The position numbers and the translations under genes are program-made. The notes beneath the pieces were generated by a model, which saw only the letters and a list, made by a program, of their open reading frames with translations, was not told the origin of the DNA and ran no database searches. From Bacteroidota bacterium (GTDB taxonomy: Bacteria; Bacteroidota; Bacteroidia; Chitinophagales; Saprospiraceae): a DNA stretch of 64,000 nucleotides. The stretch spans positions 124,001-188,000 of the forward strand of contig JAIUPL010000005.1 in the NCBI GenBank assembly GCA_020160935.1, in the 5' to 3' direction. This document shows positions 1-64,000 of the stretch, in pieces (position 1 is the first letter of the stretch; each line of letters opens with the position of its first letter).

Positions 1-568
1 TCAGTTCCGTCTTTTTCCGGGTCATATTGTCCTCGAACGTGGCCAACAAAGTGGCCTGGCTGCTTTTGATCAGGCGCTGCCCGATGGTATTCACCTTGTC
101 GCGCGCGGCATTGGCCATCACGGCTGCCAATTCGGCATCGGTATCTTCGATGCTGAGTTCGATGGCGTCGTTTTTATTTTTCAGTACGGAGTAAAGTTTC
201 CGAAATTGCTTGCGCACTTTATGCGGGCCTTGTTTGGACGTGGAATCAATATCGTAGTGTTCGTAGAGTTTGAACTTACCCACCATATAATCGACCACTT
301 CATTGCTGACGGCCACTTCCACGAGTCGGTCGAGGTCGCGGTCGGAGCCAAAATACTCCGTTACCTTGCTGGTATAACCGAAAATAAGTTCTGGGTTGGC
401 CAGTTCTGGGCTTGCAGGATAAAAAATAGTGGTCGCCTGGTAGTAATTATCCATCAAGAGGGTGATGCCAATACTTCCTATCAACGTAATCAGACAAATA
501 TTCCGAATGGCTTTCCTCCATCTGTAAATAGTAGAGAAAACACCCAGCAGGTTGTCGCGGTTGCTCAT
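1..568 (-). CDS. Wzz-like polysaccharide chain-length determinant protein (C-terminal part outside window)
   Basis: The reading frame opens at an ATG at 566-568 and stays open to the left edge, so about 189 N-terminal residues are visible and the rest is missing. A short basic cytoplasmic segment is followed by a hydrophobic helix (about residues 21-39, ICLITLIGSIGITLLM). Next comes a periplasmic stretch with YYQATTIFYP, the usual start of Wzz/polysaccharide co-polymerase domains, and a charged, probably helical region. Members of this family sit in the inner membrane and control the chain length or export of O-antigen and exopolysaccharide. Without the C-terminal half I cannot tell a Wzz from a tyrosine-kinase-type co-polymerase. 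An O-antigen ligase-like gene lies 2.7 kb away. Confidence 0.7.
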   Translation of the reverse strand, partial: MSNRDNLLGVFSTIYRWRKAIRNICLITLIGSIGITLLMDNYYQATTIFYPASPELANPELIFGYTSKVTEYFGSDRDLDRLVEVAVSNEVVDYMVGKFKLYEHYDIDSTSKQGPHKVRKQFRKLYSVLKNKNDAIELSIEDTDAELAAVMANAARDKVNTIGQRLIKSSQATLLATFEDNMTRKKTEL

Positions 569-765
569 GTGTGTAACGATTGTGATGCCTCAAAGGGCTC
601 AGCGCTAAAAAGTGATTTTTCTGACTGCCTGTCAAAAAGAGGCGCAAAAATAGAAAATGCCGCCTTTTCGAACAGGGTAGTTGTAAAAACTCCGGCACAG
701 AGATGTGGAAGATTTCATGCGCGATAACGCCGAAGGTGTGAAAATGGCTGCTTGCCTGAGGAAAT

Positions 766-800
766 AAAAAAACCCAGCAGCGCTCATACGCGCCGCCGGG
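766..800 (-). terminator. Rho-independent terminator downstream of meaB
   Basis: Read on the minus strand, an 11-bp GC-rich stem (arms 790-800 and 773-783, two G-U pairs) with a 6-nt loop is followed at once by seven T (766-772). It lies about 70 bp past the meaB stop codon. The rest of the gap 569-868 shows no gene I can support. Confidence 0.85.
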
Positions 801-868
801 CCATCAAAACACGCTTCATTTATGTGTTGCAAAGGTAAAAACAAAGAATTTAAATGTGCAACACTTTT

Positions 869-1870
869 TTACATTTTTTTAAACATAAATATTTGCAACA
901 GATCGCGGGCTGCGGAGAATGGCGACACTTTGCCTTCCTGTATCAGCGGTTCGAGCGTGGCCAGTTTTTCCTGAATTTCTGCTTGCTGAAAAAACAGGTT
1001 TTGCAGGCCTTCCTGCAAGGCTTCTTTGAACCAATAGGCGGCCTGTTGCCGTCGATTTTTGATCAAAAAACCGTTTTCTGTCACCTGTTGGCGAAATGTT
1101 TCCATGGCCAACCATAGTTCTGCAATGCCGCTGCCCTGCTCGGCGCTGCATTCCAGTACTTGTGGCGCCCATCCGCTGGGTTTGGCTGGCAACAGGTGTA
1201 CGGCATTGAGGTAGTGTGCGCGCGCCTGGCGCGCCAGTTTCAGGCGCTCGCCATCGGCTTTGTTGACAGCCAGCAGGTCGGCCATTTCAACAATGCCGCG
1301 TTTGATGCCTTGTAGTTCGTCGCCGGCGCCAGGCAACAGCAACAGCAAAAACAAATCGGTCATGCTGTGCACGGCAATTTCGGACTGACCAACGCCGACC
1401 GTTTCAATCAACACGATGTCGTAACCAGCGGCTTCTACCAACAGAATGGTTTCGCGTGTTTTGCGCGCCACACCGCCCAGCGATTCGCCGGATGGAGAGG
1501 GGCGAATGAAGGCATTGGGCTCGGTCGACAGTCGTTCCATGCGCGTTTTATCGCCCAGAATACTGCCTTTGCTGACGGCACTGCTGGGGTCGATGGCCAG
1601 AACGGCTACGCGGTGGCCTTGACTGACAAGAAAGAGTCCGAGCGCTTCGATGAGTGTGCTTTTGCCTACGCCAGGCGCCCCGGTGATACCGATGCGCAGG
1701 GTCGGGCGCGTGTTGGTGTGTTCCAGCAAACGGTTCACTACCTCCTCCGCCCGGGCCGTATGTTCGGGCAAAGTGCTTTCGACGAGCGTTATAGCCCGAC
1801 CCAGCAGCACCCGATCGCCGGAGAGAATGCCTTGTACCAATGTTTCCACAGAGGGAATTGTGCGACGCAT
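869..1870 (-). CDS. meaB: Methylmalonyl-CoA mutase-associated GTPase MeaB (ArgK family)
   Basis: The 333-residue protein matches MeaB/ArgK in length and motifs. A P-loop (GAPGVGKST) lies near residue 64, followed by AIDPSS, GDKTRM and ETVGVGQSE, and the GTP-base motif NKAD. MeaB-type G3E GTPases chaperone cofactor loading and protect B12-dependent methylmalonyl-CoA mutase in the cytoplasm; the mutase genes are not in this window. The ATG is preceded after only 4 nt by TACCTTCG (1875-1882), one base off the TAnnTTTG -7 box, so the message may be nearly leaderless. A strong terminator follows the gene. Family assignment is firm; the exact mutase partner is inferred. Confidence 0.95.
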   Translation of the reverse strand: MRRTIPSVETLVQGILSGDRVLLGRAITLVESTLPEHTARAEEVVNRLLEHTNTRPTLRIGITGAPGVGKSTLIEALGLFLVSQGHRVAVLAIDPSSAVSKGSILGDKTRMERLSTEPNAFIRPSPSGESLGGVARKTRETILLVEAAGYDIVLIETVGVGQSEIAVHSMTDLFLLLLLPGAGDELQGIKRGIVEMADLLAVNKADGERLKLARQARAHYLNAVHLLPAKPSGWAPQVLECSAEQGSGIAELWLAMETFRQQVTENGFLIKNRRQQAAYWFKEALQEGLQNLFFQQAEIQEKLATLEPLIQEGKVSPFSAARDLLQIFMFKKM

Positions 1871-2166
1871 GCGGCGAAGGTAAGGCGCAAGCGTTCAGAA
1901 TTTCTTTTCCAATGACCGAACAATCGATTTACAAGGCCCGACAAACTGCATGCGATACATGTAGCCGGTGGTTAAAGTTCATTTGGCAGTTTAAGAATTT
2001 TATTTTAACTAAAATTCAAAAAGTTGAAAATCAACATTTTGCATGTTAAATGAATTGACTTTTCCCCTGCTGCTGGTTAAACTGTGTTAAGCAAGCCACA
2101 CAGGCACTTCGGGCTCTTGCACATGCTGAAGTTGTTGCGTCTTTTTGTCGGAAAATTTATTCCAAT

Positions 2167-2868
2167 ATGAAACGTATCATTCTTTTTTCCGCCTTGCTGG
2201 CCCTGCTTACAGGGGCCTGCCGCTTGCTGCATGTATCCGATTATCACACTACGCAGGGCATCCCGGAGCGCCTGCCCAACCTGGGCTTGCTCGTACACGA
2301 GCGTAGTTTTATGGACGCTTTTTATGCCTCCCTCGATCGCGATGTGATGCTTTTGAGCCAACCATTTGACCCCTATTTCCCATCGCCCTGGGAAGTGTAC
2401 GGCACCACCGACGGCGCTTTGCGCGATGTATTTCATGTCCTCGACAACGAACTTGCCGACAACATTAATGTAAAGGACGAGTATCGTTACGGGCATGCCC
2501 GGTTCAAATTGCTCTACTATCAGCGGCGCAACGCTGGCTGGGGCTGGCTCATCCCCATGGCCCTGACTGCCGGTGTTGTCAATCTGTTTGGTGTGCCGTG
2601 TTCCGTACACAGGATCGACCTGGAATTGCAAATGGAAATAACAGATGCCCATGGCGCCGTGCTGGGCAGGTACGTAGCGCAGGGCACCGGCAAAGCACAA
2701 ATTGCACTTTATCACGGCTATGATAGCATCACCGCCATCCGGAAAGCCAACTTGCTGGCCGTTCAAAATGCCCTGTCTAAAATAAAAACCAGTCTCGGTA
2801 CTGAGGCGCCCAGCCTGACGCAACAACTGAAAGCAGCGGGCACTATCCATCCGCTCGACCACAAATAA
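2167..2868 (+). CDS. Lipoprotein of unknown function
   Basis: A 233-residue protein with a lipoprotein signal: MKR, a hydrophobic stretch, and a lipobox (LLTGAC) with the acylated Cys at residue 18. It is therefore expected to be anchored in the cell envelope. The mature part has a weakly hydrophobic segment around GWGWLIPMALTAGVVNLFG (about residues 123-142), which may be membrane-associated. I recognise no catalytic motif. It stands alone between meaB (divergent) and a convergent O-antigen ligase gene. The 296-bp gap before it is AT-rich and contains a small hairpin near 2018-2040, but no promoter I would defend. Confidence 0.75.
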   Translation: MKRIILFSALLALLTGACRLLHVSDYHTTQGIPERLPNLGLLVHERSFMDAFYASLDRDVMLLSQPFDPYFPSPWEVYGTTDGALRDVFHVLDNELADNINVKDEYRYGHARFKLLYYQRRNAGWGWLIPMALTAGVVNLFGVPCSVHRIDLELQMEITDAHGAVLGRYVAQGTGKAQIALYHGYDSITAIRKANLLAVQNALSKIKTSLGTEAPSLTQQLKAAGTIHPLDHK

Positions 2869-2945
2869 CCCTTCCAATGTAACCAGCCGCGCTGTCCGCC
2901 TATGTCAAACCTGTTGTTTCCGGTACGCAGGGGGCGGCAGCCGAG

Positions 2946-3283
2946 TTGGTTATTGGTTATCAGTTATTGGTTATCAGGGGGGGTAAGGGATGATGGGTGT
3001 TTCAGGCCGGCGGATCGAGGGAGTTGAGAGGTTGAGAAGTTGAGAGGTTGAGAAGTTGAGAGGTTGAGAGGTTGAGAAGTTGAGAAGTTGAGGGGTTGAG
3101 ATTCAATTACTCTTGTGATACAAAATCTGTTGAGTGGCTGCATCTCAACCCCTCAACCCCTCAACCCCTCAACTTCTCAACCCCTCAACTTCTCAACCTC
3201 TCAACTCCCTCGATCTGCCGGCCTGAAACACCCATCATCCCTTACCCCCCCTGATAACCAATAACTGATAACTAATAACTAAC
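2946..3283. repeat. Giant inverted repeat built of GTTGAGA-type heptamers
   Basis: The left arm (2946-3102) and right arm (about 3143-3283) are near-perfect reverse complements around a loop of about 40 bp. From outside in, each arm has TTATTGG/TTATCAG words, a unique segment (GGATGATGGGTGTTTCAGG) and a run of 7-bp words GTTGAGA/GTTGAGG. It fills the convergent gap between the lipoprotein and the O-antigen ligase gene. The right end reaches into the ligase gene: the last three residues and the stop codon (3272-3274) are written in the repeat. Confidence 0.95.
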
Positions 3284-4591
3284 GCGGAAGGTCGTTTTGC
3301 GCTCCACTTCTGCCATTTTTCCAAACCAGAACAGGTAAAAAAGGTAATAGGATACGCCCATAGAGGTTTCGATGGTATATTCCACCAGAAACGACATGAG
3401 AATAATAATTTGGAAAGTGGCGAACAGGTAAAAATGTCGCCATCCGCCAGTGGCTATCGGCCAGATAAAAGCCAGCAAACTAAGCAGCAGGCCGATGGCG
3501 CCGGTGCCGGCAAGGATGTAAATGAACTGGTTGTGAGGGAGTTTGGGTTCAATGGTGTATTTTGGAAACCGTTGATTTACAATTCTTTGTACCTCCATAG
3601 GCAAGTCGCCTGTACCAACGCCCAACCACCTGTTTTCGCGCCACATCTGCATACCTGCTGCAAAAGACACCCAGCGCTCCGAGTCGGAATAGTTGTCGCC
3701 TTCATTGCGTTGGTATTGTTTCCAGTCCCAGGCCATGTAGGCCAGTCTTTGTTGCAGGCTGGGAATACTCATAATGGCGATAAGCGGGGTGATGACAATA
3801 ATAAGCAAGGTAAACAGACCTGCTTTCCAGCGTCGGGTACGAATGACAAAGCGGATGACGCTGAATACCAGTGCTGCATACAAGGTGACGATGCCACTGC
3901 GTACCGACAGCACATGGATAAAGACAAAAAGCAGGATGACAGCCGCCATCAGGGCTTTCCTTTCCCAGGCAAAACGCCACACATAACGTTGTTCCCAAAG
4001 CCAGCCGCCCACCAGAATGGCAGTGGCCAGGATCAGGTTGAATCGGATATGATTGCGGGGCACCGGAATCGGCTGCCCTTGGCCCAGGTTTTTCAGGATT
4101 TCTTCCGTGTGCAGTGCAAGATTGATGCCCACTCCGATGCAGATCAGAAAAACCGACCAGAACAACACGTACAAAACACTCCGATACTGGTATTTCGACA
4201 GGCTGGGGAAATTGGCAAATACCCAGGGCATCACAAAAAACGGGATTCGTACCCGAGTCCTTTCAAGCCAGAATTCATGGTTGGTCGACCAGAAATAACT
4301 GAGCGCAGGAATCAGCAGCAGCAGCGACATGATTATGCAATCGGGTCGCCTGAAAAATTGTTGAAAGGAATATTTTAATACCGCCCAGGCTGCTTTCAAC
4401 CCGCTTAACGACTCCAGTTTGCCTGCCTCCTGCAGTTTTACAGTGGTATGCCAAAACGCCACTCCAACGAGTCCCCACATACTGATAGACAATAAAAATG
4501 GAGACAGCATCATGCTCACAACCAGCAATGCCGCGAAAAAAGTGGCCAACCCCTCTGGGGTTTTCAGGCTGTTTAAATAGTTGATTTTCAA
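3272..4591 (-). CDS. O-antigen ligase / polymerase-like membrane protein (Wzy_C superfamily)
   Basis: A 439-residue polytopic inner-membrane protein with about ten hydrophobic segments. The large periplasmic loop sits where O-antigen ligases and polymerases have theirs, after the SVRSGIVTLY segment. It carries WLGVGTGDLP and then PHNQFIYILAGTGAIGLLLS, the conserved Wzy_C signature with its loop His. Such proteins join undecaprenyl-linked glycans to lipid A core or to each other, or transfer glycans to proteins. Ligase, polymerase and oligosaccharyltransferase roles cannot be separated from sequence alone. The stop codon lies inside the neighbouring inverted repeat. Confidence 0.85.
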   Translation of the reverse strand: MKINYLNSLKTPEGLATFFAALLVVSMMLSPFLLSISMWGLVGVAFWHTTVKLQEAGKLESLSGLKAAWAVLKYSFQQFFRRPDCIIMSLLLLIPALSYFWSTNHEFWLERTRVRIPFFVMPWVFANFPSLSKYQYRSVLYVLFWSVFLICIGVGINLALHTEEILKNLGQGQPIPVPRNHIRFNLILATAILVGGWLWEQRYVWRFAWERKALMAAVILLFVFIHVLSVRSGIVTLYAALVFSVIRFVIRTRRWKAGLFTLLIIVITPLIAIMSIPSLQQRLAYMAWDWKQYQRNEGDNYSDSERWVSFAAGMQMWRENRWLGVGTGDLPMEVQRIVNQRFPKYTIEPKLPHNQFIYILAGTGAIGLLLSLLAFIWPIATGGWRHFYLFATFQIIILMSFLVEYTIETSMGVSYYLFYLFWFGKMAEVERKTTFRVSY

Positions 4592-4835
4592 AAGTTTGAC
4601 ACGGAACTGTTAAGGAAAACGAACCTTCGGTAACACACAGCGGTACAGACGCTTTTTTAAATAGCGTCAGCAAGTAAATCCCCCTGTATTAACATTCTTC
4701 AGATTCTGATACGCCACGGGAAAATGCAAAGATATGCCCCCGCCGTAAAAGGTAATTCATCTGTTATTTGGGCATGGTTGTCCAAAATGCCGATGCATGG
4801 CCTTTTTCACCTCCAATGCTTTCAACGAACTTCCA

Positions 4836-4843
4836 TACTTTTG
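4836..4843 (+). promoter_or_regulatory. -7 promoter box (TACTTTTG)
   Basis: A perfect match to the Bacteroidetes -7 consensus TAnnTTTG, 9 bp before one candidate ATG (4853) and 21 bp before the preferred ATG (4865). This argues against the earlier in-frame ATG at 4724, which would lie upstream of the promoter. Confidence 0.6.
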
Positions 4844-4864
4844 CGTTGTTCTATGCACCAAGAT

Positions 4865-5617
4865 ATGCGCCAAATTGTTTGTTTGTTTGTAGTGATTACG
4901 CTTCTGTTGCCCGCCTGCAGAGAGGAGTCTGTCAACCAGTCGGAACCTACAGGTTCCATGCTCCGACAGCCGACGCCAGCCGCACAGGTGTCCGAGCCAA
5001 TGCCATTGCCCAAAACCGGAGCCGGAAGTTTTGAAAACCTGGTAGCCGATTATGAAAGCAAAGACCGTGGTATCTGGCAAAAGCCGAACATGGTTATTTC
5101 CCTGCTGGGCGACCTGGAAGGAAAAACAGTGGCGGATATTGGCGCCGGAACCGGATACTTTACCTTCCGTATGGTACCCAGGGCCAAAAAAGTAATCGGC
5201 ATTGATATCGATAAACGTTTTATCAATTTTATGGACAGCGTACGGGTGCGGCTCGACGACCGATACCGCAATCGTTTCGAAACGCGACTGGCCAAAGCCG
5301 ACAACCCGCTGTTGAAACCCGAAGAAGTGGATGCAGCCGTGATGGTGAATACTTATGGCTATATCGAACATCGGGTGCAATACCTCAAAACCCTCTGGAA
5401 AGGTATCTCGCCGGGAGGCGAGGTGCTTATCATCGATTTTAAAAAGAACAACCTGCCTGTCGGACCTCCCGACGAATACAAAGTCGCTATCGGACAGGTG
5501 CAGCGCGAATTGCTGGAGGCAGGTTTCAGCATCGACAAAATAGATCAGGCCGCGCTGGATTATCAATACATCGTGTTGGCTCAAAAGCCTTTGAAGCCTC
5601 AAAAAAATTCGAATTAA
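4865..5617 (+). CDS. Lipoprotein with class I SAM-dependent methyltransferase fold
   Basis: From the ATG at 4865 the protein is 250 residues (4853 is an alternative adding MHQD). It opens with a lipoprotein signal peptide ending in LLLPAC. The body is a Rossmann-fold methyltransferase: motif I VADIGAGTGYFTF, motif II acidic residue in VIGIDID, then an AAVMVNTYGYIEH strand and the GGEVLIIDFKKN post-motif. The family uses S-adenosylmethionine, which is a cytoplasmic cofactor, so an exported lipidated methyltransferase is unexpected. Similar lipoprotein methyltransferases exist in environmental bacteria but their substrates are unknown to me. The gene is 7 bp upstream of the site-2 protease gene and probably co-transcribed with it. 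Confidence 0.8.
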   Translation: MRQIVCLFVVITLLLPACREESVNQSEPTGSMLRQPTPAAQVSEPMPLPKTGAGSFENLVADYESKDRGIWQKPNMVISLLGDLEGKTVADIGAGTGYFTFRMVPRAKKVIGIDIDKRFINFMDSVRVRLDDRYRNRFETRLAKADNPLLKPEEVDAAVMVNTYGYIEHRVQYLKTLWKGISPGGEVLIIDFKKNNLPVGPPDEYKVAIGQVQRELLEAGFSIDKIDQAALDYQYIVLAQKPLKPQKNSN

Positions 5618-5624
5618 TTACAGT

Positions 5625-6770
5625 ATGCGCGGTTCTCTGAGACTTTTTACCTGGTTTGGCATTCCTGTTCATTTGCATTGGAGTTTCGGACTGATTTTTT
5701 TGTACGCCCTCTGGATCGGCTACGACAATAGCCTCGATCTGATGGGTACGCTGTGGCTGATGGGCTTTTTTGTGGCCTTGTTCGGATGCGTGTTGCTGCA
5801 CGAATACGGGCATGCCCTCACTGCCCGTCGATATGATGTGGATACGCATGATATTATCCTGACGCCCATTGGCGGGATAGCACGCCTGGAGAAAATGCCG
5901 GAAAAACCCTCGCAGGAATTTGTAGTGGCTATTGCGGGGCCGCTTGTCAATGTCGCTATTGCCTTGTTGCTGCTGGGTGTCAGCGCACTGGTATTTCACG
6001 AAGAACGCTGGGAGTTTTTCAAGTGGTTCTTAAACCAGCAATTCTCTTTTTCGGCCGACGAGGATACGGGCCAGATTCTGGAAGAAAGCGGCATCCAACC
6101 CTCTGGTTTGATGTTCTACCTGCCAGTGCTGGTGGCTACCAACATCGGTTTGGTGCTGTTCAACCTCATTCCGGCTTTTCCGATGGATGGCGGCCGCATT
6201 TTCCGCTCCTTGATGGCCATGAAATGGGGCCGCGTTCGCGCTACCCAATGGGCTGCCTGGGTAGGCCAGGCAATCGCCGTGCTGTTCATCGCGTATGGCC
6301 TGTGGTCCAACGCTTTCACCCTCGCGCTGGTGGGGCTTTTTGTATTCACCACGGCCCGTTCCGAGAACGCCATGGTGCAACTCGACGATTTTCTGCGGCG
6401 CTACAAAGCCTCCGACCTCTTGCGCCCGCAATTCACCCGCATGCATGGTAACGACTGGATGCAATCAGCAGCAGCCCTGCTACAGCAAGGCCTGGAACGT
6501 CATTTTCTGGTATTCGACCTCGATGATCAACTGATCGGGATGTTGGAAGAGAACAGTATTGTAGCGGCCATAAAAAAGAATTTGCTGAGCCAGGAAATTG
6601 CACAATTTACCCAGAAAGTGGAGGTCGTTTCACCGGAAGAATCGCTTCAACGCGTTTTTTTTCTTATTCGCCAGCAAGGCAATCCCATGATCGCGGTGGC
6701 CGATGAATCAGGCATACTCGGTGTGATCGATGAGGCAGGGCTGTATCATTTTATGAGAATGAAGAAATGA
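5625..6770 (+). CDS. Site-2 protease family zinc metallopeptidase (M50) with CBS-like C-terminus
   Basis: A 381-residue membrane protease. HEYGH at residues 59-63 in a membrane segment gives two zinc ligands and the catalytic Glu; NLIPAFPMDGGR (residues 180-191) supplies the third ligand, Asp188. About six hydrophobic segments precede a soluble tail from about residue 255 that looks like a pair of CBS domains (ending GNPMIAVADESGILGVIDEAGLY). This is the M50 subgroup of SpoIVFB type, which cuts substrates inside the membrane; CBS domains usually sense adenine nucleotides. The substrate is unknown. The stop codon overlaps the first bases of the following repeat. Confidence 0.92.
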   Translation: MRGSLRLFTWFGIPVHLHWSFGLIFLYALWIGYDNSLDLMGTLWLMGFFVALFGCVLLHEYGHALTARRYDVDTHDIILTPIGGIARLEKMPEKPSQEFVVAIAGPLVNVAIALLLLGVSALVFHEERWEFFKWFLNQQFSFSADEDTGQILEESGIQPSGLMFYLPVLVATNIGLVLFNLIPAFPMDGGRIFRSLMAMKWGRVRATQWAAWVGQAIAVLFIAYGLWSNAFTLALVGLFVFTTARSENAMVQLDDFLRRYKASDLLRPQFTRMHGNDWMQSAAALLQQGLERHFLVFDLDDQLIGMLEENSIVAAIKKNLLSQEIAQFTQKVEVVSPEESLQRVFFLIRQQGNPMIAVADESGILGVIDEAGLYHFMRMKK

Positions 6771-6945
6771 GTAGTGAGTGGTGAGTGGTGAGTGGTGAGT
6801 AGTGAGTGGTGAGTAGTGAGTAGTGAATTACGTTAGAATATTCAGGAGTAATAAGAATATACTCACCACTCACTACTCACCACTCACTACTCACCACTCA
6901 CCACTCACTACTCACCACTCACTACTCACTACTCACCACTCACCA
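6767..6945. repeat. Inverted repeat of GTGAGTA/GTGAGTG heptamers
   Basis: The left arm (6767-6826) is a run of 7-bp words GAGTAGT/GAGTGGT; the right arm (about 6860-6944) is its reverse complement in about 12 words. The centre, about 33 bp, is AT-rich. It fills the whole gap between two convergent genes. The left arm starts at the TGA stop of the M50 protease gene, and the right arm ends within a few bases of the TAA of the aspartyl protease gene. By position it could act as a bidirectional terminator. Confidence 0.95.
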
Positions 6946-8178
6946 TTAAATCAGTTCCCTCAGCACCAGCGTCTTCTTCAACCTTTTTCCGTCTCTTTTT
7001 ACCACAAAACGGATTTTTTTGCCCACCTTTTTTTGAAAAATGCGCTGCAGGTCTGCCAGATTGAGGATTGTAGTAGGCGCCAGCCCTACCCGAACAATCT
7101 GGTCTCCTTTCAGGACACCTGCTTCGTCGGCAGGTGAGTTGGGTTGAACAGATTGAACAATGAAGTTATTCAGCGAGACGCCGGACGTAATAATATTCAT
7201 CCCGCTGCGGTCGTATTCAAATTTACTTTTAAAAGACTTGCCCGGTTTCAGCCATATTTTGAAGTTGTGGTAGTCGAGAATAACGGTGAAACGACTCAAC
7301 ATAGCATTTCCGACCAGGCCGTTTCGCCCGTTCAGGTATTCCATATTGATTCCTGCAGTATCCAGTGTTTGAAAGTAGGTTACAATATTGGATTGCCTGA
7401 AATTTCCGATTTCGAGTCCGTTTACCCGGCCGGTAAATCCTTCCAGATACCCGCCCAGGCCCATTCCGATGTTGGAAACAATCGCATTGGCGGGAGGATG
7501 CACCAGCGGATGTGTATTGGAAAACAGCAGCAGGGGCAGGCCGGCGCCCGTATCGATCAGCAGTTTTACCACGGCAGACGAATCGCGAACCGGTTCGAGT
7601 GGTGCGCGCATGTACATTTTATTGCGATAAATCTCCACTGGAATAGCACTGTAATCGCCCCTGATTTTGAAATCATCCCGCTCGAACAGGGTGATGATGC
7701 GTTTGTCGTAATTGATGCGGGTGATGTATTTGGCAAAAACATTTCCGCTCATAATGCCGTGTACGTTTACCCCTGCGTATTCTTCAAAGCGAAAATAATC
7801 TTCTTCCAGCACCAGAATGTCTTCACGCGGAGCCACCACTTTGTTGGGAATATCGAAGCGAATCTTTCGGGCAAGGTAGGCGATGAGGTCGGTTTTCAGA
7901 TCCGAACCCTTCACCCTGAACTCCCGATCGTACTTGATTTTCATCAGATCGCTGATTTCCCGCTTGCTGAGAATAGTGTGTTCGGCGCCCGTGTCGAAAA
8001 TAAAACGAAGCGGCATCGTCCCGTTCATAGTGACGGTGAGGATGATAAAATTGTTGTTGTATTCAAAAGGAATATCAACCTGTTTCTGCCCCGGCGCCAT
8101 GAAGAAGCCCGATTGTCCGAAGGCAGGAAAAATGGCCGCCAGACTTAACCACAGGGAGCAAATAGTTTTTGTCAGCAT
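6946..8178 (-). CDS. Exported retropepsin-like aspartyl protease with PDZ domain
   Basis: The start at 8178 gives 410 residues beginning with a signal peptide (MLTKTICSLWLSLAAIFPAFGQ); 8190 is an alternative. An upstream in-frame ATG at 8310 lies beyond the promoter and is rejected. Two aspartyl protease motifs are visible: FDTGA (Asp62) and LLIDTGAG (near residue 207), so both halves of a pepsin-like active site lie in one chain. A PDZ domain occupies roughly the last 75 residues (VQPNSPADEAGVLKGDQIV). Such proteins are predicted periplasmic proteases or peptide-binding proteins of Bacteroidota; the substrate is unknown. Confidence 0.87.
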   Translation of the reverse strand: MLTKTICSLWLSLAAIFPAFGQSGFFMAPGQKQVDIPFEYNNNFIILTVTMNGTMPLRFIFDTGAEHTILSKREISDLMKIKYDREFRVKGSDLKTDLIAYLARKIRFDIPNKVVAPREDILVLEEDYFRFEEYAGVNVHGIMSGNVFAKYITRINYDKRIITLFERDDFKIRGDYSAIPVEIYRNKMYMRAPLEPVRDSSAVVKLLIDTGAGLPLLLFSNTHPLVHPPANAIVSNIGMGLGGYLEGFTGRVNGLEIGNFRQSNIVTYFQTLDTAGINMEYLNGRNGLVGNAMLSRFTVILDYHNFKIWLKPGKSFKSKFEYDRSGMNIITSGVSLNNFIVQSVQPNSPADEAGVLKGDQIVRVGLAPTTILNLADLQRIFQKKVGKKIRFVVKRDGKRLKKTLVLRELI

Positions 8179-8211
8179 AGCACACGTCATTGATTTAGGA
8201 GCGAAATGTAG

Positions 8212-8219
8212 CAAAAGTA
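8212..8219 (-). promoter_or_regulatory. -7 promoter box (TACTTTTG) of the aspartyl protease gene
   Basis: A perfect TAnnTTTG box on the minus strand, 21 bp before the 8190 ATG and 33 bp before the 8178 ATG. It fixes the true start as one of these two. Confidence 0.6.
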
Positions 8220-8287
8220 CGGGATGCAAAACCCTCCTGCATGTGAAAACAGGCGAAAGGCGATATATAGACCACCTCGCCTGGGAA

Positions 8288-9259
8288 TCATTGCATGGGG
8301 GCTCGCACATTTTCCACCTGGTATTTGGCTGCCAGGTGAAACAACATATCCCTCGTCATGGCATCCAGGTCGAATTCCGGTTTCCAGCCCCAGTCGTTTC
8401 GCGCTGCCGAGTCGTCGATACTGGCTGGCCAGGAATCTGCAATAGCCTGCCGAAAATCGGGCTTGTGGGTGATTTTGAACGCGGGCACTTCCTTGCGAAT
8501 ACTGGCCGTCACTTCTTCCGGTGTAAAACTCATACCGGCCAGGTTGTAACTCGTGCGCACCGAGAGCCGGTTGCTGGGCGCTTCCATCAGTTCCAGTGTG
8601 CCGCGGATAGCATCGGGCATATACAGCATGGGCAATCGGGTATGGGCGCTGAGAAAACACTCATATGGCTTGTTTTGAACGGCATAATGGTAAATATCCA
8701 CCGCATAGTCTGTGGTGCCGCCGCCCGGCATACTCTGGTAGCCAATGATGCCGGGGTATCGGATGGAGCGTACATCGACGCCATACCGGCGGTAATAGTA
8801 ATTGGCCCAGTTCTCGCCGGCTACCTTGCTGATGCCGTACACCGTTTCAGGTATCAGCACTTCATATTGGGGGGTGTTGAAATGGCTGGCTTCGCGCCCG
8901 AAAACAGCAATAGAAGAAGGGTAGTACACCTTGGATAACTGGCGCTGGCGACTGATTTCCAGCACGTTAAACAGGCTGCGCATATTGATATCCCAGGCCC
9001 AGAGCGGATTTTTTTCGCCATTGGCACTCAGGATGGCTGCCAGGTGGTAAATCTGGTTGATGCGCCATTTTTTGACCAGCGCTTCCAGCGCTGCACCATC
9101 GAGCGCATCGAGTACATCGGTGGGCCCCTCCTGTTCGCCGAGGTCGCGCAGGTCCGTGGCAATGACGTTGTCGGGCTGGTGTACTTCGCGCAGTGCTTCT
9201 GTCAGAACGGCGCCTATCTGGCCTCCGGCGCCGATAATAAGAATACGATCTTGTTTCAT
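8288..9259 (-). CDS. NAD-dependent epimerase/dehydratase family protein, probable L-threonine 3-dehydrogenase (SDR type)
   Basis: The ATG at 9259 gives 323 residues and places the Rossmann motif at the N-terminus (IIGAGGQIG, residues 8-16). The extended-SDR active site is visible as Ser115/116 in YPSSIA and Tyr141-X3-Lys145 in VYGISK. ATDLRD provides the acidic residue selecting NAD. The sequence around PGIIGYQSMPGGGTTDYAVDI is typical of the SDR-type threonine dehydrogenases of Bacteroidota, which oxidise L-threonine to 2-amino-3-ketobutyrate. The fold is certain; the substrate follows from family resemblance. Confidence 0.88.
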   Translation of the reverse strand: MKQDRILIIGAGGQIGAVLTEALREVHQPDNVIATDLRDLGEQEGPTDVLDALDGAALEALVKKWRINQIYHLAAILSANGEKNPLWAWDINMRSLFNVLEISRQRQLSKVYYPSSIAVFGREASHFNTPQYEVLIPETVYGISKVAGENWANYYYRRYGVDVRSIRYPGIIGYQSMPGGGTTDYAVDIYHYAVQNKPYECFLSAHTRLPMLYMPDAIRGTLELMEAPSNRLSVRTSYNLAGMSFTPEEVTASIRKEVPAFKITHKPDFRQAIADSWPASIDDSAARNDWGWKPEFDLDAMTRDMLFHLAAKYQVENVRAPMQ

Positions 9260-9296
9260 AAATAATTTGGTCGGGCAGCAGACCGGCATTGTTTTT

Positions 9297-9449
9297 CAGG
9301 TTTGAAACGAGGCTTCTGAAACCGAAAAAATCTGTACGGGCTACTGGTGGTGCAGGACGATGTTTTGTACCCGGCGAATGTATGGCAGGGCTTTTAAAGC
9401 GCCAAATGCCATATCAAGCCAAAATGTATATTGCCTTGTTTCAAACCTG
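9297..9449. repeat. Short inverted repeat pair upstream of porU
   Basis: A 16-bp arm at 9297-9312 recurs in reverse complement at 9434-9449 with one mismatch, enclosing about 120 bp. It lies in the 333-bp gap 9260-9592 between the divergent threonine dehydrogenase and porU genes, where the porU promoter must be. The role is unknown. I see nothing else in this gap. Confidence 0.55.
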
Positions 9450-9592
9450 TTTTTTAACAGACCTTTGTATGTCAGACAAGCCAATTGTCTGGCTGTCTTC
9501 TGATTCCCTTCTTCAAAAAATATTCAAACCGGGCAACCTGATTTCGTTGGCCCGCGCCATAACCATCAACTTTCCAAAACTGTATCAGGGGA

Positions 9593-12500
9593 ATGAAAAA
9601 CGCTTTACTCGGTCTGTTATTTGTTGCAGGAACCATGCATCTGTTGCATGCGCAATCTTCCATTTCTTTCACCCGCCAGGTTGAATGGGCTACGGGTGCT
9701 TCCGATTTTACCCAGGCAAGTGGCGATGTGTTGCGCTACTGGACATTCAAAGGCGCGACGTTCAGTGATGAAGCGCCGGGATTGCCTGTTTTTTCCGAAA
9801 GAATTCCGCTTTCCGGACGCTCGACGCTTAGTGTGGAAATCAATTCCATGCAATTTGAATCATTTGCATACACGCCGCTTTCCAACGGGCTGACTCCCCT
9901 GGAAAGTGAGGTGCGCGTGCAGGTGAGCCTCGAGCAGGAACGCAATAAATTTTTTGCCCGCGTGCGTTTTGTACCTATCCGTAAAACCGGTAGCGGCTAC
10001 GAGCGTGTTACCAGTTTTTCATTGAATATTCGTGCTACTCCTGTTCCTGTTTCCGTTCAGGAGCGCGGTGGCCCATATACCTATACATCTGCTCTGAATG
10101 CAGGTACCCTGTACAAATTTGGTGTGGCACAGTCAGGAATTTACAAACTCGACTATGCATTTCTGAAAAATGAACTGGGTATCAGCAACCTCGACAACCT
10201 CGATCCGCGTACCATTCGGATTTATGGCAATGCCGCTGGTATGCTTCCTGAACGCAATTTGGATGCCCGTGCCGACGATCTGACGGAAAATGCCGTGCTG
10301 GTGGTAGGGGAGTCCGATGGCAAATTTGATCAGGGCGATTACATCCTGATGTATGCAGTAGGCCCCAGCCCATGGACGTATCGCCCCGGCGCTGTCGATC
10401 CGGAACTAACCGTACGTACCAATTTGTACGACACCCGCGGCTGGTATTTCGTTAAAACCGGCGACGGAAACGGCTTGCGCATCAGCGAACAGGCCAGCGT
10501 GCAGGCTTCCGTTGTCACCGAAACCTTCGACGACTATCGCAGGATCGAAGATGACAAGGTCAACCTGCTCGATTTTTCCACTTCCGCCCAGGGATCGGGC
10601 AAAAAATGGTTTGGCGATTATTTTTACCAGACCCGCGAACGCAATTACACATTCAATTTTCCCAATGTGGTTCCGGGCAGCATAGCGCGCGTACGGGCCG
10701 AATTTGCAGGCCGTTCCAGCGTCAGCACGGTGGTGCGGCTGGCAACAGGGGCCGTAACCCTGTCAAAAACGATCAATGGCGTCGATGTGAGCAACAACGA
10801 AGCCTCCTTTGCAGGGCTGGGGGTCATCCAGGGCAGTTTTCAGCCTTCTGCAGACCAATTTGATGTAAAAATCCAGTACCTGGAAACTTCCCAGCAAAGC
10901 GAAGGCTGGCTGGATTATATCGAAATCAATGCCCGCCGTCGCCTGATCATGAGCGGCTCGGTCATGGAGTTTCGCGACGTCAGCAGCCTGGCGCAGGCTG
11001 CCACCACCTTCCGCCTCAGCGGCGCCAGTGGCAATCTCACCGTTTGGGACATCAGCAACCCGCGCCTGCCATTCATTCAGCAAAAAACGCAAAATGGTGG
11101 TACCGTCGAATTCGGCGCCGCTACCACCACACTCAAAAGTTTTATCGCATTTGCCGACAACGCTGTGTTCCCCAAACCGGAATCTGTAGCAGGCAAAGTT
11201 GCCAATCAGAATATCCATGCGCTGGAAAATCTGCACATGGCCATCATTTACCACCCCGATTTTGAAGCACAGGCGCAACAACTGGCCGAGCATCGCCGCA
11301 ATTTCAGCCACCTCAACGTAGCCACAGTCAATATTTTCCAACTCTACAACGAGTTCTCTTCCGGCGCAAAAGACCCCGTAGCCATCCGCGATTTTGCTCG
11401 TATGCTGTACGACCGCAACCCGGATAAATTCGAGTACCTGCTATTGATGGGTGATGGCTCTTTTGACCCTCGTAATGTGACCAATTCGACGGCCAATCGC
11501 GACTATATTCCCGTTTTTGAAACGCCCGAATCATTCAGCCCGATTACTTCGTACCCTTCCGACGACTTTTTTGCGCTGCTTAGCGACAACGAAGGCGGCA
11601 ACCTGACAGGCGCACTCGATATCGCTGTAGGCAGGCTCACCGTCGACGCGCCTTCGGAGGCACAGGGCGTGGTGGATAAAATTATGGCCTACGACCAATC
11701 GCCTGCCACGCTTGGCGACTGGCACCTGCGCACCACATTCCTCGCCGATGACGAAGACACCAACGTGCACCTGAATCAGGCAGAAGACCTGGCCAATGCG
11801 ACGGCAGCCACAGAATCGTGGTTTAATGTGGATAAAATCTATTTCGACGCCTACCAGCAAGTGGCTACTTCGGGCGGACAACGCTACCCGGAGGCGCAGG
11901 CCGCCGTCAATTCAGAGGTGTTCAAAGGCGCTTTGCTGTTGCAATACATCGGCCACGGCGGACCGCGCGGACTGGCGCAGGAACGCGTGGTGACCAACAA
12001 CGATATTGCAGGCTGGGAAAATCCGGGCCGCTATCCGCTGATTATTACGGCCACCTGTTCTTTTGGCGGCTACGACGACTATTCGCTGGTGACAGGCGGC
12101 GAACAAGCGCTTTTGAAACCCAACTCGGGCGCCATCGCCTTGTTCACCACCGTACGTGCCGTGTTTATCGGGGGCAATAATATCCTGACAGATGCCGTGC
12201 AGCGCTTCATTTTCAAACGCGTCAATGGCCAGTACCGCAGCATCGGCGACATCCTGAAAGATGCGAAAAACTCGCTGACTTCCGATCAGGACAATGCACG
12301 TCGATTTACGCTGCTGGGCGACCCTGCTATGTTCCTGGCCATGCCTGAATACCGCGTGGCTACTACCAAAATCAATGGCCATGAAGTGGTAGCCGGACAG
12401 CCCGACACCTTGAAAGCGCTGATGCCGGTGAAAATTGAAGGCGTCGTGACCGATACGATGGGCAATCTGCTCAGCAGTTTCAATGGCCGCGTGTTCGTGT

Positions 12501-13447
12501 CGGTGTTCGATAAGGTACAAACGCTGCGCACGCTCGTGCAAGACCCCACCAGCAGTTACGAAGAGTTCCAGGTGCAGCGCAATATCCTTTTTAAAGGCGT
12601 AGCAACGGTGGCCAGTGGAAAATTTGCCATCGAATTTGTGGTGCCCAAGGATATTGATTACAACTACGGCCCTGCAAAAATCAGTTACTACGCCGAAAAC
12701 GGCTCCCCGCTGGATGCTGCCGGCGCAGATAAAAACATTGTGATCGGCGGGAATGCCAACCAGATTCAGGACGACAAGCCGCCCGTTGTGACGCCTTACC
12801 TCAATACCGACGCGTTCGTGACCGGCGGCATTACCGACAACAATCCAAAAGTGCTGGTAAAATGCTCCGACGACCATGGTATGAATGTGAGTGCTACCGG
12901 GCTCGGGCACGACCTGACGGCTGTACTCGATGGCAACGTGCTGGAAACCATTGTGTTGAATGATTTTTACGTGAGCGAGCAGGATAATTACCGCCGCGGG
13001 CAGGCCGTTTTCCCTTTGCGCAACCTGACTACGGGCCGTCATACGCTTCAGGTAAAGGGCTGGGATGTGGCCAATAACCCCGGCGAAGGCTACACGGAAT
13101 TTGTGGTGGCGGAAGACGGCAAGGCGGCTATCGACCATGTGCTGAACTATCCTAATCCTTTCACTACCAATACCTACTTCCAGTTTGAACACAATTTGGC
13201 CGGTCAGGTGCTGGATGTACAAATCAGCATTTTCACGGTCTCGGGCAAACTGGTCAAAACCATCCAGCACACCTCGAATCCCGATGGATTCCGCATTACA
13301 GATATTCAATGGAACGGGCTCGACGACTACGGCGACCGCTTGGCACGCGGTGTTTACCTGTATCATGTGAAAGTACGCGGTACCGACGTTTCAGGTAATT
13401 CAGTAACGGCGGAGAGCGAATTTGAAAAACTCGTCATTTTGAAATAA
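9593..13447 (+). CDS. porU: Type IX secretion system sortase PorU (C25 gingipain-like peptidase)
   Basis: A 1284-residue exported protein with signal peptide (MKNALLGLLFVAGTMHLLHAQ). A long beta-rich N-terminal region is followed by a C25 caspase-like peptidase domain: LLMGDGSFDPRN, catalytic His788 in YIGHGGPRG and catalytic Cys822 in TATCSFGG. After Ig-like modules the C-terminus (about 1180-1284) is a T9SS-type domain with NYPNPFTTNTYFQFE, VSGKLVKT and ARGVYLYHVKV. PorU sits on the cell surface, removes the C-terminal signal of T9SS cargo and attaches cargo to lipopolysaccharide, working with PorV. porV follows directly, the usual pairing. Size and layout match characterised PorU proteins. 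Confidence 0.95.
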   Translation: MKNALLGLLFVAGTMHLLHAQSSISFTRQVEWATGASDFTQASGDVLRYWTFKGATFSDEAPGLPVFSERIPLSGRSTLSVEINSMQFESFAYTPLSNGLTPLESEVRVQVSLEQERNKFFARVRFVPIRKTGSGYERVTSFSLNIRATPVPVSVQERGGPYTYTSALNAGTLYKFGVAQSGIYKLDYAFLKNELGISNLDNLDPRTIRIYGNAAGMLPERNLDARADDLTENAVLVVGESDGKFDQGDYILMYAVGPSPWTYRPGAVDPELTVRTNLYDTRGWYFVKTGDGNGLRISEQASVQASVVTETFDDYRRIEDDKVNLLDFSTSAQGSGKKWFGDYFYQTRERNYTFNFPNVVPGSIARVRAEFAGRSSVSTVVRLATGAVTLSKTINGVDVSNNEASFAGLGVIQGSFQPSADQFDVKIQYLETSQQSEGWLDYIEINARRRLIMSGSVMEFRDVSSLAQAATTFRLSGASGNLTVWDISNPRLPFIQQKTQNGGTVEFGAATTTLKSFIAFADNAVFPKPESVAGKVANQNIHALENLHMAIIYHPDFEAQAQQLAEHRRNFSHLNVATVNIFQLYNEFSSGAKDPVAIRDFARMLYDRNPDKFEYLLLMGDGSFDPRNVTNSTANRDYIPVFETPESFSPITSYPSDDFFALLSDNEGGNLTGALDIAVGRLTVDAPSEAQGVVDKIMAYDQSPATLGDWHLRTTFLADDEDTNVHLNQAEDLANATAATESWFNVDKIYFDAYQQVATSGGQRYPEAQAAVNSEVFKGALLLQYIGHGGPRGLAQERVVTNNDIAGWENPGRYPLIITATCSFGGYDDYSLVTGGEQALLKPNSGAIALFTTVRAVFIGGNNILTDAVQRFIFKRVNGQYRSIGDILKDAKNSLTSDQDNARRFTLLGDPAMFLAMPEYRVATTKINGHEVVAGQPDTLKALMPVKIEGVVTDTMGNLLSSFNGRVFVSVFDKVQTLRTLVQDPTSSYEEFQVQRNILFKGVATVASGKFAIEFVVPKDIDYNYGPAKISYYAENGSPLDAAGADKNIVIGGNANQIQDDKPPVVTPYLNTDAFVTGGITDNNPKVLVKCSDDHGMNVSATGLGHDLTAVLDGNVLETIVLNDFYVSEQDNYRRGQAVFPLRNLTTGRHTLQVKGWDVANNPGEGYTEFVVAEDGKAAIDHVLNYPNPFTTNTYFQFEHNLAGQVLDVQISIFTVSGKLVKTIQHTSNPDGFRITDIQWNGLDDYGDRLARGVYLYHVKVRGTDVSGNSVTAESEFEKLVILK

Positions 13448-13476
13448 AAAAACTCCAAAAGCCCGCGCGTTTACGC

Positions 13477-13484
13477 TACTTTTG
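13477..13484 (+). promoter_or_regulatory. -7 promoter box (TACTTTTG) upstream of porV
   Basis: A perfect TAnnTTTG box 90 bp before the porV ATG and 29 bp after the porU stop. porV may therefore be transcribed at a higher level than porU; the shuttle protein is generally abundant. Confidence 0.55.
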
Positions 13485-13574
13485 CACACTTTTTGCTAAA
13501 AATACCATACCCTTCACCATCACAAAATCAGGTCGGGTCAAATTTTGCCACTAAACACATCAATTTTTACACTC

Positions 13575-14783
13575 ATGAAGAAATCACTTGCTCCGGCGTT
13601 GCTGGCAACGATATTCGCACTGGCGGCTACGGCGGTATATGCCCAGATACAGCCGAAATGTATCAACGGGAACAACCCGATCACGGGCGAGCGTTGTGCC
13701 AACGCTGTGACTTCGGCTGTTCCTTTCCTTCGTATCGTGCCCGATGCGCGCGGCGGCGCCATGGGCGATGTCGGTATTGCTACCTCGGCCGATCCGAATG
13801 GCATGCACTACAACCAGTCGAAACTGGCTTTTGCTGATAAAAACATCTCGCTGGCAGCCACCTACACCCCGTGGATGCGCAATCTGGGCCTCAATGACGT
13901 ATACCTGGCCTACTTGTCGGGCTATTTCAAAATTGATAAATTCCAGACTGCCGGTTTCGGACTGCGTTATTTCTCGCTGGGCGATATCGAATTTACGGAC
14001 GAAAATGGCCAGTCGCTCGGCCAGGGCCGCCCCAATGAATTTGAGGTGACTGGCGCATATGCCCGCAAACTGACCGAACGTTTCTCGGCTGCTGTCGGCG
14101 CCAAGTTTATCTACTCCAACCTGGCTACAGGCCGTGTGGTGGAAGGCAATGAAATCAAACCGGGCCTCGCCGGCGCTGCCGACATTTCCTTTACCTACAA
14201 GGCGCCCCTGGAAATCAACAACGTAAAAAGTGAACTGACGATCGGTACGGCCCTCACTAACCTGGGTTCGAAAATTACCTATACCAATTCCATCAACCGC
14301 GACTACATTCCGAGCAACCTGGGTATTGGCGCCGCCTGGAAAGTAAACCTCGACGAGTACAACACCCTGACGTTTACCACCGATTTCAACAAACTGATGG
14401 TGCCTACACCGCGCCCTGAAATTGATGAAGACGGCGATGATACGCCCGACTACAAACAGTACTCACCCATTCGCGGCGTGTTCAAATCTTTCGGCGACGC
14501 ACCGGGCGGTTTCAGTGAAGAACTGAAAGAAATTACCATCGGCGCAGGTCTGGAATACTGGTACGACGACCAGTTTGCCATTCGTACCGGCTACTTCTAC
14601 GAGCATTACTCGAAAGGCAACCGCAAGTACTTCAGCGTGGGCCTCGGCGTGAAATACAATGTGTTCGGCCTCAACTTCTCGTACCTGGTACCAACCACCA
14701 ACCAGCGCAATCCGCTCGACAATACGCTGCGTTTCAGCCTGTTGTTCGACTTCGAAGCGTTTGAAGGGGACGGCGACGAGTAA
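13575..14783 (+). CDS. porV: Type IX secretion system outer-membrane protein PorV
   Basis: The ATG at 13575 starts a clear signal peptide (MKKSLAPALLATIFALAATAVYAQ); 402 residues in total. The mature protein begins with an AVPFLRIVPDARGGAMGDVG segment, a hallmark of PorV (LptO). A 14-stranded FadL-like barrel pattern follows with repeated amphipathic strands, ending NTLRFSLLFDFEAF. PorV collects cargo from the SprA translocon and delivers it to PorU on the outer surface. The gene directly follows porU. An Asp/Glu-rich insert (EIDEDGDDTPDY) near residue 280 is probably a surface loop. Confidence 0.95.
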   Translation: MKKSLAPALLATIFALAATAVYAQIQPKCINGNNPITGERCANAVTSAVPFLRIVPDARGGAMGDVGIATSADPNGMHYNQSKLAFADKNISLAATYTPWMRNLGLNDVYLAYLSGYFKIDKFQTAGFGLRYFSLGDIEFTDENGQSLGQGRPNEFEVTGAYARKLTERFSAAVGAKFIYSNLATGRVVEGNEIKPGLAGAADISFTYKAPLEINNVKSELTIGTALTNLGSKITYTNSINRDYIPSNLGIGAAWKVNLDEYNTLTFTTDFNKLMVPTPRPEIDEDGDDTPDYKQYSPIRGVFKSFGDAPGGFSEELKEITIGAGLEYWYDDQFAIRTGYFYEHYSKGNRKYFSVGLGVKYNVFGLNFSYLVPTTNQRNPLDNTLRFSLLFDFEAFEGDGDE

Positions 14784-14787
14784 TTGC

Positions 14788-14951
14788 AACACGGATTACG
14801 CGGATAAAAAAACGGATTTCACGGATGGCCTGGTAAAACAGGGATGCGCCCATTTTTACAATGCCATCCGTGAAATCCGTTTTTTATCCGCGCAATCCGC
14901 GTTACAATGCCATCCGTGAAATCCGTTCTTTATCCGCGTAATCCGTGTTCA
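14788..14951. repeat. Inverted repeat with three copies of an approximately 40-bp unit
   Basis: One forward copy (about 14789-14829, CACGGATTACGCGGAT...) and two reverse-complement copies (about 14861-14903 and 14905-14951) of the same unit lie between the convergent porV and hydrolase genes. The outermost copy is part of the hydrolase coding region and writes its last 16 residues. Imperfect 10-bp words (ACGGATTACGCGGAT / ACGGATTTCACGGAT) make up the unit. Confidence 0.92.
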
Positions 14952-15750
14952 CTTCTTCATGCAAAATATCATACAACAAATCGTGATACGCCGGAAATTC
15001 CGGCAAGTTGTTGTGTCCTGCGCCCACGATCGGAAATAATTTGATTCGTTCCGGCGCCAGTTGGCGCAGCATTTCGCTCTGTTTGTAAGGAATCAACCGG
15101 TCTTTGGAGCCATGCAGGATATATACCGGCGCCTGTACTTTTTTGATAAACCGGTCGGTGCGGATATGGTAGCGCAGCAGCCAGTTGAGCGGCAAAATGA
15201 AACCATACCGCTTGATATGGTACAAAAACGAATAGTAAGGGCAGTCGAGGATCAACATACGCGGGCTATTCCAGGACGCAATGCGCGCCGCCAGCCCGCT
15301 GCCGAGCGAGCGCCCGTATAGCACGATTTGTTCTTCTTCATACTCCGAAGCCAGCCATTTGTACACCTGTTGCAGGTCGGAAAACAGGATTTCTTCGGTA
15401 CGCCGCCCCCGGCTTTTTCCAAAACCGCGGTAGTCGAGGATGAAAAAGTCGAAGCCTTTACCTACAAAATCCTTGGCGAACTTACCCCAGCCCTTGATGC
15501 TTCTGGAATTTCCCTTGATGTAAAAAACAACGCCTTTGCTGTTGGGTATTTTGAAATGCAGGGCATTGACGGTGCCGCCGTCTTCCATGTCGAAATTGAC
15601 TTCCTGAAATGGAAACGGATACTGGTAGGTGAACCATTTTGGCAGCCGCTCCGGGCGGAAAAAGAAGAAGTCCTGCCCAAAATAGAACAGTACGCACACC
15701 GCGCCGTACACAATGCCGATCCAGGTAAATATGGCCGTCCAGAATAACAT
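14902..15750 (-). CDS. Membrane-anchored alpha/beta hydrolase
   Basis: A 282-residue protein with one N-terminal membrane helix (about residues 7-26) followed by an alpha/beta hydrolase of the serine aminopeptidase/BEM46-like group. The triad is visible: Ser148 in YGRSLGSG, Asp217 in HGSKDRLIPY and His246 in GAGHNN. FFILDYRGFGKSRG is the typical strand-loop before the nucleophile. The substrate cannot be predicted. The last 16 residues (VNTDYADKERISRMAL) are encoded by an arm of the inverted repeat and are probably not functional, so the ancestral protein likely ended near EEV. Confidence 0.88.
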   Translation of the reverse strand: MLFWTAIFTWIGIVYGAVCVLFYFGQDFFFFRPERLPKWFTYQYPFPFQEVNFDMEDGGTVNALHFKIPNSKGVVFYIKGNSRSIKGWGKFAKDFVGKGFDFFILDYRGFGKSRGRRTEEILFSDLQQVYKWLASEYEEEQIVLYGRSLGSGLAARIASWNSPRMLILDCPYYSFLYHIKRYGFILPLNWLLRYHIRTDRFIKKVQAPVYILHGSKDRLIPYKQSEMLRQLAPERIKLFPIVGAGHNNLPEFPAYHDLLYDILHEEVNTDYADKERISRMAL

Positions 15751-15825
15751 GCAATGGCTGTTTAGGCCGAAATGTAGTGAATTTGTAAAAAATCCGCTAC
15801 ATCCGTATTCCCGCGCAGCCCCACT

Positions 15826-16833
15826 CTATGCGCCACTCGCCATATCCCAGGCTTTTTTCAGGTCTTTCCCGATCACATTTTTGGCCTTGCTTTTCGGGTT
15901 TTGCCGGATTTTTTCAAGGATGGCGCGCTGGCGCGGCGAGAGCAATGCTTCCGGCGACTGGTTTTTTCCTGCCAGGCTATTGGCTCGGCAGGCCTGCAGC
16001 GAGGTCATGGGCACAAACTTGTAATCCGTTTGTGCCAGGTAATATTTCGGCTCGCGGTCGCTGCTGAAACCGCCATTCCAGCCGCAGGTTTTGATGCCTT
16101 TGGGCTGTGTGAGGGCTTCCAGTTCTTCTTTTTTGACAACGGTAGGGTTGAACTTTACCTGTACGACTTCCTTGCCATCCTGAAAACCGGGCTCCGTTTC
16201 GATGACGCCCGGAATATTGCCAAAAGTGCCTTCTCCACTCCAGAAACAATACATGGAAAAAGTAGCCGTTTCCAGTCCGATTTCGCGCGCTGCGAGTTCC
16301 TCCAGCAACAAATCTAGGTATTGGGGCACCTCGCGATCGGTGGCTTCGAGTGCTGTGCGCATGCCGCGCACGAGTTGGGCAGGCGAATTGAAATTAGATA
16401 TGCGCGCAACCACATCCTGATTGTCGGGCTGCACAATACGCACCACGGGATTGTTCCAGGCAGGCTCGCCAAAGGTTTTGAGTGCTTCACCATCCTTGCC
16501 ACCTTTGTTGTTGTAAATGCATACGGGTACAAAGTACGTTTCGATCGTTTCCACAATCAGCGGGTGCGAAAGGGTGTAGTTGCCATAACGCGTGCAATTG
16601 GAACAGCCGGGCACTTCCTGGAATAAAATCAGCAGGGGTTTGCCCACTTTTCGAGCCTCTTCCCGACCCGCTTCCAGGTCGCGCAGCCAGTGCACCTGAC
16701 CGAGTTCTTCGGGCTGTTCGGTAGGCGGTTCCTGTTGCGTGGAAAGACTGGCCGTTTGTGGTTTCCAATAATTGCTGCTAATCAGCATGCCAGCGGCAAG
16801 AAAAGTGGCGAATGAAAAAAATCGGAGCATCAT
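15826..16833 (-). CDS. Thioredoxin-like / MsrA-like two-domain exported protein
   Basis: The start at 16833 gives 335 residues; earlier codons would only add an implausible basic extension. A hydrophobic N-terminal signal (residues 2-20) is followed by a thioredoxin-like domain with GKPLLILFQEVPGCSNCTRYG, whose Cys77-X2-Cys80 pair is the likely redox site. The C-terminal half resembles peptide methionine sulfoxide reductase MsrA: CFWSGEGTFGNIPGV (from Cys196, compare GCFWG) and EVVQVKFNP. Such a fusion would reduce oxidised envelope proteins. The family resembles the VPGUxxT thioredoxin-like (seleno)proteins of databases, but I name it cautiously. The function is inferred. Confidence 0.7.
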   Translation of the reverse strand: MMLRFFSFATFLAAGMLISSNYWKPQTASLSTQQEPPTEQPEELGQVHWLRDLEAGREEARKVGKPLLILFQEVPGCSNCTRYGNYTLSHPLIVETIETYFVPVCIYNNKGGKDGEALKTFGEPAWNNPVVRIVQPDNQDVVARISNFNSPAQLVRGMRTALEATDREVPQYLDLLLEELAAREIGLETATFSMYCFWSGEGTFGNIPGVIETEPGFQDGKEVVQVKFNPTVVKKEELEALTQPKGIKTCGWNGGFSSDREPKYYLAQTDYKFVPMTSLQACRANSLAGKNQSPEALLSPRQRAILEKIRQNPKSKAKNVIGKDLKKAWDMASGA

Positions 16834-17089
16834 GATTTTGTACAAATGATTGAAAATACGAACGGTGTACTCTACGCTTTGTGTCCCATGTGTCCGTTGT
16901 GGTTTAATTCTTTTAACCACTAAGATCAACAGGGACACAAAGCGCAACCCAAACAAAAATACTACTGTGCTCCCTTCACACTGCCGGAAACCTGCCTAAA
17001 TGTCGCCTGAACAGCGCCTTTGTCGGATTTCCAGCCATCTTTCGGGGCAGCGATTTACCTTGTGGCTTGCCAAATCTGCTTATATCAAA

Positions 17090-19297
17090 ATGAAAAAAAC
17101 GCTTGTTCTTGCGACCCTGCTCTGCTGCACGGGCTTTCTGACGGCCCAGAAACAGATAACCCTCGATGATTGCTTTCTGTTTTATAAGTTCTATCCTTCA
17201 TCTGGCGCAAAGTACCAGTACATGAAAGATGGTCTGCATTATGTCGATCTGGATGAAGGCAAATTGCACTTGCACAGTGTGCTGAATGAAAAATTTGATT
17301 CGGTGCTCACCCTGAAACTGCCACCCGCAGCCGCCGAATTTGACCAGTTTGAGTTCAGTGAAGATGAAACCCTGCTGCTGCTGCGCACCGCTAGCGAGCC
17401 GGTATATCGCCATTCCGTTCTGGCCAATTATTTCGTGTACAACCTCCAATCAGGTGAAACTACACCTGTGTATGAATCGGGAAAACAGCAGTTCGTGAGC
17501 CTTTCTCCGGATGGCGTCCAGGTGGCATTTGTTGCAGATAATAATTTGTTTATCAAGGATTTAAAATCAAAAAAAACGGTACAAATCACCCGCGACGGCG
17601 CAAAAAACAAGATCATCAACGGCTTGCCCGACTGGGTGTATGAAGAAGAATTCAGCCCGGTCGATGGCGACGGCATGGTGGCTACCAAATGGAGCCCCGA
17701 CGGATCGATGCTGGCATTCATCCGTTTTGACGAAACCAACGTACCCGAGTTTCCCCTCACCTGGTATGAAGGCGGCAACTACCCGCGCCGAAGCACTTTC
17801 AAATACCCGAAAGTGGGCGCTCAAAACTCGGTAGTAAGCGTACACCTCTATGATGCTGACGCCGGCACAATGAAGGGCGAACTGATGGGACTGGAAGCCG
17901 ACGACTATGTACCGCGCATCAACTGGACGCCTGATAACAAACTGATTATGAGCCGACTGAACCGCCTCCAGGATACCGTGGAATTGCTTCAGGCTGTGCC
18001 CGAACGGATCATTTCCGACCCTGAGGAGCCGCAAAAATGGATACCCACGCGCCTGCTACTTCGGGAAACGGATGCTGCCTATGTCGAACTGGAATCAGAA
18101 AACAAACTCATCCTGCTGCAACAGGGCGGCTTTTTGTGGACCAGCGAGCGCAGCGGATTTCAGCATATCCATTTATTCAAAGGTACACCAGGGGAAACAG
18201 GAACCGACCTCACGCCAGGCAATATCGATGTGACGGCTTTTTATGGCGTAGATGAGAAAAACGGCACATTTTATTACCAGACTGCCTCCCCGACACCCCT
18301 CGACCGGCAGGTGTGGGAAGGTAGCCTCAAGGGAGCCGCGCCGCGCCTGATGACGCCCGGAGCAGGCACCAATGAAGTGGTTTTCAGCCCTACGTTCGAA
18401 TATTATACCCATACCTGGCAGGACGCCAACACACCGCCCGTGGTGACGCTGCGCAAACGAAGCGGCGAAACCCTGCGCACGTTGATCAATAACAGCCGCG
18501 TGGTCAACCTTCGCCGCGAGTACGGATTTGTCGACAAAAAATTCTTTCAGATCAAAATCAACGACAGCATTGTGTTGAATGCCAGCATGATGCAACCCGC
18601 TCGCATGGATTCTACCCGCAAATACCCGGTGCTGTTCGATAATTACGGTGGCCCCGGCTCCCAAACAGTACAGAATTCCTACGACGGATACGTGGGCAAT
18701 TGGCACCAGATGCTGGTGCAAAAAGGTTATGTTATCGTGAGCGTCGATAACCGGGGCACGGGCGGGCGCGGGCGCGATTTCAAAAAATGCACCCAACTGC
18801 AACTCGGCAAATACGAAACCGAAGACCAGATCGCAGCAGCCCGTTATTTCCGCGCACAACCCTGGGTAGATGCCGGAAGAATCGGTATCTGGGGCTGGAG
18901 TTTCGGCGGCTACCTCAGCACTTCCTGTATCCTGAAAGGCAATGACGTATTCAAAATGGCCATGGCTGTGGCGCCCGTTACCAACTGGAAATGGTACGAT
19001 TCGGCCTACACCGAACGCTATATGCACACCATGAAAGACAATGCGGCGGGCTACGACGAAAATTCCCCCGTCAATTTTGCTTCCCTCCTGCGCGGCGACA
19101 ACTACCTGATCTGCCACGGCACAGCCGACGACAACGTACACTGGCAACAAACCACCGAAATGATCAATGCACTAGTGAAAGCCGGAAAACAATTCGATAC
19201 CTACTACTATCCCAACCGCAACCACGGCATCTATGGGGATAATGCGACACGGCATTTGTTTACGAAATTGACGGATTTTGTGCTGGAGAAATTGTAA
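17090..19297 (+). CDS. Exported S9 family peptidase, dipeptidyl peptidase IV type
   Basis: The ATG at 17090 starts a signal peptide (MKKTLVLATLLCCTGFLTAQ); 735 residues. The N-terminal two thirds is a DPP-IV beta-propeller, including the substrate-binding YEEEF segment (in GLPDWVYEEEF). The C-terminal alpha/beta-hydrolase domain has Ser604 in GWSFGGY, Asp680/681 in HGTADDNVH and His712 in RNHGIYG. Enzymes of this kind release Xaa-Pro (or Xaa-Ala) dipeptides from peptide N-termini in the periplasm. The gene is followed by an inverted repeat and the convergent rsmI-like gene. Confidence in the family is high. Confidence 0.95.
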   Translation: MKKTLVLATLLCCTGFLTAQKQITLDDCFLFYKFYPSSGAKYQYMKDGLHYVDLDEGKLHLHSVLNEKFDSVLTLKLPPAAAEFDQFEFSEDETLLLLRTASEPVYRHSVLANYFVYNLQSGETTPVYESGKQQFVSLSPDGVQVAFVADNNLFIKDLKSKKTVQITRDGAKNKIINGLPDWVYEEEFSPVDGDGMVATKWSPDGSMLAFIRFDETNVPEFPLTWYEGGNYPRRSTFKYPKVGAQNSVVSVHLYDADAGTMKGELMGLEADDYVPRINWTPDNKLIMSRLNRLQDTVELLQAVPERIISDPEEPQKWIPTRLLLRETDAAYVELESENKLILLQQGGFLWTSERSGFQHIHLFKGTPGETGTDLTPGNIDVTAFYGVDEKNGTFYYQTASPTPLDRQVWEGSLKGAAPRLMTPGAGTNEVVFSPTFEYYTHTWQDANTPPVVTLRKRSGETLRTLINNSRVVNLRREYGFVDKKFFQIKINDSIVLNASMMQPARMDSTRKYPVLFDNYGGPGSQTVQNSYDGYVGNWHQMLVQKGYVIVSVDNRGTGGRGRDFKKCTQLQLGKYETEDQIAAARYFRAQPWVDAGRIGIWGWSFGGYLSTSCILKGNDVFKMAMAVAPVTNWKWYDSAYTERYMHTMKDNAAGYDENSPVNFASLLRGDNYLICHGTADDNVHWQQTTEMINALVKAGKQFDTYYYPNRNHGIYGDNATRHLFTKLTDFVLEKL

Positions 19298-19312
19298 TGC
19301 GGGAATTTGAAT

Positions 19313-19435
19313 TAGGATTTTGGGAATTTAAAGGATTAGAAGGATTCCCGACTTAGAGTGTACAATTTTGTGAATTTGATTAATTGTACGCTCTAAGTCG
19401 GGAATCCTTCTAATCCTTTAAATGCCCAAAATCCT
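19313..19435. repeat. Near-perfect palindrome, about 54-bp arms
   Basis: The arm at 19313-19366 recurs as the reverse complement at 19382-19435 around a 15-bp centre. It contains GGATT words and a TAGAGTGTAC core (19354-19363). It occupies almost all of the convergent gap between the DPP-IV gene and the methylase gene and stops 2 bp before the latter's TGA. Its position suits a bidirectional terminator. Confidence 0.95.
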
Positions 19436-19437
19436 GT

Positions 19438-20169
19438 TCAACCACCTCCCCCCATCATAAACACACAAGGCAATTTCCCCAGCACCGGCTTTTCTTTTTT
19501 CCAATCGCGCACGGGCAGCGAACGCACCAGTTCGGCGGCGCCGCTGAGATCTTGTGCCAGTCCGAACACGGTAGTGGGCTGGAGGGTTTCGAGCGCTACG
19601 TCCACCACCATTTGCGAGCGATAAGGCGTTTCGATAAAAAGTTGAGTCTGGTTTTGTTGGCGTGCCTGGTTTTCCAGTCGCCGCAAATCGGTAGCCAGTT
19701 CGGGCCGCTTGGCCGACAAATACCCGTGAAATGCAAACTTCTGTCCGTTCATGCCGGAAGCCATCAAGGCCAGCAGCAGGGACGAAGGGCCTACGAGCGG
19801 CACTACTTTCACCCCTTTTCGGTGGGCCAGTGCCACAATATGCGCACCGGGGTCGGCCACGCCGGGGCAGCCTGCCTCGGAGAGCAGTCCTACATCTTTC
19901 CCTGCTGCTATGGCCTGTAAAAATATGGTTTCTGCTTCGTTGTCCGCCGGTCCGCGCTTGTTGGCCACATCCGTTTCATGTTGCGGCATTTCCACAAATA
20001 CGAGTTCGGGCAAGGGCCGTTCCGGGCCAATGCTTTTGATAAAATGCCGCGCCGTTTTGGCCCTTTCTACAATAAATACCTCCAGCCGCCGGGCTGTTTC
20101 CTGCACATAGGGTGGAATGGTGTGCAAGGCATTTTCTGCGATGGGAACGGGAATGAGGTAGAGTGCCAC
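19438..20169 (-). CDS. SAM-dependent methyltransferase of the RsmI / tetrapyrrole methylase family
   Basis: A 243-residue protein with an apparent GTG start (20167-20169). The tetrapyrrole methylase fold is seen in LYLIPVPI at the N-terminus, DVGLLSEAGCPGVADPGA (compare SDAGTP in RsmI), VVPLVGPSSLLLALMASG and FHGYL. RsmI methylates the ribose of C1402 in 16S rRNA; Bacteroidota carry this shorter paralogue as well as a canonical RsmI, so the target here is not certain. The gene is divergent from scpA across a palindrome that appears to hold its promoter. Confidence 0.85.
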   Translation of the reverse strand: MALYLIPVPIAENALHTIPPYVQETARRLEVFIVERAKTARHFIKSIGPERPLPELVFVEMPQHETDVANKRGPADNEAETIFLQAIAAGKDVGLLSEAGCPGVADPGAHIVALAHRKGVKVVPLVGPSSLLLALMASGMNGQKFAFHGYLSAKRPELATDLRRLENQARQQNQTQLFIETPYRSQMVVDVALETLQPTTVFGLAQDLSGAAELVRSLPVRDWKKEKPVLGKLPCVFMMGGGG

Positions 20170-20199
20170 TGCCGATGGTGAGTTATTAGTTATTGGTTA

Positions 20200-20229
20200 T
20201 TGGTTATTAGGGTGGTAGGGGTACATTTG
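20200..20229 (+). promoter_or_regulatory. Candidate scpA promoter in left palindrome arm
   Basis: TTG at 20200-20202, a 19-bp spacer and TACATTTG at 20222-20229 match the Bacteroidetes -33/-7 layout and point to scpA. The TTG belongs to the repeated TTATTGG word. Confidence 0.6.
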
Positions 20230-20272
20230 CACAATTGTGTAGCCCCACAGTAAGAGACGCCATAAAATTGTG

Positions 20273-20302
20273 CAAATGTACCCCTACCACCCTAATAACC
20301 AA
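20273..20302 (-). promoter_or_regulatory. Candidate rsmI-like gene promoter in right palindrome arm
   Basis: Exact mirror of the scpA promoter: on the minus strand TTG (20302-20300), 19 bp, TACATTTG (20280-20273), pointing at the methylase gene. Confidence 0.6.
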
Positions 20303-20323
20303 TAACCAATAACTAATAACCAC

Positions 20324-21067
20324 ATGGCCGAAACCTTCACCATAAAACTCCCTGCATTCGAGGGCCCGTTTGACCTCCTGCTCTTTTTCATCGAGCGGGA
20401 CGAACTGGATATTTACAACATTCCCATTGCGCAGATAACCGACGATTTTTTGGGGTATCTGCGGCAAATGGAGGCCATGAGCGTCGATCTGGCATCCGAG
20501 TTCATTGTGGTGGCGGCCACGCTGATGCGCATCAAGGCAAAAATGCTGCTGCCTAGAAAACAACTTGATGAAGAAGGCAACGAAATTGACCCGCGCCGCG
20601 AACTCGTCGATCGCCTGCTCGAATACAAACGTTACAAAAGCGTGCTGGAAGACCTGCGCCGCCTCGAAGAAGTGCGCGCTTTCATGAACCCGCGCGGCTA
20701 TGCCGGCACCGAACTGCGCAAACTGGCCGAACACGCCCTCGCCGATGCCGAAATGGAATCGGTGACGCTGTACAAACTACTTCGTGTATTCGAACGCCTG
20801 ATGAACCGCTTCGAGGAAGAAAAAAAAGCGAAACGGGTACATACGGTGTACAATTTCAACTACACCATCCAGGAACAGCGCGCATACCTGCAAAATACCC
20901 TGAAAAAAGGTGAAAAAACCAGTTTCGAATCGCTTTTCCTGGCCCTGGAAAATCGCATTCATGCCATCGTGACCTTCCTGGCGCTGCTCGAATTGCTCAA
21001 TGCCCAGGAAGTGACCCTGATTCAGGGCGATGGCGCGAATAATTTCTGGCTGACGCTGCCGGAGTAG
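20324..21067 (+). CDS. scpA: Segregation and condensation protein A (ScpA)
   Basis: A 247-residue protein with the kleisin N-terminal motif FEGPFDLLLFFIERDELDIYNIPI, then ITDDFLGYL and ASEFIVVAATLMRIKAKMLLP, all diagnostic for ScpA. The C-terminal winged-helix region (VTFLALLELLNAQEVTLIQ) binds the SMC head. ScpA bridges SMC heads in the chromosome condensation complex; scpB and smc are not in this window. The ATG is 2 bp after the palindrome, and the stop codon TAG is part of the first word (GGCAAGA) of the next repeat arm. Confidence 0.96.
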   Translation: MAETFTIKLPAFEGPFDLLLFFIERDELDIYNIPIAQITDDFLGYLRQMEAMSVDLASEFIVVAATLMRIKAKMLLPRKQLDEEGNEIDPRRELVDRLLEYKRYKSVLEDLRRLEEVRAFMNPRGYAGTELRKLAEHALADAEMESVTLYKLLRVFERLMNRFEEEKKAKRVHTVYNFNYTIQEQRAYLQNTLKKGEKTSFESLFLALENRIHAIVTFLALLELLNAQEVTLIQGDGANNFWLTLPE

Positions 21068-21100
21068 GCAAGAGGCAAAGGGCAAGAGGCAAGGGGCAAG
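21065..21100 (+). repeat. Repeat arm of GGCAAGA/GGCAAGG heptamers (left partner)
   Basis: About five 7-bp words starting at the scpA stop codon. The reverse-complement words (CCCTTGC) form a longer tract at 21848-21940, so the two tracts are inverted with respect to each other and enclose the AT-rich gene 21220-21825. Confidence 0.85.
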
Positions 21101-21219
21101 TATAACACAAACAATGGACAAGGGTAAGACGTCGGTGGTATGGGCTTTAGATGTCGGGAGATTATCTTTTAAGGCGATGGTATTCAGGCTGTTACGGCCG
21201 AAAAAATCCCAAATATGCT

Positions 21220-21825
21220 CTAATGCTCTTGCCTTAAGGAATTAAAAAGTGAATCAATATTATCATCAATAGGTGTAATCTTTATACAGTTCTGTTCCAT
21301 ATGATATGGGAAACCTATTTGGTAAGTCGTATTATTTTCCAACGTATCGGCCCATTTTGTTTTTAACACCCTGGAGTTATGATTAAATCTTGAGAACAAT
21401 ACTTTTATCTGAAAATAGGATTCATCAGGGCAACTCCAATCCCCATCAAGTGGGAGATCAATCAAAAAATACTTGGTTTGTTTTGGAATGATAGGTTGAT
21501 AATTGCCCATAGGGAGATCTAGATAATATCTGAAATATGCTAAGTTTTCGCCTCTGATATTAAAGCCATCTACATTGCAGATCAAGGTATTCACATCTGT
21601 AGATGACCCCTGATATACCCAGATTGAATCATTTGTATTGTTGGTAATTTTTACCCTGGCTTGCCACAATGGAAGGTCGTTTTGGCTTTTAGGGGAATGT
21701 AGGAAATGGTCAATTAATACAAATTCAACTGGATTTAATCTCCAAGATGCCTTTACAGGTTTCTGACAACTAAAGAAAATAAAAAGGTATAACAGACAAA
21801 ATGCTTTGCTACAAAATGATGCCAT
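21220..21825 (-). CDS. AT-rich putative lipoprotein, unrecognised
   Basis: A 201-residue protein beginning MASFCSKAFCLLYLFIFFSC, a likely lipoprotein signal with the lipidated Cys at residue 20. No family is recognised. The mature part is polar with several Trp and Asp residues (WRLNPVEFVLIDHFLHSP, DLPLDGDWSCPDESYFQIKVLF) and looks like a small beta-sandwich. Base composition is clearly AT-richer than its neighbours. It is enclosed by inverted heptamer tracts at 21065-21100 and 21848-21940. Recent acquisition or a poorly conserved envelope gene are both possible. The 150 bp before scpA's repeat contain no supported gene. Confidence 0.65.
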   Translation of the reverse strand: MASFCSKAFCLLYLFIFFSCQKPVKASWRLNPVEFVLIDHFLHSPKSQNDLPLWQARVKITNNTNDSIWVYQGSSTDVNTLICNVDGFNIRGENLAYFRYYLDLPMGNYQPIIPKQTKYFLIDLPLDGDWSCPDESYFQIKVLFSRFNHNSRVLKTKWADTLENNTTYQIGFPYHMEQNCIKITPIDDNIDSLFNSLRQEH

Positions 21826-21847
21826 AATCAGTATCTTTTAGATTTTT

Positions 21848-21940
21848 TGCCCCTTGCCCCTTGCCCCTTGCCCCTTGCCCCTTGCCCCTTGCCCCTTGCC
21901 CCTTGCCCCTTGCCCCTTGTCCCTTGCCCCTTGCCCCTTC
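21848..21940 (-). repeat. Tandem CCCTTGC heptamer tract, about 13 copies
   Basis: Thirteen nearly identical 7-bp units, the purest tract in the window. It ends exactly at the TGA stop codon (21939-21941) of the HD-domain gene. Open reading frames through it encode only Leu-Ala-Pro-Cys-Pro repeats and are not genes. Confidence 0.95.
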
Positions 21941-22541
21941 ACCCGCCCTCTTCCCGAATCTTCACCACCTCAATCCCTTCAATTGTCTTTTCAAACCACT
22001 TCAGCGGCGCCTGCGTCTTGTCGCCCGACTGTGTATCGCATTTAAAAAACAGGTAGTATAGTTGCAGGCAGTAGTTCATGCGTTCGAGTAGGCTTTCCAG
22101 CGAAGTGCGCCGCGCTGAAGGCGCGGTAGGGCCGTGCCGCGCATCAAGCCAGATATAATAGGCGTCGTCGTGCGTTTCGATGATGTCCAGTACGATTGGG
22201 TCGTCGAGGTGGTTTTCCATAAACCTCCTGGCCAGCAGGCTGTGGTGTTTCGACCAGTCGCGCGGGCGGCTCCGGTCTTCGGCATATTTGAATGTATCGT
22301 GCGACAGGGCGATGAGGCGCAGTCGGTTGCGGTCTTCCGCCGACAAGCCCTCGATCAGGTCGATATTGTCGAACACCTCGCGTACGTGCAGACAAACGCG
22401 GCCTTCCGGATGCCCATAACGCGGCTCGCCCCACAAAAGTCCATACTGGAATTCCGGGATCGTCAACAGGCGCTCTTCCAGCGGATTTTCAGGCTGCAAG
22501 AGTTTTTCCAATGCGTTCGGTTCGTCAAAAAAACGCTTCAT
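21939..22541 (-). CDS. HD-domain-like protein
   Basis: From Met at 22541 (MKRFFDEPNALEKLL) the protein is 200 residues; an upstream ATG at 22601 would add 20 residues. Metal-binding residues in HD spacing are visible: CLHVREVFDNID, LIALSHDTFKYAED, HHSLLARRFMENH and IIETHDDAYYIW. These resemble small HD phosphohydrolases that cleave nucleotides or nucleoside phosphates. The substrate is unknown. The gene starts divergently from the HtrA gene. Confidence 0.72.
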   Translation of the reverse strand: MKRFFDEPNALEKLLQPENPLEERLLTIPEFQYGLLWGEPRYGHPEGRVCLHVREVFDNIDLIEGLSAEDRNRLRLIALSHDTFKYAEDRSRPRDWSKHHSLLARRFMENHLDDPIVLDIIETHDDAYYIWLDARHGPTAPSARRTSLESLLERMNYCLQLYYLFFKCDTQSGDKTQAPLKWFEKTIEGIEVVKIREEGG

Positions 22542-22777
22542 CGGCGACGTTGGTCGGTCAAAAACTGAATTTGGTCGGTCGAAGGTAAGGGGGCTTATCA
22601 TAGGTACAAAATTTTGGCGTTTCAGGTGCTGCTTTTGTTCGCAACAACAAATTGGCCTGCTTGGTTAAAGAGACGTTAAAATATGGAATTCCGGCAGCAA
22701 TTCAATTCTTCCTGCGTTTCACAAGCATCTTTGACAAACAAATTCGATTCTTTTCACAACCAACCAAGGGTTCAAAC

Positions 22778-23929
22778 ATGAATAAGTTTTGGTCCACAGT
22801 TCTTGCCGGCGCTACAGGTGGCGTGATTGCATTCGGTGCGGCAAAACTGACAGAAAAGCCCCAAATTGTATCCAACCCCGAAACGCCGACCTACGCGCGT
22901 CAGGTGAACTACGGCAGCGCACCCGTGCCCTTTGATTTTACACGGGCAGCCGAACGTTCCATGGATGCGGTGGTACACATTAAAGCCTCTGAAAGCAAAC
23001 AGGCTGCCATACAGCGGCAGCGTGACCAGCGCTACTCCGATCCGTTCCAGTTTTTCTTCGGACAGCGTTTTCAATATGAGCCCCAACCACGTTCCGGCAC
23101 CGGCTCCGGTGTGATTTATACGGACGACGGCTATATTCTTACAAACAACCACGTGGTGGATTTTGCAGATGAATTCGAGGTGACGCTGCACGACAACCGC
23201 GAATTCAAAGCCCGCCTCGTGGGCCGCGATGAAAGTACCGACATGGCAGTCATAAAAATTGACGCCAAAGACCTGCCTGCCATCCAGATCGGCAACTCCG
23301 ACGACGTGAAAGTAGGGGAGTGGGTACTGGCTGTCGGAAACCCCTTCGACCTGACTTCCACCGTGACGGCCGGTATCGTGAGCGCCAAAGCCCGCGACAT
23401 CGACATTATTAAAGGCGCCAGCGGTATCGAATCTTTTATTCAAACTGATGCAGCCGTGAACCCCGGCAACTCTGGCGGCGCGCTGGTGGATGTTGAGGGC
23501 CGTCTGATCGGTATCAACTCGGCCATTGCTACCCCAACCGGTGTTTTTGCAGGATACTCCTTTGCCATCCCGGTCAATCTGGTGAAGCGTATTGCCGACG
23601 ACCTGATTAAATATGGCAGTTACAAACGCCCTTACCTTGGCGTGAATATTGCTACCATGGATAGTTATGTAGCCCGCGAACTGAACCTGGATTACACGCA
23701 GGGTGTTGCAGTAGTGGAAGTGCCCGACAATCAAGGCTCCGCTGCACAGGCTGGAATACAGCCAAAAGACATCATCACCAAAGTAAATGGCAAAAATGTG
23801 ACAAGCACCGCAGAACTTATGGAGATGATCGGACGTTCTAAGGTGGGCGAAACAGTAAATGTATCGATTATTCGCGACGGGAAAACACAAGTGGTCCCGG
23901 TACGACTAAAGACAAGAAGCGACGGTTGA
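22778..23929 (+). CDS. HtrA/Deg-type trypsin-like serine protease with one PDZ domain
   Basis: The ATG at 22778 gives 383 residues; the N-terminal hydrophobic stretch (MNKFWSTVLAGATGGVIAFGAA) is a membrane anchor or signal. The catalytic triad is clear: His125 in TNNHVVDF, Asp155 in STDMAVIKID and Ser232 in NPGNSGGALVD. GSGVIYTDDGYILTNNHVV is the usual HtrA lead-in. A single PDZ domain (about residues 285-375, YLGVNIATMD to VPVRL) follows, so the layout is DegS-like rather than the two-PDZ DegP layout. Predicted role: envelope protein quality control or stress signalling. Confidence 0.93.
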   Translation: MNKFWSTVLAGATGGVIAFGAAKLTEKPQIVSNPETPTYARQVNYGSAPVPFDFTRAAERSMDAVVHIKASESKQAAIQRQRDQRYSDPFQFFFGQRFQYEPQPRSGTGSGVIYTDDGYILTNNHVVDFADEFEVTLHDNREFKARLVGRDESTDMAVIKIDAKDLPAIQIGNSDDVKVGEWVLAVGNPFDLTSTVTAGIVSAKARDIDIIKGASGIESFIQTDAAVNPGNSGGALVDVEGRLIGINSAIATPTGVFAGYSFAIPVNLVKRIADDLIKYGSYKRPYLGVNIATMDSYVARELNLDYTQGVAVVEVPDNQGSAAQAGIQPKDIITKVNGKNVTSTAELMEMIGRSKVGETVNVSIIRDGKTQVVPVRLKTRSDG

Positions 23930-24025
23930 GCCCCGGCTTTAGCCGTTTCCTACAAATAAAAAGTTGGTTTTTCGTTTTGTTTTGATGTGTCTGCTCTGCG
24001 CAATGCAGGGCAGACTTTTTTTTTC

Positions 24026-24436
24026 TGGTGTTTTGGTGTTTCTGTGTTTCTGTGTTTTAGTGTTTTGGTGTTTTTGTATGCGTTGCTTTTGGCATTTTTG
24101 CGTAATATCATGCCTTTAAATAGCAACCTTAGGGAATGTTCAAAAAACCGTGTGAATGGATGCTATTAGTGTATTTTTTTCGCAGCCTTTTGCCACTCCG
24201 CCGCCTTGTCCTCCTGACGGGAACCGTCCACTCTACGAGGGAAAATACGTTGTTACGCACCGTAGAGTGGACGGTTCCCGTCAGGAGGACAAGGCGGTGG
24301 CGTGGCAAAAGGCTGCGAAAAAAAACGCAAAAATCCGGATGAAAACGGTTTTCTGAGCACTCCCTCAACCTTAAATGTCAAGAGCAACGCATACCAAAAC
24401 ACCAAAACACCAAAACACAAAAACACCCACTCACAC
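24026..24436. repeat. Very long nested palindrome (about 410 bp) with GTGTTTTG words
   Basis: The outer arms (24026-24095 and 24381-24436) are GGTGTTTTGGTGTTT-type words and their complement CCAAAACACC. The inner arms (24174-24235 and 24263-24325) are almost perfect complements with a TAGAGTGGAC core (24263-24272). The intermediate segments pair only in part. It fills most of the 508-bp gap between the HtrA and DUF255 genes. No other gene is seen in this gap. Confidence 0.93.
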
Positions 24437-24437
24437 A

Positions 24438-26525
24438 ATGAACCACCTCCACCACGAGCGCTCCCCTTACCTCCTCCAGCACGCCCACAATCCGGTAGAC
24501 TGGTATGCCTGGAAGCCGGAAGCCTTCGAACGCGCCCGCGCCGAGCAAAAACCGATTTTGGTGAGCATCGGTTATTCCACCTGCCACTGGTGCCATGTCA
24601 TGGAACGCGAATCTTTTGAAAACGAACAGGTGGCAGCGTTCATGAACGAACATTTCGTCAATATCAAGGTCGATCGCGAAGAGCGCCCCGATGTGGATGC
24701 CATTTACATGGAAGCCTGCCAGATTATGACAGGTGGCGGCGGCTGGCCGCTCAATTGTTTTCTGACGCCCGAAGGCAAACCCTTTTATGCCGGCACTTAT
24801 TTCCCGCCGCGCCCTGCGCACAACCGGCCTTCCTGGATGCAACTGCTGCAATACCTGGCCGATGTGTGGAAAAATGAGCCGCAAAAAGCGCTCGATCAAG
24901 CCGAAAAACTTACCCGACATATCGAACACAACGAAGGAGTATTCCTCCGTAAAAATGAAAATCCGGAACTGAGCCACGCTACCGGATTTACGCCAGCCGA
25001 TCTCGATGCCGTTTTCAGCCGTCTCCAACGCGACTTCGATCTGCGGGAAGGCGGTTTTGGGGGCGCGCCGAAATTTCCCGCCACCATGGCTATTCGTTTT
25101 TTGCTCGCGTATCAGTATTTACGTCAGCAACCCGCAGCGCTCGAACACGCCCTGTTTTCGCTGGATAGAATGATTGGCGGCGGCATTTATGACCAGATTG
25201 GCGGCGGGTTTGCCCGTTATGCTACCGACCGGGCCTGGCTGGTGCCGCATTTTGAAAAAATGCTGTACGACAATGCCCTGCTCGTGTCGGCCCTGGCAGA
25301 TGCCAGTATGCTGGCGCAGGAATATGCCGCACAAAACCCGGAATGGGCACGCCGCGAACGCCTTTACAACGACACCATTCGCGAAACCCTGCAATTTATC
25401 GAACGCGAAATGACCCACCCGGAAGGCGGGTTTTACTCGGCCCTCGATGCCGATTCGGAAGGTGTGGAAGGAAAATTTTATGTGTGGGAGCAGGCAGAGA
25501 TAGAAGCGGCTCTGGGCGCCAATGCCGAATTGTTCTGCGCTTTTTATGGCGTAACGCCCGAGGGCAACTGGGAAGAAAAAAATATCCTGTGGCGCCCTGA
25601 AACGTTGGAAGCATTCGCTGCGCGCGAAAACATGGAAGTGGATGACCTGAAAAAACGCCTGGCCGCCGGGCGAGAAAAACTCCTGGCTGTTCGCACTACC
25701 CGCATTCGTCCGGGTCTCGACGATAAAATATTGCTGGGCTGGAATGCCTTGATGTGCTCGGGGTATGTAGCAGCATACCGCGCCTTGCAGGAAGAATCCT
25801 GGTGCGCCGTTGCCGTGCGCAACATGGATTTTTTACTCGAAAAATTCCAGTCCGACACCGGCGATACACTCCTGCATACCTGGAAAGACGGCCATGTTCA
25901 GTACGACGCTTTTCTGGAAGATTATGCCTTCCTGATTGCTGCCCTGATCGATTTATACGAGATTACCTTCGATCTCAACTATTTACGCCATGCCGAAAAA
26001 TATACAGGGCTGGTTTTGAGTTATTTCTCTGATTCGGCTACCGGACTGTTTTATTTTACCGGCAGTCATCAGACCGATGTGGTGATGCGGAAAAAAGATT
26101 TGCAGGACAACGCCACCCCGTCGGGCAACAGCACGATGGCGCACAATTTGCAACGTCTGGCGATACTACTGGGTAGAACCGACTGGCAGGAACGCGCCCA
26201 ACAAATGCTGAAACAGGTGGAAGATGCGGTGAAAACATACCCGCGTTCGTTCGAGCGCTGGGCCATGGCATTGCTCATGGAGGCATATCCGTACCACGAA
26301 ATTGCCATTCTCGGAAAGGATGCAGCGGAAAAGGCTGCAACCATAAGGGGGCACTTTTTGCCCAATGCAGTAATAGCCGCCTCCGTGCAAATAAGCGACG
26401 AATTGCCTCTTTTGGCTGAAAAGGTAGCAGGAAATGATACGGCTTTGATTTATGTTTGTCGGGATTTCACTTGTCAGCGACCTGTAGCAACGATTGGTGA
26501 ATTTTGGGAACTAGTTCGACCATAA
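24438..26525 (+). CDS. Thioredoxin domain-containing protein, DUF255 / YyaL (SSP411) family
   Basis: The true start is taken at the ATG at 24438 ([20 protein letters not shown]), where family members begin; the in-frame codons before it are repeat arm. The 695 residues have an N-terminal thioredoxin-like domain with [10 protein letters not shown] (Cys49, Cys52) and an (alpha/alpha)6-barrel of the six-hairpin glycosidase type ([36 protein letters not shown]). Human SPATA20 is a homologue. The biochemical role is not settled. The stop is 15 bp before porP/sprF, but a functional link is not implied. Confidence 0.92.
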
Positions 26526-26540
26526 CCAACCCAATAAGTT

Positions 26541-27518
26541 ATGAAACAAACCATTACCTATATTATATTATGGTGTTGTGCCCTCGGCGCCGTTGCCCAA
26601 CAGGCTCCCCAATACAGCCTGTACATGCTCAATCCGTATGCCTATAACCCCGCCACTGCGGGGCTCGAAAACTCCCTGGTACTAACGGGGGTGTACCGGC
26701 AGCAATGGTCGGGCCTGAAAGGCGCACCTGTTACACAGCATATCAATGCCCATTTACCCCTGTATGTTATCAGTAGCGGTGCGGGGCTGCGTGTCGAAAA
26801 TGATGTCATTGGCGCGCACACCGTCACGCAGGCCGTGTTGAGTTACAACTACCAGATGGAACTCGGGCGCAACAGCCTGCTCTCGCTGGGTATGAGCGCC
26901 GGTTATTTACAGTATTCACTTGACGGGAATAAACTGCGCGCCCCGGAAGGCACCTATGCCGAACCGGTGTTTACCCATAATGATCTGCTGCTGCCCGACG
27001 GCACGGTGCGGGCAGGCATTCCGATTTTTGAAATCGGCGTTTTTGCCCAATTAAAAAAGTTGGAGGTCGGCATCGCCATGCAGCCCGTTTATGCACCAGC
27101 CTTGCAAGCCAGTAGTGGCACAAACGATTTTAGCCTTCAAACCGTGTCGCATTACAATGCATCGCTGGCATATACGCTGGAAGTGAATGACCAACTGACG
27201 CTCCGACCCTCGTTTTTAGTTAAAACTGACATAGCGGAGACACAAACAGAAATTTCGCTGATTGCACGTTGGCGGGAAAATATCTTTGCCGGCGCTTCGT
27301 TTAGGGGCTTTACGAATACTTCTCGGGATGCGGCCGTTTTGCTGGTCGGAATCAAATTAAACGAAAAAACCACGCTGGCCTATGCCTTCGATATCCCCTT
27401 GTCGGCACTCAATGTGTCTAACAGAGGGAGTCACGAGCTGCTGATCCGGTACAACCTCAACAAACCGATCGGCGCCGGAAAACTGCCGCCGGTTATCTAC
27501 AACCCCCGCTTCTTTTGA
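26541..27518 (+). CDS. porP: PorP/SprF family type IX secretion system membrane protein
   Basis: A 325-residue outer-membrane protein with a signal peptide ending AVAQ and the family signature QYSLYMLNPYAYNPATAGLENSLVLTGVYRQQW. A beta-barrel strand pattern follows to the C-terminus (HELLIRYNL). In Porphyromonas porP heads the porPKLMN operon and the same order is found here, which supports a role as the core T9SS PorP; SprF paralogues usually pair with adhesin genes, and none is present. PorP/SprF proteins link the secretion machinery to PorE and to SprB-type adhesins. Confidence 0.9.
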   Translation: MKQTITYIILWCCALGAVAQQAPQYSLYMLNPYAYNPATAGLENSLVLTGVYRQQWSGLKGAPVTQHINAHLPLYVISSGAGLRVENDVIGAHTVTQAVLSYNYQMELGRNSLLSLGMSAGYLQYSLDGNKLRAPEGTYAEPVFTHNDLLLPDGTVRAGIPIFEIGVFAQLKKLEVGIAMQPVYAPALQASSGTNDFSLQTVSHYNASLAYTLEVNDQLTLRPSFLVKTDIAETQTEISLIARWRENIFAGASFRGFTNTSRDAAVLLVGIKLNEKTTLAYAFDIPLSALNVSNRGSHELLIRYNLNKPIGAGKLPPVIYNPRFF

Positions 27519-27805
27519 TCCCATCGAAAAAAAAATTCGGCATTCTATTTGTAAAAATGTCGAATCATGCTTGGAAAAGCCGGTATAGAAGTATTTTTGC
27601 CCGCGATTTTGCGAAAGACAATAAAAAAAAATGGCTTGAATACAATGAAAAGTTAAAAACACGTTTGTGTGTTGCTTTTGATGTCTTGTCGATGCATTCC
27701 AGCCAATTTTATTTGGAAAACTTTTTCGCATAGAATTTAAACTCTACCTTTACGACCACTTTTTCCAGAAACAACAATTCAAAGTAGGAAACACGGGTGT
27801 TTAAC

Positions 27806-29056
27806 ATGAAAAAACTACAGCAATCTCTTCTGCTTTTGCTCTTCGTTGCGGCTGCGGTCGCTTCTTGCGGCCGTAAGGAAAGCGGCCAACTGGTCGGCGT
27901 TATCAGCCGTCCGAAATGGAGCGGCGTTAATCCGTACGGAATGGTTTACGTACCTTCCGGCTCGCTGCACATTGGCTCCGGCGACGAAGACCTCAGCAAA
28001 TCTCTGGTCGCTCGTCCAAAAACAATCTCTATTCAGGGATTCTTTATGGATGACACCGAAATCACCAACAACGAATACCGTCAGTTCGTGAAGTGGGTAT
28101 CCGACTCACTTGCCCACGAAACGCTGCAACACGTTATTGAAGACGATGGCGGCGACAGCGACAAACCGCTGGTTGACTGGGAACAAGACGTCGACTGGGA
28201 AGACAATGCCGAAGAACTCCAGGACCTATACTACCAGGGCAACGAGCGCTTCGCAGGTCGTAAAGAACTCGACGTATCCAAAATGGTATTCGAATACCAG
28301 TGGTACGACTGGCAGCGCGCTGCACACGATCGCAATAGCAATCGTACCAGCCACATCCACAAAGAAAAAGTACGTATCTATCCCGATACGCTGAGCTGGA
28401 TCCGCGACTACGCTTACTCTTACAACGAGCCAATGACGCGTAACTACTTCTGGCACCCGGCATTCGACGACTACCCCGTTGTGGGCGTCAACTGGAAAAT
28501 GGCAAAAGCATTCTGCTACTGGCGTGGTAAACTGTGGGATATGTACTCCGGTGGAGACGTAAACACAGAAGACTTCCGCCTGCCTACAGAATTTGAATGG
28601 GAATACGCCGCTCGTGGCGGTCGCGCAGAAGCACCATATCCCTGGGGCGCATACTACACCCGCAATGCAAAAGGCTGCCTGCTTGCCAACTTCAAACCTG
28701 GCCGTGGTAACTACGCTGAAGACGGAGGTCTGTACACGGTGAAAGCCGACGGCTACTACCCGAACGACTACGGTCTGTACTGCATGGCTGGCAACGTTGC
28801 CGAATGGACAGAAACGGCATACTTCGAAAATGCCTATTCATTCGTACACGACCTGAACTCGGATATTCGCATCGATGCAAAAGAAGACGATCCAAAAACT
28901 GCCAAGCGCAAAGTAATTCGCGGTGGCTCCTGGAAAGACGTGGCATTCTTTATGCAAACCGGCACCCGCTCCTGGGAATATCAGGATACCACCAAATGCT
29001 ATATCGGCTTCCGTTGCGTGCTGACCTTCCTCGGTCGCTCGATCAACGACTTCTAA
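27806..29056 (+). CDS. gldK: Gliding motility / T9SS lipoprotein GldK (PorK)
   Basis: The ATG at 27806 gives 416 residues starting with a lipoprotein signal (MKKLQQSLLLLLFVAAAVASC). The body is a formylglycine-generating-enzyme (SUMF1) fold: MVYVPSGSLHIGSGDED, MDDTEITNNEYRQFV, PVVGVNWKMAKAFCYWRG, RLPTEFEWEYAARGG, NVAEWTE and VIRGGSWKD. GldK and GldN form the periplasmic ring of the T9SS under the outer membrane. Order with gldL, gldM and gldN distinguishes it from GldJ, a close paralogue. The 287-bp gap before it holds only a TACCTTTA near-match -7 box at about 27752. Confidence 0.92.
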   Translation: MKKLQQSLLLLLFVAAAVASCGRKESGQLVGVISRPKWSGVNPYGMVYVPSGSLHIGSGDEDLSKSLVARPKTISIQGFFMDDTEITNNEYRQFVKWVSDSLAHETLQHVIEDDGGDSDKPLVDWEQDVDWEDNAEELQDLYYQGNERFAGRKELDVSKMVFEYQWYDWQRAAHDRNSNRTSHIHKEKVRIYPDTLSWIRDYAYSYNEPMTRNYFWHPAFDDYPVVGVNWKMAKAFCYWRGKLWDMYSGGDVNTEDFRLPTEFEWEYAARGGRAEAPYPWGAYYTRNAKGCLLANFKPGRGNYAEDGGLYTVKADGYYPNDYGLYCMAGNVAEWTETAYFENAYSFVHDLNSDIRIDAKEDDPKTAKRKVIRGGSWKDVAFFMQTGTRSWEYQDTTKCYIGFRCVLTFLGRSINDF

Positions 29057-29153
29057 GTTTTGTGTTTTAGTGTTTTGGTGTTTTGGTGTTTTTGTATTCA
29101 GCATCTCTGTGTACTCGAAAACACCAAAACACTAAAACACCAAAACACAAAAT
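29057..29153. repeat. Hairpin of GTGTTTTG words between gldK and gldL
   Basis: The left arm 29058-29095 (TTTTGTGTTTTAGTG...) and right arm about 29119-29153 are reverse complements around a loop of about 24 bp. It directly follows the gldK stop codon. The same words as the 24-kb palindrome are used. It could terminate or attenuate transcription inside the T9SS operon; gldL has its own promoter 155 bp further on. Confidence 0.92.
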
Positions 29154-29308
29154 CTTCCCCTGAACCCAACATTTCTTCTCTGTCATAAAAGTTCGGTAAA
29201 TGGCTTGCGCCTGACCTTTCACTCTACCAATCTGTCGGCTACAGACAATTTTGAAGGTCTCCATTTTTTCGAGCAAAATTTTCTTTCGATAAGTTCATGA
29301 GTGATTGC

Positions 29309-29316
29309 TACTTTTG
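29309..29316 (+). promoter_or_regulatory. -7 promoter box (TACTTTTG) upstream of gldL
   Basis: A perfect TAnnTTTG box 65 bp before the gldL ATG and downstream of the gldK hairpin, suggesting a separate gldLM(N) transcript. Confidence 0.6.
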
Positions 29317-29381
29317 CGGCGTTTTCGCCAAGCATTAACAATTCTGAACCTTTTATCATCTGCTAAAAAGTTTTAAAAACA

Positions 29382-29975
29382 ATGAGTTTCGTCAAATCAA
29401 AGTCTTTTAAGTATGCCAAAAACCTGGCAATCGGTGTAGGTGCTGCTGTCGTTCTGATGGGCGCTCTTTTCAAACTGGAAAGCTGGGAATTCGCATCCGA
29501 ACTGCTGATCGTCGGTCTGACGACCGAGGCTATCATCTTCCTGATGCTTGGCCTGCTTGGCCCTGAACCCGACTACTACTGGAACAAACTGTATCCCGGC
29601 CTCGATGACTACGATGCTCGCCTGCAACCGCTGACCGCTGGCGCTGTTAACAACATGCCCGAAGTAGCACCACTGCACGGCGACGTGGTAGAACGCCAAC
29701 TCGGCGGTATGCTCACCGAACTGCAATCCATGTCCAAAAGCATGAGCGCCCTGAAATCCCTGCAAGAAGTGGATTTCTCCGGCACGCAGGAGCAAATCAA
29801 ATCGATGAGCAACTTCTACACGAAAATGAATGAGGCAATGGCCGATATGGCTAAATCTGCTGAAGACGTGAAAGCGTACAAAGATCAACTCGGCGCTCTG
29901 AACAAGAACCTGGGCTCTTTGAATACCGTATACGGCAACATGCTGGCTGCTATGGCCAACATCGGTCGTCAGTAA
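29382..29975 (+). CDS. gldL: Gliding motility / T9SS motor protein GldL (PorL)
   Basis: A 197-residue inner-membrane protein with two adjacent transmembrane helices (about residues 14-32 and 38-59) and a cytoplasmic tail predicted to be helical or coiled-coil (LTELQSMSKSMSALKSLQE, AEDVKAYKDQLGALNKNLGSLN). Glu49 in the second helix (VGLTTEAIIF) is at the position of the key proton-path Glu in Flavobacterium GldL. GldL5-GldM2 is the proton-driven rotary motor of the T9SS and gliding. gldM begins 51 bp downstream. Confidence 0.95.
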   Translation: MSFVKSKSFKYAKNLAIGVGAAVVLMGALFKLESWEFASELLIVGLTTEAIIFLMLGLLGPEPDYYWNKLYPGLDDYDARLQPLTAGAVNNMPEVAPLHGDVVERQLGGMLTELQSMSKSMSALKSLQEVDFSGTQEQIKSMSNFYTKMNEAMADMAKSAEDVKAYKDQLGALNKNLGSLNTVYGNMLAAMANIGRQ

Positions 29976-30026
29976 TTTCCGCGCATTTCCTCCATTTCCT
30001 ATTCACAATCAAAAAAGTAAAGACTT

Positions 30027-31553
30027 ATGTCAATACCAAAGGAGCCGCGGCAATTGATGATCAACCTCATGTATCTGGTGTTGACCGCGCTGCTGGCACT
30101 CAACGTATCTGCCGAGGTAATGAATGCGTTCTTCTCACTCGACCGCGGACTGTCGTCCAGCCGGGCTATCGTTGAGAATACAAATGTTCAACTGCTGTCC
30201 AATATCGAAAAGCAGGCTGAAGCGTACAATACACCAGCAAACCAACAGTATTTGCAAAATGCCAAGGAAGCCCAACGCATCGCAGATGAGTTCACTTCCT
30301 ATATTGAAAGCGTTCGCAAAGACGTATTTGATCTGGCCAAAGGACCGTCCAAAAACGATCCGACCATTCCGAAGGACATTCGCAACAAGGACGTGACGAC
30401 TCGTTATTTCATCAACGAGAACAAAGGCGCAGAAATTGAAGCAAAAATCAATGAAACGCGTCAGAAACTGATCGCACTGGTAGGCAATGACCCGGATGCA
30501 AAGAAAGTAGAAGACGGACTGCCATTGTTGGTAGAACCTCTTCCTGCTGGAATCGCGGCTAAAAACTGGGCTGAATTTAAATTCAAACAGATGCCTGTCG
30601 CTGCTATTTTCCCAATCCTGGGTAAAATGCAGTCGGATGCCAAAAACTCTGCTACTGCTGTGTTAAATCATATTGTCAAAAAGGTTTCAGGGGATGAAAT
30701 CAAATTTGACAAATTTACACCAGCCGTTTCTGCAGAGAAAAGTTATGTGATCCAGGGAGAAAAATATGTTGCTGATGTATTCCTTAGCGCATACAGTTCT
30801 TCTGCCGATAACATCAACATCAATGTAAATGGTAGTAACCTGCCGATCAAAGAAGGTATCGCACACTACGAAACCTCTACAAGCGGCGTGGGCGAACGCT
30901 CTTACAAAGTGAACATCAGTGTACGCAACCCCTTGACCAACAAGACGGATGTTTACACCAAGGAGTTCAAATATGAAGTAGGTCAGCGCTCGGTTGCTGT
31001 TTCGCTCGATAAAATGAACGTGTTCTACATTGGTGTAGACAACCCGATCAGCGTATCTGCTGCCGGTGTTTCTTCCAACGACGTACGCGTTTCTGCAACC
31101 GGCGTAACGGTTAACCCCCAAGGCGGTGGCAAATTCATCGTTCGCGCTACTACTCCGGGCGAGGCTTCGCTGACAGTATCGGGCGGCGGTGCTTCCCAAA
31201 CCTTCAAATATCGCGTAAAACGTATTCCTGACCCTGCTCCACGCCTCGGTAAATACAAAGGCGGCCAGTTGGGCAACGGTGAGTTCAAAGCACAAGGCGG
31301 TATCTCTGCCGTGCTCGAAAACTTCGACTTCGATGCAAAATGCGATATGGTTGGTTTCGAATTCACGTACTATCCAAAACGCCAGGACCCCATCGTAGTG
31401 AGCAACAACGGTGCTCGCTGGAGCGGCCAGGCCCAGGATATGGTGAACAAAGCCAAACCAGGCGACGCTTACTTCTTCGACGATATCAAGTGCAAATGCC
31501 CTGGTGACGTGGCAGCCCGTAACATCGGCTCCATCGCTATCAAGATTCGTTAA
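30027..31553 (+). CDS. gldM: Gliding motility / T9SS motor protein GldM (PorM)
   Basis: A 508-residue protein with the typical start SIPKEPRQLMINLMYLVLTALLALNVSAEVMNAFF: a single transmembrane helix (about residues 13-32) that inserts in the GldL ring. The long periplasmic region has an initial helical bundle (D1) and beta-rich Ig-like domains (D2-D4) ending in GDVAARNIGSIAIKIR. GldM transmits motor rotation across the periplasm to the GldK/GldN ring. Length agrees with known GldM/PorM proteins of about 510-520 residues. A terminator-like hairpin follows 13 bp after the stop. Confidence 0.96.
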   Translation: MSIPKEPRQLMINLMYLVLTALLALNVSAEVMNAFFSLDRGLSSSRAIVENTNVQLLSNIEKQAEAYNTPANQQYLQNAKEAQRIADEFTSYIESVRKDVFDLAKGPSKNDPTIPKDIRNKDVTTRYFINENKGAEIEAKINETRQKLIALVGNDPDAKKVEDGLPLLVEPLPAGIAAKNWAEFKFKQMPVAAIFPILGKMQSDAKNSATAVLNHIVKKVSGDEIKFDKFTPAVSAEKSYVIQGEKYVADVFLSAYSSSADNININVNGSNLPIKEGIAHYETSTSGVGERSYKVNISVRNPLTNKTDVYTKEFKYEVGQRSVAVSLDKMNVFYIGVDNPISVSAAGVSSNDVRVSATGVTVNPQGGGKFIVRATTPGEASLTVSGGGASQTFKYRVKRIPDPAPRLGKYKGGQLGNGEFKAQGGISAVLENFDFDAKCDMVGFEFTYYPKRQDPIVVSNNGARWSGQAQDMVNKAKPGDAYFFDDIKCKCPGDVAARNIGSIAIKIR

Positions 31554-31566
31554 GAAAAAAATATTT

Positions 31567-31607
31567 GTCTTCAACCGGCGTTTTTATGCCGGTTGAAGAC
31601 CTTTTTA
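31567..31607 (+). terminator. Terminator-like hairpin between gldM and gldN
   Basis: A perfect 13-bp stem (31567-31579 with 31588-31600), an 8-nt loop and a following run of five T (31602-31606). This is an intrinsic-terminator layout inside the T9SS operon; it would lower gldN expression relative to gldM, or stabilise the upstream mRNA. Confidence 0.8.
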
Positions 31608-31651
31608 AGTTACTAAACACATTTTCATCACTCAACAATCCATTGCGAGTC

Positions 31652-32551
31652 ATGCAAACCTTTATGAAATGGACTTGCTTGTGCCTGGCGTTGTTCCTCT
31701 TGCCCGGAACGGCTCTGCTGGCCCAAAATCCTGAAGAAATTGAGACAACCGATCCGACTCCGTCCGAAGAAATTACGGTAGAAGAAAATGGAGAAACGCC
31801 GCTGGATGATGTGGTGAAAAAAGAGATCATGCTCGAACGCCGCGTACTGGCTTACCAGCCGGTGCGTGAAAGCGACATCTTCTGGGAAAAACGCGTTTGG
31901 CGCGTGATCGACGTACGGGAAAAAATGAACCTGCCTTTCGCTTACCCGGAAGAGCCGTTCTTCAAAATCCTGTCCGACGCCGCTTCCAAAGGCGATCTGC
32001 CGGTGTACACCACCGACGAAGATGGCGCCAAGTTTAAAAAACGCATGAGCACCGACGACGTGCTTTCGCAACTTTCCAAAACGGACACCGTCGTTACATT
32101 TGACCCGGAAACTTACGAAGAAAAAGTAGCCATCGTTCGCAACGATGTAAACTGGGAAAATGTAAAACGCTTCCGTATCAAGGAAGTATGGTACTTCGAC
32201 AAGGAAACTTCCCAGTTGAACGTTCGCATCCTCGGTATCGCTCCGATGATCGACGTGACGGACAATGAAGGCAACTTCCGTTTCGAAAAGCCTATGTTCT
32301 GGGTGTACTACCCACAAGCCCGCGAAATGTTTGCACGCCACCGCGTATTTACGCTCGGCGGCAACACCAATGCGACCATTTCCTGGGAAGATATGTTTGA
32401 AATGCGCTATTTCGCCAGTTATATCTACAAAGAATCGAACGTGTACGACCGCAAAATCGACGACTACGTTCAGGGTGTGGATATGCTGATGGAATCTGAG
32501 CGTATCAAAAACGACATCTTCAACTTCGAACACGACCTCTGGCAGTATTGA
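31652..32551 (+). CDS. gldN: Gliding motility / T9SS protein GldN (PorN)
   Basis: The ATG at 31652 gives 299 residues with a signal peptide (MQTFMKWTCLCLALFLLPGTALLAQ); codons before it are the terminator hairpin. Family signatures are VWRVIDVREKMNLPFAYPEEPFF, FRIKEVWYFDKETSQLNVRILGIAP and MFWVYYPQAREMFARHRVF. GldN binds GldK to form the 50-nm periplasmic ring. It is the last gene of the cluster, before a repeat element. Confidence 0.95.
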   Translation: MQTFMKWTCLCLALFLLPGTALLAQNPEEIETTDPTPSEEITVEENGETPLDDVVKKEIMLERRVLAYQPVRESDIFWEKRVWRVIDVREKMNLPFAYPEEPFFKILSDAASKGDLPVYTTDEDGAKFKKRMSTDDVLSQLSKTDTVVTFDPETYEEKVAIVRNDVNWENVKRFRIKEVWYFDKETSQLNVRILGIAPMIDVTDNEGNFRFEKPMFWVYYPQAREMFARHRVFTLGGNTNATISWEDMFEMRYFASYIYKESNVYDRKIDDYVQGVDMLMESERIKNDIFNFEHDLWQY

Positions 32552-32555
32552 TAGA

Positions 32556-32940
32556 GGTGAGAAGTGAGAGGTGAGAGAGGCGTAGCGTACACGATGTATG
32601 CTACGCCTCTTTTTTTTAACCTCACCCCCCGGCCCCCTCTCCGAGGGAGAGGGGGAGCGAGTACCCTTGGCCTTTTCAGTTATGATGCCAGTCCATCTTG
32701 CTCCAACGGGTTAAGGGAAGCGAACGCCTTTGGCGTTTTCAGTTATGATGCCAGTCCATCCTGCTCCAACGGGTAAAGGGAAGCGAACGCCCTTGGCCTT
32801 TTCAGTTATGATGCCAAGCGGGAAGTCACCCCCTCTCCGTTGGAGAGGGGGCCGGGGGTGAGGTTAAAAAAAGAGGCGTAGCGCACCATCGTGTACGCTA
32901 CGCCTCTCTCACTTCTCACCTCTCACTTCTCACTTCTCAT
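32556..32940. repeat. Nested inverted repeat with an internal 63-bp tandem repeat
   Basis: The outermost arms are GTGAGAA/GTGAGAG words (32556-32580 and about 32907-32939). Inside them a GAGGCGTAGCGTACACGATG arm and its complement, then an AACCTCACCCCCCGGCC arm with its complement. At the centre is a 63-bp direct repeat, about 2.5 copies (TTCAGTTATGATGCCAGTCC at 32675 and 32738, and the start of a third at 32801). It fills the 378-bp gap between the convergent gldN and lrp genes and touches the lrp 3' end. No gene is supported here. Confidence 0.93.
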
Positions 32941-33409
32941 CATAATTGTACGGCAGCACTTTCGAGTCTTTCACCGTAGACAAGGTCATGAGGGTTTTCA
33001 GGCGTTCGATTTCTTCGATTTGGCTAATCGTTTTGAACAGCAGTTGTTCGTAGGTAGGAATATCGCGGCAAACGATTTTCATCAGGAAATCGGCTTCGCC
33101 GGTGATGATATAGCATTCCGTAACTTCATCGATCTGGGAAATTTTTTCCAGGAAGTTGTTGAGTGCATTTTCTTTTTTCCATGCCAGCGACACCAGCACA
33201 AACGTTTTCACGTTCAGGCCCATCTGGTGCGGATTCACTTGTGCATGGTAACTCTGGATAATATCGCTTTGTTCAAGTTTCTTCACGCGTTCGAGCGTGG
33301 GAGCAGGCGACAATCCGATTTTCTTCGACAGATCCAGGTTCGTGATTTTGCTATTCTCCTGAAGAATTTTAAGAATTTTCAGGTCTATTTTATCTAATTT
33401 CTCTGACAT
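32930..33409 (-). CDS. Lrp/AsnC family transcriptional regulator
   Basis: The ATG at 33409 (MSEKLDKIDLKILKILQEN) gives 159 residues, the family length. The N-terminal winged helix-turn-helix (ITNLDLSKKIGLSPAPTLERVKKLE) is followed by a RAM/ACT-type effector domain (NVKTFVLVSLAWKK, VTECYIITGEADFLMKIVCRD). Such proteins sense amino acids and regulate their metabolism. The neighbouring glutamate dehydrogenase gene, on the same strand about 500 bp upstream, is a possible but unproven target. The last residues are encoded where the repeat arm begins. Confidence 0.93.
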   Translation of the reverse strand: MSEKLDKIDLKILKILQENSKITNLDLSKKIGLSPAPTLERVKKLEQSDIIQSYHAQVNPHQMGLNVKTFVLVSLAWKKENALNNFLEKISQIDEVTECYIITGEADFLMKIVCRDIPTYEQLLFKTISQIEEIERLKTLMTLSTVKDSKVLPYNYDEK

Positions 33410-33456
33410 GGGACTTTTTAAGTTGTGAAATTTTATTTCGGTTTGGAAAAGTTGGT

Positions 33457-33487
33457 CAAAGGTAGGGCTATAAAAAATAATATGCAA
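33457..33487 (-). promoter_or_regulatory. Promoter of the Lrp/AsnC gene
   Basis: On the minus strand TTG (33487-33485), a 20-bp spacer and TACCTTTG (33464-33457) form a good Bacteroidetes promoter, 47 bp before the ATG. The remaining part of this gap up to 33722 is AT-rich and shows nothing else I can support. Confidence 0.65.
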
Positions 33488-33722
33488 CCCATATGCCAAT
33501 AAACCTTTGTAAATTTTGGAAATGCGGGCATTTTGTCATTTGAATGCAATAAAAAATACCCGTTTTGTGAAGAAAATTTAAACAAACCAAAAAATATTTG
33601 TCTGTAACAGTAAAGTAGCCGACAAAAAATAAAAAAGGCCGAACCGGCGCTTATCGGGCATCGAAATGCCAAACAAAACCTGCCGATTCGACCTTTTGGA
33701 AAAAGAAGTGTGTTGGGAAGGG

Positions 33723-33912
33723 GTGATGAGGGTTGATGAGGTTGATAAAGTTGATAAAGGTTGATAAAGTTGATGAGGGTTGATATTCAGCGGCTCGATG
33801 AAGAGCGATTGCTTCTTTTCCGAGTGGATGAACATCAACCCTCATCAACTTTATCAACCCTCATCAACCCTCATCAACTTTATCAACTCTTATCAACCCT
33901 CATCAACCCTTT
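33723..33912. repeat. Inverted repeat of GTTGATGAGG/GTTGATAAA words (family shared with 48.5 kb)
   Basis: The left arm (33723-33784) and right arm (about 33834-33912) are runs of 8-10 bp words starting GTTGAT and their complement. The centre (33785-33833) is CGGCTCGATGAAGAGCGATT... and is very similar to the centre of the 48482-48661 element. The right arm touches the stop codon of the glutamate dehydrogenase gene at 33911. Confidence 0.95.
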
Positions 33913-35326
33913 ACGGAAATATTCCCATCGAAATATAATCGCTCGCGATCTTCTTCAGCGAGCACACAAACGCGGCCGTACGCACGTCCTTGATATCGGG
34001 GTGTTGCTGGAACGTTTCGCGGATCTGCTGGTAAGCAGTGATCATGGTATCTTCCAGGCCGGAGTTCACCAGATCGATTTCAGTACCACCACGGGTGAGG
34101 AAATCGCGCTCGCGGGTATTGATCGATTTACCGGTCAGTTCCTCCACTTTGCTCACGATACCGGCGAACTGGTTGTGGTGGAAGCGATTTTCAAGGCGAC
34201 CAAAGCGGTGGTGTGACAGGTTTTTCAGCCATTCGAAGTAAGACACTGTAACACCTCCGGCGTTGATGTAGAAGTCGGGCAAAATGATAATGCCTTTTTC
34301 TTGCAGGATCGGGTCAGCATCGGCCGTTACTGGACCGTTGGCTGCTTCGGCGATGATTTTGGCTTTGATACGCGGTGCATTTTCCACCGTGATCTGGTTT
34401 TCCAGTGCAGCCGGAACGAGGATATCGCATTCAAGTTCGAGCGCTGCCAGGGTGCTTTCCAGCGCAGTGGAGCCCGGGAAGCCCATGATCGAGCCGGTTT
34501 CGCGGCGGAAAGCCAGCAGTTTTTCTACGTCGATACCGTTCGGGTTGTAGATGGAGCCTTCGCGTTCGGCCACGCCGATAATTTTTACATCACCTTCTTT
34601 CTGGCTGATGAGTGCAGTGTTGCTACCCACGTTGCCGAGGCCTTGTACCACCATGGTTTTGCCGGCGATACCTTTCGTGAGGCCGATCTTTTTCATATCT
34701 TCCTCATACGACAGGCACTCGCGCAGGCCGTAAAATACGCCCCGCCCGGTGGCTTCCGCGCGGCCGCGGATACCGTTTTGGGTAACCGGCTTGCCCGTAA
34801 CGCAACCGATGGAGTCAATCTCGCCGTGGCGCAGTGCCTGGTAAGTGTCCAGGATCCAGGCCATTTCACGCGGGCCGGTTCCGTAGTCGGGAGCAGGAAC
34901 GTCGATACCAGGGCCGATGAAGTTTTTCTTCACCAGTTCGGCTGTGTAGCGGCGGGTGATGCTTTGCAGTTGTTCGGTGGTGTATTTGGCAGGGTTGATC
35001 TTGATACCGCCTTTTGCGCCGCCAAACGGAACGTCCACGAGGGCGCATTTGTAGGACATCAGGGCGGCCAATGCCATTACTTCATCCTGGTCGACGGTTT
35101 CGGCATAGCGGATACCACCTTTTGTTGGGAGGCGGTGGTGGCTGTGCTGTACGCGGTATGCCTCGATTACTTCATAGTCGTTGCCGACGCGAACCGGGAA
35201 GCGAATTTGCAAAACGAGGTTGCAGGCCTTAATCTGTTCAATAAGGCCTTGCGGAATATCTGTAAATGCGGCGGCCTTATCGACGTAGTTTTCTACGCTT
35301 TTAAAAAAACTAATTTGTCCACTCAT
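33911..35326 (-). CDS. gdhA: Glutamate dehydrogenase (Glu/Leu/Phe/Val dehydrogenase family)
   Basis: A 471-residue cytoplasmic enzyme. The Glu/Leu dehydrogenase motifs are clear: HHRLPTKGGIRYAETVDQDEV (Lys69), ALMSYKCALVDVPFGGAKGGI with Lys93 and catalytic Lys105, and PAPDYGTGPREMAWI. The NAD(P) fold is GLGNVGSNTA, with VAEREG where the coenzyme 2'-OH is read. It interconverts glutamate and 2-oxoglutarate plus ammonia. A C-terminal extension after SYFEWLKNL is normal for Bacteroidota. The gene overlaps the upstream ccmD-like gene by 17 bp, so it is probably transcribed with the ccm cluster. Confidence 0.94.
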   Translation of the reverse strand: MSGQISFFKSVENYVDKAAAFTDIPQGLIEQIKACNLVLQIRFPVRVGNDYEVIEAYRVQHSHHRLPTKGGIRYAETVDQDEVMALAALMSYKCALVDVPFGGAKGGIKINPAKYTTEQLQSITRRYTAELVKKNFIGPGIDVPAPDYGTGPREMAWILDTYQALRHGEIDSIGCVTGKPVTQNGIRGRAEATGRGVFYGLRECLSYEEDMKKIGLTKGIAGKTMVVQGLGNVGSNTALISQKEGDVKIIGVAEREGSIYNPNGIDVEKLLAFRRETGSIMGFPGSTALESTLAALELECDILVPAALENQITVENAPRIKAKIIAEAANGPVTADADPILQEKGIIILPDFYINAGGVTVSYFEWLKNLSHHRFGRLENRFHHNQFAGIVSKVEELTGKSINTRERDFLTRGGTEIDLVNSGLEDTMITAYQQIRETFQQHPDIKDVRTAAFVCSLKKIASDYISMGIFP

Positions 35327-35549
35327 TTTTGTCGTCTTTGAGTTGGTGCTCTAATTTGGTTAGTTTCCGATCCAGGCGCAATACATACGCAACTATGCCG
35401 AGGAAAATGAGCACAATAACACCGATGACGACGTTTATTTTACCTGTTTCCCGCATATAGTCGCGGTTGCCCTGCGCTAAAACGGTCGGCAAAGATATAG
35501 TCATAAACAGAATGATTGTAAAAAAAATGCGGCTTTGAAAAAATTTCAT
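35310..35549 (-). CDS. CcmD-like small membrane protein
   Basis: From the ATG at 35549 the protein has 79 residues: a signal-like first hydrophobic segment (RIFFTIILFMTISLPTVLAQ), then a second helix with a short basic tail (INVVIGVIVLIFLGIVAYVLRLDRKLTKLE) as in CcmD proteins. CcmD anchors the CcmABC heme-export complex that loads heme on CcmE. Location right behind ccmC-like and ccmB genes supports this. Its 3' end overlaps the start of gdhA. Confidence 0.75.
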   Translation of the reverse strand: MKFFQSRIFFTIILFMTISLPTVLAQGNRDYMRETGKINVVIGVIVLIFLGIVAYVLRLDRKLTKLEHQLKDDKNEWTN

Positions 35550-35627
35550 GCTACAAAATGCTTTTTTCGGTGAAATAAAAACGGAATTGGTCATTTGGCT
35601 TGCGATTTCAGCCTTTTCAACACACTC

Positions 35628-36713
35628 CTAGTCCAATCCGGTAGCGCGATCCAGTATTCTTTGATAGCGAAAACGCAATTGAGCGAGCCAAAAACCCATC
35701 AATGTCCACCCGATGATAGCCGGATAAAACACCATCCGCATCGTATTGTCGAGGTCTTCGCTGCCGAACGCAGGGTTGCCGGTAGCCCCGGGGTGCAGGC
35801 TCGCAAACATGCGTGGCACGATGTACAACAGGGGTACGAGGGAGGCAAATGCAAAAATATTGTACACGGCTGCCAGGCGGGCGCCTTTTTCGGGTTCGTC
35901 GAAGGAGCGGCGCAGAATGAAATAAGCCAGGTAAATCAGCAGGGCCACAGCCGTCATCAATTGCTTGATGTCGTTGCTCCATGCCGCTCCCCAGGCATAG
36001 TGCGCCCACAGCATACCCGTAATCAGTCCGAGGATGCCAAACAACAGTCCCGCCTCGGCATACGCGGAAGCCTTTCTGTCGAAGTCGATCAGCGACTGGC
36101 CCTTGGAGGCATCCAGTTTGGCCGCCTGTGAAGGATTGGAATACCGCAGAAACTGTACGCTGTTCCAGGCAGATGCGATAAACAAAAACATCAGCACAAA
36201 CCACATGGGCACGTGGAAGTACGTGTTCCGAATGCTTTCGTAGATAACATTCCGGTAGGGAAAGGAAAAATCCTTGATCACATGCAGGCCCTGTATGGCG
36301 TCGGATTTCCAGGTGGCAGCGGAAGTGAAGGTATCCTGCACAATTTCTACTGCGCTCGGCAACAGGGATACACCATCGTGCGGATGGTCTATGATGGCGT
36401 TCAGCATGACGGAAGAGGATTCATTCGGCAGGGCGGTCGGTATGGCAAACTGCGCCTCCAGCGTAGTGTCGTTGAGCACCCGCAGGTTGTTGCCTTGCAG
36501 CGCATGCTGTTCGTCGTATTGTAGCCAGGCGCGGATTTCGCTGGCCGGGCTTTGGCTATAAAAACTGTTGTAGCCGTGCAATTGCAGGGTTAGTGTTTTA
36601 CCGGAAGGCGCCGATGCTGGATTGACATAGGTGATGCCGGGCTTTAAGGGTACGAGGGTGCCTGCAATGAGGGTGTAGACGATCAAAAAGACGGAGAGTA
36701 TTTTCCACCACAT
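35628..36713 (-). CDS. Cytochrome c maturation protein CcmC/CcsA-like with large periplasmic insert
   Basis: The ATG at 36713 (MWWKILSVFLIVYTLIAGTL) gives 361 residues, about 120 more than usual CcmC. The extra sequence is a soluble, probably beta-rich domain of about 140 residues between helix 1 and the remaining five to six helices. The helix-loop GMLWAHYAWGAAWSNDIKQL is in the place of the heme-handling WWD loop (WGxxWxWD) but keeps only part of the pattern. Neighbouring ccmB and ccmD-like genes place it in heme export for c-type cytochrome maturation. Confidence 0.8.
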   Translation of the reverse strand: MWWKILSVFLIVYTLIAGTLVPLKPGITYVNPASAPSGKTLTLQLHGYNSFYSQSPASEIRAWLQYDEQHALQGNNLRVLNDTTLEAQFAIPTALPNESSSVMLNAIIDHPHDGVSLLPSAVEIVQDTFTSAATWKSDAIQGLHVIKDFSFPYRNVIYESIRNTYFHVPMWFVLMFLFIASAWNSVQFLRYSNPSQAAKLDASKGQSLIDFDRKASAYAEAGLLFGILGLITGMLWAHYAWGAAWSNDIKQLMTAVALLIYLAYFILRRSFDEPEKGARLAAVYNIFAFASLVPLLYIVPRMFASLHPGATGNPAFGSEDLDNTMRMVFYPAIIGWTLMGFWLAQLRFRYQRILDRATGLD

Positions 36714-36733
36714 AATTTGAAATGTTATTTTTG

Positions 36734-36804
36734 GTGTTGGAGACCTCACCCTCCGGCCCCCTCACCGCATTGGAGAGGGGGCCGGGGGGGAGGTCTCCAA
36801 CACC
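36734..36804. repeat. Palindrome between ccmB and ccmC-like genes
   Basis: GGTGTTGGAGACCTCACCCT... at 36734-36764 pairs with the reverse complement ending at 36804, with a loop of about 10 bp. The GC-rich inner arm (CCGGCCCCCTC) is the same as in the element at 32.6 kb. It lies between two genes of one apparent operon, 7 bp after the ccmB stop, and could reduce read-through. Confidence 0.9.
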
Positions 36805-36811
36805 CAGTTCT

Positions 36812-37456
36812 TCAATCCCGCCAAACAAACGGGAACAACACAAAAGTCAGCGTGATCAGGATGGCATCAATAGCCAGCAGGTTCAATATATCGCGTTTGT
36901 ATGAAGTGTCCTGCATCAGACGCAGGGCAATGGCTGAAAGGCGCACCAAAGTGAGCAGAATCGGCATAATAACCGGGAAACTCAGAATGGCCATCAGGGT
37001 AGCGCTGTTGTTTGCTTTGGCGGCGATGGATGCAATAAAGGTAAAAGCAATGCTGAACCCCAGACTTCCCAGCAGCAGAATCAGGGCAAAAAGCGGGACA
37101 TCTTTCACCGGATTGCCTGCTACTACGCTATAGGTGCCAAAAGCCAGCAGGCTTAATACCAACAGCAACAAGGTATTGTAAATAATTTTAGCCAGCAGCA
37201 GCATGGCCGGGTCGGCCAACTGATAGTAGTACAACTGCCGGTTGCCGCTTTCCTGCACAAAACTTTTCACCACGGCATTGATGCTGGCAAACAGCACGAT
37301 GAGCCAGAACAGGATGTTCCATACCTGCGGCTGCACCTTGATGCTGGCCGCATACACCACGAATACCATACTGAATACATACAAAACGATGCCACTGATG
37401 GCGTAGCGCTGACGGAATTCGAGCAAAAGTTCCTTTTTCAGGAGGGCAAAAAGCAT
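36812..37456 (-). CDS. ccmB: Heme exporter protein CcmB
   Basis: A 214-residue membrane protein with six hydrophobic helices. The N-terminal LLKKELLLEFRQRYAISG and the segment FVQESGNRQLYYYQLADPAMLLLAKIIYN are characteristic for CcmB (compare E-R-R...L..YQLL..P). CcmB is the channel subunit of the CcmABCD transporter. The ATPase gene ccmA is not adjacent. First gene of a ccmB-ccmC-ccmD-gdhA run on the minus strand, preceded by its own -7 box. Confidence 0.93.
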   Translation of the reverse strand: MLFALLKKELLLEFRQRYAISGIVLYVFSMVFVVYAASIKVQPQVWNILFWLIVLFASINAVVKSFVQESGNRQLYYYQLADPAMLLLAKIIYNTLLLLVLSLLAFGTYSVVAGNPVKDVPLFALILLLGSLGFSIAFTFIASIAAKANNSATLMAILSFPVIMPILLTLVRLSAIALRLMQDTSYKRDILNLLAIDAILITLTFVLFPFVWRD

Positions 37457-37483
37457 GGCAGGGTGTTAAATGTTCGTGGGCAC

Positions 37484-37491
37484 AAAGGTAG
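37484..37491 (-). promoter_or_regulatory. -7 promoter box (TACCTTTG) upstream of ccmB
   Basis: A perfect TAnnTTTG match on the minus strand, 27 bp before the ccmB ATG. Confidence 0.55.
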
Positions 37492-37690
37492 CACACGACC
37501 GGAGGGAATCGGGTGGTTTGGGGCAAATTTCATTGGAAAAATTCCTGCAAATCCCGTGCTATTTATACAGCCGCCTGTGAAACTGCCCATTCGTGAACCG
37601 GATGGTATCCGGAATATGGTACCCTGAAACCCCGTTTTTATGCTTTCGAAAGATGGCAAGGAGACCACAAGTCTATTGATCTGTTCGTTT

Positions 37691-37764
37691 TTCCCGTAGA
37701 GTAATTTCCCGCAGATCTGCGCAAATCTGCGGGAAATTACTCTACGGGAAATTACTCTGCGGGA
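37691..37764. repeat. Palindrome with TAGAGTAATTTCCCGC core
   Basis: The arm 37691-37716 pairs with 37725-37750 as a perfect 26-bp reverse complement, and a third partial copy follows to 37764. It lies in the 483-bp gap 37457-37939 between ccmB and hemD, which otherwise holds the ccmB promoter and the hemD terminator. Confidence 0.93.
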
Positions 37765-37864
37765 AAACACGACCCCGAATCCCTGCTTCGACACCCATTG
37801 TTTCGGTTATATTCATCGCCGCCTGCCTGACGTTACCTGACGAGAGAAGTGGGTAGGTAAGGGC

Positions 37865-37899
37865 AAAAAAAATCCGAACCCCGGCAGCCCGGAGTTCGG
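37865..37899 (-). terminator. Rho-independent terminator after hemD
   Basis: On the minus strand an 11-bp stem (37889-37899 with 37874-37884, one G-U pair) is followed by a T-rich run with eight T (37865-37872). It lies 40 bp past the hemD stop. Confidence 0.85.
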
Positions 37900-37939
37900 A
37901 AAGATTCGCTTTATATCCGGGCCATGCGCCCCAAAGACA

Positions 37940-38764
37940 TTATTTCTTGTTCGACACCTTCAAATAATTCTCCAGCGCTACCGCAATCGACGGCGCTTCC
38001 GGCGTACCGGCCTGGATGCTCACCGTCATGCCACGGTCGGTTACGGCCTTGTTGGCCGAAGCGCCAAACACGCAAATACGGCGGTCTTCCTGTTTGAAGT
38101 CCGGGAATTGCTCGAACATGGATTTGATTTCCAGGGCCGAGAAAAACGCAATGATGTCGTATTTGATGTCTTTCAGATCGGACAAGTCATTGTTGACCGA
38201 GCGATACATAATGGCTTCCTGAATGGGCACTTTCAGGTCGCGGAAAAACTTGGTCACCTCCGGATTGCCTTGGTCGCTGCATGGTAGGAAGAATTTTTCT
38301 TCCTTGTTGCGCAGGATGTACGATTTCAGTTCGAGAATCGACTTGGTGCCGTTGAACACCTTGCGTTTCCGGAACATGATGAATTTTTGCAGGTAATTGG
38401 CAATGGTTTCTGTCGCGCAGAAATACTTGGTTTCTTCGGACATTTTGATGCGCAATTCCCCGCAGAGGCGGAAGAAATGATCTACCGCGTTTTTGCTGGT
38501 AAAAACGATGGCGGTGTAGTCATTGGGATACACCCTGTTTTTACGATACTCTTTTTCCGTCAGGCCTTCGATGGTAACGAAGGGAACGAAATCGATCCGC
38601 ACTTCATATCTTTTTTCCAATTCGTCGTACTGGGTACGAATGGCTGGTTGTGCTTGTGAAATGAGGATGTTTTGGACTCTTTTGAAGGTTTCTTCCTGAG
38701 CGGATGCAGCTGTTGCAGACATTCGGACTGGTATGTTTCGTGAAATTTGTATGGTTTCTTCCAA
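37940..38764 (-). CDS. hemD: Uroporphyrinogen-III synthase (HemD)
   Basis: A 274-residue protein (a start at 38722, MSATAASAQEE, would shorten it by 14). The family segments are ILISQAQPAIRTQYDELEKRYEVRIDFVPFVTIEG, DYTAIVFTSKNAVDHFFRLC, LPCSDQGNPEVTKFFRDLKVPIQEAIMYR and IIAFFSALEIKSMFEQFPDF, which agree with Bacteroidota HemD. It closes hydroxymethylbilane to uroporphyrinogen III in heme synthesis. It follows the DUF4271 gene on the same strand, a conserved pairing in the phylum. Confidence 0.92.
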   Translation of the reverse strand: MEETIQISRNIPVRMSATAASAQEETFKRVQNILISQAQPAIRTQYDELEKRYEVRIDFVPFVTIEGLTEKEYRKNRVYPNDYTAIVFTSKNAVDHFFRLCGELRIKMSEETKYFCATETIANYLQKFIMFRKRKVFNGTKSILELKSYILRNKEEKFFLPCSDQGNPEVTKFFRDLKVPIQEAIMYRSVNNDLSDLKDIKYDIIAFFSALEIKSMFEQFPDFKQEDRRICVFGASANKAVTDRGMTVSIQAGTPEAPSIAVALENYLKVSNKK

Positions 38765-38840
38765 AGGAAACAGCGTTGATTGAACAAAAACAACACACAG
38801 AGAATTCCGGGGAGACGGGATTCCACAGGTGAAAAAAGAA

Positions 38841-39740
38841 TCAGACTTGCATAGTTGCTATTTTTGCGAGGAGGACAACCGGTGCTACTTCGACGGTGCA
38901 AAGGTACAACAAAAAGTGAAATTGGTCACCGGCCAAAAATTTACTGCCAATATTCAGTGCCCGCAGCGAACGGTAGGCATAAAAAATGCTCACCAGCCCC
39001 AACACCCAGAATACCAGCAGGCCCTGATAAAAACTTTCCGAACCAAAGGCAATCATAAAGTTGAAAGGCACCAGGAACAGGCCTAAAATGCAGTTGAAAA
39101 CGATGATCAGAAAGTTGTATCGCCCTACTTCCGTATCGAGTTGAAACAGGTAACGAATGATAGACAACAGGACGTGTTTGAATAAAAACGCCGCACTTCC
39201 GCCGATCATGCAGATGAATAAAAAGGCAGCATTGTTGAAACGATCCAGAGTGAAAAAGCGGATCACCAAAAAAATAAACAGCCCGATATTCAGCAAAAAA
39301 TTCAGGTACAACAAATAATATGGTGTGCTGCCTACGAGGCCGGTCGCCTCTCTTTGCGCCTGTGTCAGCGCATTGTCGTTGAGAAAACTGCGCCAGGCTT
39401 TGCCTACCGCGCTTCGATTGGCGGCTACGGAAAGTGTCAGCACCGCAAACATCGCTACCAGCAGTCCGAACAACAATTGATTGGACAAGCCGCCGCCGCG
39501 TGGCATGATAGAAAAAGGCCGAAAGGCTTCGGTTTTATTTTCGGAAAGCGTCTGGCTGACCCCCGGCGCGCGGTGTGCGATCACGTCGAAAGGATTGACT
39601 GCCGGAGCACTGGCGTCTCCGATTTCCCGCAACTCTTGCGGGAGCCGGTGAATGAGATCGAAGGGATTGCCTGCTTCCTGAGCGGATGCTCCGGCTATCC
39701 AGCCTTGAAACAGCAATAAAATCAATACCGACCTGATCAT
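38841..39740 (-). CDS. DUF4271 domain-containing membrane protein
   Basis: A 299-residue protein. After a signal-like N-terminus (MIRSVLILLLFQGWIAGASAQ) comes a periplasmic segment of about 60 residues with repeated NPFD(L/V)I motifs (GNPFDLIHRLP, VNPFDVIAHRAP). Seven to eight transmembrane helices of the DUF4271 family follow. The function is unknown; DUF4271 genes regularly stand next to hemD in Bacteroidota. The ATG is only 4 nt downstream of a perfect -7 box (TACCTTTG at 39745-39752), so the mRNA is probably leaderless. Confidence 0.85.
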   Translation of the reverse strand: MIRSVLILLLFQGWIAGASAQEAGNPFDLIHRLPQELREIGDASAPAVNPFDVIAHRAPGVSQTLSENKTEAFRPFSIMPRGGGLSNQLLFGLLVAMFAVLTLSVAANRSAVGKAWRSFLNDNALTQAQREATGLVGSTPYYLLYLNFLLNIGLFIFLVIRFFTLDRFNNAAFLFICMIGGSAAFLFKHVLLSIIRYLFQLDTEVGRYNFLIIVFNCILGLFLVPFNFMIAFGSESFYQGLLVFWVLGLVSIFYAYRSLRALNIGSKFLAGDQFHFLLYLCTVEVAPVVLLAKIATMQV

Positions 39741-39744
39741 GCCG

Positions 39745-39752
39745 CAAAGGTA
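39745..39752 (-). promoter_or_regulatory. -7 box (TACCTTTG) 4 nt before the DUF4271 start codon
   Basis: A perfect TAnnTTTG; the transcription start expected a few nt downstream would fall on the start codon, predicting a leaderless message. Confidence 0.6.
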
Positions 39753-39793
39753 AGAAAAGCCGGGCTTTCACATCCCATTGCTTTTTGTTTTCC

Positions 39794-39801
39794 TACTTTT
39801 G
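39794..39801 (+). promoter_or_regulatory. -7 promoter box (TACTTTTG) upstream of purA
   Basis: A perfect TAnnTTTG match 62 bp before the purA ATG. The earlier in-frame ATG-like codon at 39801 overlaps the box and cannot be the start. Confidence 0.6.
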
Positions 39802-39863
39802 TGCCCTCAAAATCTGGTATCAGGAAACTTGTAACTGCCAGAAAATTATTTAAAATAAATTGT

Positions 39864-41135
39864 ATGCATCAGATCGACGTAATCCTCGGCTTGCAATGGG
39901 GCGATGAGGGCAAGGGAAAAATTGTGGATTATCTGGCAAACGACTACGATATCGTAGCGCGTTTTCAGGGCGGCCCCAATGCCGGCCATACCCTGAAATT
40001 TGGCGGACAGAAATATGTGCTGCACACGGTGCCTTCGGGTATTTTTCGCTCCAGCCTGATTAACCTCATCGGCAACGGCGTGGTGCTCGACCCGGTGGTG
40101 TTCCAGCGCGAACTGCGTTCGCTGGAGCAATCTAATGTCGCTTTTCACGACCGGCTGCTCGTTTCGCGCAAGGCGCACCTGATCCTGCCTACCCATCGCT
40201 GGCTCGATGCTGCCAGCGAGGCGCACAAAGGCAAGGCCAAAATCGGCTCCACCCTGAAAGGTATTGGCCCTACCTATATGGACAAAACCGGCCGCAACGG
40301 ACTGCGTGTGGGAGATGTAGAACATCCTGGTTTCAGGGAACAATATGAATCGCTGAAAGCCAAGCACCTCGAACTGCTCAAAATTTACCCGGAAGTGCCG
40401 TTCGACCTGGAATCGGAAGAACGCGCCTGGTTCGAAAGCCTGGCGACCCTGACGAGTCTGCAACTCGTAGATTGTGAGTATTACATCAACGATGCCCTGA
40501 AAGCAGGCAAAAAAATACTGGCAGAAGGCGCGCAGGGTAGTATGCTCGACATCGATTTCGGCACGTACCCGTTTGTTACTTCTTCCAATACCATTACTGC
40601 GGGCGTGTGTACGGGTTTGGGTGTGGCGCCTCAACGCATCGGCCGCGTCATCGGCATTACCAAAGCCTATTGCACCCGTGTGGGTGGTGGCCCTTTTCCC
40701 AGCGAACTGGACAATGAAACGGGCGAACGCCTGCGCAAGGAAGGCATGGAGTTTGGCGCTACTACGGGCAGGGCCCGCCGTTGCGGCTGGATTGATTTGC
40801 CCCAACTTCGTTACACCATTATGTTGAATGGCGTGACGGAATTGTGCATGACCAAAATCGACGTGCTGAATATTTTTGAGGAAATCGCAGCAGCAACCCA
40901 CTATCGCATCAATGGCGTAGAGACGGATATGCTTCCCTTCGATTTGTGCCATACGGAAGTTGAGCCGGTATGGAAACAATACCGGGGCTGGTACACCTCG
41001 CTGGAAGGCGCGCTCACGTATGATGCATTGCCGGAAGCCGCCAAATTCTATTTGCAGGAACTGGAAGGATACCTGGGTGTGCCGGTAAAAATGATTTCGA
41101 CCGGGCCCGAGCGGGAAAAATTGATCGTGCGGTAG
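39864..41135 (+). CDS. purA: Adenylosuccinate synthetase (PurA)
   Basis: The ATG at 39864 gives 423 residues. Diagnostic motifs: GLQWGDEGKGKIVDYLA (phosphate loop with catalytic Asp), GGPNAGHTL with the catalytic His, IGSTLKGIGPTYMDKTGRNGLRVGD, EGAQGSMLDIDFGTYPFVTSSN and ATTGRARRCGWID. It forms adenylosuccinate from IMP, aspartate and GTP in AMP synthesis. It is a stand-alone gene with its own promoter. A weak hairpin (41165-41209, containing CAGGGC/GCCCTG) follows and may terminate it. Confidence 0.97.
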   Translation: MHQIDVILGLQWGDEGKGKIVDYLANDYDIVARFQGGPNAGHTLKFGGQKYVLHTVPSGIFRSSLINLIGNGVVLDPVVFQRELRSLEQSNVAFHDRLLVSRKAHLILPTHRWLDAASEAHKGKAKIGSTLKGIGPTYMDKTGRNGLRVGDVEHPGFREQYESLKAKHLELLKIYPEVPFDLESEERAWFESLATLTSLQLVDCEYYINDALKAGKKILAEGAQGSMLDIDFGTYPFVTSSNTITAGVCTGLGVAPQRIGRVIGITKAYCTRVGGGPFPSELDNETGERLRKEGMEFGATTGRARRCGWIDLPQLRYTIMLNGVTELCMTKIDVLNIFEEIAAATHYRINGVETDMLPFDLCHTEVEPVWKQYRGWYTSLEGALTYDALPEAAKFYLQELEGYLGVPVKMISTGPEREKLIVR

Positions 41136-41220
41136 AAAACCAAAAAGGAAGGAGCACTCGTAGGTAAGTAGACAGGGCTATGCTGGCCCTGAATTTCCCA
41201 ACCTACTTAAACAATCTGCG

Positions 41221-44200
41221 ATGCTCCATCATTCTACCTGGCTTTCGTTTTTTCCTGCGCTCCGATTTTGTCTTCCGTTTTTGCTCGGATGCAGTTTTTT
41301 TTATGGCAACACCTTGTTTGCCCAAACCGTTTTCGCCATTTCGGGCAGCAACCTGATTTCATTTGAGGCAGCAAGCCCCACCTTGCTGTTGTCTAATACG
41401 ACCATTATCGGAATAGACCCTAATCTGACCATTTCCGGGCTGGATTCGCGCCCTGCAACCGGTCAGTTGTATGCACTTGCCTACAACCAGACCAGCGGCG
41501 CCGCAAGATTATATACCATCAACAAAACGACCGCTGCTGCTACGGCAGTAGGCGAAGCCCCGATTGCACTCGCTGCTGAAATGGGTAAGATCGGTTTCGA
41601 TTTTAACCCTACCGTGGATCGCATCCGGGTAACCGGCAGCAACAATGCCAACTATCGCCTGCATCCGGTGACGGGTGCGTTGGTAGCTGTGGATGGTGCC
41701 CTTTCTTTTGCCGGCACCGACCCGAATGCCGGAGCCAATCCTTCGATAGGAGCGGTGGCCTACACCAACAGTTACATCGGCGCTACTTCTACAACCCTGT
41801 ACAATATCGACGATTCGTTGGGCGTACTTACCACTCAGTTGCCGCCCAATAACGGGGTGCTGAATACAGTAGGCAGCCTGGGTATCAACCTGCACCCGGA
41901 CAACCAGACTTCAGATTTAGATATTGTTTTTGATGCCAATACTGCCAGCAATGTGGCTTATCTGGTAACCAGCGACGAATTTACCTTCCTTGATTATTTG
42001 TTCAGGGTAAATTTACAAACAGGTACCAGTACGCTGGTGGGCGCCATAGGAGCCGGGCTGGAAGTAGATGATATTGCCATCGAGATCATCCGCGATGTGC
42101 CGGAGACGGTAACGGGCCAACTGGTGTATGCACTTAGCAGCACGGGCAATCTTCTGTCTTTCGACTCCGATTTGCCCGGGGTGATTCGCAGCGTGGCGCC
42201 TGTCAGCGGTATCGCTACAGGACAAGTAGTGTCAGGTATGGATTTTCGGCCTGCGACGGGTGAGTTGTTTGCGCTCGGCTACAACAACATGAATGGCGAA
42301 GCCCGCTTGTACACCATTCAGCCGGCAACGGGCGTGGCTACTGCGGTGGGTAACGCACCCTTTGTGCTGGAAGCCGGGATGAATAAAATTGGTTTCGACT
42401 TCAATCCAACAGTCGACCGTATTCGTGTAACAGGCAGCAACAATGCCAATTATCGGCTTCACCCGGTGACTGGCGCTGTAGCGGCTACAGATTTGGACCT
42501 TGCATTCGCTGCCGGCGACCTCAACTCTGCGGCCAATCCATCCATTGGTGCACTCGCATATACCAATAGTTATATCGGTGCAGCTACAACCGTTTTATAC
42601 AACTACGACGACTCGCTCAACGTACTAACCACACAGATTCCGCCGAATAACGGAGTGTTGAATACGGTGGGAAACAGTGGAATTGTACTGAATCTGCTGG
42701 ACCAGTCTGCCGATCTCGATATCTTTTTCGATACAACAACACATACCAACCAGGCATTTTTATCGGCCAATATTGCAGGCTTTTCCATCGATCAGTGGTA
42801 CCAACTTGATTTGGCAAGCGGTAATGCAACGCTCATTGGCACTATCGGACTGGGAATTGCTGTCAATGATATTGCCATTCAAATTAACAGGAATGTGCCG
42901 GAGGAAATTACGGGTCACCTGGTGTATGCGCTCACTGCCAACAACAACCTGATTTCCTTCGATTCGGACATGCCAACGCTTGTGCGTTCACTTGTTCCGG
43001 TAAGTGGACTGGCAGTTGGACAACTGCTGTCGGGTATGGATTTCCGGCCTGCCACCGGCGAATTGTATGTGCTCGGTTACAACAGCAGCAGCGGCGAAGC
43101 CAGCCTCTACACCGTGAATACAACGACCGGTGTTGCCACTTCCATTGGAGCCACTCCTGCTACACTGGAAGCAGGTATGGGGAAAATTGGTTTCGATTTC
43201 AACCCGACCGTCGACCGCATCCGTATTACGGGTAGCAACAATGCCAACTATCGAATGCATCCTCTGACCGGCGCCGTTGTAGCGACAGACACCGACCTTG
43301 CTTTTGCTGCAGGCGATCCCAATGCTGCCGCCAACCCTTCCATCGGAGCAGTAGCCTACACCAACAGTTATATCGGCACGACGGCTACCGTTTTGTACAA
43401 CTACGACGATTCGCTGAATGTGCTCACCACCCAGGCGCCACCCAATAACGGAGTACTTAATACCGTAGGTATCAGCGGACTGAGCATCAATCTTTCGGAT
43501 GCCACTTCTGATTTGGATATATATTTTGATGAAACAAGCAGCACCAACCAGGCTTTCCTGTCGGCAAATACAGGTGTTCAAACCATCGACCAATTATTTC
43601 GCATCGATTTGACGACGGGCGTGGCTGTATCTACCGGTTTTATTGGTTTTGGAATTCCGGTTACCGATATTTCTGTTCTGATTGAGCGAGTTGTTCCAGA
43701 AGAAATAAGTGGCCAATTGGTGTATGCCCTCACGGCTACCAATCATTTGATCTCTTTCGATTCCGAGGCGCCGGGTATCATACGTGATATTGTTCCCGTT
43801 ACCGGCGTTGCAGCCGGACAACTGTTAGTGGGAATGGATTTCAGGCCATCGAACGGCGATCTGACCGCACTCGGTTACAATGCCGTTACGGGCGAGGCTC
43901 GTTTGTACAATGTCGATCGTATCAGTGGTGCTGCAACGGCCATTGGAGACGCCCCCAATACGCTGGCACTCGGAAATGGTGATATTGGGGTTGATTTTAA
44001 CCCGGTTGTCGATCGTGTTCGCGTGGTGGGCGCCAATAATGCCAACTATCGTCTGCATCCGGGAACTGGAGCTCTGGTGGCCACCGATGTGAACCTGTCA
44101 TATGCCGCAACGGATATAAACAGCGGTATTAATCCGGCAGCAGGAGCCGCGGCATACAGCAATAGTTATAATGGTACGACGGCGACCACGCTGTTCGTGT

Positions 44201-44790
44201 ACGATGACTCGCTCAATGTATTTTGCACACAAAACCCACCCAATAACGGTATTCTGAATACCATCGGAACATCGGGCCTGGTGGTCAATCCTTCGGAGCC
44301 AAGTATTGATTTCGATATCTATTACAACTATGAAACGGCCGCAAACGAAGCCTATTTGTCAGCCAACACAGGTTCAGCCCTGATAGATCAGTTGTACACA
44401 GTTGATCTGACCACAGGCAATACCAGCCTGGTGGGGAAAATCGGCCTGGGCATCGCTGTAAGGGATATTGCCGTGTACATAGATTCCATCGGTGTAGTGG
44501 CAGTAGGCAACCCCGTATCACAACAAGCGGAATTGATGGCACAGCCCAACCCTGCCTCACAACAAACCCAAATCGTATTTACATTGCTTGAAAGCGCGGA
44601 CGTACGTCTCGAAGTGACAGACCTGAGTGGCCGCCATATTGCTACACTCCTGGATGCCCGGATGCCTGCAGGTGTTCAACAGGCCCAATGGGATGTGACC
44701 CAACAACCTGCTGGTTTATATGTGCTGCGCCTTGTTTCGGACCAACATTTGATTGGTAGCACGAAAGTTATTGTGCAGGGCAATCAATAG
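41221..44790 (+). CDS. Four-repeat DUF4394 secreted protein with T9SS C-terminal sorting domain
   Basis: A 1189-residue protein with an N-terminal signal (ends GNTLFAQ). Four DUF4394 units of about 265 residues follow (about 35-300, 301-566, 567-831, 832-1095). Each has (V)YALxxxxxLISFDS, SGMDFRPATGELYALGYN, IGFDFNPTVDRIRVTGSNNANYRLHP, AYTNSYIGA and PPNNGVLNTVG. They look like beta-propeller/phytase-like modules of unknown function. The last 80 residues (QPNPASQQTQIVFTL, LEVTDLSGRHIATL, PAGLYVLRLVS) form a type A T9SS sorting domain, so PorU is expected to process it. A strong terminator follows. Confidence 0.9.
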   Translation: MLHHSTWLSFFPALRFCLPFLLGCSFFYGNTLFAQTVFAISGSNLISFEAASPTLLLSNTTIIGIDPNLTISGLDSRPATGQLYALAYNQTSGAARLYTINKTTAAATAVGEAPIALAAEMGKIGFDFNPTVDRIRVTGSNNANYRLHPVTGALVAVDGALSFAGTDPNAGANPSIGAVAYTNSYIGATSTTLYNIDDSLGVLTTQLPPNNGVLNTVGSLGINLHPDNQTSDLDIVFDANTASNVAYLVTSDEFTFLDYLFRVNLQTGTSTLVGAIGAGLEVDDIAIEIIRDVPETVTGQLVYALSSTGNLLSFDSDLPGVIRSVAPVSGIATGQVVSGMDFRPATGELFALGYNNMNGEARLYTIQPATGVATAVGNAPFVLEAGMNKIGFDFNPTVDRIRVTGSNNANYRLHPVTGAVAATDLDLAFAAGDLNSAANPSIGALAYTNSYIGAATTVLYNYDDSLNVLTTQIPPNNGVLNTVGNSGIVLNLLDQSADLDIFFDTTTHTNQAFLSANIAGFSIDQWYQLDLASGNATLIGTIGLGIAVNDIAIQINRNVPEEITGHLVYALTANNNLISFDSDMPTLVRSLVPVSGLAVGQLLSGMDFRPATGELYVLGYNSSSGEASLYTVNTTTGVATSIGATPATLEAGMGKIGFDFNPTVDRIRITGSNNANYRMHPLTGAVVATDTDLAFAAGDPNAAANPSIGAVAYTNSYIGTTATVLYNYDDSLNVLTTQAPPNNGVLNTVGISGLSINLSDATSDLDIYFDETSSTNQAFLSANTGVQTIDQLFRIDLTTGVAVSTGFIGFGIPVTDISVLIERVVPEEISGQLVYALTATNHLISFDSEAPGIIRDIVPVTGVAAGQLLVGMDFRPSNGDLTALGYNAVTGEARLYNVDRISGAATAIGDAPNTLALGNGDIGVDFNPVVDRVRVVGANNANYRLHPGTGALVATDVNLSYAATDINSGINPAAGAAAYSNSYNGTTATTLFVYDDSLNVFCTQNPPNNGILNTIGTSGLVVNPSEPSIDFDIYYNYETAANEAYLSANTGSALIDQLYTVDLTTGNTSLVGKIGLGIAVRDIAVYIDSIGVVAVGNPVSQQAELMAQPNPASQQTQIVFTLLESADVRLEVTDLSGRHIATLLDARMPAGVQQAQWDVTQQPAGLYVLRLVSDQHLIGSTKVIVQGNQ

Positions 44791-44843
44791 GCTTGTCCTG
44801 TATACAATCCGACAATAGGAATTTGTTTTGTGAAATTTGCACA

Positions 44844-44881
44844 CCGTCGGGCGTAGAGACGCCTGGCGGTTTGTGTTTTTT
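44844..44881 (+). terminator. Terminator after the DUF4394 gene
   Basis: An 11-bp GC-rich stem (44844-44854 with 44859-44869, two G-U pairs) with AGAG loop, followed by a T-rich stretch (TTTGTGTTTTTT). The stem includes the GTAGAGACG word. Confidence 0.8.
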
Positions 44882-44894
44882 GAGCAAGAAGCGT

Positions 44895-45101
44895 AGGGCT
44901 TGGGCAAGGGGCAAGAAGCAAAAGGCAAGGGGCAATAAGCAAAAGGCAAGGGGCAAGAAGCAAGAGGCAAAAAGTAGGCGGCTTTAAATTTGCCCTTTGC
45001 CCTTTGCCCCTTGCCTCTTGCCCTTTGCCCCTTGCTTATTGCCCCTTGCTTATTGCCTCTTGCCTCTTGCTTATTGCCTCTTGCTTATTGCCTCTTGTCC
45101 T
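44895..45101. repeat. Inverted repeat of GGCAAGA/GGCAATA heptamers
   Basis: The left arm (44895-44976) and right arm (44990-45101) are runs of 7-bp words (GGCAAGG, GGCAATA, GCAAGAA) and their complements (CCTTGCC, TTATTGC). The loop is about 13 bp. The right arm ends at the TAG (45100-45102) of the aminopeptidase gene. It is the same word class as at 21.1-21.9 kb. Confidence 0.95.
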
Positions 45102-46398
45102 ACGCTACCATCGCATTCATCAGTTCCTCAATTTCTTCGGCTTCCATCGGAATGTCTTTAAACATATCGACTGGGCCGTTGTCGGTGATGAGGATATTGT
45201 TTTCGATGCGGATACCGAGGTTTTCCTCCGGAATGTAGATACCAGGTTCGCAGGTAAACAGGTTGCCTGCGCGGAAAGGCTCGTAGCGGAACATAATATC
45301 GTGTACGTCGAGGCCAAGGTGGTGGCTGGTGCCGTGCATGAAGTATTTCTTGTAGGCAGGCCAGTTTTTATCCTGCTTTTCGATGTCGTCGCGGCTGATC
45401 AGGCCCAGTTTGAGCAATTCACCTTCCATGATTTTGCCCACTTCCTTGTTGTATTCTTCCAGGGTAGTGCCAGGCACGAGCATGGCGCGGGCTTCTTTCA
45501 GCACATGCAGCACGGAGTTGTACACAGCGCGTTGTCGATCGGTAAAGGTGCCGCTCACAGGAATGGAGCGCGTCAGGTCGGCATTGTAGTTGGCATATTC
45601 GCAGCCGAAGTCCATCAGCACCACGTCGCCGGCCTGGCATTGGCAGTTGTTTTCGATATAGTGCAGCACGCAGGCATTTTTTCCGGTACCAATAATCGGT
45701 GTATAGGCATGCCCGGTAGCGCGGTTGCGGATAAATTCGTGGATAATTTCTGCCTCGATTTCATATTCCCACACGCCGGGTTTGGTGAATTCGAGTACCC
45801 TGCGGAATGCTTTTCCTGTAATGTCGATGCAATGCTGGGTAGCATCCACTTCCCATTGGCTTTTTACGGTCTGCAGTTTTTTCAAAACCAGTTGGGAGCG
45901 ATATACGGCATGTGCCGGGTAGCGGTCGCGGATTTCACGGGCAAAACGCAGGTCGCGATATTCCACGGGCGACAAGTACCGGTCATTTTCATTCAGGTTG
46001 AGGTAAATACCATCGGAGAGCAGGATCATCTCATTGATTATTGCATCAGCCTCGTCGGTGAAGTACACTTTTTCAATACCCGATGCTGCGCGGGCTTCTT
46101 CCTTGGTGTATTTGTGGCCTTCCCAGACGGCGAGGTGCTCGTTGGTACGTCGGATCAGCAGCACTTCCTTGTGGCCATCTTTCGGGCAGTCGGGGAAAAG
46201 CAGCAGCATGGTTTCTTCCTGATCGATTCCAGTGAGGTAATACAAACCGGCATTCTGGCGGAAATTGTGATATGAATCGCCCGAACGAGGCATCTGATCG
46301 TTCGAGTTGAAAATCGCCAGTGTGTTGGGTTTCATTTCGCGCGCAAAGCGCTTGCGGTTGTGTTGGAACAGTTCGGAATTAAGAGCCTGATATTTCAT
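45100..46398 (-). CDS. pepP: Xaa-Pro aminopeptidase (aminopeptidase P, M24B)
   Basis: A 432-residue protein. An N-terminal AMP_N domain (FQHNRKRFAREMKPNTLAIF, FYLTGIDQEE-like YYLTGIDQEET) is followed by the pita-bread metallopeptidase domain. Dinuclear metal ligands are visible in VLMDFGCEYANYNADLTRSIPV (two Asp), MHGTSHHLGLDVHD (His), TCEPGIYIPEENLG (Glu) and IRIENNILIT (Glu). It removes an N-terminal residue before proline. No signal peptide, so cytoplasmic; it may complement the exported DPP-IV in proline peptide use (inference). Confidence 0.93.
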   Translation of the reverse strand: MKYQALNSELFQHNRKRFAREMKPNTLAIFNSNDQMPRSGDSYHNFRQNAGLYYLTGIDQEETMLLLFPDCPKDGHKEVLLIRRTNEHLAVWEGHKYTKEEARAASGIEKVYFTDEADAIINEMILLSDGIYLNLNENDRYLSPVEYRDLRFAREIRDRYPAHAVYRSQLVLKKLQTVKSQWEVDATQHCIDITGKAFRRVLEFTKPGVWEYEIEAEIIHEFIRNRATGHAYTPIIGTGKNACVLHYIENNCQCQAGDVVLMDFGCEYANYNADLTRSIPVSGTFTDRQRAVYNSVLHVLKEARAMLVPGTTLEEYNKEVGKIMEGELLKLGLISRDDIEKQDKNWPAYKKYFMHGTSHHLGLDVHDIMFRYEPFRAGNLFTCEPGIYIPEENLGIRIENNILITDNGPVDMFKDIPMEAEEIEELMNAMVA

Positions 46399-46567
46399 AT
46401 CACAGAGATTTCATAAGTAGTGAACACGCCATCGGATGACCGATTATTTCGCACGCCAAAAATGAGGTTTTTGCCTGAATGCCCGGGCTCTTATTAGGCG
46501 AAAAATTTCGCTTTGTCTGCTTACGACCAAGATAGGGCGCGATTCAACATTTTTTTGTCGACATCAT

Positions 46568-46596
46568 TTTGACCCTGCCTGAAAATACTACTTTTG
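46568..46596 (+). promoter_or_regulatory. gcvH promoter
   Basis: TTTG (46568-46571), a 17-bp spacer and TACTTTTG (46589-46596). The ATG of gcvH is 51 bp downstream; most of the leader between is a heptamer repeat tract. Confidence 0.65.
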
Positions 46597-46615
46597 CCGC
46601 ACAAGATTTTCCACG

Positions 46616-46647
46616 TACTACTCACTACTCACCACTCACTACTCACT
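46616..46647 (+). repeat. Single-arm ACTCACT/ACTCACC heptamer tract abutting gcvH
   Basis: About 4.5 words of CACTACT/CACCACT, the same words as the right arm of the element at 6.8 kb, ending directly at the ATG of gcvH. No inverted partner is seen nearby, so no hairpin is expected. It occupies the ribosome-binding region. Confidence 0.85.
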
Positions 46648-47034
46648 ATGAAATTCCCTGCTAACTGCAAATACACCAAAGATCACGAATGGCTGCGCGT
46701 AGAAGGCGGCAATGTCGCCTATGTGGGCATCACCGATTTCGCTCAGGGCGAACTGGGCGAACTGGTTTACGTTGAAGTGGAAACGGTCGGCGAAACTGTG
46801 GAAGCCAATACCGTATTCGGTACGGTGGAGGCTGTTAAAACGACCTCCGAATTGTTTATGCCCGTTACCGCTAAAGTGCTGGAATTCAATGCGGCAGTAG
46901 GTGATAAAGGCGACCCGGCCCTGATTAACGAAGACCCATATGGCGCAGGCTGGATTATCAAAATCGAAGTGGCTAACCCGGCTGATCTGGAAGGTTTGAT
47001 GAGCGCGGAGGAGTATGAGGGGCATGTAGGGTGA
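46648..47034 (+). CDS. gcvH: Glycine cleavage system H protein (GcvH)
   Basis: The ATG at 46648 gives 128 residues (MKFPANCKYTKDHEWLRVEGG), the standard length. The lipoylation site is Lys64 in GTVEAVKTTSEL, and NEDPYGAGWIIKIE is the conserved C-terminal segment. GcvH carries the aminomethyl group between the P, T and L proteins of glycine cleavage; those genes are elsewhere. The leader is made of repeat words with no Shine-Dalgarno sequence. Confidence 0.97.
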   Translation: MKFPANCKYTKDHEWLRVEGGNVAYVGITDFAQGELGELVYVEVETVGETVEANTVFGTVEAVKTTSELFMPVTAKVLEFNAAVGDKGDPALINEDPYGAGWIIKIEVANPADLEGLMSAEEYEGHVG

Positions 47035-47184
47035 CTTGAGTCCTAAGTCCTGAGTCCTAAGTCCTGAGTCCTGAGTCTGTAGAGTCGACCACGTTGCCCT
47101 GGGTATTGTGAAACAGGAAGGCCCAGGGCAACGTGGTCGACTCTACAGACTTAGGACTCGGGACTTAGGACTCAGGACTCAAGT
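47035..47184. repeat. Inverted repeat of CTAAGTC/CTGAGTC words between gcvH and MFS gene
   Basis: The outer arms (47035-47076 and about 47151-47184) are 7-8 bp words TCCTAAG/TCCTGAG and their complement. The inner arms (47075-47100 and 47123-47150) pair perfectly and carry TAGAGTCGAC (47080-47089) and CACGTTGCCCTGGG. The left end is next to the gcvH stop; the right arm writes the last six residues and the stop of the MFS gene. Confidence 0.95.
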
Positions 47185-48412
47185 CATACGCCCTCAACTT
47201 CGGCGCCCTCCACCACGTCACACCCACCACCACCAGTGTCATGATACCGCCAAAAATGACGGAAGGTACCGTCCCCATCAGGCTGGCGGCCAGGCCGCTT
47301 TCAAAAGCGCCGATTTCATTGGAAGAGGTGATAAAGATGGTATTAACCGACGATACCCGGCCTTTCATATGGTCAGGCGTTTGAAACTGCACCAGCGATG
47401 CGCGAATAAATACGCTGACCTCGTCGAGTACACCTGCCACAAACAGGAAGAAAAACGAGAGCGGAAACCAGGTGCTGAGCCCGAATCCAATGATGCACAG
47501 CCCGAAACCGGCTACACAAGCCAGCATTATTTTGCCAGCGCCCTTGTTGAGCGGATTGTGTGCGAGAAAAAAAGCCATGCTGATGGCGCCCAGCGACATA
47601 GCAGCGCGCAAGATGCCCAATCCTTCGGGCCCGACTTTCAGAATGTCTTTGGCAAACACAGGTAACAGCGCCACAGCGCCTCCAAAGAGCACGGCAAACA
47701 AATCCAGCATAACAGCGCTGATAATCAACTGATTGTTGAAGACAAAACTGATACCTTCCTTGATTCGTTCAGTGGCAGATTCAACCCGCTCGATAACTGG
47801 AACCGGCCTCGGCGCGATACGCAGGATGAAAATGAACGCCAGCGCCGTCAGCGCCGTCATGATACAGAAAGTAGTCGTTACACCCGCAAAACCATACAAC
47901 AAACCGCCTAGTCCGAGTCCGGTAATGCTCGCAACTTCCCAGGAACTGCTGTTCCAGGTAATGGCATTGGGCAGCGTTGCCCGGTCAACCAGTTGTGGGA
48001 GGAATGCAAAATTGGTAGGGCTGAAAAAACCGCGGGCAATGCCGGTAAAAAAAATCACGGTATAAATTCCCGTGAGCAATACAGTTTTATCCATCGCGTC
48101 GCGGTAATAAGCCAGTGTGCAAATGGATAATCCGCACAACAAGAACAACATGATACATGCCGCTATGATGTTGCGCCGGTTGTGTTTGTCGGCCAAATGC
48201 CCGGCATACAGGCTGATACCGATAGCCGGCAGGGCTTCCGCAAGTCCGATCAAACCCAGCATGAGCGGGCTCGATGTCAGGTCGTACACAAAATATCCGA
48301 CCGAAACGGACAGGATTTGTGTGCTCAGGGTCATGGTAAGCCGCATGGAAAGAAAACGCCGGTATGCGGGAATTCGGAGAGCGGCGTAAGCGTCAGGCGT
48401 AGATTTTGTCAT
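47165..48412 (-). CDS. Major facilitator superfamily transporter
   Basis: A 415-residue protein with twelve hydrophobic segments. AGHLADKHNRRNI (residues about 70-82) is the loop 2-3 signature of MFS exporters (GxLaDrxgRr). Sequences like ARGFFSPTNFAFLPQLV and GRVSSVNTIFITSSNEIGAFESGLAA resemble the MFS_3/enterobactin-exporter group, which exports siderophores, macrolides or unknown compounds. No neighbouring gene hints at a substrate. The C-terminal DLSPES and the stop codon are in the repeat arm. Confidence 0.9.
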   Translation of the reverse strand: MTKSTPDAYAALRIPAYRRFLSMRLTMTLSTQILSVSVGYFVYDLTSSPLMLGLIGLAEALPAIGISLYAGHLADKHNRRNIIAACIMLFLLCGLSICTLAYYRDAMDKTVLLTGIYTVIFFTGIARGFFSPTNFAFLPQLVDRATLPNAITWNSSSWEVASITGLGLGGLLYGFAGVTTTFCIMTALTALAFIFILRIAPRPVPVIERVESATERIKEGISFVFNNQLIISAVMLDLFAVLFGGAVALLPVFAKDILKVGPEGLGILRAAMSLGAISMAFFLAHNPLNKGAGKIMLACVAGFGLCIIGFGLSTWFPLSFFFLFVAGVLDEVSVFIRASLVQFQTPDHMKGRVSSVNTIFITSSNEIGAFESGLAASLMGTVPSVIFGGIMTLVVVGVTWWRAPKLRAYDLSPES

Positions 48413-48481
48413 GTATCATGCAAGGAAAATGTCGGGCCGCACAAAAGAACGAAACCGCACCGACAGATAGGCGTTTTTTTG

Positions 48482-48661
48482 TGTTGATGAGGTTGATAGG
48501 GTTGATGAGGGTTGATAAAGGTTGATGAGGGTTGATATTAATCGGCTCGGTAAAGATAAATTGTCTCGTTTTTCGAGTTGCTGAATATCAACCCTCATCA
48601 ACCTTTATCAACCCTCATCAACCCTATCAACCTCATAAACCCTATCAACCCTCATCAACCT
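48482..48661. repeat. Inverted repeat of GTTGATGAGG words (family shared with 33.8 kb)
   Basis: The left arm (48482-48537) and right arm (about 48588-48661) are GTTGATGAG/GTTGATAGG words and their complement. The centre (TTAATCGGCTCGGTAAAGAT... to GAGTTGCTGAATATC) aligns with the centre of the 33723-33912 element. It lies between the divergent MFS and serine dehydratase genes and thus occupies their promoter region. Confidence 0.95.
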
Positions 48662-48690
48662 CCCTCCACCACACACCAAACCAAATTTTC

Positions 48691-50097
48691 ATGGAAAGAA
48701 TTTCCGTCTTCGACATTTTTAAAATCGGTATCGGGCCATCGAGTTCCCATACCATGGGCCCCTGGCGGGCGGCGCAGCGCTTTACCCGCGATATCAACCT
48801 GGATCGTGTAAAAGCCGTGCAGGTGAATCTGTATGGCAGCCTGGCCAAAACGGGCAAAGGCCACGGTACCGATCTGGCTGTGTTGCTCGGACTGAATGGC
48901 GACGATCCGGTAACAATCCCAGTCGATGCCGTTCAGACAACTATTGATCGCATCAATACACAGAAAACCATACGCCTCGGCGGCCGTCGGGAAATTACCT
49001 TCGACCCGGAAGTGGATGTTGTTTTTCTGTATGATCAAACCTTGCCTTATCACGCCAACGGGCTCACTTTTACCGCTTTTTTTGATGACGGGAAAGGTGT
49101 GAGCCATACCTACTACTCTGTAGGCGGCGGTTTTGTGGTAAAAGAAGGCGAAGAAAACAACCACAACAGCGTCGTACTGCCATTCCCTATCGACCGAGGC
49201 TCGGAACTCAAACAATGGTGCGGACAGGAAGGCCAGTCTATTTGGGAAATCGTGTTCCGAAATGAACTGATCTGGCGCTCGGAAGAACAGATTCAGGAAG
49301 ATCTGATGCACATTTGGCATATCATGCGCGACTGCATTTACAAAGGCTGCCATACGGAAGGCATGTTGCCCGGTGGACTGGAAGTGCAGCGCCGTGCAGC
49401 GCCCATGAGCAGCAAATTGCTGGAAGGCAGGCCCTATCGTGATGTACACGACTGGATTCGGCAAATCAGCCGTGGCAACCACACGTTCCAGCAGATACTC
49501 AAATGGGTAAGTTGTTTTGCGCTGGCGGTGAACGAAGAAAATGCCGCATTTGGCAGGGTTGTCACGGCGCCCACCAATGGCGCAGCCGGCGTTATTCCGG
49601 CCGTTTTAATGTACCATGTGTGTTTCAGCGAAAGTTTTGTAGAGGAAGACATTGTCCGTTTTTTGCTGACAGCCGGAGAAATCGGCAGCCTGTTCAAAAA
49701 AGGCGCTACCATTTCGGCCGCCATGGGCGGCTGTCAGGCGGAAATCGGCGTCTCGTCGGCCATGGCAGCCGCAGCGCTCACCGAATGCCTCGGCGGTTCG
49801 GCCGAGCAGGCTATGATGGCCGCCGAAATTGCCATGGAACACCACCTGGGCATGACCTGCGACCCCATCGGCGGGCTCGTGCAGGTGCCCTGTATCGAAC
49901 GCAATACCATGGGCGCTATAAAAGCCATTACAGCCAGCCAGATCGCGTTGGAAAGCGACCCGTCTAAAGCCAAGGTGAGCCTGGATGCTGTAATTCGAAC
50001 CATGAAAGAAACGGCCGACGATATGAATACCAAATACAAGGAAACTGCTGATGGCGGGCTGGCGGTACATATATCGGTTAATATTGTAGAGTGTTGA
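48691..50097 (+). CDS. sdaA: L-serine ammonia-lyase, iron-sulfur type, single chain
   Basis: The ATG at 48691 ([28 protein letters not shown]) gives 468 residues; in-frame codons before it are repeat. The beta-domain SSSHTMGP motif is followed by the alpha catalytic domain with [16 protein letters not shown]. Cysteines for the [4Fe-4S] cluster are in [16 protein letters not shown] and VPCIERN. The enzyme deaminates L-serine to pyruvate and ammonia. The LuxR-type gene starts 4 bp after its stop. Confidence 0.94.
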
Positions 50098-50101
50098 TTC
50101 A

Positions 50102-50542
50102 ATGCGGCAAATCATCCTGTACGGCATTGTTCTCGGCGGGCTACTGCTATCGATGCAGTTCTTCCGCTACCGGCTGTTGTTTATGCAGCATGCCGAATCG
50201 ATGTACACCGGCGTCGTAGCGCTGGTGTGTTGCGCCGTAGGTATCTGGGCCGGCAGCAAGGTGGCAAATCACTGGAAAAAGAAACCTGAAGGATCGACTG
50301 AACAGCTTGTTTCACCGCATGTAACCCCCGAAAAAGCGCTGGCCGACAGGAATATCACACCGCGCGAGTACGAGGTGTTGCAATTGATTGCGCAGGGATT
50401 GAGCAACCAGGAAATTGCCGAACGCCTGTTTTTATCCTTGAATACGGTAAAAACGCACACCTCCAACGTGTTTTCCAAACTGGATGTGCAACGCCGAACG
50501 CAGGCCATTCAAAAGGCCAAGGAACTGGGTTTGCTGGAGTAG
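50102..50542 (+). CDS. Membrane-anchored LuxR-type helix-turn-helix protein
   Basis: A 146-residue protein. Two N-terminal hydrophobic helices (about residues 4-21 and 36-52) are followed by a short linker and a typical GerE/LuxR DNA-binding domain at residues 83-146 (NITPREYEVLQLIAQGLSNQEIAERLFLSLNTVKTHTSNVFSKLDVQRRTQAI). No receiver or ligand domain is present. A DNA-binding domain tethered to the membrane is unusual; similar small proteins occur in Bacteroidota and often neighbour DUF4199 genes, as here (recollection, not checked). The gene is nearly fused to sdaA by spacing. Confidence 0.85.
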   Translation: MRQIILYGIVLGGLLLSMQFFRYRLLFMQHAESMYTGVVALVCCAVGIWAGSKVANHWKKKPEGSTEQLVSPHVTPEKALADRNITPREYEVLQLIAQGLSNQEIAERLFLSLNTVKTHTSNVFSKLDVQRRTQAIQKAKELGLLE

Positions 50543-50666
50543 GAAGTCGCTTCACCCGAAAGCATGATTTTCCTGTTGAACAGTCAAATCACCCGAAAGT
50601 ATGAAGGGGAAAACCTGCGCTAACCCGTGTTTTGTGCCATCTTTTCATTCAAAAAGTTGCATCAAC

Positions 50667-51179
50667 ATGAAAAATCTGATTTTGAAGTACGGCCTTATTT
50701 CGGGCCTCATCTCTGTGGCGCTGATGGGGGCCACTACTATCTGGTTCAAACAATCAGGCACACTCGAAGGCGGCGAAATATTTGGTTTCAGCGGCATGTT
50801 TCTCAGCATGATAGTGGTATTTATCGGCGTACGGGTGTTTCGCGATCAGCATCGGGGTGGAACCATCACATTTGCCGAGGCATTCAAGGTAGCCGCACTC
50901 ATGGCCCTGGTTTCCTGTGTCTGTTATGTCATAGGATGGATGTTTATCCATCATTTTGTGATGCCCGATTTCATGGATCACTACGCAGATGCCATGCTCA
51001 CAAAAATGCGCGCCGATGGTATGGCAGATGCAGAAATTCAAAAAGCGGCCGATGAACTGAACCATTACAGGGAACTGTATAAAAACCCTGTGTACAGGGC
51101 CGGAATTACGTTTATGGAACCCTTGCCTGTGGCATTGCTGGTGTCGTTACTGTCGGCGGCCATTCTGCGGCGGAAGTAG
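50667..51179 (+). CDS. DUF4199 domain-containing membrane protein
   Basis: The ATG at 50667 gives 170 residues with four transmembrane helices. Family signatures: ILKYGLISGLISVALM, FSGMFLSMIVVFIGVRVFRDQHRGGTITFAEAFKVA and the C-terminal FMEPLPVALLVSLLSAAILRRK. The segment between helices 3 and 4 is charged and helical. The function of DUF4199 is unknown. It lies downstream of the membrane LuxR-type gene, with 124 bp between. Confidence 0.87.
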   Translation: MKNLILKYGLISGLISVALMGATTIWFKQSGTLEGGEIFGFSGMFLSMIVVFIGVRVFRDQHRGGTITFAEAFKVAALMALVSCVCYVIGWMFIHHFVMPDFMDHYADAMLTKMRADGMADAEIQKAADELNHYRELYKNPVYRAGITFMEPLPVALLVSLLSAAILRRK

Positions 51180-51262
51180 CATTCATTGGGTTGTATCCCA
51201 AAAAAATCTCACCTTTGCCGCTCCCCTGAATCCGTTTCAACAACCTAAAATTCATTGCAACG

Positions 51263-52003
51263 ATGAAACTCCTCGACGGAAAAACGGCTTTGATTACAGG
51301 CGGCTCGCGCGGTATCGGCGAAGCCCTCGTACGCGCATTTGTGGAACATGGCGCAAAAGTGGCCTTCACCTATGTTTCTCCCGGCTCGGCTGCACGCTCG
51401 GAAGCGCTGGCTGCCGAACTGGGCGAAAACGCCCGCGCATACCAAAGTGATGCCGGCAACTATGCACAGGCTGAAGCATTGATCGGCCAGGTGGTAAAAG
51501 ATTTTGAAAAACTCGACATCGTCATCAACAATGCCGGTATCACACGCGATACGCTCATGCTGCGCATGACGGAAGAACAATGGGACGAGGTGATTCAAAC
51601 CAACCTCAAATCGGTGTTCAATCTGACCAAACACGCGCTGAAACCCATGATCCGCACCGGCGGCAGTATCATCAATATGAGTTCGGTGGTAGGCGTATTC
51701 GGCCAGCAGGGCCAGGCTAACTATGCGGCTTCCAAGGCCGGTATTATCGGCTTTTCCAAATCCATCGCCAAGGAATACGGCTCGCGCGGCATCCGCTGCA
51801 ATGCCATCGCTCCCGGCTTTATTGCTACGGAAATGACCGACGCCCTCGATGAAAAAACCAAAGAAGGCTACCTGGCCGGTATTCCACTCAAACGCCTCGG
51901 CGCAGGTACTGACGTAGCCAATACCTGTGTGTTTCTGGCCTCCGATATGGGAGCGTATATCACGGGTCAGGTGATTTCGGTGTGCGGGGGGTTGAATATG
52001 TAG
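51263..52003 (+). CDS. fabG: 3-oxoacyl-[acyl-carrier-protein] reductase (FabG)
   Basis: A 246-residue classical SDR. TGGSRGIGEAL (residues 12-22) binds the cofactor, NNAG (89-92) stabilises the fold, and the active-site residues are Asn114, Ser140/141 (INMSSVVG), Tyr154 and Lys158 (YAASKAG). The C-terminus ITGQVISVCGGLNM is typical for FabG, which reduces 3-ketoacyl-ACP with NADPH in fatty acid elongation. It starts 83 bp after the DUF4199 gene and may have its own promoter. The stop codon touches the next repeat. Confidence 0.94.
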   Translation: MKLLDGKTALITGGSRGIGEALVRAFVEHGAKVAFTYVSPGSAARSEALAAELGENARAYQSDAGNYAQAEALIGQVVKDFEKLDIVINNAGITRDTLMLRMTEEQWDEVIQTNLKSVFNLTKHALKPMIRTGGSIINMSSVVGVFGQQGQANYAASKAGIIGFSKSIAKEYGSRGIRCNAIAPGFIATEMTDALDEKTKEGYLAGIPLKRLGAGTDVANTCVFLASDMGAYITGQVISVCGGLNM

Positions 52004-52004
52004 G

Positions 52005-52140
52005 GTTGATGAGTTGAGGGGTTGAAAAGTTGAGTAGTTGAGGTGTTTACTCTTTGCTTTTGCAGGTAAAGTTGCCTTTTAACGCTCAACCCTTCAACCT
52101 CTCAACCCTCAACCCTCAACCCTCAACCTCTCAACCTCTC
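52005..52140. repeat. Inverted repeat of GTTGAGGG words between fabG and cytochrome gene
   Basis: The left arm (52005-52042) and right arm (about 52083-52140) are 7-bp GTTGAGG/GTTGAAA words and their complement, around a 40-bp centre. The words match those at 3.0-3.2 kb and 58.8 kb. Both ends are within 2 bp of the stop codons of the convergent genes. Confidence 0.93.
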
Positions 52141-52141
52141 C

Positions 52142-53572
52142 TCACAGCGTCTTCAAATACTCCAGCACCGCCATCCGCTCGCTGTCGCTGAGCACATCCC
52201 CAAAAGTATGCCCGCCGTTGTTGTAGCCGGGCAGGGTAGTATCATAGGTGTCGATACCCGTTTTGGAAGTTTCCACGCTGTAGTTCCAGCCCATCTTCAC
52301 CTGATTGTAATCGGAGTTGTCGTACGTGCGCTTCCAGTATTTGGGGCGCTGAGCGCTGTGCAGGAGGTCGTCGAGCGTAGGCACCGATGCATTGTGCAGG
52401 TAAGGCGCGGTGGCCCAGATACCGTCGAGCGGCGGGGCAATATATCCTTTGTTGGGGAGCAACTGGCCTTTGTGGGGGCCTTGTCCGTACCAACTTTCAT
52501 TGTACCAATTGGCATATTCCGGGTACAATTGATAGGAATTGGCCAGCATGGTGTCGGTTTTGACGGTAGAAAGTTCTACCAGCAGGTTGGGGTAGGTTTC
52601 TTCGGCCCCGTATTTCCCATGGCATTTCGAGCATTTGTTTTCAAACAGCAGTTTTCCCTGCGCCGCCAGCGTTTGGTCGATGCTGTACGGATATGCTGGC
52701 GCCTCCAGCGTGCGTATCCAGGCCATCAGGTCGGGAAATTTTTCATCCGCCTGTCGCGCTTCCGTGCTATCGAGCATGGTGAGCATGCCGGATGCAGTAG
52801 ACAGCCGGGCAAAGTCGCCACGGCCCAGTGCATTATAGTACAGCGCGTTTTTCTTTTTCATCAGCCACCAGGCGGGCACATCGGTAGGTACCGCTTCCAG
52901 CGGGATGTTGAACTGGGCGGCATCGATCCAGGCCAGGTCGACGCTCCGGCGGTGCGCGGCGAGGGTAGCGAATATTTTATCGGCCGGGTTTACACCCCGG
53001 GTTTTGGTGAGGATATACGGCCCGATGGTTTGCGAGGCCCTGCTGGCCGGGTAGTAGGCATTCCATTCGGGCGAATTTTGTCCGTAGAGGAGTTTTACCG
53101 CCAGATCGGCTGTCTGAAACATAGAAGCCTGGTTGTTGGTGTGGTCGGAGGTATTGTTGCCCAGCCCGACAATCAGTTGGCCGTTGAGCCGTTCGGCATG
53201 GCAGGTGAGGCAGGTAGGAGCCACCACTTTCACGCCATTGGAGGCTGTTACCACATTGAAGTTGAAAGGAATACCATCAGCATCGCCGCTGCGGCCGAGG
53301 TCGTCGGGGCTGTTGCCACCAAAAAACTGCTTAAAAACCTGCAAAGGGATGCCGCTTCCGATGTAGTTTCCATAAATCAGGTATTGGTACCCGGCATCGG
53401 GGTCGCCACTGCGCTGGGCAGAGGGTTCGAGGAAACTCGTTCCCGGGGGAAGGCCGATGGTGTCGTCGGGTACGCCATCAATAACATCGTGGCGGCAATT
53501 GGCCAGCAGAACAATGGTTGCTGCCAGGAAAAGCGCCAGCCGGGAAAGCATACGGGAAGAAGAAGGAGCCAT
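52142..53572 (-). CDS. Diheme c-type cytochrome lipoprotein (RoxA/peroxidase-like)
   Basis: The ATG at 53572 gives 476 residues with a lipoprotein signal (LALFLAATIVLLANC, Cys26). Two c-type heme sites are visible: CLTCH (121-125) and CSKCH (314-318). The C-terminal GYIAPPLDGIWATAPYLHNASVPTL is the conserved segment of the diheme peroxidase/RoxA-like group. These envelope proteins handle electrons or oxidise organic substrates; which applies here is unknown. It depends on the heme export genes at 35-37 kb (general knowledge). Confidence 0.87.
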   Translation of the reverse strand: MAPSSSRMLSRLALFLAATIVLLANCRHDVIDGVPDDTIGLPPGTSFLEPSAQRSGDPDAGYQYLIYGNYIGSGIPLQVFKQFFGGNSPDDLGRSGDADGIPFNFNVVTASNGVKVVAPTCLTCHAERLNGQLIVGLGNNTSDHTNNQASMFQTADLAVKLLYGQNSPEWNAYYPASRASQTIGPYILTKTRGVNPADKIFATLAAHRRSVDLAWIDAAQFNIPLEAVPTDVPAWWLMKKKNALYYNALGRGDFARLSTASGMLTMLDSTEARQADEKFPDLMAWIRTLEAPAYPYSIDQTLAAQGKLLFENKCSKCHGKYGAEETYPNLLVELSTVKTDTMLANSYQLYPEYANWYNESWYGQGPHKGQLLPNKGYIAPPLDGIWATAPYLHNASVPTLDDLLHSAQRPKYWKRTYDNSDYNQVKMGWNYSVETSKTGIDTYDTTLPGYNNGGHTFGDVLSDSERMAVLEYLKTL

Positions 53573-53615
53573 GGTGTTGTTTTTTGAGGCTAAGTTCGGC
53601 ATAATCCGGGGGAAA

Positions 53616-53649
53616 TAAAAACGCCGGATTCCACGAGTGGAGTCCGGCG
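53616..53649 (-). terminator. Terminator between the small ORF and the cytochrome gene
   Basis: On the minus strand a 13-bp stem (53637-53649 with 53622-53634, one G-U pair) with a 2-nt loop, followed by five T and ATTT. Confidence 0.75.
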
Positions 53650-53670
53650 CAGGGGGGAGGCATTTTGAGG

Positions 53671-53721
53671 AAACGGCGCCTGGCGTTCGGGCGTGGGATG
53701 CCACGACGCCTGGCGCCGTTT
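53671..53721. repeat. Hairpin with 16-bp arms at the 3' end of the small ORF
   Basis: AAACGGCGCCTGGCGT (53671-53686) pairs with the segment 53706-53721 with one mismatch. The outer arm contains most of the TAA of the upstream ORF. No T-run, so probably an mRNA-stabilising or weak terminator hairpin. Confidence 0.7.
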
Positions 53722-53908
53722 ATGGTCTGGAGTCAGGAGCGGTTCGTGTCTTTACGGTTTTTGCTGTAGCGGGAATGTCGGATGATGCGGAGGGGGTTTC
53801 GCTGGTCTGGAGGTACAAAAGTGCACCCAAAGCCAGGTGGAGGGTTACTGCGAGCGCCAGGGCCAGTCTGCGGCTGCGGCGTTCATTACGTTCGGCAATG
53901 TAGTACAT
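53720..53908 (-). CDS. Small single-helix membrane protein, unknown
   Basis: The ATG at 53908 gives 62 residues: a charged N-terminus (MYYIAERNERRSRR), one transmembrane helix (LALALAVTLHLALGALLYLQ) and a Ser/Thr/Ala-rich tail. A longer version from 53989 would add a hydrophobic signal-like segment. The layout resembles the N-terminus of TonB or similar tethered periplasmic proteins, but the rest is missing; it may be a stub. No family recognised. Confidence 0.45.
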   Translation of the reverse strand: MYYIAERNERRSRRLALALAVTLHLALGALLYLQTSETPSASSDIPATAKTVKTRTAPDSRP

Positions 53909-54016
53909 AAGATATTGTTTGTCGGTTAATTGCGCGAAAACACAAAGCGTAAACGCAGCGACCACAAAAAATAGTCTGCTACCTGACAAAAAATATTTGT
54001 TAAAATTATCATAAGA

Positions 54017-54547
54017 TCAATCAAGCAACCCTTCAGGAAGATCCATGAGCACTTGCCGGGTGGATTCGTCAATACGGACAATAAGTTGATCATTGAGCGG
54101 TACCAGCACTTCGCGGTTGCGGTATTTCAGAAAAGCCATTTCCTGCTGCGGCATTTCCAGTATTTCGTCGATGGTACCGATGGCGCCAAGGGTCTGATCC
54201 ACCAGCGTGTATCCGTTCAGGTGTTGGTATTCGAGCGTTTCCTCTTCAAATTCCAGTTCGCGTTCCGAATCGTGCAGAATATCTTTTTCGCGCAGGAACA
54301 CTTCGCGGCCTTGCAGCATGATGGCTGCATCGCGATCGGTCACATCCTCCAGTTGGAGAATTAATTCGCCTTTTCCCCGCACATTGGCTACGAAGTAGGG
54401 AATTTTAGTGCCTTTCACATCCAGAAAAATGCGTTCGTTTTTGAGAAAATCCTCTACATAACGCTCTTCAATAGACAGTTTCAGTTCACCGGCGATGCCG
54501 TGTGCTTTTCGGGTGTGTCCGATCAGGACATAAGGTTGTTCAGCCAT
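54017..54547 (-). CDS. rimM: Ribosome maturation factor RimM
   Basis: The ATG at 54547 gives 176 residues (MAEQPYVLIGHTRKAHGIAGELK), matching the RimM start. The second domain, a PRC barrel, begins EYQHLNGYTLVDQTLGAIGTIDEI and ends VLVPLNDQLIVRIDESTRQVLMDLPEGLLD, the usual RimM C-terminus. RimM binds S19 and helps mature the head of the 30S subunit. It starts 10 bp after the lipoprotein gene and is likely co-transcribed. rpsP and trmD, its frequent neighbours, are not here. Confidence 0.94.
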   Translation of the reverse strand: MAEQPYVLIGHTRKAHGIAGELKLSIEERYVEDFLKNERIFLDVKGTKIPYFVANVRGKGELILQLEDVTDRDAAIMLQGREVFLREKDILHDSERELEFEEETLEYQHLNGYTLVDQTLGAIGTIDEILEMPQQEMAFLKYRNREVLVPLNDQLIVRIDESTRQVLMDLPEGLLD

Positions 54548-54557
54548 AAGGTGCTGG

Positions 54558-55346
54558 TTAATTGTATGCAATGACGACCTGGCGCAGGATATAGCCGCGT
54601 TCGGCTTTGAGTTCCCAGGGGCGTGTTTCGCAGTCGGGAGGCGGTATGCTCTGGTTACAATATTGAGAATCGAGTATCCATTGTTCGCGCCACACGAGGC
54701 CGATATTTTTGGCGTATCGAACGCGGGAGAGTCTGCGTTCGATGATATTTATATCGTCGGCTTCCGTTACGAGCAGGGTAGAATCGAAGGCAAAAGTGCC
54801 GATTTGGGCAGCGATATCGATGGAGTCGACTTCGTATTGCCAGTTGGTAAAGGGGCGAAGGCGCTCTCCGGCAATTTCTATTTCGCGGTCTACATCGATC
54901 CATACATTGCCATTCCATTCGCTGCGGCGATCCATGGGGAAAATCAGTTTCAGGTACCGCAGGTTGTTTTCCGTAAGAATCGCCTGGCTGCCAGTACGTG
55001 CGGCCGTACCGATGTGGCGGAGTTGCCAGGGTTGGTCGGGAGCCGGGCGCTCGTAGCGTTCCAGGGTGTACAGCAGTTGTCCCGTCTGGTCGCGCAGGGT
55101 GTCAGCCACCAGTTCTCGTACGAATGTAGTGGAGGAATCGATCACGGTGCTTCCACCAGCGCCGAAGTCGTACACTATGCTATCTACCTGATAGTCAATG
55201 TATTTGCCAATTTTTAACGGAAAATAGGCGTATTGCCCGGCGGCACCCGAGTCATACGTTTCCGTTTGCCGGTCGGAACAGGCCGCCAGCAGCCAGGCGC
55301 CACACAGCGCCCAAATGATCGATCGGGAATGTTTTAGCAAACTCAT
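54558..55346 (-). CDS. Lipoprotein of unknown function
   Basis: The ATG at 55346 gives 262 residues with a lipoprotein signal (IIWALCGAWLLAAC, Cys23). No domain with known function is recognised. The mature protein is beta-rich: YAYFPLKIGKYIDYQVDSIVYD near the start is typical for a group of Bacteroidota lipoproteins with YxPLxxGxYxxYxVDS. The start lies 7 nt from a TACCTTTG box (55354-55361), pointing to a leaderless message and excluding the in-frame ATG at 55469. rimM follows closely. Confidence 0.75.
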   Translation of the reverse strand: MSLLKHSRSIIWALCGAWLLAACSDRQTETYDSGAAGQYAYFPLKIGKYIDYQVDSIVYDFGAGGSTVIDSSTTFVRELVADTLRDQTGQLLYTLERYERPAPDQPWQLRHIGTAARTGSQAILTENNLRYLKLIFPMDRRSEWNGNVWIDVDREIEIAGERLRPFTNWQYEVDSIDIAAQIGTFAFDSTLLVTEADDINIIERRLSRVRYAKNIGLVWREQWILDSQYCNQSIPPPDCETRPWELKAERGYILRQVVIAYN

Positions 55347-55353
55347 TTTTTTG

Positions 55354-55361
55354 CAAAGGTA
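55354..55361 (-). promoter_or_regulatory. -7 box (TACCTTTG) 7 nt before the lipoprotein start codon
   Basis: A perfect TAnnTTTG; with the start codon 7 nt away the mRNA is expected to be leaderless or to have a leader of 1-3 nt. Confidence 0.6.
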
Positions 55362-55378
55362 GGAGGGTTTTGGGGTTT

Positions 55379-55411
55379 CGTGTTTTGGTGTTTTGGTGTT
55401 TTTGTGTTTTG
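55379..55411 (+). repeat. Single-arm GTGTTTTG word tract
   Basis: Four words of GTGTTTTG/GTGTTTTT, as at 24 and 29 kb, upstream of the lipoprotein promoter; no inverted partner is nearby. Confidence 0.85.
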
Positions 55412-55474
55412 GAGGGCTTCGCTTCCGGCGTTGGAGAACAAGGATTGGTATGCAGGCAGACTCAAACATCTTCT

Positions 55475-55482
55475 TACTTTTG
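55475..55482 (+). promoter_or_regulatory. Candidate -7 box (TACTTTTG) for the histidine kinase
   Basis: A perfect TAnnTTTG 185 bp before the kinase ATG; one of two candidates. Confidence 0.45.
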
Positions 55483-55549
55483 TTGCCTGTAAAAATCTGC
55501 CCTTCGTTAAACCCGCGTTAAACACCCCATCCCCACCCGAACCGAACCG

Positions 55550-55557
55550 TACTTTTG
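55550..55557 (+). promoter_or_regulatory. Candidate -7 box (TACTTTTG) for the histidine kinase
   Basis: A perfect TAnnTTTG ending exactly where the CTCTCAC tract begins. A transcript from here would carry the whole tract in its leader. Confidence 0.55.
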
Positions 55558-55660
55558 ACCGTTCTCTCACTCTCTCACACTCTCACTCTCTCACTCTCTC
55601 ACTCTCTCACACTCTCACTCTCTCACTCTCTCACTCTCTCACTCTCTCACTCTCTCACCT
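55558..55660 (+). repeat. CTCTCACT tandem tract in the leader of the histidine kinase gene
   Basis: About 13 words of CTCTCAC with an extra T in most (7-8 bp period), on one strand only, between a -7 box and the kinase ATG at 55668. Pure pyrimidine-rich repeats of this kind are prone to length change. Confidence 0.93.
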
Positions 55661-55667
55661 CTCTTTC

Positions 55668-57107
55668 ATGAACGCTCGTCGCATTCGACTCATTATCGGT
55701 TTGATGACCCTTGCTCTGATCGGTATTATCTGCCTGCAGATATACTGGATTGGCTGGAACATCCGACTGAATGAAGACCAGTTCGACAAGAATGTATTTG
55801 CGGCGCTCAACCGGGTAGCCGACAAATTACAGTTTTATGATACCAAGGCCTTGCTGGAGGCGCGCGATCAGATGCAGGGCGACAAGGAGGCACAACGCAT
55901 GACAGACGTATTGCGGAGCGGAAACGGGTATGCGGCGTCCAGCGCACAAGGGCAAAGTTTTGAGGATAACGTCACCATGTGGGAGTCGATGAAAATAACG
56001 CAATGGCTGGAAGAAAAAACCCTGGCAGAGCGTATCCCACTCGATTTGCTGGCGCAATCGATGCGGGAGGAAATTGAAAGCCGCGGCATAAAAACAGAGT
56101 ACCAGTACGGCATTTATTCAAAAGACCGCAACAGTTATGTGATTGTAAATGACCACTTTGTGGTGGAGGACAACGGGCCGCAAATTACCCATGGCGGTGC
56201 GCCGACTTTGTATAATTCGCCCTACAAAGTGCTTTTGTTTGCACAAGATCCCATCGAATCGCCGGGATACCTGTCCTTGTATTTCCCCAGCAGAACCCGC
56301 CTGGTACTGGGGTCGGTGATCGGGATGTTGTTGCTTTCCATCGCATTTACCGGAGTGATTCTCTTTTGTTTCTGGTACACCATTCAGGTCATTTACCGGC
56401 AAAAACAATTGTCGGAGATGAAGAACGACTTCATCAACAATATGACGCACGAATTTAAAACCCCGATTGCTACCATTTCCCTGGCAGCCGACAGCATCGG
56501 CAGCCCGATGATTATGGGCAATCCCGACAAAATAAAACGTTTTGTAGACATCATCCGGCAGGAAAACCGCCGCATGAACAGCCAGGTGGAGCGCGTGCTA
56601 CAAATGGCCCTGATCGATAAAAAGGATTTTCAACTCAGCATCGGCGAACTCAACCTGCACGAAGTCATTCAGCAGGCAGTCGATAATTTCAGCCTGCAAA
56701 TAGAAAAAAGAGAGGGCCTGTTGCAGACGGACCTGCAATCGGAAAAACCAGTGATTGAAGGAGATGCCACCCACATTGCCAGCATTATTCACAACCTGCT
56801 GGACAATGCGAACAAATACAGCCCCGACAAACCCGACATCACCGTGAGCACCCGCGATGTGCCGATGGGTATAGAAATCACCGTATCGGACAAAGGTATG
56901 GGCATCAGCAAAGAGGCTCGCAAGCACATCTTTGACAAATTTTACCGCGTTCACACCGGCAACATTCACGACGTGAAGGGTTTTGGCCTGGGTTTGAGTT
57001 ACGTAAAAGCCATCGTAACGGCGCACCGCGGCCTGATCGACGTGAAAAGCGAACCGGGCAAAGGCAGTAGTTTTGTGCTCACTTTTCCCAAACGAGTAAG
57101 CGCCTAA
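55668..57107 (+). CDS. Sensor histidine kinase
   Basis: The ATG at 55668 gives 479 residues; the in-frame codons before it are Ser-Leu-Thr repeats from the CTCTCAC tract. An N-terminal helix (about residues 8-30), a periplasmic sensor region (about 31-210) and a second helix (about 218-243) are followed by HisKA with His261 in MTHEFKTPI and the ATPase boxes N (NLLDNANKYSPDKP), G1 (DKGMGI), F and G2 (GFGLGLSYV). No response regulator lies next to it, so it is an orphan in this window. Its stop overlaps the convergent gene by 4 bp. Confidence 0.93.
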   Translation: MNARRIRLIIGLMTLALIGIICLQIYWIGWNIRLNEDQFDKNVFAALNRVADKLQFYDTKALLEARDQMQGDKEAQRMTDVLRSGNGYAASSAQGQSFEDNVTMWESMKITQWLEEKTLAERIPLDLLAQSMREEIESRGIKTEYQYGIYSKDRNSYVIVNDHFVVEDNGPQITHGGAPTLYNSPYKVLLFAQDPIESPGYLSLYFPSRTRLVLGSVIGMLLLSIAFTGVILFCFWYTIQVIYRQKQLSEMKNDFINNMTHEFKTPIATISLAADSIGSPMIMGNPDKIKRFVDIIRQENRRMNSQVERVLQMALIDKKDFQLSIGELNLHEVIQQAVDNFSLQIEKREGLLQTDLQSEKPVIEGDATHIASIIHNLLDNANKYSPDKPDITVSTRDVPMGIEITVSDKGMGISKEARKHIFDKFYRVHTGNIHDVKGFGLGLSYVKAIVTAHRGLIDVKSEPGKGSSFVLTFPKRVSA

Positions 57108-57568
57108 ACGGCTTTTTTCAGCGCCATCGGCATTTCCATATCTTTTAATTGCCACGCTATCGGAAGGTTCACTTCAAACGCATCGTTTCGAAGTGTACAG
57201 GCATATGTACCCGATGGAATGGACAGATATGCCAGTTCCCATTTTTCGCAAAGCCAGGCAGGAAGCACCGCTTCCGATTCGAGCAGGAATACTCCTTTTG
57301 CAAAAAAATGGGCCCGGGTGGGTACCAACATACCGTTTACGGGAAATTCCATATGCAGATGGTTTTCAAGCCACGACAGCAGGGCTTTCATGCGCTGTAT
57401 ATGATACGGGCGATAGTTGGACCAGGTGTCGGGTTCCATTTCATCGAGCGTGCAGATACCGAATCCCTTGCATTCGGCCTGGGGGTTGCCCAGTTGGGCT
57501 TCGATGCGAATGATATCAGTGGGCGGGTTTTGGTGGTACATACGGCTAAAGTAGTTTATATCTATCAT
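57104..57568 (-). CDS. Small protein of unknown function
   Basis: The ATG at 57568 (MIDINYFSRMYHQNPP) gives 154 residues; a start at 57625 would add 19. No signal peptide. The sequence has two cysteines close together (ECKGFGICTLDEME), a helical segment (IQRMKALLSWLENHL) and a beta-rich end. No family recognised. It lies about 170 bp downstream of the lanthipeptide precursor on the same strand, separated by a hairpin, so membership in the cluster is doubtful. Confidence 0.6.
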   Translation of the reverse strand: MIDINYFSRMYHQNPPTDIIRIEAQLGNPQAECKGFGICTLDEMEPDTWSNYRPYHIQRMKALLSWLENHLHMEFPVNGMLVPTRAHFFAKGVFLLESEAVLPAWLCEKWELAYLSIPSGTYACTLRNDAFEVNLPIAWQLKDMEMPMALKKAV

Positions 57569-57672
57569 GAGAATAGTCGTTGTATTTAATAATACGACAG
57601 GGGTAGTTTGGTAGTTGATGGGCATTCCGGCCTGCTTACAAAGTCACGCTACCAAAAGCACGCCCTGAAACT

Positions 57673-57715
57673 GAAAATCCCCGCCGGAAGACCTGGAGGC
57701 CCCGGCGGGATTTTC
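57673..57715 (-). terminator. Terminator after the lanthipeptide precursor gene
   Basis: GAAAATCCCGCCGG (minus strand, 57715-57702) pairs with 57687-57673 with one bulged base around a 14-nt loop; the far side ends in a short T-run. It marks the end of the cluster. Confidence 0.7.
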
Positions 57716-57740
57716 ACATTCATTTGGAGATGGACAGGGC

Positions 57741-57965
57741 TTAGAACAGGATGTCGTCCGGTGGGCACCAGATGCTGGTAGTCGTTTTTTTCGGGAACGG
57801 GAACGGGTCAGGAATGCAACCGGTTTGGTACACCGGCGTGCCGATACCACCTTGAACGTGTTTGAGGATGTTCAGGTCGGTTTGCACCTGTCCTGCAGGG
57901 TTGTTGAGGTCGGAAGTGGCTGCGTCAGCGTTTTTCCAGTTGCGGATGTTTTGTTCTGCTTTCAT
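57741..57965 (-). CDS. Putative class II lanthipeptide precursor peptide with GG leader
   Basis: A 74-residue peptide. The leader (1-40) ends LNILKHVQGG, the double-glycine site cut by C39 peptidases such as the one two genes upstream. The predicted core (41-74) has Cys50 and Cys67 and hydroxy residues Thr43, Thr48, Thr61-63 and Ser64, suitable for dehydration and thioether rings. It is Pro-rich (DPFPFP, CPPDD) and ends ILF. It is the last gene of a LanM-transporter-adaptor-precursor run. I do not recognise the peptide family; the assignment rests on GG site, residue content and neighbours. Confidence 0.75.
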   Translation of the reverse strand: MKAEQNIRNWKNADAATSDLNNPAGQVQTDLNILKHVQGGIGTPVYQTGCIPDPFPFPKKTTTSIWCPPDDILF

Positions 57966-58019
57966 GCTTAAAAAATTTAGAAAAATAATGAGTGTCCTAC
58001 TCTGTTCAGGGTTTTCGGA

Positions 58020-58817
58020 CTAATTCCCTTTTTTGGTGTATCGAGGCGTCGTGGGGTCTGTTTTTGTTTGTTGGCGCTGCCGGTCGAGCAGCATTTGAAG
58101 GGGCTGCACAACCTTTTCGATCAGCCGCGGATTGTCTACTATTATTTCTGTTCTGCCGGAAATTCCAAAGGCCGGGTTCAGGGCTATTTGGCGGTTGCTG
58201 ACGAGTCCTTCGGGCAAGTTCAGCCGCACAGCAAAGTGCTCGTCGACGGCCATGGCGCTAATATCCTGTACCCTGGCTCGCACGCTGCCGTACGTTTCCG
58301 GTGCATAAGCGTCGAAGTGCAGCAGTGCTTCCTGGCCGACCTGAATGTGGCCGATAGCGCCAGCGGGCAACTGGATGACGACAGAAGCGGGCAGGGCATT
58401 TTCGGTGGTTATGACAAACAAGGGCTGGTTTTTGTCTACTTTTTCGTTGCGTTCGATCGGCAAATAAGCCCTCATTCTGCCGTCCTGCGTGTTCTTCAAG
58501 GGTAATGTTTCAATCAGGCCGTGTTCATTTCTGTATTCGATGATGCCGAGCGTATCGCCGGCTTGTACGTAAGAGGAGTCGGCGCAGCAGCGCATGATCA
58601 GGCGGCCCTTCACCGATGATCGAAGCACTTCGGGTTGTGCAGACGCCGGAATGGTGAATGCCGTCTGAACGGTTTGCGGGTAGCGAACGAACCATGCAAG
58701 CGCCAGCAAAACACCCGTGACAATCAGGAACATGGTGTTGCCCCATTTCAGGATACCTCCCGGCATTTGGCTCAGCAGGGCGTCGGCATCATAGCGTTGG
58801 CGAATGTTATCGGGCAT
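58020..58817 (-). CDS. HlyD-family membrane fusion protein of the lanthipeptide exporter
   Basis: A 265-residue protein with one transmembrane helix (about residues 28-46, TMFLIVTGVLLALAWFVRY). A periplasmic barrel-sandwich/lipoyl-like region follows (VLRSSVKGRLIMRCCADSSYVQAGDTLGIIEY, KNQPLFVITTENALPASVVIQLPAGAIGHIQVGQEALLHF). There is no long coiled coil, as in other short adaptors of Bacteroidota peptide exporters. It joins the ABC transporter to an outer-membrane channel encoded elsewhere. It lies 83 bp after the transporter gene and 54 bp before the precursor gene. Confidence 0.85.
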   Translation of the reverse strand: MPDNIRQRYDADALLSQMPGGILKWGNTMFLIVTGVLLALAWFVRYPQTVQTAFTIPASAQPEVLRSSVKGRLIMRCCADSSYVQAGDTLGIIEYRNEHGLIETLPLKNTQDGRMRAYLPIERNEKVDKNQPLFVITTENALPASVVIQLPAGAIGHIQVGQEALLHFDAYAPETYGSVRARVQDISAMAVDEHFAVRLNLPEGLVSNRQIALNPAFGISGRTEIIVDNPRLIEKVVQPLQMLLDRQRQQTKTDPTTPRYTKKGN

Positions 58818-58843
58818 GTTGTTGAGATTGAGCGGTTGAAATT

Positions 58844-58892
58844 GATGAGGGGTTGAGGGGTTGAGATGATGAGGGGTTGAGGGGTTGAGGGG
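58844..58892 (-). repeat. Single-arm GTTGAGGG tract between transporter and adaptor genes
   Basis: Seven words of GTTGAGG/GATGAGG as at 3.0 and 52.0 kb, placed inside the lanthipeptide operon, without an inverted partner. Confidence 0.88.
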
Positions 58893-58900
58893 ATGGTTGA

Positions 58901-61099
58901 TTATTTTCCGAGTTCAAGTTGGTTTTTCACGAGGTTGAAATAGGCGCCTTTCCGTGCTACCAATTCAGTATGCGTGCCTTGTTCGATGATAGCGCCGCGG
59001 TCGAGCACCACAATCTGGTCGGCATTTTTTACAGTACTGAGTCGGTGCGCTACCACAACCACGGTTCGGCCTTTGAAAAATGATTCGAGGTGTTCCATGA
59101 TGGCGCGTTCGTTGTTGGCATCTAGGGCGGAAGTGGCTTCGTCGAAGAACAGGTAATCAGGGTTTTTATACACAGCCCTGGCGATCAGCAAGCGTTGTTT
59201 TTGGCCTGTACTCATTTCGATGCCGTCTTTTCCTACACGGGTGTTAAATCCATGCGGCAGCCGTTCGATGAATTCCAGGATATTGGCCACTTTGGCTGCA
59301 TACCGCAGGCGTTCCGGGTCGATGGTGTCGGCACTGAGCGCGATATTTCCTGCCACGGTATCAGAAAACAGCATCCCTTCCTGAAGCACTACACCGCAGT
59401 GTTCGCGCCAGCCACTGACGGACAGTTGTTGAAACGCAGTCTGGTCGAGTCGAATGGTTCCTTTTTCCGGGTCGTAAAATTTGAGCAAGAGTTTGAGCAG
59501 GGTCGTTTTTCCGCTGCCGCTGGTGCCCACGATGGCAGTAGTTTTTTGAGCGGGTATGTGCATGCTCACATTTTTCAGTACGTATTCATCTACGTTTCTG
59601 TCGTATCGAAAACTGATGTTATCGAGCCGAATATCGCCATTGGAAGCAGGAAGGTCGGTAGTGGGGCCCTGTTCTTCCTCTTCGTCCTGTTTCTGGTGTA
59701 TTTCTGCCAGGCGTTCGAGGCTGATTTTGGCTTCCTGTCCGCTGATGAGCAAGTCGATGAGTTGCATAATCGGGCCATTGAGTTGTCCGATGATGTAGGA
59801 AATGGCCAGCATCATACCCAGGGTAATGGAACCGTTGAGCACTAATTGGGCGGCATAAAAGGTGATGAAGATGTTTTTCAATTCATTGATGAAAAGCGAT
59901 CCTCCCTGTTGCCACTGGCCTACCGCCAGGCCGCGGATGCCGGTTTGAAACAGGCGAGCCTGTATTTGTTCCCATTCCCTGCGTTTTTTCAATTCGGCAT
60001 TGTTCAGTTTGATTTCTTTCATCCCGATCAATACCTCGTAGATTTTGCTCTGGTTTTCGGAAAGTTGGCCGAATGCGCGGTAGTCCAGATCCCGGCGTTT
60101 TTTCAAAAACAGCATCACCCAACCGATGTACAAGGCGCTGAATATCAAAAAGATAAACAAAATAGACGGACTGTAGTATCCCAGTACTGCTCCAAAAATC
60201 ACGAGTGTAAACAGCGAAAACACAGAACTGAGCGAGGTAGAAGTCAGCAGTTTTTCGATGCGTTCGTGGTCGTTGATGCGTTGTACGAAATCGCCGATCA
60301 TCTTGCTGTCGAACTGTGCAATGGGCAGCCGCATCAGTTTGGCGAAGTAGTCGGCCAGCAACGATACATTGATGCGTTTGCTGATGTGCATCAACAACCA
60401 GTTGCGTATGAGTTCGATGCCCGTCCGGCTGGCAAACAACATGAGTTGCGCAAACAGCACGAGGTAAATAAACCCGACATTTTGCTGGCGGATACCCACA
60501 TCGACAATCGACTGCGTGAGGAACGGAAAAATCAGGTTCAGTACGCTGGCCACCAGCAATCCAATCGTGATCTGGCCCAGGTGGCTGCGGTATTTTTTTA
60601 CATAGTGCCACAAAAAGTCGAGGCCCAGCGTTTGTACTTTCACGGCGTTGTCTTCCTGGGCAAAAGCCGGGGTGGGGTCGAGCAGCAGCACAAATCCGGT
60701 AGGCTCTTCCAGGTGTTGGCTCATGCTGCCGAACCCTGCCATGAATTCGGCTTTGCTGTACACAATTCGCCCGTGTGCCGGGTCGCTTACGTGTATTTTT
60801 CCTTTGCTGATTTTATACACCACCACAAAGTGCTTGCCTCTCCAGTGCGCGATACAGGGCAGCGGCGCTTCTTTTTCCAGTTGTTCGAAAGAGAGCGAGA
60901 GGGGCAGCGAGCGCAGGCGCATCTTTTCGGCGCCTTTTGCCAGCCCGATCAGCGAGGAACCCAGTTTGCTCGTGTTGCACCAATCCCTGATTTGCCCGAT
61001 GGGGAAATCGCGGCCGTAGAAACTGGCTACTGCACGCAGGCAGGTTGGGCCGCAATCCATGGCATCGTGCTGCATGAAATGTGGAAATGCCTTGCTCAT
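58901..61099 (-). CDS. Peptidase-containing ABC transporter (C39), lanthipeptide exporter
   Basis: A 732-residue PCAT. The N-terminal C39 peptidase has Cys16 (HDAMDCGPTC), His90 (WRGKHFVVVY) and Asp106 (VSDPAHG). The transmembrane part (about residues 165-440) has six helices. The nucleotide-binding domain carries Walker A GTSGSGKTT, Q-loop VVLQEGMLF, signature MSTGQKQRL (the usual LSGGQ changed to MSTGQ) and Walker B YLFFDEATSALD, then AHRLST. Such exporters cut GG leaders while secreting the peptide, fitting the precursor in this cluster. It starts 10 bp after lanM. Confidence 0.95.
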   Translation of the reverse strand: MSKAFPHFMQHDAMDCGPTCLRAVASFYGRDFPIGQIRDWCNTSKLGSSLIGLAKGAEKMRLRSLPLSLSFEQLEKEAPLPCIAHWRGKHFVVVYKISKGKIHVSDPAHGRIVYSKAEFMAGFGSMSQHLEEPTGFVLLLDPTPAFAQEDNAVKVQTLGLDFLWHYVKKYRSHLGQITIGLLVASVLNLIFPFLTQSIVDVGIRQQNVGFIYLVLFAQLMLFASRTGIELIRNWLLMHISKRINVSLLADYFAKLMRLPIAQFDSKMIGDFVQRINDHERIEKLLTSTSLSSVFSLFTLVIFGAVLGYYSPSILFIFLIFSALYIGWVMLFLKKRRDLDYRAFGQLSENQSKIYEVLIGMKEIKLNNAELKKRREWEQIQARLFQTGIRGLAVGQWQQGGSLFINELKNIFITFYAAQLVLNGSITLGMMLAISYIIGQLNGPIMQLIDLLISGQEAKISLERLAEIHQKQDEEEEQGPTTDLPASNGDIRLDNISFRYDRNVDEYVLKNVSMHIPAQKTTAIVGTSGSGKTTLLKLLLKFYDPEKGTIRLDQTAFQQLSVSGWREHCGVVLQEGMLFSDTVAGNIALSADTIDPERLRYAAKVANILEFIERLPHGFNTRVGKDGIEMSTGQKQRLLIARAVYKNPDYLFFDEATSALDANNERAIMEHLESFFKGRTVVVVAHRLSTVKNADQIVVLDRGAIIEQGTHTELVARKGAYFNLVKNQLELGK

Positions 61100-61109
61100 A
61101 ATACTCGAT

Positions 61110-64000
61110 TTAGGTGGTTTGGAAAGGCGATTGTGTCAGCAAAATGGAGGGTACCTGATCGGGGGCTGCCATGCGCAGGCACTGATAGCCGATGCCGGTC
61201 ACGCCGGTCATAAATCCCGGAGTAAGCAGTTGGTTGGGCAAACCGCAGTTCCAGCCTGTTTCCTGTATTTGTTGCAGCAGCGCCGCGGCTATTTTTTTGC
61301 TTTTATCCAGAAATGCAGCGTCGTTTTCCTGTAAACCATAAGTGAAAAGGAGTTCGAGGCTGCCGAAACTGCCCATGGTCAGGTTGTGCGACTGGTTGAA
61401 CCTGCCGCGAAGCGTGGTAGCCAGCGCAGTGGTCAGTTCCTGTTCCAGCACAGCCTGGTCTGCCACGTTTCCTTTCAACAGTTCCAGTCGTGCCAGTCCG
61501 ATTCCTGGAGCACCGTGCGCCCATCCTGTTGAAAAAACGTGCTGATCGGGGTACAACATCTGCACGGCATCGCGGCAGTCGCGCCAGTTCCGACGTGTCT
61601 CGTTGTACAGACTGCGTTCGTATCGAAGAATTTCTGTAACAGCGTCTTTGTAGCGCCGCTCGCCGCTGGTTTCAAACAGCCGCTGGTACACCAGAGCGAA
61701 GCCGGACGCACCATGCGACATTCCTGCGAGTGGCACTTTGCTGGCAATGCGCCAGCCGATGCCGCTTTCTTCCTTATCGGCTTGCAGCAACAGATAATCT
61801 GCTACTTCTTTTGCGCGTTGCAGCGCTTTTTTATTTCCAAATGTATGGTAGAAAGCCAGGCAGGCTGCAACAAATCCGGCCGAACCTTTTACCAGGCTGT
61901 ATGACTTGTCGGCCTCCAGCAGCGCTTCTAGTGGAAGGGTATCATACAGACGTTCAACGTGTTGTACAAGATCCTGCCGATTCCACAGTTTGGCCAGATG
62001 CGTGAGCACGAACACCACACTTCCCCAGCCTGCAAAGAGTCCGAGCGGCCGGATCGATTCCTGGCCGTATTCGATGCGTTTCAAAAGACCTGTAAGGGCA
62101 TTTTCTGCCAAGGTCCGGTACTTTTCTGCGCCGGTAACCCGGTGGAGGTAGGCGAGAAACAATATTTCTCCCATTGCGCCGCTGAACAGGTCGTAGTACA
62201 TTGGCATCAGTCGAAGGGTATTGTCATCCTCTGTTTTCAGGGCCATCCACTGTGCGTCGTTGGCGCCTTTGAACGCCTGTTCGTACAGGTAATCGCCTAC
62301 GCGTATGGCTTCTGCCAACAGCATTTCATTAGAAGCAGGGGCCAAATCAGTGGCAAGCGCTTGTTTTCCAGCAGCCGCAGCCGTTTGATCTTCCTGTGCT
62401 CTTGGTATTTGCAGGGAGGCCGTAAGCGACGCTTCTATCAACCAGAGTTGGCGTTGCATATCCTGGGTGCTGAGGAGTGACAGGCGCTGACGTACCAGTT
62501 CGAGGCCGGTTTGTGAGAAAAAGTTTTCTACACAGGCATGGTCGGCATACCACAGATGGCGCGAATTCACGCGGGTGCTGAACAAGGGTACATCGCCGTT
62601 GCGGAGGTCCTGTTTTTCAAATTTGATCAACTTTCGAATGAGTTGATAATCAGGGGCTACGGCCCAGAGCCAGTCGAAATGACGTTCCAGTTCGAGTGCA
62701 TTTCGCTGAATTTGCGGGTGCCACGACTCATCGAGCAAATGGGAATACACAAATGTGTCGCGGAAAAGCACGCGCACGTCGTCGTTTCCAAAGCGGTTTA
62801 ACAGGCCCGTTTGCGGGTCGGAAAGTTCATGGCCATGCAGCATCAATGCCTGGTAGGCCAGGGAAAAACCTTCCTGAATGGCTGAGATGTGTTCGGGGCG
62901 CATTTTTATCCGTTGGCCATTCAGCATGGGGATATTGGCGCCGCCTTCCATGCGACCTGCCTGGCGTGTGATTTTTACCTCGTCGGTGCCGATGCCTTCC
63001 AGCGTACCTACTTTAAACAGGGTTGTCTGGCCTTCCGTATCCGACAACCCGCTGATGTCGAGCCCTTGATCTTCTTCCTTCAGGGAAATGCGCATGGGCA
63101 ATAAACCTGTACGCATCACGGATGCCTCGCCGGCCTGGTTAGTTTCGGTGCCGAGGGTAGGGAAGTAGGGGTGAAAGAACGATTCGAGGTCGATCAGCAC
63201 CGGATATTTGCCATTGGCTACGATGTTTTCGTAGTGGAAATCAGTGGCTTCCAGCGTGTACAACAGGGCAATGTAGGCGCCTGTCTGCTGGTAAAAATGT
63301 TGAACCTCGTTTTCAGAAGTGCAGGTAAGGTGCTCTATGAATTCTACCCAGCCGTGCGTGTCGGTGGTAAAAATCTGCATCGAGCGCAGGTCGAGGCCTG
63401 TCTTTTCATTGAGCCACTGCAATAATTCGCGGAAATGCACATCGATGTGCAAGGGGCGAGGCTTGTACACCACTTTCTGGCCGTTTTCAAAACGTACGAT
63501 CGCTACCGTACGGCCGCCACGGTGGGCATCGCCTTCGCCGAAGCGCACTTCGGTCAGCAGGCCGGGTTGGCCCAGCCAGGATGCGCTGATATGGGGAAAA
63601 TCGGCCACGAGGCGTTCGCAAAAAAGGCTGCTTTGTTCGATCCACTGATCGGTGACATGCGCTGCCTGGCGGATCAGCACCGGGTAATCGCGGTAAAAAT
63701 AATCGCGGATGCGCGGGGTGTTGAGTTGTGCAACGAAGTCGGCAAAACGCTCTTCTGATGTTGTTCCATGCAGTTTTTTGCGAAGTTTGAACACATTGAG
63801 TTCCAGCACCATGGTTTTGGTAACCATTTTGAGCAGGCGTTCCCAAAGGCTGGCCTGGAGCAGGCCTGCGGTGCGGCGCATATTGCCGAACAATTCCGGA
63901 TGGGCTTCTACCAGTGGTTCTATACGCGACTTCAGGCGTGCAGTAGCCTCGTGCAACAGGGGAATGAAAAGATTCAAAAAGCCGAGTTCCGGAAATTGGG
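61110..64000 (-). CDS. lanM: Type 2 lanthipeptide synthetase LanM (N-terminus outside window) with atypical cyclase domain
   Basis: The frame runs open to the right edge, so about 963 residues are visible and the true start lies outside; the TTG at 63975-63977 is not a convincing start. The dehydratase domain (DUF4135) has KVVYKPRPLHIDVHF, ATDFHYENIVANGKYPVLIDLESFF and MRTGLLP. The C-terminal LanC-like domain has the fold signatures GMSHGASGFALVYQRLF, GWAHGAPGIGLARL, GSFGSLELLF and GFMTGVTGIGYQCLRM. The zinc ligands are missing: the Cys of the usual WC(x)GAPG is Ala (codon 61518-61520), and the CHG motif is Thr-Met-Gly (61371-61379). Dehydration of Ser/Thr is expected; ring closure is open to question. 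Confidence 0.93.
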   Translation of the reverse strand, partial: QFPELGFLNLFIPLLHEATARLKSRIEPLVEAHPELFGNMRRTAGLLQASLWERLLKMVTKTMVLELNVFKLRKKLHGTTSEERFADFVAQLNTPRIRDYFYRDYPVLIRQAAHVTDQWIEQSSLFCERLVADFPHISASWLGQPGLLTEVRFGEGDAHRGGRTVAIVRFENGQKVVYKPRPLHIDVHFRELLQWLNEKTGLDLRSMQIFTTDTHGWVEFIEHLTCTSENEVQHFYQQTGAYIALLYTLEATDFHYENIVANGKYPVLIDLESFFHPYFPTLGTETNQAGEASVMRTGLLPMRISLKEEDQGLDISGLSDTEGQTTLFKVGTLEGIGTDEVKITRQAGRMEGGANIPMLNGQRIKMRPEHISAIQEGFSLAYQALMLHGHELSDPQTGLLNRFGNDDVRVLFRDTFVYSHLLDESWHPQIQRNALELERHFDWLWAVAPDYQLIRKLIKFEKQDLRNGDVPLFSTRVNSRHLWYADHACVENFFSQTGLELVRQRLSLLSTQDMQRQLWLIEASLTASLQIPRAQEDQTAAAAGKQALATDLAPASNEMLLAEAIRVGDYLYEQAFKGANDAQWMALKTEDDNTLRLMPMYYDLFSGAMGEILFLAYLHRVTGAEKYRTLAENALTGLLKRIEYGQESIRPLGLFAGWGSVVFVLTHLAKLWNRQDLVQHVERLYDTLPLEALLEADKSYSLVKGSAGFVAACLAFYHTFGNKKALQRAKEVADYLLLQADKEESGIGWRIASKVPLAGMSHGASGFALVYQRLFETSGERRYKDAVTEILRYERSLYNETRRNWRDCRDAVQMLYPDQHVFSTGWAHGAPGIGLARLELLKGNVADQAVLEQELTTALATTLRGRFNQSHNLTMGSFGSLELLFTYGLQENDAAFLDKSKKIAAALLQQIQETGWNCGLPNQLLTPGFMTGVTGIGYQCLRMAAPDQVPSILLTQSPFQTT

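Follow-up and report, generated by a model that had tools for sequence, protein, structure and literature searches.

Dispersed families of word-built hairpins at gene borders in a Saprospiraceae genome

Introduction

Short tandem heptamer (STRR-like) arrays stand at gene borders in many bacteria, and to our knowledge such seven-base repeats, although well known, are still unexplained. A 64-kb stretch of a Saprospiraceae genome (hereafter the window) raises the question in a more elaborate form, as many of its intergenic gaps are filled by long inverted repeats whose arms are runs of near-identical words. What kind of element are these hairpins, how do their two arms come to carry the same word, and why do they stand where they do?

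Results

Hairpins in the window

Using an ungapped finder (arms of at least 20 nt, at least 80% complementary, spacer up to 600), we found 17 inverted repeats in the window, as opposed to none in five first-order Markov shuffles. Most are intergenic, with one of the 17 (8105–8464) located in genes; the arms of many are tandem 7-, 8- or 10-mers, and in 13 of the 17, G outnumbers C in the left arm. The 25 longest of 69 pairs map to nine of the 17 loci, and Rfam models gave no matches in the window at gathering thresholds. The hairpins that an initial annotation had placed at 2.9, 6.8, 14.8, 19.3, 20.2, 24.0, 29.1, 32.6, 33.7, 44.9, 47.0 and 48.5 kb are real. The one at 52.0 kb exists as well, but is imperfect and falls under the thresholds of the ungapped finder; the inverted GGCAAG arrays at 21.1/21.8 kb are present, but as two halves 780 bp apart; and 58.8 kb has a single arm only. 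One-armed arrays also occur at 46.6, 55.4 and 55.6 kb, and a short C-rich hairpin at 36.7 kb had been overlooked.

Word families and whole-unit copies

The words had been described as locus-specific, with one set per gap. Across 849 kb of this genome they instead sort into families, which rules this out: 16 dispersed families (F01 to F16) take in 164 of 183 hairpins, and an inner stem or apex recurs within most of them. Words do change from one locus to the next insofar as adjacent gaps belong to different families, but they recur genome-wide. The genome-wide, intergenic occurrence of the hairpins, and the preservation of the same word in both arms, were correctly recognized. By extrapolation, there are roughly 1000 long hairpins per genome, and one 16-mer alone has 369 genome copies, compared to 0 for its reversed control. 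The dominant array periods are 7 and 14, with 8 or 10 in some families, and most arrays have a partner arm, since 88 period-7 arrays lie inside hairpins and 24 outside both hairpins and genes. The median arm per family is 29–65 nt, with word arms spanning 25–188 nt. Typically, a G-rich word array leads into an inner stem or apex, a loop and a mirrored C-rich array, 12 families being G-first.

The window illustrates this variety. Convergent genes flank an F05 hairpin of GTGAGTA/TGAGTGG words (6768–6945), whose left arm begins within a TGA stop codon, and, at a separate locus, an F12 hairpin of AGGATT words (19314–19435). An F13 hairpin of CACGGATT-type words (14780–14950) carries a second, 46-bp copy of its right arm, an F07 hairpin of GTGTTTTG words (24022–24427) has a second hairpin nested in its loop (24174–24324), and an F04 GGCAAGG hairpin (44903–45102) has imperfect arms of 68–80 nt. 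The divergent gap between TP_methylase (minus strand) and ScpA (plus strand) is filled by an F02 GTTATTG hairpin (20182–20320), with start codons taken from our own gene caller. The wide inverted pair belongs to F04, its left half being a GGCAAG array on the plus strand (21067–21100) and its right half a TTGCCCC array on the minus strand (21847–21939).

To relate the copies to each other, we compared the 183 elements with their 200-bp flanks by BLAST. The best 37 non-nested pairs have stems and loop in common, in both orientations and with up to 98% similarity, and this similarity ends at or inside the hairpin ends, or overruns them by at most 56 bp. The F05 hairpin at 6.8 kb, for instance, recurs with 94% similarity at a distance of 75 kb on the same contig. 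Because distant copies resemble each other over stems and loop but little or not at all beyond the ends, any arm-to-arm copying must be accompanied by the copying of entire hairpins from locus to locus.

Orthologous gaps and concerted arm changes

We then considered the same gaps in a relative, G028, whose proteins are 93% identical to those of the present genome (G000) and whose four-fold sites are 35% diverged, a distance at which in-place copying, conversion, and deletion followed by re-insertion are inseparable. Of 75 orthologous gaps, 18 contain a hairpin in both genomes, 3 in G000 only, 4 in G028 only and 50 in neither. The family is the same in 14 of the 18 shared gaps, compared to 2.06 expected by permutation (0 of 10,000 permutations reach 14). 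Nevertheless, only 6 of 14 comparisons had the same-gap copy as the nearest among the own copies sampled, 4 of them by a margin of 0.03 or less, and copies at shared gaps are often as similar to other family members as to each other. Vertical orthologues do occur, namely the F13 hairpin at 14.8 kb and the F07 hairpin of GTGTTTTG words at 29058–29152, whose nearest relative among the compared copies is the G028 copy at the same gap.

Judged by eye, the family has been swapped at six gaps. The composite hairpin at 2941–3287 (145-nt arms and a 57-nt loop, with GTTATTG words of F02 in the outer arms and GTTGAGA words of F06 in the inner arms) is replaced in G028 by an AGTCCTG (F03) hairpin, and the imperfect F06 GTTGAGG hairpin flanked by the stop codons of a convergent gene pair (52003–52136) by an AGGATT hairpin (F12). 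In the F08 GTGAGAG-type hairpin at 32553–32930, the nested F15 hairpin of CCGGCCCCCTC words (32626–32858) has an F07 counterpart in G028. The gap of the short C-first hairpin of F15 type (36733–36804) holds a GTGTTTTG hairpin in G028 and neither hairpin in the relative L054, in which the gap of an F01 hairpin of GTTGATGAGG words with CGGCTCG in its loop (33718–33911) is also nearly empty; a further F01 GTTGATGAGG hairpin, located in a divergent gap (48483–48660), is missing in L055. These swaps and presence/absence differences bear out the earlier view that the hairpins are not ordinary conserved terminators. No clear target-site duplication was apparent by eye in the 12 gaps inspected, in which the flanks are diverged and the element ends are arrays of variable length.

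Where hairpins can be aligned, their arms tend to change together. In the F03 hairpin of AGTCCTGAGTC words between convergent genes at 47037–47181, which belongs to the same family in G028, 10 base pairs differ in both arms and 5 in one arm only. Overall, this comparison gave 46 compensated versus 70 one-sided changes in 625 aligned pairs. Among 549 copy pairs, which are not mutually independent and whose alignments are blurred by the tandem words, we counted 1,301 compensated and 2,251 one-sided changes in 25,273 aligned pairs, where about 91 compensated changes would be expected for independent arms. The arms thus co-change beyond chance in most families. Few compensated changes are found in F05, F04 and F14, where the mismatch between arms within a copy (0.100, 0.141 and 0.083) is as large as the divergence between copies (0.082, 0.124 and 0.083). 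Concerted change is what copying of one arm from the other, as had been suggested, or copying of whole hairpins predicts.

Placement and polarity at gene borders

Hairpins are found in 63 of 89 convergent gaps in the 849 kb, usually adjoining stop codons, and the filled gaps contain a median of only 9 bp of non-hairpin sequence. The distance from stop codon to hairpin has a median of 5 bp (132 of 200 within 10 bp), that from start codon to hairpin a median of 62.5 bp (11 of 114 within 10 bp). Hairpins also occur in 20 of 113 divergent gaps, such as that at 20.2 kb, and 49 convergent gaps without a hairpin have a median length of 32 bp. According to our own simple scan, U-tract terminators are at shuffled level at gene ends before hairpins (8 of 113 convergent, 3 of 69 tandem), by which we reject a U-tract terminator function, and above shuffled level where no hairpin follows (20 of 137 and 29 of 222, respectively).

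Unpaired arrays have a strand polarity of their own: by a strict count, 33 of 38 have their G-rich strand directed outward from the closest gene border. After a stop codon the G-strand is in sense in 26 of 31 solo arrays (strict set, 18 of 21), before a start codon the C-strand is in sense in 21 of 23 (strict set, 15 of 17), and the same polarity is seen in 14 of 17 solo arrays of hairpin-poor relatives. In the window, two solo arrays on the minus strand stand immediately 5' of an ATG, one of the GTGAGTA family with its C-strand in sense (46617–46648), the other of TCTCTCAC words (55563–55663), for which the word in G028 is CTCACCT. Two arrays on the plus strand run against the polarity: a solo F07 GTGTTTTG array (55367–55412) and, going by the nearest border, a solo F06 GTTGAGGGG array (58828–58892), whose matching gap in G028 has no array.

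Coding ends as templates for the arms could mostly be ruled out, as 19 of the 21 overlaps of at least 7 nt between arm and stop end consist of family words; in the 2.9-kb hairpin, a coding end peculiar to its gene has its mirror image in the opposite arm. In seven of the 16 families, at least 60% of arms have stops in all three frames within 45 nt, while F02, F04, F07, F11, F13, F15 and F16 have them in less than 10% of arms; all-frame stop codons as a general rule were rejected on this count. Of three frames, 1.97 contain a stop in inward arms, 0.99 in outward arms and 1.63 in shuffled arms, and in F02 and F10 the outward arms are the richer in stops. A stop-codon benefit is therefore a weak reason for persistence.

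Distribution in the genus and search for machinery

Matches to F02 number 253–734 in five related genomes; none of the remaining 37 (of 42 in the genus) has over 51, and the hairpin burst is confined to these five. Word hairpins are present in all five, which are draft assemblies of 51 to 660 contigs. We found no transposition intermediate or clear target-site duplication, and no mobilising gene in a genome-wide search covering the Y1 and RT families. A reverse transcriptase as maker was dismissed with 0 hits in four of the five rich genomes, and a RAYT/REP system with two Y1 hits in the genome that have no word-family hairpin within the surrounding 3.2–3.3 kb; Y1 transposases are no commoner in rich than in poor genomes and show no link with hairpins over 20 genomes. 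G000 has no hit to TIGR00619 (SbcD), but a match over cut-off occurs in only 5 of 37 genus members searched (G004, G008, G012, G014 and G036), and the hairpin-rich G028, G016, G006 and G031 retain a weak homologue, as poor genomes do; loss of SbcD was thus rejected as the cause and would be permissive at most. Eleven wide inverted pairs were considered as candidate autonomous elements carrying a gene between their arms; a 201-aa ORF inside the wide GGCAAG pair (21220–21825) has no Pfam match.

The same words gave two weak hits on cyanobacterial plasmids (Euhalothece, 34 bp; Nostoc, 40 bp). Scanning 69.5 of the 119.5 kb of both plasmids yielded one inverted pair with 20-nt arms as well as tandem arrays; 5 of 9 solo arrays there follow the border polarity, most being more than 100 bp from a border, and further plasmid searches gave no matches. 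Among open PMC papers, none on Saprospiraceae intergenic palindromic repeats was found.

Discussion

On balance, we favour the view that the hairpins constitute some 16 families of dispersed non-coding elements, which expanded in one Saprospiraceae clade from STRR-like arrays; they resemble the known seven-base repeats, carried to an extreme at which hairpins form. The elements would need no dedicated transposase and would spread by replication-based copying, in which template switching or gene conversion acts from one hairpin to another. Template switching within a hairpin would keep its arms complementary, and slippage could alter the number of words and, together with conversion, the word itself. 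We propose that hairpins persist behind stop codons because they do least harm there, and perhaps also because stops in all frames are supplied by seven families. They may conceivably act in both directions as transcript-ending or insulating structures.

One could instead regard the hairpins as fast-evolving bidirectional terminators or 3'-end stabilisers, selected for a stem, with the words as slippage products. The presence of hairpins in most convergent gaps, which they then fill almost completely, the contact with stop codons and the scarcity of U-tract terminators precisely where hairpins follow would all fit, but the hairpins themselves have no U-tract, they occupy divergent gaps as well, many short convergent gaps lack them, and hairpin-poor relatives manage without them while also having few U-tract terminators (11 of 119 and 13 of 103), so that we find this reading rather unlikely. 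Less plausible still are classical MITEs or REPs moved in trans by a transposase (RAYT in the case of REPs): such elements would leave dispersed intergenic palindromes, copied as whole units in either orientation and present in one genome but absent from another at orthologous gaps, but the ends here are word arrays of variable copy number rather than fixed terminal repeats, the junctions inspected show no clear target duplication, and neither the surroundings nor the number of Y1 genes relate to hairpins.

A purely local fold-back of gene-border arrays, with family likeness arising by convergence of word arrays, would explain why solo arrays share one polarity even in hairpin-poor relatives, how the solo word at 55.6 kb changed in place, and the mirrored coding end at 2.9 kb. 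It is already weakened, however, by the loops shared across loci, which cannot be made locally; non-repetitive inner stems are likewise common to distant copies, and the overlaps of arms with stop ends are nearly all family words. We therefore give it slim prospects. An assembly or binning artefact seems very improbable: all five rich genomes are drafts and we encountered no closed genome from the clade, but the hairpins recur in all five, and G028 mostly has the same family between the same genes.

Our preferred account of dispersed elements can be tentatively extended, in a form that may well prove wrong: border-polarised arrays would exist across unrelated bacteria, and fold-back copying in one clade would have turned them into hairpins that spread without an enzyme. 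The G-rich strand would point outward from the gene regardless of which way that gene is transcribed; this outward strand could fold back and be copied, converting array to hairpin, and hairpins could then spread between gaps by replication-based copying, with the copy replaced and the family of the slot kept. If true, this would constitute a class of self-propagating DNA element that needs only host replication. The many families and orthologous gaps make it testable how arrays originate, what makes them keep to border and strand, by what means palindromes persist and multiply, and whether transcripts end at them. In such genomes, paired changes in long hairpins need not mean functional RNA, because DNA copying can make them.

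Comparison with known systems

That the hairpins are not a known class, as initially annotated, is too strong, since heptamer arrays are in print for Xanthomonas, Nostoc, Beggiatoaceae, cyanobacteria and five Bacteroidetes; the comparisons below refer to excerpts of the cited papers. Abundant, dispersed hairpins are likewise seen in the apparently selfish palindromes of Volvox organelles (PMC2670323) and in the hairpin elements of sponge mitochondria, with their multiple invasions (PMC2800124), which differ in being organellar. REP elements, as excerpted, are also dispersed intergenic palindromes 3' of genes, in unidirectional and convergent gaps, but they measure 20–40 bp, have tagged ends and, in the GTAG class, are RAYT-linked (PMC3733652). 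The word arms here span 25–188 nt, no RAYT link was found and, by eye, we saw no common end tag of REP type (GTAG/CGTC). Template switching homogenises the arms of inverted repeats (PMC8604942, PMC7202029), which resembles the paired changes described above, but is a mutational process as presented there and not an element family (PMC8604942). The P6b stem of the Nostoc trnL intron is similarly built from seven-base motifs of two interchangeable classes and changes length in word steps, but the excerpt concerns a single intron locus and not a dispersed set (PMC4476775).

The word TAACTGA, a rotation of the F02 C-strand, forms direct repeats with a patchy distribution in Beggiatoaceae, cyanobacteria and five Bacteroidetes; the Beggiatoa arrays lie immediately before start codons, and relatives of Gramella and Aequorivita lack the repeats at the corresponding gap, but the excerpted account describes no hairpin families (PMC4679880). 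Compared with STRRs, the present hairpins share the tandem 7-mers at many intergenic loci and the strand rule, but their arrays are mostly paired. Heptameric GGGNATC-type repeats of Xanthomonas and Nostoc also occur partly in inverted pairs, with 70 and 75 pairs in two Xanthomonas genomes and few in Nostoc, and the excerpt describes, as here, G-rich 7-mer words, intergenic position, stop-codon overlap, and a G-strand that is in sense near stops and on the non-coding strand before starts (PMC4692102). That study, however, follows a single word type, which favours four units (PMC4692102), whereas here some 16 families of 7-, 8- and 10-mers form long matched stems with unique inner parts and occupy most convergent gaps.

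Hairpin families in the genome

The window (C21:124001-188000, from a genome of 5.84 Mb in 51 contigs, assigned to Saprospiraceae through the closest named relatives) contains 17 inverted repeats whose arms measure at least 20 nt, against none in five shuffles, and Tandem Repeats Finder resolved many hairpin arms into 7-, 8-, 9- or 10-mers. In 849 kb of the same genome, namely the window and 40 further stretches, with 16 stretches originally picked for word matches, we found 183 hairpins with arms of at least 25 nt. A gapless tiling of three long contigs (604 kb; two of them, C14 and C17, were first noticed through word matches) gave 112 hairpins, which extrapolates to about 1,080 genome-wide if the rest of the genome is alike. 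The initial annotation had described the words as locus-specific and as recurring at distant loci. The former is not borne out, since 164 of the 183 hairpins belong to 16 dispersed families (F01 to F16); the latter holds, as a 16-mer from the GTTGATGAGG word occurs 369 times across the genome and its reversed control not once. Among the first of these 369 places, plus copies usually come first and minus copies about 100 bp later. Families were assigned by regular expressions composed after inspecting the sequences, and several of the 19 hairpins left unassigned are visibly family members.

Hairpins recur as whole units. By eye, an inner stem or apex is recurrent in most families (up to 14 copies per family), as with CTCACGTTGCTTTTGGC in F10, GTAGAGTACACC in F03 and TATTCATCGGCTCGG in F01, and some pieces are common to different families. 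The similarity list of element pairs is topped by seven nested pairs (24.0 and 32.6 kb among them) together with a single overlapping pair. Twelve families (F01, F02, F04-F10, F12-F14) always have the G-rich arm on the left in the 849 kb, as does F16 in 8/10; the C-rich arm comes first in F11 (12/16) and F15 (2/2), and F03 varies (9 G, 4 C, 4 equal). Within the nested F15 hairpin lies a 63-bp tandem repeat of 2.4 copies (32664-32816), and a near-perfect loopless palindrome of 62 bp with the arm TTTCCCGTAGAGTAATTTCCCGCAGATCTGC (37690-37751) resembles F11.

Position and polarity relative to genes

Genes were called with our own hexamer-based caller, independently of any annotation, start codons being the least certain calls. 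Across the 849 kb, the overlap with called genes is below 30% for 168 of the 183 hairpins and above 70% for 7. Among gaps of at least 30 bp, a hairpin is present in 63/89 convergent, 74/309 tandem and 20/113 divergent gaps, and on the three tiled contigs in 43/64, 36/211 and 14/87. Hairpin ends lie a median of 5 bp from stop codons, with 132/200 at most 10 bp away and 63 overlapping; for start codons the median is 62.5 bp, with 11/114 at most 10 bp away. When hairpins overlap the stop end of a gene by at least 7 nt (n = 21), the overlap is family word in 19, so that the element there provides the final codons along with the stop. Arms carry a stop codon in 1.97 of 3 frames when read inward, towards the gene, and in 0.99 when read outward (1.63 in shuffled arms); the inward stops may aid tolerance of the hairpins in some families. 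U-tract terminators are at background level where hairpins are present, so any ending of transcripts by hairpins would work in another way. The 44.9-kb hairpin adjoins a 1189-aa ORF (41221-44790) with strong internal repeats at the DNA level, seen as many offset matches to its orthologues.

Word arrays are also oriented at gene borders. An array counted as solo when no inverted match of 12 nt lay within 700 bp of it; in 47 of 54 solo arrays in the 849 kb (stops 26/31, starts 21/23) the G-rich strand is the sense strand from the nearest border into the gap (two-sided binomial p = 2e-8), some of the 54 being halves of wide or imperfect pairs, as at 21.1/21.8 and 52.0 kb. With arrays picked slightly differently, a second count gave 52; 14 of these were removed because an inverted mate array lay no more than 5 kb away, and 33 of the remaining 38 obey the rule (stops 18/21, starts 15/17; p = 4e-6). 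Pooling relatives of the same genus (G028, G006, G031, G022 and hairpin-poor genomes), 43/51 solo arrays agree, with 2/4 in G028 alone and 14/17 in the hairpin-poor relatives alone (p = 0.013); the sampled DNA of G016 contained 0 solo arrays. Arrays of GTTAT[CT][AG], a single F02 pattern chosen from the window, are present on at least 120 viral-contig stretches, of which 80 (L184-L263) were scored: the rule is obeyed by 54/69 arrays lying no more than 60 bp from a border (stops 39/45, starts only 15/24) and by 3/9 of those farther away; 13 lie at contig edges and 2 in genes. Stop codons are the border for 45 of these 69 near-border viral arrays, and 2 arrays are paired.

Gain, loss and replacement in orthologous gaps

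For comparison we used G028, taken as the genome of contig JAEUUT010000196.1 because it has the same hairpins. It is collinear with our genome over 77 orthologues (mean amino-acid identity 93.2%; four-fold site divergence 0.348 over 8,124 sites). Among 75 orthologous gaps, 50 have a hairpin in neither genome, 18 in both, 3 in ours only and 4 in G028 only, the other genome having a weaker or one-armed element in some one-sided gaps. The two genomes have a family in common in 14 of the 18 doubly filled gaps, with 2.06 expected by permutation; one of the four 'different' gaps, at 23.9 kb, has an outer F07 array common to both that the rule missed. By eye, families are swapped between our genome and G028 at -14.8 kb (F08/F12; negative positions lie left of the window), -6.2 kb (F05/F03), 2.9 kb (F02+F06/F03), 36.7 kb (F15/F07), 52.0 kb (F06/F12) and 75.3 kb (F06/F07). 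In the 52.0-kb gap a stop codon is followed in both genomes by the hairpin, a few bases and a second stop codon; the flanks are the same and the families differ. At -0.8 kb an F04 hairpin in a 228-bp gap stands against a gap of 17 bp in the other genome. In stretches from more distant relatives, 33.7 kb is empty and an F13-type hairpin lies at 41.1 kb, a place without a hairpin in the window (L054), and F01 occupies a gap holding F04 in the window (L055). This gain, loss and swapping of families contradicts the alternative of ordinary conserved terminators, in which gaps would be unchanged but for point mutations. Before the start codon of one gene, the array at 55563-55663 is built of an 8-mer word and its G028 counterpart of a 7-mer; it appears that the word was altered in place and came to fill the array.

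To the 14 same-gap, same-family pairs we applied a ranking, over 100 nt about the hairpin midpoint, of the orthologous copy against copies sampled from our own genome (849 kb of 5.84 Mb). The G028 copy ranks first in 6/14, by 0.05-0.06 identity for F07 at 29.1 kb and F13 at 14.8 kb and by 0-0.03 for F12, F08 (twice) and F04. It ranks lower in 8/14 (F03 twice 13 of 17, F01 9 of 25), including two uninformative cases with the midpoint inside a nested insert (F07 at 24.0 kb, F08 at 32.6 kb) and one setting a composite against a plain element (F02 at -11.9 kb). The window's F05 core at 6.8 kb has a counterpart 75 kb away with a 94.4% match over 178 bp, closer than the same-gap G028 copy (0.72, rank 5 of 10). 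A gap thus tends to retain its family, the copy often being replaced or remade.

Concerted change of the arms

In the 14 orthologous hairpins, 625 aligned base pairs include 46 two-sided changes with pairing kept and 70 one-sided ones, and arm mismatch within the genomes (0.058 and 0.068) compares with a divergence of 0.144 per arm between them. Over 549 within-genome copy pairs (25,273 aligned pairs), which are mutually non-independent and include unpaired leftovers, 1,301 changes are compensated and 2,251 one-sided, with about 91 compensated expected under independent arms. Compensated changes make up half or more of the changed pairs in F02, F03, F09, F11 and F12, 0.21 in F01 and at most 0.15 in F05, F04 and F14, where arm mismatch is as high as divergence. 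The earlier proposal that arms are copied from each other thus agrees with the concerted change in most families, but not with the scarcity of compensated changes in F05, F04 and F14. Whole-hairpin replacement and selection on the stem likewise predict paired changes, and the three are indistinguishable with relatives this distant.

Distribution and spread

An F02 pattern has 253-734 matches in each of five hairpin-rich genomes (our own, G028, G016, G006 and G031; reversed-pattern control up to 110, in G016), 51 in G022, 36 in G005 and 0-4 in the other 35 of the 42 genus members. Judged by the protein encoded at 47165-48412 of the window, these four rich relatives are our genome's nearest as well. 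The expansion is a burst within one clade. Among 395 evenly drawn genomes of the phylum, our own included, 45 have any match and only our own exceeds 25. Hairpins per kb reach 0.22 in our genome (tiled contigs 0.19), 0.25 in G028, 0.26 in G016, 0.16 in G006, 0.31 in G031 and 0.16 in G022, an exception with many hairpins of other kinds; the density is 0.02-0.05 in G007 and G009 (both few-contig assemblies), G008, G012, G021 and G005, and 0 hairpins occur in the 8.7-40 kb examined of each of G004, G011, G019, G035 and G002. A G016 hairpin with 70-nt arms of AATACGTC-like words (L055, 3848-4103) falls outside the 16 families of the own-genome sample. In G005, a hairpin built of CAGTTATCAGTGAG words (L155, 1335-1579), which we take to be similar to cyanobacterial repeats, gave no plasmid match in the search made.

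We infer that the hairpins multiply through replication-based copying. A dedicated enzyme is argued against, within the families searched, by reverse transcriptases having no match in 4/5 rich genomes, by Y1 transposases being no more numerous in rich than in poor genomes, by neither of the two Y1 genes in our genome having a word-family hairpin beside it, and by hairpin ends that are not fixed. Our genome has four reverse transcriptases, its four nearest rich relatives none. SbcD gave no match above the cut-off in the five rich genomes, nor in most poor ones; at E 0.001 our genome has no SbcD-family match, and 35/37 genus members have a match that is weak or better.

Comparison with known repeats

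Heptamer repeats and intergenic palindromes are already known as broad kinds; our searches of open-access papers turned up no repeats that combine numerous word families with long matched stems, swap families at fixed slots and fill most convergent gaps. In Beggiatoa, TAACTGA arrays, the C-strand of F02, stand directly before start codons (PMC4679880), a placement that fits the polarity rule; the Microcystis sample of that study (relative to a start 6 forward and 8 reverse, and 8 between stops) is a poorer fit. For Xanthomonas and Nostoc repeats, the same border geometry is described in PMC4692102.
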